Below are positions 1 through 64,000 of a stretch of DNA of 64,000 nucleotides, in pieces (within the stretch, counting starts at the first letter, position 1; the number at the start of each line of letters is the position of its first letter). The stretch lies in NCBI GenBank assembly GCA_951230915.1, contig OX579638.1, positions 8,016,696 through 8,080,695 of the forward strand. The letters run 5' to 3'. The notes below the pieces were generated by a model. It had not been told where the DNA came from. It did not search any database and worked only from the letters and a program-made list of their open reading frames with translations. Position numbers and translations under genes: made by a program. Origin of the DNA: Antitrichia curtipendula (taxonomy: Eukaryota > Streptophyta > Bryopsida > Hypnales > Leucodontaceae).

Positions 1-1021
1 ATCATTCAAGGATCGACTGTATTGCTTTTCAATATAAAAAATATTTGCGTACGATGAAATTCTATTATCATTATCCCCTAATCGTTTTTGACTATGTTTT
101 CACCAAAAACGTTCCAAAACTGCAATTTCTAATACTAGTGTTAATTTTAGAAAAAAAACATTCTTGGACACATGTAACCATAGGATCTTGTAGTAAACTT
201 GTTTAAGAATATGTGGAAAAAATTTCAGAATTTTCCACCATGTGGATTGCAAGATAATAGTGTTTGAATTGACAAAAATCCTTTTTTTGTCCCTGCAAAA
301 AAACGGGCAGCTGCCCTTCACAAGATCACATTTGTGTGAAAAAATGTCCAAAATGGTGGTTACTCTTTGGATTTATTCTTGAAGGCAAGTTGGCTACATG
401 CTTGAAAATTTTCAAATCATTTGGAATTGTACAACATATAAGAAAAAAATAGTAAGTAGGAAGAGGTAGAGAATGATTCAAAACACTAAATTGTGAAGAA
501 TTTATTTATGGAATTGAAAAATGCCAATCCAGCGATAGTAATGTTGTAATAAACAATCTACACCCAGTTTTTTTATTTTTTTTCAAAAGTATTGAAAAAA
601 AATATAAATTCCATTTGTAGTGAGCTGCCCAAAATCGCTATGTTGCCAAAAAAAACACTTTGGTCTTTTAGGGGTTATATGTGTTCAACATTGATTATAC
701 AATTTTGAACCCAACCATACCAAGCTAACATCCATCAACAATAATTGTTGCATTGCACTTCTCATCCAAGGATTTCAAGCAAAACATATGATGAATGCAT
801 AAATAGATGGTAGACATTGGACATTGAAAGTTTCAAAACACACAAACATTTCAAAACTTTATATGAATTATAAGGGTGCACATATGTTGGCATACATTGA
901 TGGTGCATATATATACTAAATAGTTTGCAAACAATCATGCAAATTTATGTACTCGCCTCTACATTTACCTAATTTTTCTATAGTTCTATCACTTCTATGT
1001 CGTTCACTAACACCATAGACA
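1..1021. other. AT-rich stretch without a gene
   Basis: This is AT-rich DNA with short open frames only. I see no domain, no repeat array and no RNA gene. The 3' end of the kinase-like pseudogene on the minus strand begins at about 1,022. Confidence 0.6.
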
Positions 1022-2009
1022 CTAATATGAGTGGCGGAAGTGTTCATCCGGAATAGGCCAGTTGTAATTATTGGTAAATTGATGGATGATTTCGGACAAG
1101 CTACCGCGAGAATCAATCACCGAATCACAAAGGCGCTCCAAGTAAAGGTGAAAAATCTTTGCCAAATCCTCATGGCTAAATCTTGTATGTCCTTCATTTT
1201 CCCAATGTAAGCTCACATAGTCTGCCGACATGCAACCATTGTTGATGGCTTGAGCTATTCGACCAACTGCATATTCCTCCGATTTACGTGATAAAACCGG
1301 TATTGTTGACACATCCGCATCTTTTCTATGCAAGTATGCAATAGAAGGGTCCACCCACCACCTCTTTTTCAAGGTCTCAATCCGCTCACTCTGAGAGGTG
1401 AACGTGTACAAGGACTTCATTGGTTCATTACGTAAAGTAGTCATGCCCCAATCGCAAACTCCAATGTAAACACGTGACTCATCATTGGGAAAGTGAAACA
1501 TAATATTGTCCAGTGACAGATCATTGTGTAAATGTCCAGCGCTGTGCACTGCATTCATGAGGTGCACCAGTGCCCATGCAAGCTCTGTGCGCTTCTTCCT
1601 CCAACGACCAAGAAAAAAAGCGTTGGTCACCTCTTCCGGGGTCGGTTGAGAATAAGCCAATCGAATGCCAATGTTATCGGGATATTCTTATCTAATTTTA
1701 ATCTTTGCCTCAATGTTCCGCCATTCCACCAATACGAGTACCCTTCGTTTTGCGTTGCATGAACAGCAGAAAACCAGATAACTCCATCATGTGGAATTCT
1801 CACTGCCATTTACTCGTTTTGGTGTTCCAACCTTGCGAGCGGAGGTCGTAAGCGTTGTTGATGAGATACCTTCGCTGCGAACTCCCAAAATGTGGGTATC
1901 TCACGACATCCTTCAATTCGGACCCTCCGAATTGTTGCGTATCCACCCCTCATGATTTGATCATCTTGTGGAATCACTCTTGCTGTTTTCGGAAGTGCTA
2001 AGAGATGTC

Positions 2010-2014
2010 GTCGC
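2010..2014. repeat. Target-site duplication, 3' side of element A
   Basis: GTCGC here matches GTCGC at 5,383-5,387 exactly and directly abuts the terminal TGTCGCA of the element. Confidence 0.8.
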
Positions 2015-5000
2015 TGTCGCAGCACAGGATAAGCAATTCCCATGTTATACTCCCCAAAACCACTCTAAAGCATAACAAAGTGACTCTAAAGATCGAACCC
2101 ACGAGATTCTGTGAAGTATCTAACTCTATTAACGAACTAAGTCAAGTCAGGGACAACAGTCATCTTTTCCGGTCCTCTTCCTATGACCGGAACCCAAAAC
2201 ACCGAGAAAACAAAGGACCGGATTCTTGCTCTCTTCCGATTCCAACTAGTCTTCCAGTTGTCGGATCCAAAACAACCCAAGGACCCTATCTCTTCCGGTT
2301 CGGGTATTCGTCTAGGCCAATCCGCTCTAGACAACTCACAACCATTTCTTCTCCTATCCGGTTTGGTTTTACCTCTGTTTAGCCATCAGAGGGTTCGCCG
2401 CTTGCTTTTGAGAGTGGTAGGCCCACCACACCTTCCGTGACTTATAGTGGCTGAAGACCCACTTTCCAAATCTCTTCCTTCCTAGGCTAGTACGGATCCG
2501 GTTTGGTCCTTCACAGCAATCCAGATTGCAATCCAGTCCACTGGTCACACAAAGCCCCCCCGTACGATCCTCTCAATACTACAACGACCCTGATGTCATC
2601 CTATTCCGTGCGAAGCTAAGGTGGTTACAAGTGCACCCGTCCATTCCAACGTCAACTAGAATTCTTCCGTTTACTGTTAAGATGGTGAGACCTCACAGGA
2701 GATCGGACACTCAACCGGATTTCTCACCCAGGAGTTCTAGTGCGACTAAGGACTCCCTCCCTATCCGCCTAGCCTAACAACGGCTTTCTCACCCGGAATC
2801 TCAAACTCTAGAAGCGCTGAGGCACTGAAGTTCACTCCCAACTATATCCTATCCGCTCACATGCACTTAGAACCAAGAAAACACCAAGGGGAGAAATCCC
2901 ATCGCATCCGCTCGCGCCTTCCGAACTCCCTCACGCACAATCCTGCCAAGACATGGGAGATCGTACAACAAAGAAGCACAAGGAAAAAACACAAAGAAAG
3001 ATGCAGAGGGAAAGACTCCCCGTCCTCAGCACAAGGACTGAATTATATACACTTTGAGAACTTCCAAAAATAACAAAAGGCAAAAAGAGCCGTTAAAAGT
3101 CAACCTAAATCCGGATCCTAACTTCCGGTCCTTCTAACACTACCGGATCGGATCCGGATCCGTTCCTATCCTATCCTTCCTAACTTATTCTACATCACTA
3201 TCCCGCGCCCCAACGAAGGACTCTTGGGCTCCGCCTCCAATTGCTCGAAGACTTCTTCCAAATTCCTGTTCCGCTCTCCGGCCATCGGATCTGGCATGTC
3301 AGAACCGGGAGAGTCTTCGATGTTGATCGGCGCGGTCTGGGAAGGCTGACTCGGCTTTGACTGCGGAGTCTGGTCCCTTCCTTCCTTTGGGTCTGGCACT
3401 TCCAGAAACGATTCTGGCATGGAGATGTCCGATAGGTGGACCCTCATCGATCCGGTCAGCTTCTGTGTACACTCCTCCATCCGGTCCGCCGCTCCTCGTG
3501 CTAAAACCAAATTCTTCTCCACCTGCTCGGAGAAGTCAGTCAGGATCCGGACTATCCGGGTACCAGATAGTTTCTTCTCCTCCAAGACCTTCTCGTCGAA
3601 GAGTCTGGCCCTGACCGCCACGCTTCCGGTCTCTCCGAAAGTCGCCTTTATCGATTCCGCCACCTTTTGCGTCTCGTCCGCCATTATCCGGGTGGCGGCC
3701 ATATCTTCCTTGAAGGTGGCCACTTCCGCCTTCAACATGTCGACCTCCTCTTGAAGTCGACGGATCTCTGCTTCCTGCTTCCGGATCTCGACCGGATTGG
3801 TGATGCACTCCGCTACCTTCCCTGGCAACTTGCTATCCGGTGTTGCCTGCACCAACTCTCCGATCTGGATTAGGGCGATTCTCTTCGCCTTCCAGTCCAG
3901 GCGGATGTCGACGAGGATCTTCACCAACTTCTCGAACGGGTCGACCGATCCCTTCTTCGAACAACCTACCTTCTCCCCTTCCGGTGTCTTCTCCTTTCCG
4001 GTTTTATCACCGAGTGGAGATCCTCTTCCGGTCGGAGACGTCGTCTTGTGCCGCTTGGGCTGCCTCTCCGCCTCTTCTTCATCTTCTTCTTCTTCTTCGG
4101 TCTCGGATCCGGTTTCCTCTTCCTCCTCGTCCGTTTCCAATTCTCCGTATTTCAGGAGATTTTCTTGGGCCTTCCACTCCTTCTCTTCCGAGTCTAAAAG
4201 GAGCTGGTGTTGCTCATAGAGGTGGAAGAGGTAGGGACACACGGGTGTCGGCCTACTCCTTCCGACCCTCGTCGCCAACTGGGCCACCAGATCGAACATG
4301 ATCCGGGCCCAGTCCGCTTTCCGGTCACCGCTCAGGGCACCAAAAATGGTGTTGCCGAGGGTGATTGTCACCCTTGTCGGCTTCTCCGGATGGAGGATCG
4401 GGATCAGGAACTGTAACAGTTTCCGGTGCCGATCGTCGATGCAGTCTTCCACCGTGTATTCGTCCTTGGGGTTGACCGCTCCTCGGAACTTGCCCCGGAC
4501 GTACTCGTCCTTCCGGTTTGCCATCCCGTGGCCTCCTGCCCGGAACTTATAAACCTCCTTCCAGATCTCTTCCGTCCATTGATGTGGAACACAGCGGATT
4601 GTGTTGTCGAACTGGTTTGTCCACTTCCCCTGGATCTCCTTCACCATCCGCTCGTCCTTAAAACCCCAGGGTTTGTCGAGCAAACCCTGGCACCCCATCC
4701 GGTTGAGATCCAACCGGAGCATCCCCATCTCCTCCTCTGTCGAGGGGAGAACCGGAACGACCTTCCGGAGATTGACCGGAGCCGACGACGTGGATGGGCC
4801 TGGTTTGTTCCGCCTAAGCTGCGGCATGGACACAGACTAGATCTAAGACAGTCCTTTCCGATTCTACCTCACACAGTCCTAGCCGCACGTCCCGTTCTCA
4901 CGTTCTCTCTCCGATCTCAACCGGAAACCTACCCTGCAACACACCTCTAACACTCGCAAACTCACGCACACACGTAAACACTCACACAGCGCCGAAACAC

Positions 5001-5382
5001 GAGGAGCGCGACAAAACACTCTCACCAAACGGAGTTTGGAAAAAGGAGTGCGACTGAGGAGGTGCTGGCCTTTTGTAGTCTCTCCTGACCTAAAAGCCGT
5101 CATGATGACGTTTACCGGTCCGGTCCCACCAATCCGGTCTAACCCTAATCCGGTTCTATACCCCCAATCCGGTTCACTACTACTTCCAGACAAGGATCCG
5201 ATTCCAATCCGGTTCCTGGGTGTCACCACTAGGATTGGATTCGTTCGAACTACTCCACTATTTCAATGTCTTTCCTAATTTTCCGTCCTCTGCTGTTTCT
5301 AGACAAAACCTACATACTAACCGATAGTTTCCGTTCCGTTTTCTAGATAAACAACTGAAAACCAAAAATTCGGACTGCGACA
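2015..5382 (-). mobile_element. Element A: 3.4-kb mobile element with TGTCGCA/TGCGACA ends
   Basis: Read on the minus strand the element starts TGTCGCAGTCC (5,382) and ends GCTGCGACA (2,015), flanked by 5-bp direct duplications. A second copy, element B at 29,327-32,721, has homologous ends, leader, coding region and 3' region and its own 5-bp duplication, so the borders are well supported. TG...CA ends with a 5-bp duplication are typical of retroviral-type integrases, yet I find no long terminal repeats. Short imperfect inverted ends (about 8-11 bp) could instead mean a DNA transposon. There is no reverse transcriptase or integrase, so it is non-autonomous. It interrupts the kinase-like gene in the same orientation. 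Confidence 0.8.
3190..4827 (-). CDS. Element A coiled-coil protein (gag-like or plant-transposon-protein-like)
   Basis: This is an intact frame of 545 codons starting at ATG 4,827 (MPQLRRNK...). The same ATG is conserved in element B. Residues about 80-210 form the most conserved block across A, B and C (DDRHRKLLQFLIPILHPEKP and a following VCPYLFHLYEQHQLLL). Its pattern resembles the 'putative plant transposon protein' region found in gag-like proteins. An acidic Glu-rich tract follows (about 230-255), then a basic RQPKRHK, then a coiled coil (about 335-385, RRLQEEVDMLKAEVATFKED) and a Pro/Ser-rich tail ending GRGIVM. There are no zinc knuckles, protease or polymerase. It could be a structural protein, but that is inference. 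It is the only one of the three copies without internal stops or frameshifts. Confidence 0.7.
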   Translation of the reverse strand: MPQLRRNKPGPSTSSAPVNLRKVVPVLPSTEEEMGMLRLDLNRMGCQGLLDKPWGFKDERMVKEIQGKWTNQFDNTIRCVPHQWTEEIWKEVYKFRAGGHGMANRKDEYVRGKFRGAVNPKDEYTVEDCIDDRHRKLLQFLIPILHPEKPTRVTITLGNTIFGALSGDRKADWARIMFDLVAQLATRVGRSRPTPVCPYLFHLYEQHQLLLDSEEKEWKAQENLLKYGELETDEEEEETGSETEEEEEDEEEAERQPKRHKTTSPTGRGSPLGDKTGKEKTPEGEKVGCSKKGSVDPFEKLVKILVDIRLDWKAKRIALIQIGELVQATPDSKLPGKVAECITNPVEIRKQEAEIRRLQEEVDMLKAEVATFKEDMAATRIMADETQKVAESIKATFGETGSVAVRARLFDEKVLEEKKLSGTRIVRILTDFSEQVEKNLVLARGAADRMEECTQKLTGSMRVHLSDISMPESFLEVPDPKEGRDQTPQSKPSQPSQTAPINIEDSPGSDMPDPMAGERNRNLEEVFEQLEAEPKSPSLGRGIVM

Positions 5383-5387
5383 GTCGC
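5383..5387. repeat. Target-site duplication, 5' side of element A
   Basis: GTCGC, the partner of 2,010-2,014, lies immediately outside TGCGACA (plus strand). Confidence 0.8.
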
Positions 5388-6990
5388 CCACGTTGCAACT
5401 CCACAAGTCCCTCATCACTATTCCACCAACCCATCGAACCTCGCCTATTTCGATTCTTTGCAAAAGGGGTGCACTGGCGAACAAACAAGTCTGCCCTCAA
5501 AATGACCTGTTCAAAAGCGCCATCACCTACGCGGTGTTCCTTCCCGTATTTCTCTAAGATCACCTTTGCATTCCACAATGCATCATGGACCTTGTTCTTC
5601 AAAAATTGTTGAAAGCCCTTCCTCTCCATTTCATGAATCCAGTAGGGTACGTTTAAAGCATCCATGAACTTCTGTGCCATATCTCCCTTGAATTTAGCGG
5701 GGCACTCGTCTTCATACCTCGCATATTTGGTATACAACGACACAGTGGTTTCCGACTCATAGAATTTGACAATGCACTCAATGTGAAATGCTTTGCAAGC
5801 GAGAGTAGGAGCATCTATACTCGCCTCACTGTCCGGCTTCACTCGTTTGTCCTTCGCAGCCTTCTTTAATCTCGGCATCGTGATGAAATCACTCTCGCAC
5901 GCGTAGTTAGCGCGTAAGTATCTTTAACACAAAAATGTGGTAAGATGACACAAGTTATCGTCCCAGGGAATTCTAGTATGTTGCTGCAAGTTTTGGATAT
6001 CCGGATCACTTCCAAAAAACACCCCAAGCAATCCGTACACTCTATTGCTATCTTCCGGAAACTAGTATTTTCCGGATTCCAATCCGGATCCGCCCTATTC
6101 CGGATTCCGGTTCCAACTCTCTCAAGTAACTGGTTTTAGATACCCCTGTTTCACCCTCAGGGGGTCCACTATTGATCTTTCCGAGGGGCAGGGACTCGCC
6201 ACTCTTGGTTCACACTCTCTATCCGTAACAAACAAAACAAACACCCAAGAATTATACGGTAATAGCAAAGGGAGAATCCGTACCCTCACAATCTTCCAGA
6301 TGACGTATCCGGAAAGTAGGTCACACAAGGCCCGGTTAGATCCACCTTACTACAACGATAGATCCAGACTTTCCGGATTGTAGTGCTGACTTCGTAACTC
6401 TCGAGTGCTCCAGAGGTTGGCAGACCTTCCGATGGCTGGGATAATTCCTCAGGCGGTTGCTTATCTCCGCACGGAATCCTCCCTGGACTTCCGGACTCGC
6501 ACCCTCACCCGTAACAGGCTTCCACCGGATCACCGTTCCAGCAATTGAAAGGCACCATGCACAACTCCTCATTCACACATCTAAAGCTCTTCCGTCACAG
6601 CATATGTATCCGTCAACCCAAGAATCCGGACTCCCTCTCACACACTCTCACTCACAAACCAGTGTACGACTCAATCATCAACGCGATACGCAAAGAAATG
6701 ATCAAATTGATCTCCGGTAAGCTTTGATTAAATGACAAGAAAGGGAATGACAGGCCAACAAGCCGGCTTGCCCTTAAAAGCAAACAAAAAGCGGCCAAAA
6801 GGCCCACACAAAACCCGGCCAACGGCCAACTAAAAATCCGGCTAACGGTCCTAATAACCGTTCCGGCAAAACCGGAAAGCCGTTTGACAGCCTAAAAGTC
6901 CGGAACTAGGGGCCCACAGTCCGGGTTACCCGTTTCCGGAAATAACTAATAAGTCAAAATTCTAACTAAAAAGACACCCATCCGCACTAG

Positions 6991-8897
6991 TCATTTGCGG
7001 GGCTCCTTTGTCGATGGTCCGGCCCTAAGATTCGCTGGAGTGGACTTCCGGGCAGTTACCTTTGCTGGAGTCCTCTTCGTTGCCGACCGAGTCCGGATCT
7101 GAGGCGGATCAGAATCCGTCCCATCCAATTGGGAGTGAGACTCCGCAGATTCCTCTTCCGTCTCATCGATCTCCAGCGGCTCCTCGATCCTCGTGTGTCG
7201 CTGCCGTGTCGTCTTTGTCTCCGTCAAATTAATGACGGTGTTGCCCGGATTCGCTGGTGGTGGAGTGTTCTGCATATGCATAAACCTGTCCGGATCGGTC
7301 CGGGCAGGATTCCGGACACTTGCTGCTGTTATGGCCTCAACTTCCGTCTCCGTCAGTTGGAGAGGCGGAAACAGGTTTACCGCCGACTGTCTTCCGGCTG
7401 TCCCCTCCTGGACGGTGGTCTGTGTGCTTGCTTCCTTCGGCGTTTTAACCTCCGGATAAGTGACCACGTGAGTCGGGATTTCCGGATTCCTCTTTCCCGT
7501 TGAAGTTCCGGCTCCATGAGTTTCTTGGAATTCTCCTCCCGGAAGATCAGCGAACATTGTTTGGTCAAGCAGGTTCGGGTCGAGGCTTCCAATCAGCTGT
7601 CGCATCTCCTTCAGCACTCCCTCCATCCGGGCCTCGAAATCCGTCAAGATGAGTACGACCTTCATTCCGGTAATGTGGCCTTGGGCCACCATCTGTGAGT
7701 TCCAGAGTTGGGCCCTCGAGATGGTACTGGCTGGAAGGTCGATCAGTTCTCCCAGCTTCCGTACTAGAGCCGTCGCTTCCGTGGACTTCCGGTTCGCGAT
7801 GTGCATCTCCCGTTCCGACCACTGGTGCTGGCTCCGGAACTGATCCCGTTCCTCCTGAAGACTCCGAATCTGATCGTACAGAACCTTGACGTCTTCCGGA
7901 TTCGGTCTTCGTGCGATGGCGGCCAAGATCTCTCTCTCGTCCTTCACTCCTAACGAATGGCAAACGTCTTGGAGTACTGCTGCCATCCGGTTGTTCACCG
8001 TCCTCGTCGTTTGCAGCCAATGTATGGCGTTCTCGACTGGATCCAACTCCTCGTGCAGGCTTTCCGGCTGAACGGAACCTTCCGCCACTTGTTTCCCTCG
8101 CGCTGTCCGGTCGGTGGACTTCCGCCTACTGGTTCCGGCCTTCTCCGGAGTGGTCTGTGTTTCCTCCGGAACGTCCTCCTCCTCGGATTCCGGCTCCTCC
8201 GGCTGCGGTTCCGGTCTCAGCCCGTACTTGAGGAGATTTTTCCCTTTCTTGTACATAAGCTGCTCCGGCTCGCTCAGGGTTTCCATCCGGTGGTACAAGT
8301 GGAACAAGTACGGGCTAATGTGACTAGTCTTCCGTCCTGAAATCCCATTCGCTAACTTATCCACAATCGTGTGAATAAGTCCGCCCCAATTTATGGGTCT
8401 TGGGGGCGGGTTAACCCTGTTTCCTAAAGCCCCCAAAATGGTGTTGGCCACCGTGGTGGTCACCCGGCTAGGCTTTTCCGGATACAGGATGGGGATCAGG
8501 AACTCTAAGAGTTGCTGATCCCGGGCGTACACGCAATCCGTCGCTGCAAACCCCTCTTTTGGGTCGGCGGAGTTCCGGAATCTTTCTGCCGCGAACTTCT
8601 CCGGCCGGCCGGCCCATCCATGCCCTCGGTTCAGTGCAAAGTACGTTCCGGCCCAGAGCTCTTGTGTCCACGCTCTCGGGCGGCCCCTCCCCGTCAACTA
8701 TACTGATTGGGAACTCCGTAAAGGAGTTCCTCAATCATTCCTTCACTCTTCAAGTCCCATGGGCGGTGTAAGAATCCGACACGGCCCATAGTTTCTAAAT
8801 CCTCCTGCAACTCTCTATGGCGATCCGTATCGAACGGAATCGCCGGGCTGACAGTCCGTGCGGTCACCGCCAGTCTACGGGCTCAGTTTTCCGTCAT
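6991..8897 (-). pseudogene. Element C coiled-coil gag-like protein, broken
   Basis: An N-terminal segment starting at ATG 8,897 contains a TGA four codons in and then DLETMGRVGFLHRPWDLK, which aligns with LDLNRMGCQGLLDKPWGFK of element A. A frameshift near 8,700 moves to the long open frame that ends at 6,991. The conserved block (LLEFLIPILYPEKPSRVTTT, then ISPYLFHLYHRME) is followed by an acidic linker, a coiled coil and a long Thr/Pro/Ser-rich tail unlike that of A. C is a different subfamily from A and B. The TGA is what CGA would become by C-to-T change. Confidence 0.6.
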
Positions 8898-9032
8898 CCT
8901 GTCGGTCTTCCGGAGTTGTACCGACCTTACTTCCGCTTCCTACCTTGATCCTATCTCACCACTCTTTCTCTCACTAAACGTACTCGCGAAAATGCCGCAG
9001 AGAAAAGAGACCGAATGAGAATGGCGGCGGGG

Positions 9033-9040
9033 TTTATATA
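9033..9040 (-). promoter_or_regulatory. TATA box of element C
   Basis: TATATAAA on the minus strand sits about 136 bp upstream of ATG 8,897. Element B has TATAAAAG in the equivalent leader position. Confidence 0.45.
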
Positions 9041-9530
9041 GCGGCGCGAAACCCTAAGTTCCCGAACCGGTGGAGTTCCCGTAAGTTCCCTAGCCGGAAT
9101 CCCTACGATCCGGAACTTCCGACTATCCGGCTACTGGTTCCGAAACACTGTTTTAACCTAATTAGAGTTTTAACTTTCCTACGAAAGAGATCTTTTCTAA
9201 TGTAGGTTTCTAGCGTCTAAACTTCTACACTTATGCAAAAATTTCAAAGTTCTTCTCCTATATATCTCTATTTTATGTATTAAGTTTAGTTTCCGGACGT
9301 TCCGTAACTTTACAATCACATTTAGAAGTGCACTTGCAATTTGTAATCCACAAGGCAATATACGATTTGCCAAATGATCATATACGAAATCTAGAAAAAA
9401 AAAGCAACAAGTACCCCCTAGAAATCACACTCTTATCTTCCCTTAGAAAGGAGCCAATGGAGGATAAACCACCAAGCTCTCCGCTCTCTCTTGCATGACA
9501 CAAGGAGGAAGATAAAAGTGAGGAGCGGAC

Positions 9531-9893
9531 GGGCCGTCCGACTCTTTTATGCAAGGCGGACGCCTCGATCGTCCGCCTGATCGGACGGACCCGACAAGGC
9601 GGACGGATCATCGTCCGCCTCGTTAGGACCGTCCGATCAGGTGGATGGTCGAGGCCGACTCATCGGACGGCCCCGGTGAATCGGACGGCCGCCGTCCGCT
9701 CTGGGCCGTCCGACCCTCTTATCGAAGGCGGACGCCTCGACCGTCCACCTGATCGGACGGACCAGACGACGCGGACGGACAGTCTTCCGCCTCGTAAGAA
9801 CCGTCCGATCAGGCGAACGCCACCCGTCCGTCTCATCGGACGGCCTCGATGAATCGGACGGCTGCCGTCCGCCCTAGGCCGTCCACCCTGGGC
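9531..9893. repeat. 172-bp GC-rich tandem repeat (two copies plus a partial third)
   Basis: GGGCCGTCCGA-type starts recur at 9,531, 9,703 and 9,875, giving an exact 172-bp period. Each unit is packed with CGGACGG and CCGTCCG in both orientations, so each strand can fold into many short hairpins. The surrounding DNA is strongly AT-rich, so the block is compositionally foreign. No coding role is seen. Confidence 0.8.
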
Positions 9894-12198
9894 AATCTGC
9901 CTGATCGGACAGCCCCTCTCAAGTGGAGATCAAACTGAGACATTTTTCGAGGTCGTCCGACCAGGCGGACGGTTGCATCATCTGACTTCTAAAACAACCT
10001 CGACCAGCAAATAATGACAAGGATGAGAAAGACAAAAATCTCATTGAGATTCACTTTCTTACTTAAAGAACTTGAATCATTAAATAGAACTCCAACGGTT
10101 TTTTAATGCAATGATCTTCAATCGTATACACTAAATCCTACATCTTTAATTCTATACCCTAAACCCTATACTCTAAACCCTATACCCTAAAACCTAAGTC
10201 CTAAATTGTATACTCTAAAGTCACAAATATAAGAAATCATAACTAATTTAAAATATGAAAACAAATGCAAATTAAGTTCCTCAAGAAATATATGGACCAT
10301 CTTCAATTAAGGACTTAACTTGAGGATTCTTGATTGGGTTTAGGTGTTTCTTGAATTCATAGCATGCACAAGTTCGCAAATAAAGCTTTGAAGTCAATTT
10401 TTAATTTCTTGTGTGAATATATTTTGTTAAATAAATTCAACAATAGATTTTTTATGTAACTTTATCAACACCATTGTCCTACATTAGTTGAATGAATTTA
10501 TACCTCAAAGAATTCACCAATGTGCAATTGTGTATAGAATTTAAAAATTAAATATTTACTTCCCTAGCTTTTCTAAATTGGGATGTTTGGTCATTCAACC
10601 CTTTGAGGAATACTCACGTACGTCTTTCACCTTGTGCATTTTAGCCAAAATTTAGGCAATTGAGTTATGAATAAATGATTAATGTGAAATATTTAACCCC
10701 TACTTTTTAGGCACCTTGCTTAACTACATTTTTTTGCTTTGAACCTTTTTAACTAAAAAAGGCTACTCTAGTGATGGTGAATGTCTAATTTTATATGATA
10801 AACAATTGAGTTGAGAATCTAAAATAAGATATTTAAAAAGAAACATTTAGTTTTCACTCATTAAAAAATTGTCAGGTAGAAGTAGATTCAAGATCGAAGG
10901 AAAAATTAAATCATTAATAGCTCTAAGATTATAAGATAGAATTGAAATATACTAATTTCAACTCTGAGATTGTTCTAGAAAGGAATCTAGACCTCATGAA
11001 ATTTTTTTTTTTTTTTTAACTCTTAGAATTCATTTCAAAAATGAATACTTCAAGTTATTTATTCTAAAAGATACCAAAAAAACTCAGAAAATTACAAAAA
11101 ACATTGAGGCCATAAGAGCCTGCCTAAAAATCTTACATCCATTCTGTCCCCTGATGAGACAATGGGACTTTAGAGAATTAGAGGTTAAACTCAAAAGAAC
11201 TATACATTCCTTTTTAAAAATTTGTGAAGTAGAAATTGATGCACTATTAAATGAAAAATAATATGCTAATAACTTTTGAAAGAATTGAAGAATTGATAAT
11301 CCCAATGAAAAAAATATTCTAATAGACAATTAATATTCTTTGATATCAATTTTGAATAAAGAATTTTGAATTCTAGAAACATAAGACAACTCCATATGCT
11401 TTTTCTAACTTCATGATCCGCACTCCACAAGACCGCAAGTCCGCAACATATAAGTTATATAACTCCAAATGATTGTTGACAACATTATTTGACATTGAAT
11501 GGAGCAATTTCTTATAAGTAGGTAATTAGGTATCAATCTATACTATCATGACCAAAATGATTTTTTAATATTACATCAAAATATTATCACACATCCATTT
11601 TCAAAATACACTTCTAATTTGGACAACATTTATATGAATGACATGAACCCTAAACCCTAAATCCTAAATCCTATATTAGAACTTTGCAATTTTGCATACA
11701 AATATCTTAGAAGATCGTGACTTTGATGCAATATTATTATATAAGTACATAGCAATTGTTTTTAGTTTCATAATATTAAGTCGGATTTGGCTTACTTCGA
11801 CAAATTTCTTCATAAAAACAATTATTTTAAAATTGAGGTGTCTTACAATATATAATAATATATGATTAAAATCATAATAAATTTTTGAATAATTAAATTT
11901 ACGATCTATCATCAAAAATTTAGAAAAAAGAATTTAGAACTATAGGTAGCATTTCATTTTGATCTTTCAAGATGGTCATTTCAAAATATCATTGAGATGT
12001 TTAATTTCAAGATTGAACCTAAAAATATGATGTGCACATTGAAGAATGAACTTTGATGTTTGACCCATGAGGAGTTCAATGTCTTTGAAGTATTCACATT
12101 GGATGCTTGTTGTCATGAAGACACACTCTTTGGAGATGACCTGGCCATTTCAAGAATCCTATGCTGCACTAAATGAGAAAAAAACATGAACTGTGATG
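9894..12198. other. AT-rich stretch with telomere-like patches
   Basis: No gene is recognisable. Degenerate CCCTAAA-type units occur at about 10,150-10,205 and 11,644-11,670. A T-run lies at about 11,001-11,016. The short minus-strand open frames have no recognisable domain. Confidence 0.6.
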
Positions 12199-12420
12199 GT
12201 CCGACGGGCGGTCGGACCGTCCGCCCGTCGGACGGAGGTGACCAAGGCGCGGACGGGCCACCATGCGAACGCGCGGTCGGACCGTCCGCCCGTCGGTCGG
12301 AGCTGACCAAGGTGCAGACGGGCCACCAAGCGGACGGGCGGTCGGACCGTCCGCCCGTCAGACGGAAGTGACCAAGGCGCGGACGGGCCACGAGGCGGAC
12401 AGGTGGACGGGCGGACAAGT
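12199..12420. repeat. 65-bp GC-rich tandem repeat, about 3.4 copies
   Basis: The segment GTCGGACCGTCCGCCCGTC starts at 12,211, 12,276 and 12,341, an exact 65-bp period. The CGGAC/GTCCG core is shared with the arrays at 9.5, 17, 21.7, 28.8 and 41 kb, but the unit length differs. Confidence 0.8.
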
Positions 12421-12600
12421 AGACAGACGGTCTTCGCTAGTTTTAAGGTATTTGAAAAAACAAAATTTTGATGGTGTGCACAACATGAATGAGCAAATTT
12501 GTATTATAAACTTAAAGTTCAAACGATGAATTTTCATAACATAATGTGTGTAGGGGAAGAAACTAAACACCCAAGTTAACATCTTCTCAATCTTTATGGA

Positions 12601-13026
12601 CTAAGGCTGGTAGTCACTATCTCCTTTGACTTCCGCCCCGCTACTATGACCTATTGTATCCCATCCGGAATCATTGTCACTGGATGAATTTTGCATACTA
12701 TCTGATGAAGATTGTACAATCTTCCCTCCTTGTACTTGTTTCGATGCGCTTGATCTCACTAGTCTACCTAACTTATGATCCTTTTTGACTTTTAGTAGAG
12801 ACTTTCCAATACCTCCCTTAAGATCGTGGATTGGTTTCACCTTTCGCTTGGTGAGAGGCAGACTTGCATCAAGGGGGGTTCTACCTACATTTTTTTTTTT
12901 CAATGGAGAGATTGCAAAAGGCTCCATTATTTTTTTCCTCTTAGCTTTTTTGGACTCCTTCACCACGGGTGGACGTGCTTCTGAACCTCCTGGAATGTTT
13001 GTCTTCTCTGCGGACAAAGCTTCCAC
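12601..13026 (-). CDS. Hypothetical basic protein, probable terminal exon
   Basis: The frame is preceded by a good 3' splice site (CCCTACAG just upstream of 13,026) and ends at 12,601. The first codon is GTG, so this is more likely an exon continuing from upstream than a complete gene. The product is Lys/Arg-rich (VKESKKAKRKKIMEP; LTKRKVKPIHD) with a Ser/Asp-rich tail, suggesting a nuclear or nucleic-acid-binding segment. No domain is recognised and the upstream exons were not found. Confidence 0.3.
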   Translation of the reverse strand: MEALSAEKTNIPGGSEARPPVVKESKKAKRKKIMEPFAISPLKKKNVGRTPLDASLPLTKRKVKPIHDLKGGIGKSLLKVKKDHKLGRLVRSSASKQVQGGKIVQSSSDSMQNSSSDNDSGWDTIGHSSGAEVKGDSDYQP

Positions 13027-14518
13027 TGTAGGGTTTTGAGTTTCTAATTAGAGAAGTTGCTAAATTGATTTTACACTGACTATATGGCAAGAAATTCAAA
13101 AGTATTAATCCATGTAGGTCCTATGCTAATTATTGCCAAAAAAACCTCCAAGTTGTCATTTCACCATGTTCATCTTGAAATGAAATGAAAAGAAAAAATT
13201 AGAATCTATTCAATTTAAGACTTTCAAGTATAAGATTGCCATTCATAAAATCATTTATTTCAATTGATTTTCAAATAAATTCCATGCAGCGTGACCTTAT
13301 CAAGTTAGCAATTGCAAGATATTAGACTTTGATCATTTGATTTCTGTAATGCCATTTGAGAAAAAATGGAAAATGTTCAATATTTTTAATTTGTAAACTT
13401 TGGATTTAAAAATAAATATGAGGGGTTAGTCAATCAATAGTCCAACTAAAAAAAGATTAAAACTAATAGAACAACAGTTACAAAACGTGAATTATTTTTT
13501 GGTTTAATTCTAAAGACTTAAAGGAGATTTCATCAAATATGAAGCAATAAAATAATTTGTTAATTATTTCTTGCCTTGGTAAAGAATTTCCATTGTTTTT
13601 ATTTCTAAGCCCCTAAAGTAACATACTCTCATTGTCCTTGCTGCAAGGGACAAAATGGATTTTTGATAGGCTCCCATGATCTCATTTTTTACTGAAACTT
13701 TTGAAAACTTTTTCATAAAAATGATAAAATAGAATGATAGATAAACTTATGAGTTTATTCATAATACAATTTCTATTCCAATCGATGCCTAGGAGCAAAG
13801 GGTATGCCACAATAACCTCAAACATGGGAGATCGGGACACTGAGCGGGCCAGGACTCTAGGTAGGCAAAAAAATCCACAAGAAAATGAAATACAAATTTG
13901 TATATTTTTTTCATGCTGGATTATATTTTCTTTTAAATGGGAGGCTTTCATTCATCCCATTTGGATTAGAAATGGAAAAGTTATGGATTTATTTGTGGAG
14001 CGGGCAATCCTAGCAACTTCTTGAAATAAATTTGCTTCTTTCACTTCAAATGCTAATAACTTTCAATCCATACGGTCAAACATCACAAATTTTTTATCAC
14101 GTCATCTAAGACAAGTGTAGAACAAGATCCTTTGGTTCGATTAAAAAAAAATGGAAAATTGAATTTATAGGTAAACATAGCAAAAGTGGTGGTTTAGGGC
14201 GGTTTGGGCCAAAAAATGGACTTCGGACTTTAGGGCTTCACCAAAAATAAAATAGAACACTCTTTTACCTACCATCTAAACATACAAGCTTCTTCTATAC
14301 TATTACAAAAAGGTCCAATAGATTACAAAAATAGACAAAGGCAAAGCAACAATACACGAGGTGGAAAGAAAACAATAAATGTACATATTTTATAAATCCG
14401 TTGAAGTACATGGTAAATTAATAAAGGCTTTATAAAATTACATATGTTTGCTTTGTACAACTTCCGGGATTTAATTCTATACATCTATCTAGTTATACAC
14501 AATCTAGTCCAAATGAAT
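13027..14518. other. AT-rich stretch without a gene
   Basis: I see only short open frames and homopolymer runs here, with no motif I can support. Confidence 0.55.
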
Positions 14519-16753
14519 CTAGTCTACTTCTTCGATTACAATGCCGCGTGCTATGCTGCTTCTCAAAAATTGCTGCAATTCTTGTCGCGATTGCAGAGTC
14601 GTCAGAAGTTGAAATGCGTCTATATCGTATCTATCATGTAAGTGGGAAAAAATGGAAGTCACGAGCCCTGGCTCATGGAAGGTGTTATCTTCAATGTACG
14701 TCATTTGTTCCTCAAAGCTCAATTCACCCTCAAATCCGACTGGCATGCCTTGAGAGTTAAACATGATGCGTTGTGGATGTGGTGCACGCACAAAAATGGA
14801 GCGGTCTGGGTCCCAATGTCCACCGGCAATCTGCCCAAAATATAGTCGACGCCCTGGATCACTGTCTCCAAACACCCTCTTTATTACCTCTGTCACTTGG
14901 GCGTCACTCGTCCATTGTATGTCAGCCACCGTTCCTGCCGGGAGGTGTCGGTTGTCGTGGCCCCACTTCCAAAGCCATGTCATGTCGGACCCCCAATGCA
15001 CTCTATTACCGGGTCCCGGTAAATTTTCTTCATTGTGCTCGTAATGTGCTGGCATGTGGTCTTGAAGGCCAAACATTTTGTACAATCGTGCATGAAATGG
15101 AGCCCTGCATTGTGCACATTTCTTTCTGGTGACCATGTGTGAAATGAGACACACAGGGTGGTATAGATGGCCACATGTACCAAGATTCCATCCACCCTCA
15201 AGGCCAAACGGTTCTTGGCACATTATACATGTTGTTCCATCTTGTACAAAATTTGGAACGGAAGGCCACACTAGTGGCATAATGCCATCGTGGTTGGGTG
15301 GCCCGTACCGTTGGCGCTCGGTATTATATTGGAATTCCAAGTCTAGACGAGCATTCCAATCGATGCTTGAATTGTCCCTAAACATTGGCAAATCATCGTT
15401 GAACATTTCTGAAATTTGAGGCCACGAGGTCAAGCCAAAATAACGTTGACCGCCATCATTGAATTCTGCAGCCACTCTCCTCACTTCACGCTAAATTTGC
15501 TCAGCCTCGTTTAGCGCTAAGTTGCATGTCAACTTCATGTTGCACAGTTGCAACAGCATCTCCTCCTTCGCAGGATTTTGGACCAACCGCATATTTTGAG
15601 CACTCATTGCGATCATGGTCTGCTCCAAGGCTGTTCGAGTTGTAGTCAGCACCTCCACCTCTGCCTTTGCATTGTTGGCACGAAGTTCCAAAGCACGCAT
15701 GGCGTTTGTTAATTGTTCCATGCTTGTGCGAGTACTTCCAAGCTCTGCTTCAACTTGCTCAGCATGTGCACGCATAATATCCAACGTGTCACTTTTTGCA
15801 CTTGGAAAAATGGATCATAATCGCGCTACAAACTCAGATATATTGCTCGGGCCTGGTGTGTCTTTGTTTGCACCGTATGTAGCACATTCCACTACAACAT
15901 CAAGTGGTGGAACTGAGTCTGTGCTGACCCGCCTTTCACGCTCTACGAGCTCGGCTTCACGTGCGATGAGCCGCACATTTTCATCTACAAAGGCCCGCAT
16001 CCTCGCACTCTGAACTTCCAACGCTGCAGCATGTTATCGTAGCGCTTCTTCTTTTTCTGCTTGCAGTGTTTGTACTAGTTGGCGCAAGCGAATTACTTCT
16101 TTACCGTCAGCTTGCACTCCACCAATCACATTTTGCTGGTTGACCTATGGACCGCTGCCCTCACCAACTTCTACCTCCATCAACTCCGCCCCCGGACGCT
16201 CCGCTTGTGGAACCACATTTCTTTGCACATTTTGGACATCAGCCAATGGCATGGCAGGATTTGGTACATTGTCCAATAGCACAGCAGGATTTGGTGCAAT
16301 GTGGCGAGTTCGATTTGGAAATTCACCATTCCGCTGTCTGCCCAAAAAGGTGCTCCAATCCACATCCTTGCCAAGAAAAACCTCCGCATATGCCATTTGG
16401 CACAATGAAAGTGTCCCGTCTTTCTTGGATCTTGAACCCCAAATTGCCAATGACACTTCAATCAGCCTCTTCTTGAAGTGCGGATGTTGGCACCGGTCAA
16501 TATTAACCATGCCAGATTTCACGTGCACCTCGTACCGGTCATGTGGCCAATGGCGGTTGATGTGGGCCCAATCTATATATTGCCGACATGTCACTCTTGT
16601 CCATGGTAGATCTGCCTCCACCCACCTAGGGTTTGCCATAATTGTTTGGGCATTAAGTGTGCCCCAATCCAAAGTTGCTCTATTTCCTCTCTTTCTTCTA
16701 GTTGGGGGTTCACTTCCAATTCCCGAACCTCTTGCTACATCCTCTTCGTCCAT
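14519..16753 (-). pseudogene. RING-finger (E3-ligase-like) gene with four in-frame stops
   Basis: One reading frame runs for 745 codons from ATG 16,753 (MDEEDVARG) without an indel but has four stops: TAG at 16,147-16,145, TAA at 16,036-16,034, TGA at 15,817-15,815 and TAG at 15,493-15,491. Each follows from a single C-to-T change in a CAG, CAA or CGA codon. The order of parts is a basic N-terminus with an unknown domain, a coiled coil (about 16.1-15.5 kb), then a RING-H2 module at about 15,229-15,090: CIMC, then CGHLYHPVC, then CAQC, giving eight metal ligands. A C-terminal unknown region ends IVIEEVD. RING domains of this type normally recruit an E2 enzyme for ubiquitin transfer. In this state the gene is inactive unless the stops are read through. 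Confidence 0.6.
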
Positions 16754-16984
16754 TCTTGATACCTACACAATGACACACACGATACTGTATGCGAATACAA
16801 TGACAATTTGCTTTGCCTTCTGTTGCGTGAAGGCAACTGAAATGTCGCAAAACAATGCCAAATGTATAACACTTCCCCTCAAATTGCAGTGCGAAGCTTT
16901 CTCAAGCTCGGACAGTGCAACTCAAAAGAGGAAGCAAGGTCAATTGTGAAAAAAAAATTCACTTATACCCTCCAATTACCGACC

Positions 16985-17950
16985 CGATTAGGCAGGGTAA
17001 TTAACATCAAATCAGCCCGTCCCCTACTGAATCCAGACCGTCCAGGGCGTGGGACGGCTCTGGAATGGACGGACGATCCGTCCACAGAGGTCCGGCACAG
17101 GGTTGGAACGCCGTCAACGGGATCGGGGCGCCGTCGACATGTTCGGGAAATAATTAAACCGCCGCCCGAGAGTTCGACGGACGGTTTTTCCATCCTCTCG
17201 ACGGGCTGCCCGTCCCCTGGACGGCCTGGATCTGGGAGGGGACGGGCTTTATGTCCCCTCGACGGACTGCCCGTTCCCTCGATGGCATATCCGTCTCCTC
17301 AATGGATACACCCGTTCCCTGGACGGTCTTTTCGTCCCCTCGACGGCATACCCGTCTCCTCGACGAGTACACCCGTCCTCTAGACGGCCTCTCCATCTCC
17401 TGAACGGCATACCTGTCTCCTCGACGGGCACACCCGTCCCCTCGACAGCATACCCGTCTTCTCGACGGGTACACCCGTCCCCTGGACGACCCTTCCGTCC
17501 CCTCGACGACATACCCGTCTCCTCGACGGGTACACCCGTCCTCTGGACGGCCTCTCCGTCCCCTGGACGGCATACCCATCTCCTCAACGGATACACCCGT
17601 CCCCTAGACGGCCCTTCCGTCCCCTCGATGGCATACCCGTCGAAGAGACAGATACACCCGTCCCCTCGACGGCATACCCATCTCCTCGACGTGTACACTC
17701 GTCCCCTTGACGGCAAACCTGTCTCCTCGACGGGTACACTTGTCCCCTGGACGGCCTCTTTGTCCCCTGGACGGCATACCCGTCTCCTTGACAAGTACAT
17801 CCGTCCCCTAGACGGTCTCTCCGTCCCCTCGACGACATATCCGTCTCTTGGATGGAAAGACCGTCCAGGAAGATGGGCTGACCGTCTTCTTGACGGCCTG
17901 TCCCTGGTTGGGAATGGCCCGCCCATCCTCTCGACGGCCTGTTCGTAGTT
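16985..17950. repeat. Minisatellite of about 20-bp CGTCCCCTCGACGG units
   Basis: The GACGGGTACAC-like variants start at 17,464, 17,525, 17,586, 17,647, 17,688, 17,729 and 17,790. Steps are therefore 61 or 41 bp, that is three or two copies of a roughly 20-bp unit. Each unit pairs CCGTC with GACGG and can form a small hairpin. Long open frames across it (for example 17,249-17,926 minus) are products of the repeat, not genes. It is GC-rich inside AT-rich DNA. Confidence 0.8.
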
Positions 17951-18770
17951 TGGGACAACCTGCCGAAGGTCTTGGACAACCCTTCAAAAATTTTGTTTTT
18001 ATTTTTTTGAAAATTGATTTTTATTTGAAGTTTCGATAAAATCATATCGAATAGAAAATTCGTTTTCGAATTTTCAAATTGCATCCATGTGTATATGTCA
18101 CATTGATAATGACATTAGAAATTTAGAATCCATCATAGCGTAAACTTAATTTTCATTTCATGATTTATTTAGAATGTACTCAATGTAGTAGACATTAAAA
18201 ACACATTTGAAGTGCAAATCGGAATAATGAAATTTCAGTTTAGGGTTGTGTTGGGGGATTTTACATAAAATAGGAACTAGAGAAAATGAACTTTTCTTTG
18301 ATAGTTAGACTCAAACTCAAATAAGATCAATTTTGGGGAGAAATTTCAGATTTAGAGTAAGGAGCAACAATTTCCCAAAATACACTAAAGTCTAGGGTAG
18401 CATATTGAAATTTATTGTAAATATCTTGCAATCTACAATTCTACATAGGCAAAGTTTGTGAAATTCCTTCCGGTCAATTGAACACTACTCTAGTACTCTA
18501 GTATGAGCTCTTACATACTACAAGCAGATGTGCACCTTAAAGGCCTAAACACATTCATTTTTCTTTTTTTAATTCTTTGCTATAGAAATGGCAATTTATT
18601 TCAGATTTAGGATGGGAAAGAGGCCTTGGGACTTTAGCTAGTTTAGTGGTTAACATACGGTACTACATAAGCAATTAATAAACAATTGTAGATAGGTGTT
18701 TCTTCTATTTTTCTTAGTTTTTTAGTATGTGTTTTTGACGTTTTTGACTGGCTGTATGTGTATTTGTGTG
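17951..18770. other. AT-rich stretch without a gene
   Basis: No coding or repeat structure is recognised. It leads into the CCAAGTTGG-rich block. Confidence 0.5.
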
Positions 18771-19925
18771 CCAATTTGGAAGTTTTGTCTTGTAAATAGC
18801 CAAATTGGAGTCCTTTTCCAATGAAGATTGATTAATTGAGTGGGTCCTAGTTGGTTTAATAATGGCCAGTTGGTTGCGGTTTTTGTCCAAGTTGGTATGA
18901 TTGAGTTCAAGGGGGTCTCATTCCAAATTGGTTTTGCTAGTGAGTTGTGGATGAATGTGGATGCCAAATTGGATGTTTTGTTTCTGTTCCTATTTGGTTG
19001 TGTGTGGCGGTTCCGAGTTGGGGTCTGAGCTGTTAGGTTGGTTATCTCCGAGTTGGTAACTGCCAGTTTTGGGATTCCTATTTGGTTGTCGATTTTGTGG
19101 TCATTTCCACCCACTGTCGAGAGCGAGTCTAGTGCGTGTCCCAGCCGAATCGTGCTGTGTAATTTCGTGTTCTTGTTTTTGTGTGTGAGTCCAAGTTGGT
19201 GTGTGTGTGGTTTATGCGTCTGTGTGTGTCTGAGTCCGAGTCGGATATGTTTGGTGATATTGGTGTGATGTGAGTGAGTGCTAATTGGAAATTTGTCGTG
19301 TAAGGATTGGACTTGGAGATCTTTGTTTAAGTGCAGGAAGTTGAAGAGATGATCCAATTTGTGGAAGTTGAGTTTATTGGAGTGGTGATTTCAATTCAGT
19401 GAAGAAAGATTCCTATTTGGCGAGAATGAGCGCCAGTGGTGTGTGAAGTTTAAGCAGTTGAAAATTAAATTGAAAGCTTAAGTTAGTGGTGTGAGATGAT
19501 TATGAAGTTAAGTCCAAATTGGAGATCAGAAGAGAGGACTTAGAATTAGAACTTACAGCAGTGTTTAGAGTGCTGAGAATTTTATTAAGCTGTGGAGCTT
19601 TTATGTTGTATCAACGGTGATTTGTCACCAAGTTGGTTAAATACAAATCGGAAATATTATGTCAAAATGTGGTGCTGTGATGGATATGTTAAGTGAGAAG
19701 TGATTGATTGTGTTTTTATTGATTCAAGTTGGTGGAGTTCCAATTTGGTTGAGTCAAAGTGGGTGCTGTGAAAGTTAAGTTAAATTCCAAATCGGAGGTC
19801 TGAAGAGCCAGGCGCGGTGAGCACCTGGGTGAGCCGAGTTGGAAGACGGACAGCTCGACTTGGTGGTAGTCCCTGTGCCAGTGCGAAACCAAGTTGGTGG
19901 AAAGAATATAAAGACCGACTTGGCA
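18771..19925. repeat. P3: dispersed CCAA-N-TTGG palindrome cluster
   Basis: A 9-bp near-palindrome (CCAAATTGG, CCAAGTTGG, CCAATTTGG, CCGAGTTGG, CCTATTTGG) recurs about 25 times in 1.15 kb at irregular 15-100-bp spacing. Clear copies start at 18,771, 18,800, 18,887, 18,923, 18,964, 19,013, 19,048, 19,192, 19,513 and 19,628. The intervening sequence is unique, so it is not a tandem array. The pattern parallels the P1 and P2 palindromes of the large elements at 33-62 kb, but no linked gene is recognised. The minus-strand open frame at 18,722-19,357 is low-complexity and follows the motif. Confidence 0.7.
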
Positions 19926-21639
19926 TTTGGGAGATTGGCTTAACCTCTTTGGATGTTAAAAAATTAATTAATTAAAAATAAGAATATTAAAATTTCAATA
20001 GTAAGGAAAATATATATATTTAAATATGGTTAAAGGAGTCTATTTTCTTTCTTGCTTGGTGTTTGTAGTGTCCTATTAGGCTACTAATTGACTAATTAGA
20101 AACGAACCTATTAGACAGACCTCCCTGGATCGAACATAAACTATAAGTTGGGTAAATTTCTAGTTGGGTTCCAACGCAATCTACAACAATCCATAAGAAA
20201 AACTATAGTAATTCACCGCTAGTTGCATTATAATTTAGAAGCCATAAAAAAATATAAAGACCACAAAAATGTCAAGTTCATGTACTCAATGTTGCATTTT
20301 GATTTTGAGAAAAAAAATAAAAGGCAAATGCCATGTGTTACTGTTTTAGAGTTTCCCTTTCTGTGGACGACTACATGGAGCATTAGAATCCATTCGTCCC
20401 ATTTTTGCCTTTATCTTACAGACTTACACCAATCCTCACTTATTTGCTATAGTTACATAAACTTGAACATCAAATATTCTTAAAACTGCAACAATGAAGA
20501 GGGTTTAGGGTTTAGGGTATAGGCCTATAGGATTTACTTCAAAACCTAGCATGGACCGGAAACTACGGAACATGTCCTTTTTCTTAGTTGGCATTACATG
20601 TGCAAAACTTGATTGAGATGTAGTCTTTGAAGTTTGAATTGGAGAAGAATAGAGTAATGATTCAAAATCAAAGTTTTATAAAACATATTGAAGACACCAA
20701 AAAATGGCATAACAATATCTTTGAAAGGTTTAACATTCTTAAGTATGGATGTACAGGGCTACCATTTTTTTATGTAATGTATGAATGAAAAAATGAAACA
20801 ATGTTTTATATGAATCAATGATATGCATATGACATATGTTGTTTAGGAGGTCTTTCACTTATTTCATAATTAACCATTTCAGAGTTTTAATCTTATTATC
20901 TTTAACTAAAGCATTTAAAGGGTAATTTTTTGTCTTGGTCTTTGTATATTTGATCGGGGCTTAGTAGGTTATTGAATGTTTGTATGTTTGAGACTTTGAG
21001 TTGAGTATACTAGTGTAGGCAGGGTTTAAAATTCAACAAAATACTAAATTGTCAGGTGCATTTACATGCAGGGAAGGATGGAATCAAAATACAATAATCC
21101 CAAAGGTGAAATTGTTCTACGTATAATTGATAAAATTCATTTGAATTCAAATTTGAGCCCTACAGAATATAAATTATTTTAAGGAATTGCGAGATTCTGA
21201 GATTTTTGTAATAAAAACATTGCCCAATGCCAACGAGTTTCATGAAAATGGGTGCAATTAGAATGAATCAAATGTTAACATGAACATCCAAATAGAACAT
21301 TCTAGGACCGACATTAAGAAGTTTTCAATTTGACCTTCTATGATTTTTTTTTATGTTTCTCCCATTATTTACGTGCAACAAAATAGGATTCCATTCTAAA
21401 TGAGCAGTAAACCTCGTTTTGAGCATTTGAATGTCATCCCTGGTATTTATTTGTCCTCTAACTGAAACAAATGTGAACATTAAGTTAGCACTCCTAAACT
21501 ACCCGCCACCATAGACTAATGCCCGATTAAGAGGAAGGACACCTGTCTTGACAAGTCCGAGAGTGCCAAACCACATAAATGAAAAATTCTCCAAACAAAG
21601 ATTAGAAATGAATTACACTCGGCCAGCACTATTTTGAAC
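19926..21639. other. AT-rich stretch with a short telomere-like patch
   Basis: GGGTTTAGGGTTTAGGG lies at about 20,500-20,518. No gene is recognised. Confidence 0.5.
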
Positions 21640-21870
21640 GGCCTGCTCAACGACCTTCCCGCCCTGTCGACGGCCTTCCCGTCTTCTTGACGGCCAATCT
21701 GCGGGCTGGATGGCTTGCCCCCCTAGACGGCTAGTTCGCGGGCTAGACGGCCTTCCCGTCCTCTGGACTTCCAGTCCGCAGGCTAGACAGTCTCCCCCCT
21801 CAAGACGGCCTTCCCGTCCTCTGGACGCCTTGGACGGCCCTGGACGCTTTGTCCGTCCTCTCGACGGCCT
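21640..21870. repeat. GC-rich CCGTCC/GACGG block
   Basis: Irregular repeats of CGGCCTTCCCGTCCTCTGGACG type are related in composition to the other five GGACGG blocks. No terminal repeats or duplications were found. Confidence 0.6.
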
Positions 21871-22112
21871 CTCTGTCGACGTGAAAGATTGGGGTGGATT
21901 GACCCCCTTGCTCGGCCTTACTAGGGGTGCATATAAAAAAAAGCCCTCTATTTTGGGCTGATCCAGGGATTATTATTGATGTGATCGAACGAATTAGGGG
22001 TCTCTGATTCCAAATATAAATTCATGATTTCCAAATTTTTTTTTTGCTGAAAACAGGGTCGGCCCGGAGGGCCTCGCGAGGGGGTCAGTTCACCCCTGCC
22101 CCGTAAAATGGG

Positions 22113-22120
22113 TATATAAG
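22113..22120 (+). promoter_or_regulatory. TATA box of kinase-like copy 2
   Basis: TATATAAG lies about 200 bp upstream of ATG 22,321, giving a normal-length leader. Confidence 0.4.
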
Positions 22121-22320
22121 ACCGGTTTTAGGGTAATTTTGCCACAGTCTCTCTTGCTCTGACGGTGCTCTCTTGTCTTGGATTGGTTGCAGTCCTTGCT
22201 TGCGAGCGCGGATGCTGGGTAGAGGCTGGTTTGAGGAATAAGGGGGGCGGTTTTTCACTTTGTAGAAGCCGAATTCCTAATTCCTTTCGTTTTGAATATT
22301 TATTACTTGTTACTGTCACG

Positions 22321-23911
22321 ATGGCTGGTCGCGATTTTTCGAAGAGAAAGGTTGATGATTGGTGGACAAGTGTTGGAGATGCACCCAATATGGACCCGGA
22401 TGCGGAATCACCAGAGCCGATTTCAGAGGCTGTAGTTGCAGAAGGGTCTGTAGCTGCTGTGGGGGGCAGAGAGTCTTCGAAGGGGAAAAAAAAAAACGAA
22501 GGAGGCACAAGGCTTCAAATCCAGAGAAGTGGCCAAGTAAGGGTGCAACGCGAAAATTGCATGAAGTGGCGTTGGATTTTTTTGAGCAGTATTCGATTTC
22601 GCAGTTGAACACAACGTACGTCTCACGCGGATTACAAGGAGTGGATGTCATTAAACAAAAGTTCCACCACATGTTCTGGACAACAATGAGCGCAGATGAG
22701 TGGCATGAAGACCGCACGAAAGAATGCTTCGATCATTGGTTGGAGTCACAAGTGCAAACGTGTATCTTCAACCTTGCCCAAGTTGCGGAAAAAATAAAAG
22801 GCTTTCAGAAGAGTGTAGTGCCCAGACAACAAGCATTGAATTTGTTGCACAAGAAGGTGTATTGGTGGCATGAAGCAATGCGTGGACTGTCTTCAAACAA
22901 CATCCGTTCCGCTCCGTGGTTTCAACGAAGTCAGAATTTGGCCTTTGGTCAACAGGCTGCAGGAGGAGTGGTTTTCCTTGAAAGAGGAGTGGTGGTGGTT
23001 CCTTTGTCCGGCCATAGCAAACAAGGGGGGCATGGGAGGGTGCGCAAAGTATGTGTTCAAAATTCAAAACATATTCCCGAGAATATGGAATTAGCTCATT
23101 AGCTGGGAAATCAGCCTTGCGTGTGGATGAATTGAAGAAGTCGAGGGAGAAGTTGTCCATCGAGGCATTGGTATGTCTATGTGAGCATCCAAGGGTCATC
23201 AAATTCTTTGCTATAAATGACATGAACATGGAGTGTTATTCGCAATGGTGGAATGGCGGTACTCTTGGCGCCATGTTTACCCTTGATGAGAAGAATCGAG
23301 ATCCAGATGAAATTGGGGAGTTGGCTTACTATGCAACTCCTCAAACAATGCAAGAAGCCAAACCACTCATGGCATATAGACGCAAGCGCACCAAACTTGC
23401 GTGGGCGATGATTTGCATTGTGGATGCAGTGCAGCAGTGCTCTGTATTGCACAACGACATCACACCGGAGAACATTATGCTCCACTTTCCAAATGATGAT
23501 GGAAGAACCGTGTGGATTGGTCTATGTGATTGGGGAATGGGTAGCCGCATCAACGAAGAAACCCCATCTCTTTACCAATTCAATTGTCCAAGGAAGTTGC
23601 AGGCAACCCGAGCGCAACGTTGGTGGGTGGCTCCTGAGTTGATGTACTTGACTGGAGGGACAAGAACTTCATCATCTCCTACTCGCAGGGTTAAGCCACC
23701 GTGTGTTAGTATACACACGGATGGAAACTCCATAGGGAAATTGGCTATGAAGGTATGGAAAAAAGATCGCGGAAATGTAGAAATGATTCCGGACCATACG
23801 GCATTTGGTGCGTTTCAAACCATGTTGGGTGAATTGTGCAAGGTGGAGCCACTACAACGACGCTCGGTGACATATGTCGTGCAACGTCTAAGTGGTGCTC
23901 CAACGTTTTAG
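22321..23911 (+). pseudogene. Protein-kinase-like gene, copy 2, frameshifted
   Basis: The frame starts at ATG 22,321 (MAGRDFSKRKVDDWW). A 10-A run near 22,488 breaks the frame into one encoding the helical N-terminal region (LHEVALDFFEQYS; FHHMFWTTMSADEW). Two further frame changes near 22,960 and 23,065 flank a glycine-loop-like KGGMGGCAKYVFKI. The last frame (to 23,911) holds WWNGGTL, the catalytic-loop equivalent LHNDITPENIML at about 23,450, CDWG at about 23,527 and RWWVAPELMYL, which resembles the APE region. It shares architecture with copy 1 (1-5.9 kb). As in copy 1, HRD is HND and DFG is DWG, so those changes are family traits rather than local damage. Undetected short introns could explain part of the frame changes. 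Confidence 0.6.
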
Positions 23912-25312
23912 ACACCACCCGTGGATTGCTACCGCGAGGCCCGCAAAGAGCAAGACCTTCAAGAAGAGCAGGCGCGCAATGAAGATTAGATAATAGTGTA
24001 TTACCATGTAGTTGCAAAATTAGTGTTTACTTAGCACATGCGGTTATTATAGTATGGGCTTGAGGACATCCGTAGCAATGTAGCACACTTTGTGGCTTCA
24101 ATGCATTTTGTACTCATTTTGGTTTATATAAAGTTATAAACGTATTTTACCTAAACATTGAGTTGTAAAAAACTTCTTGTCTTTCCTAATTTTATCATTT
24201 AAATTGAGTTTAAACAAAAATCTTATCTCTTTAGTACTAAAAACTTTGAATTGTATATCACTACAAGAAATTTCAATTAGTTTTGTGAAAAATTGTAATT
24301 GTCATCATTTTTGTTGCACTTCATGCCATAAATAAGTAAAAATAGAAAAAACAATTCAAGAGATTCTAAATTCTTAGTTTTTTACAAGAGGTACAAATAT
24401 CAATAGAGATTTCTATTCAGAAAAATTTTCAATTGGTTATTTTATTTTTCATGCCCAAAACTAGTCAACAACCACAAAGAAAAGCTTGAAGTCAAATTTG
24501 ACTATCAAACCAAATTTATATTTTTATTGAAAATCAGCATAATATTTTAATATTTTTCCCCATACGTAAGAATTCATTTTATATTTATATTTTTTTTTCC
24601 ATAAAATCTAATGAAAAAATTAATTTATTGTGATTTTATAAAGCTAAACGTGGAAATCAAATTTTATCAATTATAATATGTATCAAAATAATCTGAAATT
24701 CTTACCATAAATGAATGAATGAATGAAAAACATAGTTTTATAATTTTAATTTAAATTAAATTTGAAAAAAAGAAACCATACATGAAAAAAACACCAGACT
24801 GTGTTATTTGGATTGCAAATATAGTTTTCAATTGCAATAACTCTTTCAAATTTTGACCTCAATTCTTGAATATTCAAAAAAAATAATTCAAAAACAATAG
24901 TGCCCCGAAGGCCCAATTTTCCATAAATCGCAGTGAAAGTTAATCTGGAATTGCAAAGCTAGCATTCATAAAACTAGTTTTTCCAAATTTGAATGCTTCC
25001 ATCTTTCAATCTATTCGGTCAAACTTCATGAAATTTTTACTACGTGATAAGAAACATGTGAAGTATAAGATCTTACGATTAGATGTTGTAAAAAACATTT
25101 TTTCCGTATGTTGAGGCAAATGCAAGAGAAAAGACAGTTTTGCATTGTTTTTTGTATAATGACTTTGGGACTTTAGGGGTAAATAGTTCCATGAGAATGA
25201 AAGGAACAAAAGTCATATTTCATATTAATGCTGATTTCAATATGCAAGGTATTGAGCCTCTAAAACCATTGCATTTGAAAACATGAAGACCCTATTGTCT
25301 TTTCAAAAACAT
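23912..25312. other. AT-rich stretch without a gene
   Basis: This is the 3' flank of the kinase-like gene followed by AT-rich DNA. I searched here for the missing left end of a hAT element (CAGGGTTG-like) and found none. Confidence 0.5.
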
Positions 25313-28300
25313 TCAACGTCTTCCATGCCTACGAATGCGCACAGAAGTATTTGCTTCTTGTACTATTGGTTCATTACCACCAATTTCTTGGAGTGGACCT
25401 TGTTGAGGCACCGGCCCCCTGGAATCACTATCTCCTGGAACCTCACCATCTTTACCTACAGTACCATCGATGGATTCACCATCATCATTGGATGGTGCAC
25501 TACCACTTTCGCTGGAGGGCTCAGAATTGCGATTTCGTTGTGGTCGAGCTATAGAAGACAACGTCCGAAGAGGTCGTTGGCCCAATGCGTCCATAATGCC
25601 ATCTGTATTGGGCCCTCCTGTTTGAACTTCGCTTAAAAATGGTTGGGAAGCTGCTTCTTCCCTCCTCAGCCTTCTACGCGTTCTACTACTCACACGTTCA
25701 CTAGTAGTACCTTCTGGTCGTGGACGCTTCCCTCGATTATTGGCATGTACAGGTGGCCGCAATGAAGTCGTATTTCTAGTCGCACGCTGCGACACCATAC
25801 CAGCCAATCGTGTACCTATCGACGAAGTTGGTTCGTGTGGACGAACTTCGGAATTAGACGGCCTTGATGAACTTTGGATTTGTAGATTTTCCAATATTGG
25901 CATTTGTTGTTGTGCAACCGAGACTCGATTTGGAGGGGCCATATGTGCTTCTCCACCTTGAAGGTGCCCTTCTCTGCGGGTGGTCCTCATGGGCAATGAC
26001 GGTGGTACTACTACGTCTTCTTCACGTCCTCTTTGAACGTCAACACCATCTCTTTCTATTGTGGCATCAACTTGTACATCCATAGGGTCTAGACTTAGTG
26101 GTCTCGGTGCCACAACGTCCTCATTCGTATTGCCCCCACTTGGCCCAGCATTCCACGTTTGTGGCATTCGTGGTGGACTTCCTTGATGTCCCTCGTAGTC
26201 ATTGTCGTTATTAACCCCCTCTTCAAAGTCAAATACGGATGCATCAATTAGAGGACGCATTCCTCCCGCCCCACGAAATCTATCAAACGGTGGCTCATCG
26301 TCGTCATTGGAACTATCATCTGAATTGTCATCATTGGGATCAGAGAGAACCAAACCACGGTCTAGACCATCAGATTCATCTGTCATGGGATCCTCTGACA
26401 TCATGTTTTCAGTGTACTACCTTGTCGGATTTGCTGCAGCCCTTTTTCTAAGAGTCTTGGAATTGGTATAAATGTAAACCAATTCCTCAGCACGCTCTGA
26501 TGTCAATCTATTGCGTGATTTGTTGTGGACAAACGAATACATGCTCCAATTGTGTTCACAAGACGATGCAGAACACACTTACGTGAGGATCTTTTTGGCA
26601 ATCGGTGCAAGTGTACGAGCACCGGCTCCGAGAAGGTTCCACCATTCGTGAGGCTGCAAATTCAAGGTGTTTACATCAAGAAGTCCACCAAAAATGCCTC
26701 GCCGATCTCTAAATGCTTGGTACTCAGACAAAGCTGAAGCAAATGCTTGATCTCCAACAACCGATTTGCGCAAAACTCTCAATATGGCTTCTCTTGCCTC
26801 ATCATCATCCATTAGCAAGACTTCGTCAAGTAAAAAGGGATTCAATAGAGCCCCAGCGTAATGCAAATCTGTCCTGAGCATGTCCTAGCGCTTGTAGAAA
26901 TCATCGATGGCGGAAATTGCATACCGTCGCTCTAATGAAAATGGTGGATCCTCCAAAGATAAAACATGCTTTTCCACCTTTTTCATCACAAGCCATGCCT
27001 TATCCAAGCATGGGTGCTTGCCATCAAACTCTTGAAGAGCAATCAACACGGGCTCCACTATGTGCACAAAGTTCAAACATTTCCTCCAAAATTCATCCGT
27101 TTGCACATATCGTCGCACATCGTTAGCTTTTCTTTGCTTTTGATTGGATGCCAATCTCTGCACGTATTCATTCCACTGCAGATCGTGGACTGTCGATTCT
27201 ACCGCTTCCCTCACCTCCACCAAACGTTCGATCATGAGGAACATGGTTGCAAAGCGTGTTTGAACGGGATTTTTGAAAACGTGATTAGGAGAATGTCGTC
27301 AAAAGATTGCAAGTGGCATGTGATGCGTTCGAATGTATTTCACAATTGACTTAGCTTTCTTGACCATACTTGTAATCCAATCTTGTTTTCCCCAATCTTC
27401 AAGTAGAAGGTCAAGTGCATGTGCTGAACACCCTTGAAAATATATGTGTGAAAATCTACGAAGTAACAGAGCGCCAGCGGCCAACATGTTTGCTGCATTG
27501 TTTGTACAAACTTGTACCACGTTTTGTGCCCCTACCTCGTCAATGTAATCATCCATGCAGTTAGCCACGTAAGTAGCATCTTTGCATTCGCCTGTTGTAT
27601 CTATCGATCCAAGGAATACCTCTCCACTTGTACATGCCAACATGACATTCATCAATGGTCGATGTGTAACGTTGTCCCATCCATCAGAGCATATTGTAAC
27701 GCCATACTTGTGGATTGGTGCCCTTGTCTTCTCTGCTACAATTGCTGCCACTTCGTCTTTTGTAGATTTTATGAGCTTTGTACAAAGTGCATGGTACGCT
27801 GGAGGTTTGTAGCCAACTCTCGATTCCGATGTTGATTTCATTGCATCCAGAAAAGCAGGATGCCTCACTACATTGAATGGTATATTGGCTTCATAGAAAA
27901 ACTTAGCCCACTTCTTGTCTAGTACTTGCTTGTTTGATGCGTTCATTCCTTCTTGTATAGACAGTTGCCTCATCAATCGACTGTGGGTCAAATTAGGGTT
28001 GGGCGCCTCCGATGATTGTACTTGAGAGCTTTGCCCCCCAGTGTTTTCTCCTCCATCGTTTGCCGAGATTGAAGCATCAAATTGTTGCTCGCCACGTACT
28101 ACACTTGGTAGTATTGTTGATGGTGATGTCACTTCCACTTCGTGTCTAGTTCCATGCGAAGTGTCCGTAGGTATATGTCCTCTACAATTAAAAAGCATTA
28201 CCTTCACGGCTGCATTGACTTTAGTGCACGCTCTCACTCCAAAGAGGGTGTCATTTTGTCTGTATCCCAAATGGAAAAGCAACCGATCCTTTCGATAGCT

Positions 28301-28387
28301 TAGCAATGCTTCACAAAGCTTGCAAACAACTTTTCCATCTAGCCGTAGTGTGTACCAAGGTTCCCACTGTGATCTTCCTCCACCCAT
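25313..28387 (-). pseudogene. hAT-superfamily transposase (BED finger, DUF659, hAT dimerisation), four in-frame stops
   Basis: One uninterrupted frame of 1,025 codons runs from ATG 28,387 to 25,313 with four internal stops: TGA 27,301-27,299, TAG 26,887-26,885, TAA 26,581-26,579 and TAG 26,419-26,417. An N-terminal BED-type zinc finger (CKLC then H and C; about 28,350-28,190) is followed by a DUF659 core (ICSDGWDNVTHRPLMNVM; about 27,700-27,300). The C-terminal hAT dimerisation signature comes next (HEWWNLLGAGARTLAPIA, then VCSASSCEHNWSMYSFVH; about 26,650-26,430). An acidic, Ser/Pro-rich tail of over 350 residues follows, which is unusually long. Family knowledge: this enzyme cuts and pastes hAT elements with 8-bp duplications. 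A CAGGGTTG-type hAT end lies at 29,204, and a MITE with the same end type lies at 40,885-41,240, so this gene is a plausible former source. Confidence 0.8.
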
Positions 28388-28650
28388 TGCTCTTATTTGT
28401 CCTCCTCTACCTGCCCTGCACCAAAAAAAAGATTAGTATTCTGTTTGAAATGTGATGTGGAAACAACACTTGTTGCTCTTACAACAAGTGCCATCACAAC
28501 ACACTCTTCTTGGACTTCGCTCTACCGCAATGGTTGTACTCCAACCAAGTCATGAAAGGCAAAATTAGCAAGGGAAAGTAATCTTGAATAGGGAGAAGTC
28601 CTTAATATACACCTTGAAGCCCTCCCTAAAACCCTAAACCCTAAACCCAG
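28388..28650. other. Upstream region of the hAT gene
   Basis: On the minus strand a pyrimidine tract and TGCAG end about 25 bp upstream of ATG 28,387, suggesting an intron in the leader. A CCCTAAA run lies at 28,626-28,650. Confidence 0.35.
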
Positions 28651-29204
28651 CTAGACGGAGTGACGGCTGATGGGATGGACCCTAAACCCGCAGCCCTGCC
28701 GACGAAACCATCCAATTGGCGGCTGTTCCATCCTGCGATATTCTGGTCCAGGGGACGGGACGGTTTTCCATCCAGAGGACGGATTCGCATCCAAAGGACG
28801 GATTACCGTCCTGGAGACGAGAATTCCGTCCAGGAGACGACCTCTTCTTCCAAGGGATGGCTTACCGTCCAGGGGACGGCTTACCGTCCAGTGGACGGGC
28901 TTTCCGTTCAAGGGATGGCCTCTTCGTCCACAGACGAGCTCTCCGTCTAAGAGACGGATGTCCCTTCGGCGACGGAGTGACTGTCTAGGAGACAGCCGGA
29001 CACCGTCGAGGAATGGACAGACTTCATCCGCGGTGCGGATGGTCCCGTCAGTATTGGCGACGGGCTGTGACGCGTCAGGACGCGTTAGGACGGACGCGTC
29101 ATGACATCCGGACGCGTCATGACATCCGGACGCATCATGACATCCGGACGCGTCATGACATTCGGACATGAAAAGCCCACATTACGTCCGGATAAACAAC
29201 CCTG
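28651..29204. mobile_element. hAT-type element end with GGACGG-rich subterminal block
   Basis: The right 45 bp (AAAAGCCCAC...GTCCGGATAAACAACCCTG, ending 29,204) closely match the right end of the 356-bp MITE at 40,885-41,240. Inward lies a GC-rich block of GGACGG/CCGTCC units and, at about 29,092-29,166, four 18-bp units of CCGGACGCGTCATGACAT type. No left CAGGGTTG end was found, so this may be the terminus of the hAT element whose transposase lies just to the left, or a truncated MITE. The flank right of 29,204 continues as coding sequence of the X2 ParB-like gene, so the element landed in that gene. Confidence 0.6.
29092..29166. repeat. 18-bp tandem repeat, about four units
   Basis: Units of CCGGACGCGTCATGACAT type repeat in direct orientation. 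The MITE at 41.2 kb has related GACGCGTCAGGACGCGTCC sequence in the same subterminal position, suggesting a transposase-binding region. Confidence 0.6.
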
Positions 29205-29321
29205 CTTTCAGAGGGTGCCTCGTGCAAGTACTTAAAATGAATACACACAAGCCTGCCGTCTGGATGTGCCAGCGGCGTCTTTCCCCACCTATACAAAGGT
29301 AAGAAGACGTCTTGGTACAAT

Positions 29322-29326
29322 TTGTG
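29322..29326. repeat. Target-site duplication, 5' side of element B
   Basis: TTGTG matches 32,722-32,726 exactly and abuts the terminal TGTCGCA. Confidence 0.8.
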
Positions 29327-29617
29327 TGTCGCAACCAGAATTTTTGGTTTTCATCTGTTTATCTAGAAGAGAGAACGGAAATTAACAATTAGTATCCGGA
29401 ATCTGTTTAGAAACAGAAGATAACGGAAAATAAAGAGAGACATTAAAGTAACAGAGCAGCTGGATAGAATCCGGTCAATGTATTACTAGTGGGGTACTCA
29501 GGAACCGGATTGGTATCGGAACTGAATCCGGAATGAAAGAAGATCGGATTAGGTTAAACCGGAATGGTGGGGCCGGACCGGTAAAAATCATCATGACCAC
29601 TTTTAGGTCATGGAGAC

Positions 29618-29625
29618 TATAAAAG
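29618..29625 (+). promoter_or_regulatory. TATA box of element B
   Basis: TATAAAAG lies in the element leader, about 290 bp upstream of ATG 29,909. The same spot in A reads CTACAAAAGG, a weakened version. Confidence 0.5.
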
Positions 29626-29908
29626 GCCAGGACCACCTCAATCGCGCCCCTTTTTCAAACGCAGTTGGCGAGTGTATGTTCTTTGCGCTCTGCGTTTTCA
29701 ACTCCTGGAGTCGGTTTTCTGCAAGTGTATGTGTGTGAGGGAGGCGGACACGTGTTAGAAGTATGTTGCAGGATAGATTTCCGGTCGCATACCGTGTGCT
29801 GTGCAGGTTTCCGGTTGAGATCGGAGAGAGAAAGTGAGAACGGGACGTGCGGCTAGGAGTGGGTGAGGTAGAAACGGAAAGGGATCGTCTTAGATCTAGT
29901 CTGTGTCC

Positions 29909-31530
29909 ATGCCGCAGCTTAGGAAGAATAGACCAGGGGCAACCACATCAACAACGGCTCCGGTTAAACTCCGGAAGGTCGTTCCGGTACTCCCCGCAAC
30001 AGAGGAGGAGACCGAAAGACTAAGGACGGATCTCACAAGGATGGGATGTCAGGGTCTGCTCGATAAACCCTAGGGATTTAAAGACGAGCGGATGGTGAGA
30101 GAAATCCTAGGGAAGTTGTCAAACCAGTTTGACAACACACTTAGGTGCAATCCAGCCGATTGGACGGAGGAGGTATGGAGAGAGGTGTATCAGTTCCGGT
30201 CTGGGGGTCATGGGATGGCCAACCGGAAGGACGAGTACATTCGGGGCAAGTTCCAGGGAGTTGTCAATCCGAAGGACGGATACGCGGTAGAGGATTGCGT
30301 GGACGACCGGCACCGGAAGCTTCTCCAATTCCTCATTCCAATCCTACATCCGGAGAAGCTGACAAGGGTAACGATTACCCTTGGCAACACCATTTTCGGA
30401 TCTCTGAGCGGAGATCGGAAGGCGGACTGGGCCCGGATCATGTTTGATCTGGTGTCCCAGTTGGCGACAAGGGTCGGAAGAAGTAGGCCGACACCCGTGT
30501 GTCCCTACCTCTTCCACCTTTATGAGCATCACCAACTTCTGTTGGACTCGGAGGAGAAGGAGTGGAAGACTCAGGAGACACTCCTGAAGTATGGTGAATC
30601 GGAATCGGAAGACGAGGTCGAGGAAGGAACCGGATCCGAAATCGAGGAAGAAGAGGAAGAAGAGACGGAGCGGCCGAGTAAGCGGCACAAGACGACTTCA
30701 CCGACCGGAAGAGGATCTCCAATGGGGGAGAAGGCAACCAAGGAGAAGACACCGGAAGCAAACAAACCCGGTCCCTCGCGGAAGAATTCCGGGGACCCGT
30801 TCAAGCAACTGGTGGAGATTCTCTGTGACGTCTGTGGAGACTGGGAGGCCAAGAGGCGGATCCTTGCACGGATCGGGAAGTTGGTACACGCGGCATCGGA
30901 TGGAGATCTATCGGCAAAGGTAGCGGACTGCATCACCGATCCGGCCAAGATCCGGAAGCAAGAGGCAGAGGCCCGTCGACTTCAGGAAGAAGTCGACATG
31001 TTGAAGGCGGAAGTGGCGACCTTCAAGGATGATATGGCGGCTACCCGGGAGATGGCAGATGAGACTCAGAAGGTCGCGGATGCGAAGAAGGCCACTCTCG
31101 GTGAAACCGGAAGTGGAGCAGTGAAGGCAAGACTCTTCGATGAGAAGGTCTTGGAGGACAAGAAGCTGTCCGGATCCTGACAGACTTCTCGGATCAGGTG
31201 GAGAAGACGATGGTGAAGGCGCGAGAGGCGGCAAACCGGATGGAGGAGGCTGCGCAGAGATTGACCGGATCGATGAGAGTACATCTGTCGGACATCTCCA
31301 TGCCGGAGTCCTTTCCGGATGTGTCGGATCCAAGGAACGGGAAGGACCAGACTCCTCAGTCGAGGAAGAGTCAACCGACCCAGACCGTGCCGATCAACCT
31401 CAATTCGTCACCCGGATCCAACTTGTCGAATCCGATAGAGGAGGAGCGGAACAGGAATCTCGGAGACGTCTTCGAGTAGCTCAACAAAGAGCCCAAGAGT
31501 CCTTCGTTGCGGCGCGGAGTTGCATTGTAG
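29909..31530 (+). pseudogene. Element B coiled-coil gag-like protein, broken
   Basis: The frame starts at ATG 29,909 (MPQLRKNRPG). TAG at 30,071-30,073 stands where element A has TGG (Trp in DKPWGFKDE). A deletion of about 13 nt near 31,165 shifts the frame after KKLSG. The frame then continues with LTDFSDQVEKTMVKA, and a TAG at 31,477-31,479 stands where A has Gln. The final stop is at 31,528. The conserved core, acidic tract, RPSKRHK and coiled coil are all recognisable. The first and third lesions are transitions of the G-to-A or C-to-T type, shown directly by the A/B comparison. Confidence 0.7.
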
Positions 31531-32721
31531 AGTAAGTTAGATTTTTGTAAATATAGGATAGGAACGGATCCGGATGTGTATTCCAATCTGGTAGTGTTAG
31601 GACGGACCAGATGTTAGGATCCGGAAATAGGTTGACTTTTATAGGCACTTTTTGCCTTTTGTATTTTTAGAAAGTTGACAAAGTGTATATATATCAGTCC
31701 CTACGTTGGGGATTGGAAGAAAGTCTTTCTACATTTTCATTGTGTGTTTCCTACTTGCTCTCTTGTTGTACGTTTTCTCCCAAGCGTGGTAGGTTGGTGT
31801 GACGAGGAGTTAGGGAGGCGCGGGCGGATGTGTTGGAAACTTCTCCCCTTGGTGTTTTTCTTGATTCTAAGTGCATGCGAGTGGATAGGAGAGAGTTGGG
31901 AGTGAACTCCAGTGCCTCAGCACGTCTAGAGTTTGATATTCCGGGTGAGAAAGCCGTTGTTAGGCTAGGCGGATAGGGAGGGATTCCTTAGTCACGTTAG
32001 AACTCCTGGGTGGGAAATCCGGTTGAGTGTCCGATCTCCTGTGAGGTCTCGCCATCTTAGCAATAAACGGAAGAACTTTAGTTGATGTTGGAACGGACGG
32101 GTGCACTTGTAACCGCCTTAGCTTCGCACGGATCAGGAATACATCAAGGTCGTTGTAGTATTGAGAGGATCATACGGGGGGTCTTTGCGTGACCTGCAAA
32201 CCGGACGCTTATCCGGGGTGCTGTGAAGGACCAAACCGGATCCGTATTAGTCTAGGAGAGTAGAGATTAGAAAAGTGGGTCTTCAGCCATTATAAGTCAC
32301 GGAAGGTGTGGTGGGCCTACCACTCTCGAAAGCAAGTGGCGAACCCTCTGATGGCTAAACAGAGGTAAAACCAAACCGGATAGGAGTGAGAATATCTGTA
32401 AGTTGTCTAGAACGGATTGGTGTAGACGAATACCAGGATTGGAAGTGGTATGATCCTGGGGTTGTGTTGGATTTGACCACCGGAAGACTAGTTGGAATCG
32501 GAAGAGAGAGGGAATCCGGTCAGTAGTTTTCTTGGTGTTTGTGTTTCCGGTTGTAGAAAGAAAACCGGAAAAGAAGATTTTACTACTGACTTTGCTTAGT
32601 TGATTAATAGAGCTAGATACTTCACAGAATCTCGTGGGTTTGATCTTTAGAGTCACTTAATTATACTCTAGGGTGATTTTTGTGAGTATAATGGAGAATT
32701 TACTTATTCTGTGCTACGACA

Positions 32722-32726
32722 TTGTG
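32722..32726. repeat. Target-site duplication, 3' side of element B
   Basis: TTGTG, the partner of 29,322-29,326. Confidence 0.8.
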
Positions 32727-33538
32727 CATGGCCTTCATCTCAGTGGGGCTGAGCTTGTTGACCTCTGTGTCCGTCATATTCACAACCCTCTGAATGGTGA
32801 GGGGCACGGTCTTCCCCTTTTTCTTCTTCTTCTCTGCGTTTTCTGTGTCCTCCTCATCGCTGGGAGCGCCAATGATGGCTTTCCGCTTCGGGGCTTTCTT
32901 CCTTGCAGACGGCTTCGCGGGTGACACTGCCGCAGTCTGAATTGCGCCGGTTTTCTTATGCCGTTGCTCGTCAATAATGTCCCATTCGTCTTTGATTTCA
33001 GAGGGGCTCCACAGATGTGCATTGTTCAAGCTGCTCAGCATTCCCTTCTACGTAAGAGTCTCACACATTTCCAAATCCAATTTCGAATAGTCGAGGATTA
33101 ACCCATAATTATCTGATTGATTCGTCGGATTTTGGAATCAACTCGTCAACTACGAGAAGTGCAGTGGAATGGTCAAGGCCCTGCATCTCGACTTCGTTTA
33201 TCCCTATCGTTGGGTGGCCCCTCTCCATGTACTTCAGTTTCAGGCAGATGACAACCTTGTTCTCAGCTGACTCTAACCACTCCAGACCTCAGCGTGTGAC
33301 CTTGGAGTTGCACCGGAAAACTGCAGGGGTGAAGTACTGCCCCTCGTACTGGAAGGAGTGCACCATAATATTGCAGAAGCTTTTCAGCCTTCTCGGTGAA
33401 AGATTGGCGGGCCACTCATTTAGGACCTGCTCACTACATCATTCCCAAGATGGCCGTCAATTATCCCTCACCTTGAATATTGTGATCAACCCTAAGCACA
33501 AGGGGTTTCGAAAGATGATTTCTGTTCACCTAGTGGAT

Positions 33539-34184
33539 ATCTGGAGAACTCCAGATGCTCCCTTCATTGAGGACAAAACCTCATGACTTGGTTCTGTGTG
33601 TCCTCCAACTTATCATAAAACAAGTTATCTTTGGAGATCTCCAGAGACCTCCTCTATTCGGTTAACAGACTCATGTACTCGTGTGAAGACGTCATTTACT
33701 GAGACAATATTGCACATTGTATCTGGAGATCTCCAGATGCTCCCATGCATGAGGATTCTACATATCGATATATATTTGAGGAGTTTACAATGAAGTAGTA
33801 TGCTAATGGAATTCTTCTAGGGTACGCATTCTACTGGTTTTGATCCTCGGATTGGGAGCGTTTCTTATTTGTGGCTTCAATGGTGACCATATTAGTTTCA
33901 GAACAGTGGAAAAATGGTTATCTGGAGATCTCCAGATGTGGTTCAGTATTTTGGCTGCTTTGGTGATTTCCATCTGGAGATCTCCTAATGTGGTTCAGTG
34001 TTCGGCTGCTTTGGTGATTTCCATCTGGAGATCTCCAGATGTGGTCTAGTGTTTCAGCTACTTTGCTGATATCCATCTGGAGATCTCCAGATGCTTACTG
34101 CAACTACTCTTCTATATCTCTGTTGTTTTGATGACTCATTAGGGAACTAATGTTATTCACTTGTCATCTAGAGATCTCCAGATG
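33539..34184. repeat. P1 palindrome cluster, left arm of X2
   Basis: Eight copies of the perfect 20-bp palindrome CATCTGGAGATCTCCAGATG or close variants start at about 33,539, 33,628, 33,720, 33,920, 33,971, 34,022, 34,074 and 34,165. Spacing is irregular and the DNA between is mostly unique. They lie upstream of the X2 ParB-like coding pieces on the minus strand, in what appears to be its first intron. The same palindrome recurs around the DUF7869 gene at 56.4-61.2 kb and nowhere else that I can see. Confidence 0.85.
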
Positions 34185-36880
34185 TTCTACATGATTCACT
34201 GAAATAGGACTTTACTATGTGGGTTTCATGACCCTGACTCCAGTGGCCATGCTCATCTTTAGTAATTTTATTGAATCTCTTGATGCGCGGTCATAGGGCA
34301 TCAGGAGATTTTTGTTTAGCAAACGCAGTGTACCAAATTGTAAAGTTCCTCTCTGATTATGCTAATGGGAACCACTTCAGGACACATGAAAAACTCTGCC
34401 TTTTGCTGAGCAGACTAGAAGACAAACTATAAACAGTGGAGCGCATCTGCACTTACGGATCATTCCAAATCCGTGGGACCACAGTTTGTTGCGAGGATGT
34501 CGGCATTGCGGACACGCACTTCTTGAAAATACGAACTCAATCCGCAGAGCCTGCTCAATTCAAAGCAATGAAATGCGAATGTCAGGAACTTCTCCGCAAC
34601 AGTACAGACTACTCAAGAATGGAGAATGGAGAATAGAGAGACCCTAAGACCCACAAACCTAAAGCAGATAGCGTTAGAAATCAAATTACTTGGAAATTTT
34701 AAGAATATAGGATGATTCATTTGTGAAGTTATCACAAACTGAACAACTCCATGACAAACCGAGTCCTCTCATAAACTAATTCCACAAAACTACCTAAACG
34801 TAGCATGGACATTGGATGATACCAGGTGGACACCAAAAAACAAGATTCCAAAAAAAGGAACTACACGCTCACAATGCACATTCTTCAAACACAATGAAAT
34901 ACACCTCACGTCCCTGAAGATTAGCCTTACTAAATCAAACAATGGAATTCAACCTGCTAATACTACTATGACATATTATGTTACATATTAAGTTCGTCAC
35001 ACTTCAGGTACTTGTGCAACTACCTGAATGCGAGGTCCAGGCAAGGGCGAACGTAAAAAACAAACAAAATGAGTTCGTTCTATTTTGCGCTTGGTTACTG
35101 AATTTGGTCACATCACTCTTGTTTACATTTGCATTTACGAATTTGGGACCTTCACCAGAAGCCGATACTCACGTCAATGCATATAACTAGTCTAAAACGA
35201 AAACTTGCAACAAGACGTTGAAGAAACAAGACGCTTAAGAAATAGGGCGCTCAGATAACAATCTAGAGAAGAGGGCGCTGGAAACACTTACAGTCTGTGA
35301 CTGAAAGAGGTGGACCGGTACTCCGAGAAGCGCTCTTGAAGACGGTCAATTGCGTTTGATGAAGCGCTACAGAAGTCGTTCCTTGAGCCGCGCTATAGAA
35401 GCCGTTCCTAGAAATTGAGAAACTCCGCCCAAACACACGGCTGCGCGGACCACCTGAAGAATGTCAGGAGTAGTGGAAGCAGGCGCAAAACATCTGGAGA
35501 AACCTTGCGCGCGTCCAGAGAAACCAAGAGAGAACGGGAGAAAATGGAAGTGGCGGCGCAACCTGGCAGGAGGTGGACACGTCAGCAACGGGGCACTCAT
35601 CACACCACCTCGCCATTATGCCCCTCATCATGGAAGGCTGGGGTGAACTGCCCATATTTGTACAAAAATCTCAAATTTGTAGTTGCCAAGGATGAGGAAA
35701 TTTTCAAGCTCTGAATTCAAATTTGCAAACAAGGCCCTCAAATTAGGTGGGATGGATATTCCACATACATTTCATAGTCCAAAAATATGCGTGTTTTGCT
35801 TGGCACCCCTACAGTGACTTAGGGGGAACAATGAAGGGGTCAATTCACCCAAACCATGAAGATATAGAAGGTATTGTCCAAGAGTCGGGCAATAGACCCC
35901 TACATGTTTGAGGAAACAAAATTTGGTGTTTCCAAAACTTTCAAAATAAATGAAGCCTAACAAACTTATATTTGTAGTAATTTTTAAGTGTGAGATTATT
36001 CTTAACATTTACATTTGGCGGTTTTTGATTCTACATTTCTATTAAAATTTTAGGCAAGGGTACCCATAGAATCTTGAGTTCTCTTAGTGTTTAGGGTTCC
36101 TAAACACAACCTCAAAAACAGTACGACTTGAAGAGAAATTGACATTCAAAACTCATCTTAAGAAATTCTACAAAACATTTTATGAAGCCCTAAACATATT
36201 GGGCCTTAACCACCATTTCGTGTTGGTCACCAAATTTTTTAATTCAGTTGACATGTGAGAAGTAAATGGAAAATATTTCATCATCTTGATGTGTATTTTC
36301 TTTCTATCTCATCTGTAACATATGTAGTTTCAATTTTTACGGTTCAGGGTTTAAAGATATTGATACAACTTATCAAAATGTTCAGTTTCTGTTCAATTCA
36401 GGACCAAAATTAAAAAAGGCTCAAAACAAGCCTTGTGCATTTTGTAGTTACAAGTAGAAATTAAACTTCAAGTACTTTATATGTTCTTAAAGTAATTTTT
36501 AGTATTTCTATATTAAAATACAAGTTGAATTGGCATCATTCCAATCCTTTTTTTTTTAATTTTGGAGATTCTTAAGTTGAAATGGCATAGGGCTCTAAAA
36601 TCGTACACTTCAATCTTCAAATGTACATCATTTGGACATTTGTGAAGTTTAATATGCAGTAATGACATGTATTAATAATAATGTACATCTGACATTGAAA
36701 GGGCAATAATTGAATATCCACAATTTTAGAGGTTGTGACCTTATGTTTAGCGTTAGTACAGGGTAATCACGAGCGTGGTCAATTTCAACAATAATTTACA
36801 AGCACAAATTTTGTGATTTAGATACTTAATGATGATTTTGTTGTGGACGTCCAAGTCACCATAATGATATAATGTAATCC
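34185..36880. other. Noncoding stretch with a candidate leader exon of the X2 ParB-like gene
   Basis: On the minus strand the less AT-rich 35,660-35,292 segment ends in a donor-like GACT/GTAAGTG at about 35,291. With the coding start near 33.4 kb this gives a leader exon and a first intron that contains all eight left-arm P1 palindromes. The rest is AT-rich with no gene seen. Confidence 0.35.
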
Positions 36881-37745
36881 TAAATATAATTCACAAGTGA
36901 CCCGCACTTCTCATTTCATATTTTTTTTCACCCTTCAAACAAATGACTCCCATTTTGATTCACAAGTGAACCCACTTCACATTCCATATTTTTTTCCACC
37001 CGTCAATCAAATGAATCCCATTTCAATTCACAAGTGACTCCACCTCACATTCCATATATTTTTTCACGCTTAAATCAAATGACTCCCATTTCAATTCCCA
37101 AGTAACCCTACTTCTCATTCCATATATTTTTTCACGCTTAAATCAAATGACTCCCATTTTGATTCCCAAGTAACCCTACTTCTCATTCCATATTTTTTTT
37201 CATGCTTAAATCAAATGACTCCCATTTCGTTTCCCAAGTAACACGACTTCACATTCCATATTTTTTTTTACCCTTCAACCGAATGACTCCCACTTCAATT
37301 CACAAGTGAGTTGCACTTCTCATTCCATATTTTTTTCCACCCTTCAACCAAATGACTCCCATTTATATTCATAAGTGACCCCACTTCACATTCCATATGT
37401 TATTTCACCCTTTAACCAAATGACTCCCATTTCGATTCACAAGTGAATCCACTTCACATTCCATATTTTTTTTCACCCTTCAACCAAATGACTCCCATTT
37501 CCTTTCACAAGTGAGTTGCACTTCTCATTCCATATTTTTTTCACATTTAAATCAAATCACTCCAATTTCGATTCCCATATGACCCTACTTCTCTTTCCAT
37601 ATTTTTTCTCACCCTTCTATCAGATGACTCCCATTTCAATTCACAAGTGAACCCCACTACTCGTTCCATATTTTTATTCACCATTAAATCAAATTACTCC
37701 AATTTGAATTCACCAATCACCCCACTTCATTTCATTGAGAAAAAT
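36880..37745. repeat. 68-bp AT-rich tandem array, about 12 copies
   Basis: The phrase AAATGACTCCCATTT recurs at near-exact 68-bp steps, with GACTCCC (or GAATCCC) at 36,945, 37,013, 37,081, 37,149, 37,217, 37,285, 37,354, 37,422 and 37,490. Units also carry CATTCCATATTTTTTT. Copies differ by scattered substitutions, so the array is old. No coding role is seen. Confidence 0.9.
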
Positions 37746-38748
37746 TGTGGAACTGCTAATTTTCAGGAGTTGAAACAGAAAGCAAGTGCTACACCCTAGG
37801 CGGCTAGGCCCTAAATCCTAAACCCTAAATCCTAAAACTTGAAACCTGAAACCTACTGCAGCGAGACCGACTGCAGAGGACGTTGCGCGAGTTCAAAAAC
37901 ATGTAAACAGTACAGGAAAAGAATTTCTGAATTTAGAAGATTCGGTGCGAAATGGCCGTCCACATTAGACAAATTCCGAACTTTGGAGTGACAAATTCCT
38001 CTGAGATTGTGGAAGCAGCGCGCTATTTTTGTTCCGTGATTAATGAGTTCGGCGTCAGTGTGCAGGAGGCACCTCGGATACCTCACCACAAAAAACGTTA
38101 TATTCATTATTTTGAGAGTGTGGGAACCTCTCAAAATAATATTGTCCATTTAGATGTTCAAAATCCAAATATTAAATGTAGGCAATTCAGGTTGAGAATC
38201 ACCACATTTATTAGTTGTAATATTGTAATTTCCATTAAAATGAGAGTTTTGTCACCAAATAAAATCAGGTTTGGATTATACTATTGCTTATGATCATATA
38301 AATGAATTCTAAAACCATTGTTGAGCACCAAATCATGAGCTGAACGTTTGGTTGTGAGAAGCTATTCATCTCCTTCAGGCAGTCCGAGTTCGATTCCCGT
38401 TGAAATCGTATGAGTGACTGAAAGTGATACATGACTTGGTACTGCTAAGTGAGCTTTGCAGGCAGGAAAGTTGTAACAACCAACGGGCCCCCTATCCAAA
38501 ATTGTGACAAGTGCTTCACACGTTAACAAACTAAAGAGTGGTTATACCCACTGCCCTTTTTCTCAATCACATTACATTTCTAAATCCATTTTGAACATAC
38601 ATTAAGCACAAGTCAAAAAATATAACATATCCAAAAAAGAGAATGTGGAAACACGATATAAAAATAAAATTGAAGACAAAAAAATAATAAATATCCAATA
38701 TATGAAGTTAACATACTATAACTAATTTGAGGGTAATATTCCAGAATG
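37746..38748. other. Noncoding flank with telomere-like and Pol III-like patches
   Basis: Degenerate CCCTAAA units lie at about 37,808-37,850. A tRNA-like box B follows at 38,386-38,400. This is the 3' flank of the X1 DUF7869 gene, and the left end of X1 must lie here or just left. Confidence 0.45.
38330..38410 (+). other. Possible tRNA-derived SINE head or tRNA-like remnant
   Basis: GAGTTCGATTCCCGT matches a Pol III box B. A weak box A (GAGCTGAACGTTTGGTTGTGAGAAGC) lies about 30 bp upstream. I cannot fold a full cloverleaf with an acceptor stem, so a functional tRNA is unlikely. Confidence 0.35.
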
Positions 38749-40876
38749 TCAAGTATATGAAGCCAAGCTTTGATTGATGACTTCAATTTGAGATGTAGGA
38801 ATCTTGATCCTACACTCGCGAGTACCTCTTCTGTTCTGGGACTTCCATGCTGTCATCAAAGCGTTTGTTTCCTCCCAAAGAGGTGGTTCGGTTTCATCAA
38901 CCTTCCAACGTAGACCTCTTTCGCTGTCCCACCCTGTATAGAAATCTTGAACATCCTGATTCCTTGATGTCGGACAAAAGTATTGAATGAGCACGCAATT
39001 CGGCTTCTCAGGATTACAGTTTGGATCGGACAACGCCCTGGCAATCCAAACTGGTTGACTTTCACCATCCGCAAGTCGAACTGCAACAAAGTACCCTTCG
39101 TAGAGATCTCGCGCCACCCTGAAGGATGGTTGCGGGCGATCCTTCAAAGGCCCAACATAAGCGTCATCCACACCATATTCTTCAAGGTCCTCGCCATCTT
39201 CGTCTAATTGATCTGCTTTTGCTGCTTGTACATGAGTAGTTGGCCAGAACCCGTCTTTCAAAACAGTGGACAACGGTAGTGGCTCCTGTAGAGCAACCTT
39301 CACACCATACCAATAGCGCACAACTGGCTCGTAGCGTCTCCGACATTCTCCAGTGACGTCTGCATTGCATAGATTCTCCCAGTACTTCACAAATCCAGAC
39401 ACACCTTTCACAATGTCTTCCACGCCTTTCATTGCCTTTTGTGGAACTGACAACGGTACACCGCGCGGCCATTGACTTCGCCCTTCAGCGTCTTCTTTCC
39501 ACAACTTAATGCCTCCGCCATCCTTGCCCAACCAATCTTCATCCGTGCACTTCAATTTGTACTTTATGACTGGACAACCCGTCGAATCTAGATAGAACTT
39601 CACTTGTTGTGGTCTTGTGTGTCCTATGAGAATCTCATCGCCGTCCATCCATTTACCAGCAATGAAACCTTTGAAATCGGGCACCTCTTCTATGAGATGA
39701 GGGATAGTAGGAATGGACTTCACATCCATGAAGGACTTCATGAGGGCTGGGATTGTTGGGAAGTTCTCCTTTTTCAAGAGCATGCTCTATCTTCCAAACA
39801 ACGCATCGATATCATCGTGCGTATGACCCACAATCATGAAGTTCACATACACTTCTCGAAAGATCTTGTTCGCAACAAGTAGAGACCAAAAACAGAAAAC
39901 GTATCTGTTCTTGTTGTCACCTATTGCATTGTCCATTTGCACATTGAGAATAGGGGGCAAAGGCATTGCTGGAACTAAGTTGATTGGCGGAGAAGGAAGT
40001 GAGTTTTCGCACATCTCAGCTCCCTTCAACACTGCACGAAACAAATTGGTGGACCCCAAACCCACAAGCAACTGCCGGGAAGAAGACTTAGGAGGCAATT
40101 CCAAATCTCGCAACAACTTAGCCATCGAGCCAATGGTGTAGTTTGAATCTTTTGTGAATAGATCCAAGCCATAATGTGCATAACGCACATCTCCATGACC
40201 ATGCGCAATCATGCCCGTGACAGACACAGGCAACTTCATTAGACCATCAACATTTTTACTCTTGTGGGAGAAGACTGGACAAGCGGTTTTTGCGTGGTCC
40301 ATTTTGTCATGCATGATTGTGAGGCACTCGTGAGGTGAAGTAAGTGATCGGTAGCGGTTTACATAGTATAGCTCTCGATGAGCACGAGCAATTGCTAGAT
40401 GTTTGTCTAACCTCTGTGACCACTTCAAAGCAGTGACAGACCTAGCAAGAGCACGCCTCCTAAGCTCTTGCAATTTGTCACAAGTAGCGCACTGTGCAAA
40501 ATTGTCCCCTGGTTTCTTCACCTCATACTCTGGAAACGCCGAACATCTAATTTTGCTCAAGTTTGAAATTGAGACCTCCTTCAATCCAAAAGCAACATTT
40601 GCTTCATTGAGTTCTTTCATTTTACCCTTCCATTGGAACGTGGAGGGGAGAATCATGGATACAACCTTTTCCCCCGACTTCAGCGCCTTCGTACGATGTG
40701 GCATGTGATCTGCCTCTTTCTCTAGGATGCATTTCAATGTTGCAGTAGCTTGTTGAGTGTGCTTTCTTGGCTTCACCAATCCTTTGTTGCTGTGCTCCAT
40801 CGCTTCCCGTCCGACCTTCATGTACGTTTGGTAGCGGAAGAAGGTGGATTCCGGGACCCCTGAAATATGCATCCAC

Positions 40877-40884
40877 GCTCGCAT
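40877..40884. repeat. 8-bp target-site duplication, left side of the MITE
   Basis: GCTCGCAT matches 41,241-41,248 exactly. Confidence 0.9.
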
Positions 40885-41104
40885 CAGGGTTGTCCCCGTC
40901 ACGTCCTGTCCGTCCATCAGGATGTCCGGGCGGACGTCAGGATTCAACCCAGGCGTCCGTCAGGATCCAATAAAAAAATAAAAAAATAAATTTTTTTTTT
41001 TTTTGGACGGTCGGTCCGTCCAAGTGGACGGCTGGTCCGTCCTTGTCGACGGAAGGTCCATTCCGTGGACGGTCGGTCCGTCCAGGTCGACGGACAGGCC
41101 GTCC

Positions 41105-41136
<32 letters not shown>

Positions 41137-41240
41137 TTTTTGATCCTGACGCGATCCTGACGCGTCAGGACGCGTCCGGACCGATGCTGACGGACATCCG
41201 GACGTGAAAAGCCCACGTCACGTCCGGATAGACAACCCTG
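40885..41240. mobile_element. Non-autonomous hAT-type MITE (356 bp)
   Basis: Terminal inverted repeats CAGGGTTGTC / GACAACCCTG (10 bp) are flanked by a perfect 8-bp duplication, the size made by hAT transposases. Inside are GGACGG/CCGTCC inverted motifs between a T-run and an A-run, and subterminal GACGCGTCAGGACGCGTCC. It interrupts the X1 DUF7869 gene, and the frame rejoins (VCMRAWMHI) when the element and one duplication are left out. The right end matches that at 29,204. It gives a clear origin for at least one GGACGG block. Confidence 0.9.
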
Positions 41241-41248
41241 GCTCGCAT
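41241..41248. repeat. 8-bp target-site duplication, right side of the MITE
   Basis: GCTCGCAT, the partner of 40,877-40,884. Confidence 0.9.
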
Positions 41249-42097
41249 GCACACCGGTATCTCTTCAATTGTTACCATTCTTCTTCCACGTTGGTCAAGA
41301 TGGGTTTGTCTGTGCACTTCTGTTTTCATAAAGGCTCTGTGCTTGAAGGTTGAATTCTGGTACATGCGTTCACGAAAGGCTTGAATCTTATCCCTAGGGA
41401 ATGGTTGAACACAATTCTGCCAACAACATACTTTGCTAGACACCAAGTTGATGGAATCTTGAGTGAGTAGATCCTTTGTTCTTGCAGTAGTCTCGCGGGG
41501 CAGATTTCGGACGGTACTTGTATAAGGACGCGCAGACGTCGAAGATGGTGGATTTAGAAGAGCCGCTTGGAGGCGATTGTAATTATCTCGCGCCTCATGA
41601 TCACGTAGACTGGCCCCAAGGCAGTGGACTAAATGAATAGGCCAAGCAAGTAGCGAGCACTCCCGTTCTTTTGGCAAGTCATCTTCAGAAAATGTCTTAG
41701 AAATGTGCACTGCTACATGAGTGTCTCCAAGAGGACCACTGACACCGAGGACAAGGTCAGAGTTCACACTGTGGCAGGTACCTTGACCAACTAGAAGGCC
41801 AGCTTCGTTGTACAATGTTACAACCCGAGTATTCCAGAGCCTACGTGGAAGACCTTCACAATCTGGGATGTCAGCATTCACTCCATCCGCATGCTCTACT
41901 TCATCATCTGACGACTCCGACAATAAGACTTCATGTGCCCGCGGGGAGTACTCATCGTCTGATGAATCCACCATGTCCACTGTGTCTGCCGAGGAATCCA
42001 TCACATCTGGACAGAGATCAGTGTTATAGGTGGTAAGTCAACATGATCAAAGAATAGTGCATGTTGTACAAGGAGTAAAACTGACAAGAGAAATGTA

Positions 42098-42779
42098 AGA
42101 TCGACTCGACCTGAACATTCACAATATGAAAATACCTTGAAGGAGGAAACTACCAAAACTGTAACAAGTACATTGCTTACGCAGTATAGTGAAGGACTGT
42201 ATAAGCATTTAGTCTAGCCAATTCAGCGGTTGTTATTCAGGTCGAGCCGACCTGAACGTCATCCTCTAGCAACGAAATAAATCACTAAGTTCTGACCCCC
42301 ATGAAAAGGAGACAAGCATAATCCGCAGATCTCAAGAATTTCACTATCAGGTCGAGTCGACCTAAATCGAATTTGTCTAATACACATGATTCAATCACAA
42401 CGACATTCATTATTATCCTCACTTAGACAAGGAAACAGTTTTATGTGTATCGAGTTTGCCTCGACATATGCGACAGACATTATTCCCGTCTACAGCATTT
42501 AGGTCGAGTCGACCTAATACACATTTCGGACAACACAATATACGGTAATAGACGAATGTCAGTGAGGACATTTTTGAAATAATTAAAGAAAATCATCCAA
42601 TGATCTAGTGTTCCCCGTTTTAGATTGGACCGATCTAAAGTGATGAGGTTGTCTTGTTATGTCGTACGGGACATCATTTATATTTATATCTGCAACCCTG
42701 AAGAGTGCAGCGCCAACTACTATATCAGGAATTGACAGATTACATTACATCGCACACCATTCAGGTCGCCTCGACCTAA
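42098..42779. repeat. P2 palindrome cluster, first intron of the X1 DUF7869 gene
   Basis: Copies of a near-palindrome of TCAGGTCGAGTCGACCTGA type start at about 42,098, 42,236, 42,347, 42,499 and 42,761, with a degenerate TTTAGATTGGACCGATCTAAA at 42,618. On the minus strand they lie between a donor-like GGA/GTAAGTCG near 42,957 and the acceptor just upstream of ATG 42,001, so in the leader intron. Outer bases vary between CAGG/CCTG and TAGG/CCTA, often with symmetric changes on both arms. Confidence 0.85.
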
Positions 42780-42959
42780 ATGTCTCCGGACATTACGGAG
42801 GTATCGTAAAAGAAAGCACAATTTCCCATTCCGTATTTTACGGCGAAAAAATCGGTACCACATTCACACACACTCCTTTAGTGCTTCACGAATCTATTCA
42901 TCGATCAAATGCGTTCACAAACAACCATCTGCGCACAAAACAAGAGCATCGACTTACTC

Positions 42960-44399
42960 CACTGAACCTATCATGCGCATGATCGGAAGTCTACATCCTT
43001 GCCGTTTGGACAATAACTGATGGAATGGAAACCCTACGAAGAAACTGCTGAGTTGTTGAAGACGTACTTAGAACCCGAGCGACTTAGATCGCACTGAACG
43101 TCAGAGTAACCAAACGCCCTGCACGCACAACACTTGAATGACTCTCATGAACAACGCTGAAACAATACTCCACGAACAATGACAGTTTGCGCTCGGAGGT
43201 GCACAGTCTAGCAAATGTGAGTGACAACACCCGAATTCGGACGTGGTCCGCATCCGATAACTTCATGGCGGGAATGGGAGGGCGGGAAGCAGAGTACAGA
43301 AATTTTAAAAACACGCACGTCATACATAAAGTAGCGGGCATGTACTTGGACGTAGATGCATACATACTATTTGCGGTTAACAACACACGGACTGCTGCTG
43401 CCATTAATGTAATCCGCTGAATTTAGTTAGCTCCGTGTTTTTGCAGATTCGTTCTCTACAAAATAAAGTTATACAAAGACAAGTCGGCGTAAAGGGAGGA
43501 AGGTTAATTATTTAATTCTAATTTAGACTTGTTCAAGCAGCATCAAATGAGGGAATTGCCTTCCACAAGGCCAAGGTGAACAGACCCCCTCGCTCGTCAC
43601 CACCCTGAAACTTTGGAGTTTGATACTTTTCACAAATTAACTTTTTTTTGAAACTCTAGGGTTTAGGGTTTAGGGTTTGCAAATATTTGTAAAATTCAGG
43701 GTTTGGACTTTTTTGTACATCCTTAATAAATTTGTTTGAAAAATTAAATCCTACAAGTATTTACAAAATTTTCATTTAGTGAATCCATATGCATTATTTG
43801 TAAAACTGAAACTGCAAAAATTACAAATTGAGCAAAGACTTTACTTTTACAAAAAAATTTGAATCATGCTCAATTTTGGTAATGCTTCAGGTGAAAAATA
43901 ATTACTCTAGCAACGTACTTCTAGACCCTCGAGTCCTCAAAAACTCATAAAATTCATAAGTGGAAGTTTAAGAGAAAAGAATTCTAGAAGTTGCAATTAA
44001 AGAGAAGACTTAGAATTTATGAATTTATTTTTCATCATTGTCATGTTGCTTTGGGAAAGCTTCGCACAAATTAAAAAATTAGGATTATGAAATTCAAGGC
44101 CCTACCACAGTCAAGTGTAAACCCATGAAATTCACATGTGAATGGAAAAAAAATTGTAGAAATTGCAAATGGGGCAAAGACTCTTACTTCATTAGATTTT
44201 TGATCATGCTCATAATAGGAATGTTATGAGCAAATGCTTATGAAAAAAAAATAGGGACTTTAGGGACCACACCTGTAGACCTATGAAACCTATAAACAAA
44301 AGTATGAAAATAGTAAATTGTAGAAGTTGAGAATAAGGCAAAGACAATTGATTCATAAAAATTAAATTGATCATGTTCAAATTATTTTATAAATGGCAT
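42960..44399. other. Intergenic region of X1, DUF7869 leader side
   Basis: The 43,420-42,960 segment is the candidate minus-strand leader exon. GGGTTTAGGGTTTAGGGTTT lies at about 43,659-43,678. The remainder is AT-rich without a recognised gene. Confidence 0.4.
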
Positions 44400-45240
44400 A
44401 AACATACCCTAAAGTAAACGATATGATTGGTTCAATTGTTTTCTTCTCATTTGTACATAAGGAACCTCAAAATGTGCATGACCCCAAATATTTCCAAGAA
44501 GTCAAACTCTTAATCTCGTTTGCAACTTACACAATTCATTCTTCCATGGTTTCACGTCAAAATTCCATGAACTTGGACTTGGGAGCCCTAAAATACAGGA
44601 TACGGTTGGTTCATTTGATTTCTTTTCATTTACTCATAATGTACCCCAAAACGTGCATGACCCCAAATATTTCATAAAATCAAACTCTTAACCTCATTTG
44701 CAACTTATACAATTCATTCTTCCATGGTTTCACGTCAAAATTCCATGAACTTGGACTTGGGAGCCCTAAAATACAGGATACGGTTGGTTCATTTGATTTC
44801 TTTTCATTTACTCATAATGTACCCCAAAACGTGCATGACCCCAAATATTTTATAAAATCAAATTCTTAACCTCATTTGCAACTTATACAATTCATTCTTC
44901 CATGGTTTCACGTCAAAATTCCATGAACTTGGACTTGGGAGCCTTAAAATACAGGATACGGTTGGTTCATTTGATTTCTTTTCATTTACTCATAATGTAC
45001 CCCAAAACGTGCATGACCCCAAATATTTCATAAAGTCAAACTCTTAACGTCGTTTGCAACTTACACAATTCATTCTTCCATGGTTTAGGGTTTTAGTTCC
45101 AGGAATTTGGACTTTTGAGCCCTAAAGTACAGGATATGGTTGGTTAAATTTTTTTTTTTTCATTTACTCATAATGTACCCCAAAATGTGCTTGATCCCTG
45201 AAATTTCATAATTAGAATTACAATTCGTAACCTCATATGC
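44400..45240. repeat. 178-bp tandem satellite, about 4.5 copies
   Basis: GGTTGGTTC-like starts recur at 44,425, 44,604, 44,782, 44,960 and 45,138, that is steps of 179, 178, 178 and 178 bp. The central copies are nearly identical and the outer ones diverged, as expected from unequal exchange. Unit length is close to that of many plant centromere satellites, but so small an array at this site is not evidence of a centromere. Confidence 0.9.
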
Positions 45241-45499
45241 ATCTTTAGTTTAAATTCATGGAATTCGTATATAAAAGTTTAGAAAACTTTAATGCTTCAA
45301 GATGAAAATTAATCGGATTTCTACACTCATAATTAAACTTTATAATGAAATGCATGACATAGAAAGTCTTGTGCAGTACACACTGCAATAGTTGAATGAT
45401 CCAAACTTTTGGTTCTGAATAGAGTAAATATGGTACAACTATTTCACTTTTGAGGGGTGCATCTTGTATTCCTTTGCCCAATGATTGATCCCGACGGTG

Positions 45500-46075
45500 A
45501 TTATAGTGGATGATTTCTATAGTCACCTACTCGTTGACATTTGTAGAGTACCTTTTGGGTACATTGTTTGAGATTGTGAACAATGAGCTCTAAGACTTTA
45601 AAGTTGAACTATTCACCCTAGCCTCTCCCCAATCTAATTTAAGTTTTAAAATTTTAATGTTATTGTCTCTTCAATTTGAAAATTAATTTATTCACCCCAC
45701 TCTACACCCCCTCTTATAATTTTGTGAGGGTGGGCATATGGGATAATTGTCAATGAGTACAATTTCCCGTATGCATATCCAATACTTGTATATATACTTG
45801 TATTATTTCCGTATCCCATACCGTACATGTATCTAGTATTTGTACTCGTTAAAATACCGTATTCAATACATGTGATGATTATAGTGGATGATTTCTATAG
45901 TCACCTATTTGTTGACATTTGTAGAGTACCTTTTGGATACATTGTTTGAGATTGTGCACAATGAGCTCTAAGATTTTAAAGTACAACTATTCCCCCAGCC
46001 TATCCCCAATCTAATTTAAGGTTTAAAATTTTAATGTTATTATTTTTTTAGTTTAGAAAACTTTAATTTGTACTC
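45500..46075. repeat. Long direct repeat, two copies 378 bp apart
   Basis: TGATTTCTATAGTCACCTA and the following 180 or so bases occur from about 45,511 and again from 45,889 with small changes. Between them lies AT-rich DNA with GTACTCGTT-type short repeats. No gene is seen. Confidence 0.7.
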
Positions 46076-46379
46076 GTTTAAATATTTGTATTTGTACTCG
46101 TTAATATATCGTATTCATTACATGTGATTTTCCGTTGGAGGGGGGGTGGAACCTACGACCCACCAACAATTCAGTTTTTTGTGGGTAAACCAAAAATATG
46201 CAGTCACTCCTTGTTTTTTTGTTCTGGTGCTTGCGGGTATGGTATGCACAGGGTATTTCAAATTCGACGTTGTGTATAGAGGGAGTGACTGGAGTACACA
46301 GGGTATTGAATACCATACTGCTCGCGGGTATAGCGAGGAGGCGAGCAGGGTATTCCGAGAATCGTGCGCGCCTCCCTAG

Positions 46380-46895
46380 GGTTTGCCATTTCGTTTTTTC
46401 GTTTGTTGCTCGTTCGTTTGTTGTGCTTGCTTCTTGTTCGTAATTTCCTTTGTTGCTCGTTCAAAGTTTTCGTGGTTCTGCTCGCTTCCTGTTCGTATTT
46501 TCCTTTGTTGCTCGTTCGATTGCTTCGTGGTTAGCGGTTCCTTCCTCTCAATTTTCTCTTGCCTTCTCTACGTAGCGTGCACCTCGTGCTCCAGTTTCCT
46601 CACGGATGCGGATGCGGAATTTTGCGGATTAGGGTTCATCGGTGGCTTGAGGAAGTTGCGTTTCCTCACGGCTTGCGGCTTCAGCGAGTTGCGGTTCCGA
46701 TCTTCATCACCTCCTGCTCGAATTTCCTCACGGCTTGCATCACGGCTTGTGGTGTAGGGTAGTTCCTTGTTTCCTTGTTTGCGAGCAAGTCGGCGTTGTT
46801 GCGCTTTGGACGGAAGAGGAGGGTGCATGTGTGCTGCGACCGATTCAAAGGATTTCTGCTACGCTGCAATTTGGAATTGGAGCCCCATAAGCCAG
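46380..46895 (+). other. Candidate leader exon of the X1 ParB/methylase gene
   Basis: This is a comparatively GC-rich segment rich in TTGCTCGTTCG-like sequence. It ends at a donor-like GCCAG/GTATTG (46,896). The next acceptor before the start codon is TTATGCAG at 48,406-48,413. The implied first intron (46,896-48,413) carries the first P2 cluster. No TATA box was identified with confidence. Confidence 0.35.
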
Positions 46896-47630
46896 GTATT
46901 GCAACTCACGCGTGTTTTTTGATTTGATGCACTTGCGACCTTGTTTACAATCATTCAGCTTTTGGTTTTGGGTGTAGAATTTATGATTTTTTGTTTACGA
47001 TTTAGGCTTACTGTTTACTTTCTCAAGATTGCGTTTTGGGTTTTCTTTGAAGTCGCGGACCTCCTGAAGCGCAGTTGCTTAGATTTGAGTCAGCTTCTGG
47101 ATTTACGTTCTTGTCGTTGCAAAGCAGGGTTTAGATTGTTGTCATTGCAAAGTAGGAAGTTGGTGGAATGTAAACTAGGTTTGTGTTTTCATCACAGGTT
47201 TTAACATTCTGTTTGCCTAGTAACGATTGTGTTTTGAGTTTTCTTAAACGTTGCGTTTTGGAATTTGATCTAGGTGTTAGTCCGTGTATACATGATATCC
47301 TTCACTGGTTTTGTTAAGGATTTAGGGTTTAGAAGATTGCTTTTACTATTTCATTAAAACTTGCACACCGATGACTTGTTCTTCTTCAGTGCAATAGAAA
47401 CAATAGCACTTAGTGAAATACAGCACTTAGTGAAATACGGGAACTGAAATCAACTATTGCTCTGAATCAGGTATGGTCATATAGTTTGCTTAGGGTACAC
47501 GTCCTGTTGTTCGCTTAGGGCTTAGGGTTTAGGGTTTACGAGTACTGTAGACAGAAGATAAAGAAGTTTATGTCGGTGAAGTAGTAGATATGCAGATCAG
47601 GGATTACTAGAAATTATAACCATACGCAGT

Positions 47631-48380
47631 TCAGGTCGACTACAGTTCAGGTCGACAGCAGTTAAGGACTATGCCTAAAAAAATAAGCACAAAACTCAAA
47701 TAGTAATTAAGAAATTCATTCAGGTCGACCCGACCTAAACGGACGTACCCTGTCATAGCACTAAATAAAACAAAAAGAACACCACAGTAGACAGTGCTCA
47801 AGACGGAAGTCTGTAAAACATCGTACTTCAGGTCGACTCGACCTGAAAAAGATAACCGAATAGTAAATAATGGAGGCAGTAAGCCAAGCAGCGTAAGACA
47901 TTTAGGTCGAAACGACCTGAACAGTCACAATAGTGACAGACTACAAGAGAGAGGAAAGAAAAATACATAAACTGGCCACTACTAAATCTGACAGGACACA
48001 GAAGGCAAGACCAAGTAGTACAAACACAGATGGATGCAACTGAACGTGAGAGGGCAATTCAGGTCGACCCGATCTAAAAGAGCGCCCCAGAACCATAAGG
48101 CAAAGCGTCACAAGTATCAAAGCTGATGATCTCTCTAAGCGTATAGAGAATACCAGTAAGACAGGAGAATATCAGATGATGACATACTCAAGACATATAG
48201 GAGATTAAGACATAAACCAAATTAGATCGAGTCGAGCTAAAACAGACATCCTCGGCAGGATGGGCATAAATAAGCAACATGATAACTAGTTATCGCTAAA
48301 CACACAATTATGATACGCATAAGACCTGCACGACCGCAAGAAAATCATATTCGAAAGCAAATTAGCTCGACTCGACCTGA
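47631..48380. repeat. P2 palindrome cluster, first intron of the X1 ParB/methylase gene
   Basis: Copies start at about 47,719, 47,827, 47,901, 48,058, 48,222 and 48,362, with two half-sites near 47,631 and 47,646. The copy at 47,827 (TTCAGGTCGACTCGACCTGAA without its outermost bases) is symmetric around its central base. The core GTCGAC or GTCGAG/CTCGAC is the most constant part. Confidence 0.85.
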
Positions 48381-48414
48381 TTATAACATACGCATATGCA
48401 TCTCGTTATGCAGG

Positions 48415-49849
48415 ATGGATGACCAGATACCTAAGCTCGAGGCCTTCTACAAAAGGTGCGAGAATATCAATGTTGAGGAGGACGGAGACGACTTTGACCG
48501 AGAAGGGGAGTATTGGGAGTTTCAGAACCCAGACAGGGTCCAATACTGGAGTCTGAATATGATACCCTTCAGGAACATCATATGCTTCGCCGTGAAGTAC
48601 AAGGAAACCGAACCATACTTCCCAATATCCTACGACGAAGAAATCAAGGAAGTTGTCCATGACCTGGGGACAATAATAAAAATTCACTGCAAGACTGCAC
48701 AGACAGGAATACCTGAGGAAGATCAGTATCACTTCACCCTGGTCGTAGACTCTTCGAAAGTAGAATTCAACATTTCGCATTTCATAAGGTCCTTAGAACC
48801 GACAGACTACAGAACCAAGATACCAGAACTCAAGAAGAAAGTCGACCTAGGCTTCTTCAAGATGTCAAGTGGAAGAACAGTGGTCGGGAAGAGCTTGTGC
48901 GCGAAGTCGCGGATACTCTTCGTCGACTTCGCTGTTCTGAAGGCCAAACTCCAAGCAAAGCAAAAGGACATGACTCCGCAGTCAATCTCCACCGAGAGTC
49001 CAAGCGCTGTGGAAGGGCAGGGGTCAATGGGAACACCAGGAACGCAACAGTCGCGGTACGAGAAGGAGCAAGCAAGTGGGTGCAACTCTTTCTGGCCGAA
49101 GGAAAAGCAACTTGGCATCGCTGTCAGAAATCGTCCCATTCGACAAGGACGCAAGCGCATCTGCAGCTGGAGAGCAAAGCTTCGTCTCCGCGGTTACTGA
49201 TGTACCGGTGGCGTATGACTCTAAGCGGAAACATGATTACGACGCTTCCACGGCTGCTTACAAAGCGTACTGGAAAGACTGCACAGATGCATACGTCTTC
49301 GACTGGGAGGAGAAGAAGACGATACCTATCGACCAGCTCTGTGAGGCACCTGCACACCTGAACATCCAAAGCCATGAACAAAGATTGGCCGAGGACGTCA
49401 TGACTTTTCTATGGGAGATGCCTGACAAGTCCACAAAGCAAACACTTTGTGTCATGCCCGTGGATCAGATTGAAAAACCAACACCCGAACAGTGGGCACT
49501 CCTGAAGGACAAAAAGTTCTACATAATTAACGGCCAGCATAGTGTAACAGCGAGCAAGCTGATGGTGGCGAAGGGACTGGACGAAGAGATTGTGAAGCAC
49601 TTCCGGCAGTGGGAGTGTTACGTGGTCTGGTCATCAGATGGTGAAAAGCTCCGGGCCATCTCCGCGTACTACAACCGAGTGAATCACTTCGTTGCCATGA
49701 AGCCGTCGTGGTCCACTAACATTCTCGGAGCGCGGAAAGTATGGGAACTCATGGGGAGACCCAGAAATCCCAAAGAAGCTGCATCGGTTGGAAAGAAGTC
49801 CAATGCAAGGCGGAACGCGGACAACAAGGTCAACAAGTCAATGTTCAAG
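48415..49849 (+). CDS. X1 ParB/methylase gene, exon 1: unknown N-terminus plus ParB/DGQHR-like domain
   Basis: ATG 48,415 follows an acceptor (TTATGCAG/G). The first 280 or so residues (MDDQIPKLEAFYKRC...; NIICFAVKYKE; HFTLVVDSSKVEF) have no family I recognise but recur in the X2 copy. A frame change near 49,100 (indel or short unseen intron) leads to the ParB-like part: LCVMPVDQIEKP, then KFYIINGQHSVTASKLM at about 49,515-49,560, then ECYVVWSSDGEKLRAISAYYNRVNHF. This follows the ParB/sulfiredoxin-fold pattern (beta strand, GHHR/GQHR-type motif, then an Asn in the last helix), with GQHS instead of GQHR. The exon ends AAG/GTATGT at 49,849. ParB-fold proteins bind CTP or act as nucleases; activity here is unproven. 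Confidence 0.55.
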
Positions 49850-49990
49850 GTATGTATATCAGATCGGCTCGACCTGAACTGATATAACGTACTCTGTCTG
49901 TGCAAGTCACATGACGGATGGATGTAAATATGGTCGACTTGACCTGAATCATGCATATTGACTAGTTTGTGATGCTTCTCCCTCGTGCAG

Positions 49991-51342
49991 GAATTCTCAT
50001 TGGCGATGTATAAGCGCTTCGCCATGCTTGATGTTGTTAAAGCCCAAAAGGACGCAAAAGGAAAAGACGCGGAGGAGAAGCTCAAGATCATAAACGAGCT
50101 CAAAATTATCACCGCTCCGGATGACGTCTTCAGTCTCTGGAGCAAAGTGATTTCGAGCGCAGCGCACGGGGAGCTCATGGACCCAGACACCCGCATGAAG
50201 TTCAATGTGAAACCAAGTTGGAAGCCAGAGAACGGGAACCTGATACACAAATTCTTCAAGTGGCTTGGCAATCTATCGTTGTATGACCTGACGAAGCTGG
50301 CCAAGCACATCCTCCATCAGGAGCCAGGAAGGAAGAACACGAAGTATCCGAAGGTGACAATAAAACTCATCACGGGGGTGCTCGAAAGCTGCTACACATG
50401 CAAGGAGTGGGTCGAGCGTCGGAAGCGCAAATACCTTGTGAAGCGAGCACTACACCTCGTGGACTCGACATTGGGACTAATGAACGCCATGGACGAGTTG
50501 AACGTGGTGAAGTGGAGAGAATTCAAGAAAAGCCGAAACTTCAGGAGCGCCACGATGAACGTCCTTCTCGAGCAACCTGGAGACGATTACTGGGCAAAGC
50601 CAAGCAGCCGAGAGCGAAGAACAAATCTGTGGAGGAAATGTCACCGTACGCAGCTCAGTTTTTCAAAGTGTTTCTCGAGCGTAGAAATAACTTTGTGTCG
50701 CCGATGTCTGTTGCTCACTACCGGCCATATGACATAAAATCAGAAGAGCACCAGAACTGGCCGAAGGGGACGATGACTGCCGAGCACTTGAAAAACATGG
50801 CGTTTGGTATATGGGACGTGAGGTATACCCCTTTTGTCCTGAACAAGGAGAAGTGCACGCCGTCCAACCCGTTCTTCACAGCTGCGTTGAAATTGTTCCA
50901 GGAGAAAGGTCAACCGCACCTTGAGGACGTTCAGAATTGGCTTCTGATAGCTTCAGATCTAACTGAGCATACGCAGCTTCTCCACTACATCGAGTCCAAC
51001 GATGTGCTGAAGGAGTACAAGTTGACTTTCTCGGACTATTTGCCAGCCAGTCAGGAACGGATGGGCGACTACTCTGTCAGCAACAAGAAGGTGGTCGAGA
51101 AAATTTATCTGACGTTTCTGCAGAGTCCGAGGAACAGAAATTTTGTCGATCTGAGGGCATGGTATGACGCTCCTAATACGGATACATACACGAAGCCGCG
51201 GCTATACAATGAGCTTGAGCTTAGAATCAACAACACAGAGCTGCGGATGGAGTTCTATATCCGTATTCTACGAAAGTTTTGCGTGCCCGGGGCGAACATT
51301 CTGTCCCTCTTTGCTGGCTCCAAATTCACATGTGCTGCAATG
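49991..51342 (+). CDS. X1 ParB/methylase gene, exon 2: helical region and methyltransferase-like motif
   Basis: The exon begins after GTGCAG/GAATTC and ends GCAATG/GTAAGT. The first part is helical (EFSLAMYKRFAML...). A frame change near 50,610 passes from YWAKPSS to AKNKSVEEMSPYAAQFFKVF. At the 3' end, RLYNELELRINNTELRMEFY leads to CVPGANILSLFAGSKFTCAAM (51,280-51,342). This has the layout of the C-terminal S-adenosylmethionine motif (F-x-G-S-G) of beta-class N4/N6 DNA methyltransferases. The second glycine is Lys and no clear DPPY motif is seen upstream, so activity is doubtful or the fold is only related. ParB plus methylase fusions in this order are known from phages and bacterial mobile elements. 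Confidence 0.5.
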
Positions 51343-51497
51343 GTAAGTGTAACGAACGTTCTTGTACATCATGCACGTTGCTTGTTCGTCAATCAGGTCG
51401 AGTCGACCTGAGGTATACTTGTCCTAAATGTTGTTCAGGTCGAGCCGATCTGTATTGCACTCGTGAGCAAGTGACTGATTTCTGGTCTCTCCTGCAG

Positions 51498-52497
51498 ATG
51501 AGCGGGCTCACTGTGTTCGCGGTGGGTGATTCGGATGAATCCGACGACTGGTCAAGAATTGTGGCCAAGATTCTTGACAAGAGTGATTTTTTGCCTTCCG
51601 GCTATTTCGTTGACGAGTCGATGTATCCCAGGAGGCCTCAGCGGTCAGGGACACCGTCATCGTCGAAGAGGAAGGGGAAGGCGGCGGCAGGAGCCAGTTG
51701 GACACCAGCCAGACAGTTGCCGTCTACAGCAAACGAGAATATCGACATCTCGACGGACAGTGAGCATGAGTTGAACGACAATGTCGATGACTACGACGTC
51801 CCGACTGAGCAGACTACACCAACGGTTTTCGCTTCTCAAAGCATCCGGGGATCGTCGGCGTCATCGGGTCAGCTCGCGGGTCCACAACCGTCGCCCTCGC
51901 CGTCGCCCGCAGCGCGCGAGAAGAAGAGGCAGAGGAAGAATGAGGAGGACGATGTCAGAGAGGCGGAGATTCAACAACTGAGAAAGGACAGGATTGATGA
52001 CCTCAGGTCCAACATGGAGATGTTTGCAAAGAATGCGAGGCAAATGGAGGAATTGAAGAAGTTGTTCCTGATATAACAACAACAGTCTGCAAACCAGTTC
52101 CAGACCCTCATGCATCATGTGGGTGCAATCCAACCTCTGGCGTCTGTGCAGCCCGGGGGTCAGCAGCTGCTCCTCCAAGGTCCAGTAGGAGGATCCAATA
52201 ACAGTGGATCCTCTAGTTTATTGGTGGAGCCCGGTGTTCAAAACATGTCTGCACATCCTCCTCCTGCACCTTCAACTGCAGAATTTGTGGTTCCCGCTCC
52301 GCCTCCTCCTCAATTCGCATGCCCGGAGACTCCGGCACCACCTGCAGAGGATTTGGATCCTTTGGAAGTGCATGCCGAGGTTGCTGGTAGTGAGCCTGCT
52401 ACCATTTCAGTCCCCGGTGACGGCACGGCCCAAGAGCAGACCACTGTCAACGTAGACCAAGACAGTGCTCCACTGGCCCGTCCAGATCCCCTTGTAG
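51498..52497 (+). CDS. X1 ParB/methylase gene, exon 3: end of methylase-like fold, disordered linker, coiled coil
   Basis: The frame continues in phase after CCTGCAG with MSGLTVFAVGDSDESDDW, which fits the strand and acidic turn after motif I. Then comes a Ser/Pro-rich, basic linker and a Lys/Glu-rich coiled coil (EIQQLRKDRIDDLRSNMEMF). A TAA at 52,074-52,076 interrupts the frame. CAA would give a Gln run, and the same frame continues with a Pro-rich region to the donor at 52,498. Whether translation ends at the TAA or the gene was formerly longer is unresolved, but the phases of all downstream exons fit the longer form. Confidence 0.5.
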
Positions 52498-52746
52498 GTT
52501 AATTTTGTTAATATCGCTCGATGTCATTTGTACAGTTTTAGCTTGACTCGAGCTGATTTGTAGAATAGCATGAACATGGATGTAGAACTTCAGGCTGACA
52601 GACAATCATTTTTTGGCAGAACACTAGTAGTGGACATAACCATTGAGTTCTCATTTTGAAAATCAATTTTGTACTTACTTCTTTTCGATATGATGAAATA
52701 TACCGATGTCTCACGGATTTCTTTCTTGGCAATTCCTGAACTGCAG

Positions 52747-52931
52747 AGATACTTGTCTTGATTCCACCAACGTCTCCAGAGCGTATCCCTGTTGCTGAAA
52801 ATCCATATGCAAACGCTGCCATCGTGGACAATCGTGGACCTCTGGGTGGTGACACCTCCACTCCAGACGCGGAGATCTTGGAGATTCCATTGGCGGAACC
52901 TGCTCAACAACCGTCTTCTCCAAAGGAGCAG
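52747..52931 (+). CDS. X1 ParB/methylase gene, exon 4: short linker exon
   Basis: The acceptor CTGCAG ends at 52,746 and the donor GAGCAG/GTAATT begins at 52,932. The phase fits exons 3 and 5. It encodes a Pro-rich segment (IPPTSPERIPVAENPYANAA) without a recognised domain. Confidence 0.45.
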
Positions 52932-53101
52932 GTAATTCTGCGTTTCTCGTCGGTTTCATATCCAGGGGTTTGGGGACTGCATTTTGTTGATTTATTTGGA
53001 CAGTAGGTCGTCCTCTTCAGCTCTTCCTTGATGTCCAAATTGTGTCGAAATGTGTCAGTGCAGCGTAGTAACTGGCTGCACATTTGTACGTTTGATAGCA
53101 G

Positions 53102-53896
53102 GGACCGGATCCTCCATGTCCTCGAGGAAAGTCGAAGGAGGTAGACCTTCCATTGACGTCCAGGGTGTCGGAGAAGTGGCTCAACGTTGTCCTGGACCTG
53201 AATGGAATTTTGTATGTCTGTGAAGATGCGAAGTCCAAGGGCTCGTACTTTCACGCCCGTGATGCGACGCAGCCGCACTCGGCAACCATTCCGACGTTAG
53301 TGGGACCGAAGGCAGTCTGGGTCCGCCCAAATTGCGCTGAGTTCCTCCGTGAGTTAGGACGCATAGCATTCGTTTCCATTTGGAGCTCCATGAAGAAGTC
53401 TACTACGGAAGAGGTTTGCTTGTACCTGTTCGAGGGTCAAGAGTACCCCATGTTTGTTCTCGGTCAGGACTCGTGCACAAAACTAAAGTACAGAGATGAT
53501 TTCGGGTGCATCGGGACTTTTAGTGAATCGGGCACGAGTAAGGATCTCTTCCTCAAGAACATGAGTACCTTGTTCAAAGGATTTCGAGGGAAATTCAACC
53601 ATGAAAATACCATTGCTGTTGATGACAGTCCAGTGAAGCACGTGATGAACAAGACCGAGAATGTCATTCTCCCGGACTCTTGGAATTACAATGGAAACGG
53701 TGCAAAGGACACGTTTCTGCTCGACGTCTTGTTGCCGTGGTTCAAGTGTCTGACAAACGCTCGGGACATAGGGCTGAAGTCATTCCGGGAGACTAGCAAA
53801 GAAAAGATTGGGAGGAGGATGCTCTGCGACGAACGGAGTCGTTGCACGTACAACAGCATTTTGAATGCAGTGCGAGTTTCAGAGAGTTTACGATAG
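53102..53896 (+). CDS. X1 ParB/methylase gene, exon 5: FCP1/HAD-like phosphatase domain
   Basis: The exon starts after GATAGCAG/G and ends at TAG 53,894-53,896. It shows the FCP1-homology (NIF/SCP, HAD superfamily) order: KWLNVVLDLNGILYVC at about 53,175-53,225, then FVSIWSSMKKS (motif II-like), then HENTIAVDDSPVKHVM at about 53,600-53,645 and NVILPDSWNYNG. The usual DxD nucleophile/acid pair reads D-L-N, as in a group of plant FCP1-like proteins that carry DLNG. Loss of the second Asp makes ordinary phosphatase chemistry doubtful. Fusion to the methylase-like part rests on splice-site phases and needs a transcript to confirm it. Confidence 0.6.
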   Translation, partial: GPDPPCPRGKSKEVDLPLTSRVSEKWLNVVLDLNGILYVCEDAKSKGSYFHARDATQPHSATIPTLVGPKAVWVRPNCAEFLRELGRIAFVSIWSSMKKSTTEEVCLYLFEGQEYPMFVLGQDSCTKLKYRDDFGCIGTFSESGTSKDLFLKNMSTLFKGFRGKFNHENTIAVDDSPVKHVMNKTENVILPDSWNYNGNGAKDTFLLDVLLPWFKCLTNARDIGLKSFRETSKEKIGRRMLCDERSRCTYNSILNAVRVSESLR

Positions 53897-54244
53897 GATA
53901 GTGCTCTGTATGTATCGATAGTGTAGTTCAGGTCGGCCCGATCTATTAGGCACATAATTAAAAAGATGTACATTCCTGTGCGCTTTAGCTCGCATCGACC
54001 TAATAGTTGAGTCAATTTCTCACGTACTAATTCACGTTGCCGTTCTCCTTTTGTATGCACATTTTCTCGTGAAATAAAATATTCTCATGTGATTTTTGAA
54101 TATGACTTCCTGTTTGGGTTTCAAGTCTTATTCATCTTACTTGTTAAGCAGTCTGCTGCATTCGCCTAGGATATTTGCATTCGTTTCTGTTATTTTCTCT
54201 GTTCATCTCGAATGATAATGTTTCTTACTGTGTGTTGTTCTCAG

Positions 54245-54880
54245 AATTTGCATTTCTCCCCGTCTCCGTTCTTGGATGCCAGCCTCACTTGTACGGCGTC
54301 GGCCGATTCCATCCTAGACTATGGCCAAAACGCAATTCTGAGTACTGGGAACTTCCTTTGCTCGGCGGCAACAGCAAATTCCACGATGGATTACTCTGCT
54401 AAACCTCTTGAGGATGGTGTGGTAAACAGTCCTCCGAGTGGAACTCCTCGTCTGCCTAAATCCTGCTCCCCTTCTCCTTTAAAGTCTAGAGGTGTTTTTG
54501 CTTCGCTGATGTCACCATCAGCCTCCGATAGAGCACCACAGAGGAAATTGTATGGGAATGTCATGTCACCAATTTTAGCATTGTCACCAGTGTTAGAAGT
54601 GCCACGTGAATTGTGCAAAGAAAAAGCTGCTGTCAATTTGGACTTGCCCTCATTTCCTCGGCCACGTCCTCCTTCCCTAGGAGTAAGAAAGACCAAAACG
54701 CACAACGGAGTAGCGAGCAAGAGTTGCGTTTCTCCATTTTTTGACCGGTGGGATCAAAAGTTCTTAGAACTACAGAGGCGACAGGCACGACAGGAGTACA
54801 AGCAAGCTAGTAATGGATACAACCGTGGGCCAAAGATTAGGAAGGCCATGGAGATGCTCAAGAGTAAGTCGCACATATAG
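54245..54880 (+). CDS. Hypothetical Ser/Pro-rich exon downstream of the X1 gene
   Basis: The frame opens after an acceptor-like TGTTCTCAG (54,244) and ends at 54,880. The product is Ser/Pro-rich (SPSPLKSRGVFASLMSPSAS) with a basic C-terminus (KFLELQRRQARQEYKQ). No domain is recognised. AATAAAA at about 54,075 suggests that the FCP1-containing transcript ends before it, so this may be a separate gene or a last alternative exon. Confidence 0.4.
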   Translation, partial: NLHFSPSPFLDASLTCTASADSILDYGQNAILSTGNFLCSAATANSTMDYSAKPLEDGVVNSPPSGTPRLPKSCSPSPLKSRGVFASLMSPSASDRAPQRKLYGNVMSPILALSPVLEVPRELCKEKAAVNLDLPSFPRPRPPSLGVRKTKTHNGVASKSCVSPFFDRWDQKFLELQRRQARQEYKQASNGYNRGPKIRKAMEMLKSKSHI

Positions 54881-56310
54881 GACATGTTCATATTGTAGAG
54901 TCGTAGTCTAGAGATATACAAGCTCTTTGCACATATTACTTACATTGCAATTCTGCAGTGAATCACACTCGCAGTAATTACGTGCACTGTGATAAAACTT
55001 TACGAGACGTTTACGCCGATAAATATCACACCATTGTATAAAACAATCAAGTGTAATTGGGAAGACACAATTGTTTCATTTTTGTGTTCTCGTCTTCATA
55101 ATATGGAGGCTCATATTGTACTTGTAATGATACTAATTATATGTTTCATACTCATGTCTACTATATTTTGCTGCGTTGTATTCCAATTACTTCGTCTCAA
55201 CTCTTCCCAATTCAGTGGAATCCTCTCATTTTAATGAATATAACGTTAGAAGCCTGATTCATAAACTGAATATGAATCCGGGTGGTTGTGCATGCATCGC
55301 CCGAGAGTTAAGATTCTCGATCCGCCCCTCGCGCAACCTTCTCCTCTGTTTTGATTTGTTGCCTTGTAATTCTTGGTCGCTTGGCCCCACAGCCCACTTG
55401 CGGCTTGGTTTGTGTTTCTCTGTTTTTATCTTCCAGAACATAGAAAATTTATTTGTGTAACTAAAAGCAAAAAAAACCCACACATGAACGCCGAGTCACT
55501 GCATCCTCTTTTAGACCTTGACATTCATGAACGCGAAGTCTTTGCAGGGGTGAGGAAGATTCGTCAACAGCATCGCTGAGGACTTTAAGACGAAATTATC
55601 GGAAAGGCCGGAAGGAATTTCGGAATTCAAAATGTACAGCCTGCCACGATATGGAATTTCAGGAAGGAATCGGTATGGAAGGACCCCTTAGACAGCAATC
55701 CAAACCTGTTAAAGTCAGCAACTTACGTAGAGCTCTCTCTTTTTTTGCACAAATGAAAATGCGTTTTATAGGCAGTGCACTTTGGATGCAGTCTACCTGC
55801 GGCTGGTGTATTGGACACGGAGCTTGGCAAGGCCTAAGACCTGAATGACTTCTTTGCATTCACGGAAGATATGGCAATTGCACAAGTGACAATATCATTG
55901 GTGAACAATTTCTGGTTTTAGATATATAGTTTTGTCTGTAAACGATAGAGAGGTGAAGGTATTGGAGAGGACAATGGTACACAAGTACAATCCAATCGCA
56001 AGCGCGTAGTATGACAGGATTCATAGAAATACAGAGATCAAACAATCCTACAGCGCGTGCTTCTCTGACCTCGATATTTATTAATGATTTATTAGTTGTC
56101 CAAGTATGTTTGAAAGCAAGAGGGTTTACAACTCCGCGCAATGTTGAATGCTCGTTGGCGCGTCGCAATGACGACATTTTGAACCCTGAACTGCAAGCTC
56201 ACTGTCTGTTATTTAGGAAAATCATGTGTTCGAATGGTTGTAAAGGTGGTCTGACGATTTGCGTTGCTCTAAACCTCGTTGGAACTGGGTGGTTATTTGG
56301 TGGACTGCGC
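54881..56310. other. X1/X2 junction region and candidate leader of the X2 DUF7869 gene
   Basis: The right end of X1 should lie here. At 56,311 a donor-like TGCGC/GTAAGC would close a leader exon of the X2 DUF7869 gene, whose acceptor is CTTGCAG at 57,308-57,314. I see no coding domain. Confidence 0.35.
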
Positions 56311-56405
56311 GTAAGCGTGTGTATAGGATTACTTGAATCGTATACGTTTCACCTTGTCGGGAAATAAAAAATAAAAAGAACATTATATAATAGTGTAAGT
56401 GCTTT

Positions 56406-57158
56406 GTCTGGAGATCTCCCGATGATATGCGGAATGAAACATTAATGGTAAGGTTCAGAAGTCTGTAGGAATAACTTCTTCGATTAACATGCTCACAGAT
56501 GCATCAAGAGATCTCCTGATGAATCATAAATGTACTTCGGGCTTCGAAATCTAGACCATCCACGGACGACTGAAATGTCTATGTCTAGCTTCCCCAGAGC
56601 CAAATAAGAACATGGAGAGATCTCCAGTCGCTGATTTTTAGTACCTTAAGACATTGGCTTGACTTTCTATCTATTAGAAAAGCCGTAATGTTTAAGGGTC
56701 ATCTGGAGATCTCCAGATGACTTGTTCAGATAAGCTATTGACCAGCTACTGTTGTGGAAGACCCAAATTCGGTTACATAGTAGATCGACTTGGAATTCAA
56801 TAGCAGGGAGTAACCAGTGACGGCTGTCATACACTTTCTCCAACGGTACGAAACTAGTACTGGTCAGTGGAGTGTGGAATCGTCTGTGCCGTTGACGTCG
56901 AAGTATGCGAAAGTCCAACTATGTTTATTAGACAATACAGAATAACCCAGATCCTGAAATGTGCAATTTTGTGCTAAAAATATAAACCGCCATTCCTGAT
57001 GACGGTTTGGGAATTCCAAGACATCTGGAGATCTCCCGATAACTAGTTGCGTTTGTTCTTTGATAATAATTATCATTCTAATTTAAAATATTACGACGCT
57101 TGTACTATCAATGACTGACATTTTTCTCTATCACTTCTCATCTGGAGATCTCCAGATG
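56406..57158. repeat. P1 palindrome cluster, first intron of the X2 DUF7869 gene
   Basis: Copies start at about 56,406, 56,502, 56,611, 56,700, 57,022 and 57,139; those at 56,700 and 57,139 are perfect 20-bp palindromes. They match the left-arm copies at 33.5-34.2 kb and none is of the P2 type. All lie between the donor-like site at 56,311 and the acceptor at 57,314. Confidence 0.85.
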
Positions 57159-57340
57159 GTTATTGAAGAAATTTTGCACTATTTTATTTCATCAATGGAT
57201 GTACAATCGAGGTTCGCAGTGGGATATTTTCAATTTTTCACCGAAAGTACCCTTAATTACCGTTTTAGACGGTTACAGAATAAATCGTGGACTAATCTCT
57301 TGTCAAACTTGCAGGTTGGGTAACTTGGGTTACTCCTGTT

Positions 57341-60300
57341 ATGCCTTCGGACATGGCACAATTTGAGGGAGACACTAGTGAAATGGATTCTTCCTTGGCA
57401 GGGCTTGACCTTGCTATTACTCCTTACATAGGTGGATCTGTAGGTGAGGATGAATCTCTGATCTCATGTGCTAGGACGTCACCCTTGAAGAATGGTGATT
57501 ATGTAAAGCTCTTTGTTCAAGGATTTGGTGAGGTTGGAGGAGGATCTGTTGTGGATGCCAGACCTGTGGGAGAATGGCTTGGTGTGGCCATCCCTTTGCA
57601 GCCATGGATCTTCGTTTTTGTATGACCTCAACCTCTTGTGCACGAAGCCGAGCTCCTGAATTTCCTTCCAAGTCAGAGGGGTTTTCGTACATTATGTGAT
57701 GTACTACATCGTACTGTGCTGTGGAGAGCCTGCGACGTGGAGAAGTCATCTAGAGATCCCCCGATGGATGCGGGTTCCTTCATTCGACCAGAGGAATGGA
57801 TCGGGCTTGAAGTGCATCGGAAGGACTATGACGGTACCCTACTCTCGTCGGATCGGATAATCTGCTAAAAGTTGGATGACCATTTTCAAGAGTCAATACT
57901 TGGTGAAGATTATGTCGGTGTTACGGTGCTGGATGTTTTTGTAGGTGGTCCAGAAACTATAATGACGCACGAGCGATGGCCTAAATTGGAATGTTCGTTT
58001 CCAGAAGGTTGGTCGTTGAAGGAGACAGTGGACTATTTTGCATCCCTTCCTGTTGATGAAGACCCACTGTCTTATTTAGGTGGTCGGCCGAAGGCACGCT
58101 ATCGCTTTATTGTACGTAGTCCTAGTAATGTCTTAAGGGTATCACAGTATGTACGCAAGACGACTGACGATGAAGTCCGAAAGGTTAGTGCTCAAAGGTG
58201 CTATGAGAGTGGATGCTGCCAATTCTTTCCGTGTGAGAGTACTCTAATTGTGAGACGTAAATTCTGGGTTAAGTCATTTGAAGAGCTTCGCGAGTACGGC
58301 ATTGCGGTGGGCGGACAGTTGCATAGAATTGATGGTAATCGGAAGCAAAAGTACATTACACTCGAAGGCGCCGAGGTTTGTGGGATGGCCTGGTATATTA
58401 TTCATGGAATTGCAAAGTCCACTTATCACAACTACATTGACAAGTATCAGCAAGGGGTAGTTTCAACCGCACACGGAAACAAGGGGGTTAGGCGCCCTAG
58501 AGTCGGAGTTGTCCAGGTGGCTGGCACAATGAAAGCCATCATCGATAACAATGCTGACCAAATGCCCCATCAAATGAGGGGAGTTGGTAATGGGAGAATG
58601 GACACTTTGAAATTTCTACTTGCTGGCAACAACTGGAAGCGCATACGTGCTGACGCAAACAAGGTACTACTGTTTCCTTGACAATGAAGCGTGGCTCTTT
58701 ATTTGGAGATCTCCAGATGCTTGAGAGTTAGACGTATCTCTCGAAATTGTGCACTTCATCTGGAGATCTCTAGGTGCTTCCAAGTGATCCTTGTCTTGCG
58801 AAGCTTGAGTGACTGTTGTAGTCCTGTTCTATGCTTCTTGCTTCTTGTTGTCGTGTTCTACGGCTCATGTGCTCATAGCTGATTTGTGGTTCCATGTTGC
58901 ATGCAGTTGAACAAGGATTACGGCCTCCCTTGTGTCAGTCAGTCGACTATTAGTAGAATTAAAAAGGAGCACTTCAACAATGTGCACATTAAGCATGTCG
59001 GAAGTTTGTTTGCAAAATGCACAAAGTGCGATGAGCTTCAGCAATTCATTCTGAAATCTCCAAAAGGAAGTACGGAGTATGTTTTGTTTATGAAGCAACG
59101 AACAGAACATTTGAACCACCAAGCATCTTGCCGACGTCTATACGCCTCGTGGAGGGAGGAATCGAAGAGAAACCCTCAAGATATTCTTTGTATCATTCAC
59201 GACAAGATGCATACTTGCAAAACGGCTCTTCCCAAAATGCGAGTAATTACAAAAGCGACGCAGGGATTAGGGCAACTTCCCATGAGCGTAACTGGAATGG
59301 TCGCCCATGGTCACGCTGACGGTGCGTACGCCCATTACTCCCCATCAAGTTGGCCAGGAGACTCCAATTTTACAGTATCTTCATTGGCTAGGCTATTCCA
59401 ACGAGTCGACGACTTGAAGGTGCGCCGATTCGGGAGACGGGCGACCTCTTTCCTTATTCGCCCGCCAATGCATTCTTTGAGGCGCTGCTTAGAGGGAAAT
59501 CGAGGTGTCTAGACAGCTTGAAGCATGTTCAACCAGGTGCTGAACGTGGTGCCGTCCCTCTTCCAAAGAATTTGTACCTCCAACTTGATAACTCTGCTAA
59601 AGATAATAAAAACTAGTATCTAATGGGTTTTTTGTCATTGCTAACTGCACGAGGCGTCTTCAAGGAAATCCAGGTCAGTTTCCTCCTAGTTGGGCACACT
59701 CATGAGGACATTGATGCCTATTTCAGTCACCTTTCTAAAGCATTGAAAAGCAAGAATACTTTTGTTGTCGCGGATCTCATGAAGGCCTTTATGGAGTCCC
59801 AGGAACTATCATTTCTACCGGAGTTCATTCAAGAGGTAGGTGATTTTAAGTCCTTTGTTAAAAGATACCTATGCAGTGGCGCTACTAGACTCATTTGCTT
59901 GGGGGAGATGCATCTGTTCAAGTTCTATGTAGAGAACGACGGGAATCTTGTCATGAAGTACAAAAAGTCAGCTATTGATTCAAATTGGCTACCATCTGAT
60001 ACAACTTCTCGATGTTTATGGAACAAAGACAGTAGTGGTGGGGCTATGCTACCTTGAGGTTGCCCAAAGCTTGTTCCTTTCAAGTCGGTGTGGGGAAGTG
60101 AAGTTCCTAAATCCACGGGAAATCAAGAGAAGGCTCTCGATAATGCACGGAAAGCTACTGTGAACAAGGGCTTCATCATGATAGGACTAGAGAAGTACAT
60201 TCAGTTTTGGCAAAACGGAGTGTCTAGATGCGAAGGATTTGCCACCGCTTTTGGGCCATACGTGGAATACTGGAGACGTGTGTTGTGTGAACTGAAGGAA

Positions 60301-60843
60301 CCACTTGCCGACTGTGCTGCGGAGTTGAACGAAGGCTTTTGGCCGCAACATGATTGGCGCGTTACGGAGGAGGAGACACTTAGACCAATGATTAATCCGG
60401 TGGATTTGAATGTAGAGGAAGAGGACCCGGAACCTTTTTGTGGCCCAGCGAATGAAGCTCCAAGGGAGTCCTTTAATCCTTGGGTTGACATTCGCCCAGG
60501 ATCATGGGTTCTTCCGAGACCCGAAGACCCCGTAGTCTGTGCTGTTTGGCAAGGGAGAGTACTGTCTGATGTATGTAAGGATCCGGAAGCTATGAATTAT
60601 GGCCAATTTTTCGTGCAATATTGGAGGCCAGATAGTAGCGAACGTACACTAGAAATGAGATACTGCAATTGCTCGTATGGTAAATGGGTCATTGAAAGTA
60701 CTCCCCCGACTTGGGTAGACGCCTCCGCTGTAGTGTACACCACTTGGTCGAAAAAAGTGAACCCAAAATTGAGGACTATTTCTGCGAAATGTAGAGAGGC
60801 TGCCTTGGCGAATTTGAATAGGGCCAACGAAGTAGACCCTTGA
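57341..60843 (+). pseudogene. X2 DUF7869-like (putative RNase-H-fold transposase) gene, decayed
   Basis: ATG 57,341 follows an acceptor (57,314). The frame carries TGA at 57,623 and TAA at 57,866, both explicable from CGA and CAA. An intron with two P1 palindromes (58,664-58,906) is absent from the X1 copy. Matching blocks are CTKCDELQQF, IHDKMHTCKTALP (Asp at 59,201), GHADGAYAHY, QLDNSAKDNKN (59,581) and VGHTHEDIDAYF (about 59,690-59,725), so all putative catalytic acids are kept. A frameshift lies near 59,440, a TAG near 59,614, and a TGA at 60,055 stands where X1 reads Arg in PRGVP. The N-terminal 250 residues are largely unlike X1, apart from a Cys-containing FP motif and HTH-like IAKSTYHNYIDKY. 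Confidence 0.65.
58700..58776. repeat. Two P1 palindromes in the X2 DUF7869 internal intron
   Basis: TATTTGGAGATCTCCAGATG at 58,700 and CATCTGGAGATCTCTAGGTG at 58,757 lie inside the 243-bp intron 58,664-58,906. Confidence 0.85.
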
Positions 60844-60873
60844 TCTATTATCTCGTCTCTGGCTGCTTGCGGT

Positions 60874-61163
60874 CATCTGGAGATCTCCGGATGGAATACT
60901 GGAGCTGTCCGATGGTAATAATGGTGTTTGGTTTTAGAGGTTGGACCAAATTTTAGCACCTTATGGAACTAGGTATATCGAGTTCATGGCATTAATAGTG
61001 AAGTACTATAGATTGGAGGAGTACATCGTTTTCCTCCTCAAATGTGAGGAGTAAAATTATATCTATCTTCCCTAGAACCATACAATTTATGAAACTAGTT
61101 GTTTGTGGTGACTGATGGACCACTTTGGTTGATTCAATATAAGCATCGGGAGATCTCCTTATG
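60874..61163. repeat. Two P1 palindromes in the 3' flank of the X2 DUF7869 gene
   Basis: CATCTGGAGATCTCCGGATG at 60,874 and CATCGGGAGATCTCCTTATG at 61,144 follow the stop at 60,843. Weaker traces are seen near 62,025 and 62,190. Confidence 0.8.
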
Positions 61164-62316
61164 GGTTTTTGGTCTATCACACAATGGTGCGGTTTGTCTT
61201 CTTGAGACATGGTTTTGTATGTATGGGGTGTCAGTTGCTCCAAGGTGGATACCAATTTCGGATGAGGTCTTGTTTCTCACTCTTTATACTGACATTTGTG
61301 TTTAATGTATTAATTAGAGTAAATGGTTGTGGTCTAGTAGCTGTGGTCTTTTTTCGTTTTAATGTAAGTCAACTTCAGTATATGTATAATTATGCAACTG
61401 GTTTGATTGGTTGTTGTATTGTAGTTAGGTCAACTTTTTCTGGGTTTTTTTTCATTCCACCCTCATTAACCGGATTGTTTCTTCTTCTGTGCATTCAGTT
61501 TCCTTACTTCTCTTAGATATGTTCCCAACTATGTTTTGTAGTATGGTTATTGGCATTTTTTTAATATAATTCTTGCCCGCAAATTAAACCGGATGCAAAT
61601 TTAGTTATTGTTGATAATGCATTGTTTCTGTAGGAAACGATGAGCCCACTGTCTTTGGAAGTTGAGCACGGTATCTGGATATTTCTAGAGGATCTCTCCT
61701 TTAGGATCTAACTTTAATGTGAATGGTAGCTTTTCAGTTATTAATTGTTTTACATTGTCCCTTCTAGACTGCATTTGCATGTGCTTCCATTGAACTCTTG
61801 GGATACTATTTCACACACAATGTACGACAGTGTTTTTTGGTTCAATTAGATATAAGTCTAATCAGGTCTTTATTCTTTGTGTTGGTCTTCTACTATACCA
61901 CAATCAGTGAACCTCCTCATGTGTAAGCGTTAGAATTGCATTTCATGCTAAACTCTAAACCAAAATTGAAAGCATCAGAATTACGTTTTGTAGAAAACTT
62001 TCAAAATATTGAACCCTCCACCCGTATCTGAAAATCTCCAGGTCTACTGTTCTCCATTTTTTCTTTTTTTCCATTTTTTTAATGTTTTCGTAGGAAATGT
62101 GAAACCCATTGCTTTAAAAAAACGAAACACAGTTACAAGAGTCCAAGCCCGAGGGCAGGTCTACTGTTTCAACCCTATTTCAACCCATGCATCGGGAGAT
62201 TTTACCCTTCTCTCAACTTTTGGACTTTGAATAGTCCAAAAGTAGTTAAATATGGCATAAAACTTATGGATGCATCACAAATATCTGTATTAGTGTGATA
62301 TTAACTAGAAGGTGCT
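61164..62316. other. Noncoding stretch, right flank of X2
   Basis: This T-rich DNA has only decayed P1-like traces and no gene. Confidence 0.5.
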
Positions 62317-62590
62317 CTAAAGAAGAAAACTCCATTGTAGAGACAAATATTCAGTTGTGTAACCATACATTGCACAAACCTTCACTTCTTCTCTAGCCAA
62401 AAGGCAATTTTCTTTCACGTCTTGAAGTTGATCATTGTCCACTACGCACTCCCAACAATTTTTTAATTCCATCTCATCGCACACCTCTACTTTCACCAGG
62501 ACTTTCAAATTTGGTAATTGTGGCATATAAGAGCCCTCACTACTGTCACGGTTGACCATAACAAGCTTTGGCATAGCAACTTCTGTCAAA
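62317..62590 (-). CDS. Hypothetical small exon
   Basis: On the minus strand an acceptor-like TTGACAG precedes a frame reading EVAMPKLVMVNRDSSEG and later CWECVVDNDQLQDVKEN, stopping at 62,317. Four cysteines and a hydrophilic composition unlike the AT-rich surroundings suggest real coding origin. No family is recognised. Confidence 0.25.
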
Positions 62591-62604
62591 TATGGCCACA
62601 ACAA

Positions 62605-63440
62605 TTAAGTACGAAACATTGAGTGAAATTCAATGTAAAAAACGCCCTTGTTGCCATTACCAATTCCGTCCTCCTGGCTCCTGGGTGATTGCAAGAAACA
62701 TTTGACCTAGTTTTTGTTCCTTTGGCTTTGGATAGGTGTTTTTTTGCTCATAATTTGCACTGTAAGTCCCTTTTCTATGAAATTTGAACTGAAGGTATAT
62801 GTAGTAGTTGCAAACATTGTGTGATTTTTTAAAAAAATTTAAAATTTTTTCACTATTTTTAAGCAGACCCCAATTGGCTGTCTATCTTGGCCATTTTGGA
62901 GGGTTTTAGTCCTATTTTTTAATCCAAAAATACAAATTTGAAGCTCAAAAGTGGCATACAAGGACTTCTACTAAGGTTACACAAGTCCACAAAGAAATTT
63001 TCTAAAAATAATAAAAGATTCACCTTCCACATGTGCTCAAAGTGCACTACCTTTGCACAAGTGTAGAGAACACAATTAATTTTTTCCAAAGATGAAAATG
63101 ATTGAGGAGGAGCATTTTTAAATTAGAAAAAATTATTTTTTTGAATTTTGTTTTTTTGAATTTTATTACTATTTTAAAAAAATCAAACATCAAAATGTTT
63201 ATTCTCTTGATATTATCCATTGTGCAATTTTTGTGTATAACTTTTAGAGTTAAATTTTCTTAGGTCTAAGTTTTAAGAAACATCTTGTTTTCAATATTTT
63301 ACAGATTATTTCTATTTTATTTAATTTAAAAAATAATATTTCTAAAAGTCACAAGATTCACTAAAATAGGTCATTTTGAGCCAAAATGGTAAATGTTTCT
63401 TGCAGCAATCCTCATGCATCACTCCTCCTATAGTTTGATT
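62605..63440. other. AT-rich stretch without a gene
   Basis: Nothing recognised: homopolymer-rich DNA. Confidence 0.5.
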
Positions 63441-63450
63441 GCAGCCTTGA

Positions 63451-63849
63451 ACGTGTCTTCCTGCTACCGATGGTGACATATTAGGTCCTGGCAGTTCAGA
63501 TCGAGTCCAAACAACAGCTCCGGAAGGAAATGGAACCCATGCTGAAGGGGACGGACTTGCTGTTACAGAAGGGTGCATCATACCTGTTGCGGTTTCGGGA
63601 GTGCCCAATGGACTTATCAACACCAATGACGAGGCAATTGCATATTGCACATTCACTTTGAATTTGCCCAATTACTTGGCGGAAGGAGTGGATCCAACCG
63701 CTGCATCTGACAGCGATCTAGATTGGGAGGCGGAGTTTGTGGATTGGCGGGGCAATTCAAACTCAAGTAACTCTGACTGGATGCTTTTTGATCAAGGAAG
63801 TGATCCTCAAGGTTTAGAAGATAAATTATGCAAGCAAATTGTGATGTAA
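63451..63849 (+). CDS. Hypothetical acidic protein exon
   Basis: The frame follows an acceptor-like TTGATTGCAG (63,444) with a TGA at 63,448 just after it, so the usable frame begins about 63,451. The product is acidic with Trp residues at the end (SDSDLDWEAEFVDWRGN; SDWMLFDQGSD). A gene on the plus strand may start upstream. No domain is recognised. Confidence 0.3.
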   Translation, partial: TCLPATDGDILGPGSSDRVQTTAPEGNGTHAEGDGLAVTEGCIIPVAVSGVPNGLINTNDEAIAYCTFTLNLPNYLAEGVDPTAASDSDLDWEAEFVDWRGNSNSSNSDWMLFDQGSDPQGLEDKLCKQIVM

Positions 63850-64000
63850 TAGCAAATTTGTGTCTCCTTAAATATTTAAAAAATTAAACTAAAAAATTAT
63901 TTTATAAAAATCTACACAATATCCTCAGAAAATAACTCCAAGACTTTAAACCTTTAGGAGGTAGAAGTGTACTCTATTGATAATAGACATACTTTATAAT

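What the first reader, a model, noticed from the sequence alone, without database searches (positions are those of the whole stretch)
33539..61163. Two related large elements, nested, each marked by its own palindrome
Around the X2 genes I count about 18 copies of a 20-bp palindrome with an AGATCT core (P1: CATCTGGAGATCTCCAGATG). Around the X1 genes I count about 20 copies of a 19-bp near-palindrome with a GTCGAC-type core (P2: TCAGGTCGAGTCGACCTGA). The sets do not mix: P1 occurs at 33.5-34.2 and 56.4-61.2 kb, P2 at 42.1-42.8 and 47.6-54.0 kb. Both accompany the same two gene families in the same divergent layout. Such mutually exclusive signatures in paralogous elements suggest co-evolution of a DNA site with an element-encoded reader. 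I know of no named eukaryotic transposon with this layout.
Basis: partly seen in the sequence, partly recalled or inferred. Interest (0 to 1): 0.93.

Follow-up and report, generated by a model that had tools for sequence, protein, structure and literature searches.

The report
Giant transposons with lineage-specific palindrome signatures
Two nested giant mobile DNA elements each carry their own short mirror-image DNA word, scattered mostly through their non-coding parts, and relatives elsewhere in the same genome carry other versions of the word that follow the element's family tree, which looks like a self-recognition address read by a protein the element makes.

Summary
P1 has 17 sites and P2 14 distinct sites at <=3 mismatches (chance 0), in the blocks described, unmixed. 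They belong to two nested large DNA transposons, each with a DUF7869 gene and, divergently, a gene with a ParB-like motif (a relic in X2). A complete P1-type relative (element B) is 22.2 kb, with 26-bp terminal inverted repeats and a 4-bp target duplication.

In X1, 0 of 18 sites lie in coding sequence; in B and C some lie in open linker frames. In 30 X1-type copies the sites diverge nearly as slowly as coding DNA, their flanks far faster. 46 of 52 exact P2 sites lie near this gene family; P1 linkage is only partly tested.

Other lineages carry other palindromes, changed on both arms: TYAG-NN-CGA-S-TCG-NN'-CTRA (NN = GT, CG, CT) and CATC-NN-GAGATCTC-NN'-GATG (NN = TG, GG). P2-type versions follow the gene's tree. 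Best reading: a dimeric element-encoded protein, probably the ParB-like one, recognises its own lineage's DNA, perhaps against silencing as VANC does. ParB-like plus methylase genes are reported in a 21.5-kb Ectocarpus Sola1 element, so this is a new variant.

The parts
38094..55247 (.). Element X1 (P2 type), putative extent; candidate terminal inverted repeats 38094-38118 / 55223-55247 (88%)
   Evidence: Best inverted match between the two flanks, E 0.002; no target duplication seen, so the ends are provisional
38752..42037 (-). X1 DUF7869 gene (candidate transposase), interrupted by a 356-bp insertion at 40885-41240
   Evidence: PF25273 E 2.5e-32 on 39790-40959; ORFs; insertion read from the sequence
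42096..42779 (.). P2 cluster upstream of the X1 DUF7869 gene (42096, 42237, 42347, 42499, 42620, 42761)
47720..48380 (.). P2 cluster upstream of the X1 ParB-like gene (47720, 47828, 47902, 48059, 48222, 48362)
   Evidence: conserved against flanks in 30 copies
48414..52502 (+). X1 gene with ParB-like motif (IINGQHSVTASK) and degenerate methylase-like stretch (both names by recall); frame broken in this copy, open for 511 aa in a relative; extent inferred
   Evidence: ORFs; relative L018; dN/dS 0.11 in the family
49850..49990 (+). Inferred intron (GTATGT...CAG, with stops inside) holding two P2 sites, 49859 and 49929
   Evidence: sequence, ORFs; sites
51343..51497 (+). Inferred intron (GTAAGT...CAG; its length restores the reading frame) holding two P2 sites, 51393 and 51435
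   Evidence: sequence, ORFs; sites
53099..53893 (+). NIF/FCP-type phosphatase exon downstream of the ParB-like gene; P2 sites follow at 53928 and 53985
   Evidence: PF03031 E 2.2e-15; also present in elements B and C; sites
29192..33438 (-). X2 ParB-like gene relic, two pieces (33438-32718 and 29362-29192) split by a 3.4-kb repeat
   Evidence: tblastn with element B's gene, 53%, 44% and 44% identity
33538..34184 (.). P1 cluster upstream of the X2 ParB-like relic
56405..57158 (.). P1 cluster upstream of the X2 DUF7869 gene
57340..60843 (+). X2 DUF7869 gene, frame broken, start inferred; P1 sites at 58700 and 58757 in a non-coding gap, one at 57747 inside the first part of the gene
   Evidence: PF25273 E 1.9e-26 on 59617-60054; tblastn; homology to B from 57412; sites
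60874..61163 (.). P1 sites downstream of the X2 DUF7869 gene
62233..62258 (-). Right terminal inverted repeat of X2 (ATGCCATATTTAACTACTTTTGGACT)
   Evidence: exact match to the end of element B

Best explanation
These are giant cut-and-paste DNA transposons (Sola-like in size, 4-bp target duplication and gene layout). Each carries a DUF7869 protein, probably the DDD transposase, and divergently a long gene with a ParB-like motif, a degenerate methylase-like stretch and an FCP-type phosphatase. The palindromes, mostly in promoters, introns and downstream regions, are binding sites of a homodimer encoded by the element itself, most likely the ParB-like protein. Binding marks the element's own DNA as self and protects or activates it, much as VANC does for VANDAL. 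When a lineage's reader changes specificity, its sites change on both arms, giving a lineage 'dialect'. Shown: the sites, their constraint, the dialects, and for P2 the linkage and the agreement with the gene tree.
For: Sites far above chance. X1: 0 of 18 places in 8372 bp marked as coding; B: 0 of 17 in the conserved exons marked. Pairwise divergence 0.14 in sites, 0.37 in other non-coding, 0.11 in coding over 30 copies; 8 of 8 sites below their flanks; dS 0.37, dN 0.041 in the ParB-like domain. Exact P2: 46 of 52 within 10 kb of the gene family. Different palindromes, symmetric in consensus, in other lineages; labels need 8 changes on the ParB-like tree, the minimum. Element ends. Precedents in print (passages).
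Against: No profile supports ParB or methylase; both AlphaFold models were useless. Single sites are often imperfect: in the X1 clade 78 of 194 sites at <=1 mismatch have the same dinucleotide on both arms. Not all sites are clearly non-coding: 2 of 17 in B (31348, 31920) and 4 of 12 in C (35038, 35242, 35317, 35476) fall in open linker frames, and P1 at 57747 falls in the X2 gene. P1 linkage was shown for only 9 of 44 sites. The tree is dominated by 30 close copies and I set its labels after seeing the sites. No binding or methylation data.
Confidence: 0.5

Rival explanations
1. The palindromes are read by the DUF7869 transposase itself, for end pairing or self-regulation, as TNPA reads subterminal repeats of Spm (recalled). 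They co-vary with the transposase lineage.
For: The DUF7869 piece is predicted helical in its N-terminal part (low-confidence model). Exact P1 lies upstream of 6 of 6 DUF7869 hits with a 650-aa open frame and 0 of 38 others on C1-C5 (grouping made after the fact). Degenerate P1b sites reach near the right end of element B.
Against: Sites cluster upstream of both genes and in introns of the ParB-like gene rather than at the ends; in locus C a ParB-like gene has its own palindrome (P3) without a DUF7869 gene of divergent orientation in the 40 kb read.
Confidence: 0.25
2. Sites are bound by host transcription factors or are plain promoter elements copied within each element; dialects arise by drift and within-element copying.
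For: Clusters lie next to both gene starts; some arrays are tandem (locus C, period 53 or 28).
Against: A host factor would not be expected to change its word with the element's family tree; two-arm changes and conservation in an intron are not expected either.
Confidence: 0.13
3. The palindromes act in RNA as hairpins in UTRs and introns, or in linker-coding RNA, for example for export or processing.
For: Several are in introns, transcribed flanks or open linker frames; a P1 variant has 8-bp arms around 4 bases.
Against: P1 and P3 consensus are perfect palindromes without a built-in loop, occur in both orientations relative to the genes and upstream of the gene starts, some probably outside transcripts (inference).
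Confidence: 0.07

Closest known systems
Ectocarpus Sola1-1_Ec32 (PMC12477816; passages read)
   Same: Giant DNA transposon (21.5 kb against 22.2 kb for element B) with a transposase gene and an opposite-strand gene described as ParB-like + DNA methyltransferase; [quoted passage not shown]
   Different: No palindromic sites or lineage dialects in the passages seen; here a phosphatase domain is added, the methylase-like stretch is degenerate and no profile confirms it; homology to Sola transposase not tested
VANDAL / VANC anti-silencing (PMC5735166 passages; PMC10398659 outline and abstract)
   Same: Element-encoded protein reads short motifs repeated in introns, intergenic and terminal non-coding DNA of its own family; motif and protein change together between families
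   Different: VANC motifs (YAGTATTAY; AGTTGTCC) are not palindromes; different elements; no VANC-like match seen here and no epigenetic data exist
Bacterial ParB-parS (recalled)
   Same: Clusters of 16-20-bp palindromes near the gene; ParB-like motif
   Different: No ParB profile hit; no ParA seen; a eukaryotic transposon
En/Spm TNPA subterminal repeats (recalled)
   Same: Element-encoded protein with many short sites in the element
   Different: Sites here are largely internal and intronic rather than subterminal

Membership tests
Sola DNA transposon superfamily | 4-bp target site duplication (PMC10741241 passage) | tested here: met
   Element B: ACAA on both sides, empty site in a related repeat; one copy only; not seen for X1
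Sola DNA transposon superfamily | Terminal inverted repeats (11-1124 bp) | tested here: met
   26 bp, 1 mismatch, element B; X2 right end identical
Sola DNA transposon superfamily | DDD transposase homologous to Sola | not testable with these tools
   Only DUF7869 matched; protein search switched off; no library of named transposons; DDD residues are only guessed from conserved acidic motifs
VANC/VANDAL-type anti-silencing | Family-specific motifs in non-coding DNA that change with the protein lineage | tested here: met
   for P2-type; with the exception of sites in open linker frames in B and C
VANC/VANDAL-type anti-silencing | Protein binds motif and removes methylation | not testable with these tools
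   needs experiment
VANC/VANDAL-type anti-silencing | VANC protein homology | tested here: inconclusive
   No significant Pfam match in the ParB-like gene pieces; no direct comparison with a VANC sequence was made
ParB family | ParB profile match | tested here: not met
   Pfam, NCBIfam, PHROGs, PDB sequences: none; only a short conserved QH-A-K motif that resembles ParB by recall
NIF/FCP phosphatase | PF03031 above cut-off | tested here: met
   X1 57.1 bits, C 37.0, B 25.3 against 21.8

The most novel reading that the evidence does not exclude
A eukaryotic self-recognition code: giant transposons carry a dimeric ParB-like reader and parS-like palindromes whose inner dinucleotide and outer bases form interchangeable lineage addresses (TYAG-NN-CGA-S-TCG-NN'-CTRA; CATC-NN-GAGATCTC-NN'-GATG), so that each family protects, marks or activates only its own copies, with a phosphatase perhaps acting on chromatin or RNA polymerase.
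Probability: 0.38. Interest if true: 0.88.

Novelty: new variant of a known kind. Interest (0 to 1): 0.74.

Why it matters
ParB-like + methylase genes in algal giant transposons have been suggested to bind and modify their own element; the passages I saw name no sites. This genome offers candidate sites, several natural specificity variants and their matched genes, so protein-DNA specificity and co-evolution can be tested directly. It would be another case of VANC-like sequence-specific self-recognition, with palindromic sites that allow a half-site code to be worked out.

Tried and rejected
Tried without result: AlphaFold of the X1 ParB-like domain and DUF7869 piece from single sequences (pLDDT 34 and 39), so no fold search was run. 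PDB sequence searches, NCBIfam and PHROGs, phage tblastn: nothing useful. DUF7869 in papers: 0. Paper searches brought one relevant paper (PMC12477816). A de novo palindrome detector fired on 15 of 35 background 2.5-kb pieces (some of these pieces hold P1-type sites), so I do not use it as statistical evidence; a constant-position P2 model gave 1 site at <=1 mismatch in 99,029 bp of background. Considered and dropped: palindromes as mini-transposons (flanks evolve faster and are not part of the repeat) and one element with two signatures (they separate by lineage). X1 ends are provisional. The free-dinucleotide genome scans (P2 105 onward, P1 106), the CATCTGGAGTGATCCAGATG scan (100, 102, 104) and the searches with element B's and C's ParB-like genes and with the X1 DUF7869 piece did not complete.
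Full report
OBSERVATION. The window is C6:8016696-8080695 of a 400-Mb unnamed eukaryotic genome.

ANATOMY. X1 has a DUF7869 gene on the - strand (42037-38752; PF25273 E 2.5e-32) and divergently a long gene on the + strand (about 48.4-52.5 kb), followed by a NIF/FCP phosphatase exon (53099-53893, E 2.2e-15). X2 has a DUF7869 gene on the + strand (about 57.3-60.8 kb). Its divergent partner survives only as a relic on the - strand (33438-32718 and 29362-29192), split by a 3.4-kb repeat. X1 lies between the two halves of X2, so the nesting is real. X1 candidate ends are 38094-38118 / 55223-55247, without a visible target duplication.

ELEMENT ENDS. A relative of X2, element B (C1:22677840-22699995), sits in another copy of the 3.4-kb repeat. 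Comparison with the uninterrupted copy in the window gives its ends: 22,156 bp, 26-bp terminal inverted repeats (ATGCCATATTTAACTACTTTTRGACT, one difference) and a 4-bp duplication ACAA. X2's right end in the window is an exact copy of this repeat at 62233-62258. B also holds DUF7869, the ParB-like gene and the phosphatase in the divergent layout. The duplication rests on one copy.

WHERE THE SITES LIE. With a 12-position model, X1 has 18 distinct sites, none in 8372 bp that I marked by hand as coding; two inferred introns (49850-49990, 51343-51497, supported by stops inside or by frame) each hold two sites. B has 17 GAGATCTC sites, none in the DUF7869, ParB-like, methylase-like and phosphatase stretches that I marked; but two of them (31348, 31920) lie in open frames between these (30990-31604, 31601-32164) that may be linker-coding and that I had not marked. 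In C, 4 of 12 P3 sites (35038, 35242, 35317, 35476) lie in open linker frames. In X2 one P1 site (57747) lies inside the first part of the broken DUF7869 gene. So the rule is 'outside the conserved domains', not strictly 'non-coding'.

CONSTRAINT. In 30 X1-type copies (L017-L046) mean uncorrected pairwise divergence is 0.14 in 8 sites, 0.37 in other non-coding DNA and 0.11 in coding; all 8 of 8 sites are below their own 19-bp flanks. For 18 of 29 relatives (11 dropped for length) and 136 of 153 pairs (17 under 80% identity dropped), corrected dS is 0.37 and dN 0.041 in the ParB-like domain; 10 of the 18 carry stops. So the protein and the sites are both conserved, while the DNA around the sites drifts at about the silent rate.

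DIALECTS. P2 superfamily: TCAGGTCGASTCGACCTGA in the X1 clade (at least 3 sites at <=4 mismatches in 30 of 30 loci); TTAGGTCGASTCGACCTAA in L048 and L049; TCAGCGCGASTCGCGCTGA in L050, L051 and L055; TTAGYGCG...CGCGCTAA in L052, L056 and L057; both outer bases in L053; TCAGCTCGAWTCGAGCTGA in L058; L054 has a single CG site; L047 is degraded. Locus C has TCAGAGCGGCCGCTCTGA beside a ParB-like gene (12 sites at <=4 mismatches). P1 superfamily: CATCTGGAGATCTCCAGATG in X2; CATCGGGAGATCTCCCGATG in B; CATCTGGA-GTGA-TCCAGATG upstream of C's DUF7869 gene; L059 is too degraded to call. X1-type loci L017-L058 hold 2 P1-type sites in 145,392 bp, no more than the rest of the window shows by chance. Single sites are imperfect: in the X1 clade 78 of 194 sites at <=1 mismatch have equal dinucleotides on both arms, in L050-L058 31 of 47. 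The symmetry is that of the consensus, not of every copy.

TREE. On a tree of 43 ParB-like domains, nine dialect labels need 8 changes, the least possible (shuffled mean 12.9, 0 of 200 as low). Caveats: 30 rows are close copies, labels were set after seeing the sites (L047, L053 and L054 got labels of their own), only 7 of 40 inner branches are strongly supported, the bootstrap had not settled, and B was left out (98 aa).

LINKAGE. Exact P2: 52 sites in the genome (193 and 178 matches at <=1 mismatch on the two strands, many counted on both; reversed control 0). 46 of 52 lie within 10 kb of one of 130 scored ParB-like hits (of 804 candidates); random placement gives mean 1.3, maximum 8 in 2000 trials (length of C7 assumed). 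Of the 46, 45 sit next to the 60 best-scoring hits (68-100% identity). P1: 240 sites at <=1 mismatch, control 0. Of 44 exact P1 sites on C1-C5 only 9 lie within 30 kb of the 64 scored DUF7869 hits (of 1747 candidates), all 12-20 kb upstream as the divergent layout predicts. They fall on 6 of 6 hits with a 650-aa frame and on 0 of 38 others; this grouping was made after the fact, and two of the six have nearly equal distances and may be duplicates. The other 35 P1 sites are untested, so P1 linkage is open.

'ParB' rests on a short conserved motif ([GD]QH[ST]xxA[SH]K; Q, H, A and K invariant in 8 sequences) and on recall; 'methylase' on a glycine-rich stretch in X1 and C by recall. No library gave support. 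[quoted passage not shown] That precedent makes the naming more likely and lowers the novelty.

MECHANISM. Two-arm changes in the consensus, conservation against flanks and agreement with the element's own gene tree point to a dimeric reader encoded by the element. The closest functional parallel is VANC (PMC5735166, passages; PMC10398659, outline and abstract). What binding does is inferred: anti-silencing, self-marking or regulation.

VERDICT. A real and strong feature; a new variant of known giant transposons, with a testable specificity code.

Noticed in passing
genome contig C5 (37.19 Mb): 82 of 130 scored ParB-like hits lie on C5, which is 9.3% of the genome, while X2-type DUF7869 hits are less skewed (17 of 64). 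C5 may be a sex chromosome or another poorly recombining chromosome.
   Followed up: no
window 2015-5382 and 29327-32721: Two inverted copies (78% identical) of a 3.4-kb repeat; pieces of another copy flank element B; one copy splits the X2 gene.
   Followed up: partly
window 40885-41240: 356-bp insertion with ends CAGGGTTGTC/GACAACCCTG and 8-bp duplication GCTCGCAT inside the X1 DUF7869 gene (read), hAT-like by recall.
   Followed up: no
window 27299-28432: DUF659 (hAT-type by recall) ORF, E 2e-40.
   Followed up: no
C1:1499619-1499782: Eight tandem 21-bp units AACATCTGGAGATGTTTGTAC upstream of a P1-type DUF7869 gene, a shortened P1-like palindrome.
   Followed up: no
window 36888-37729 and 44407-45245: Tandem arrays of about 68 bp and 178 bp in the middle regions of X2 and X1.
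   Followed up: no
C1:1508000-1517999 (L015): P3 ParB-like gene points the same way as the neighbouring DUF7869 gene, so it seems to belong to a different element running beyond the stretch read.
   Followed up: no
L015 (C 35112-36008) and L011 (B 31601-32164): Palindromes inside open linker frames read as repeated peptides (QSGRSEL in C, SGDLP in B): the DNA word may be written into protein-coding sequence.
   Followed up: no
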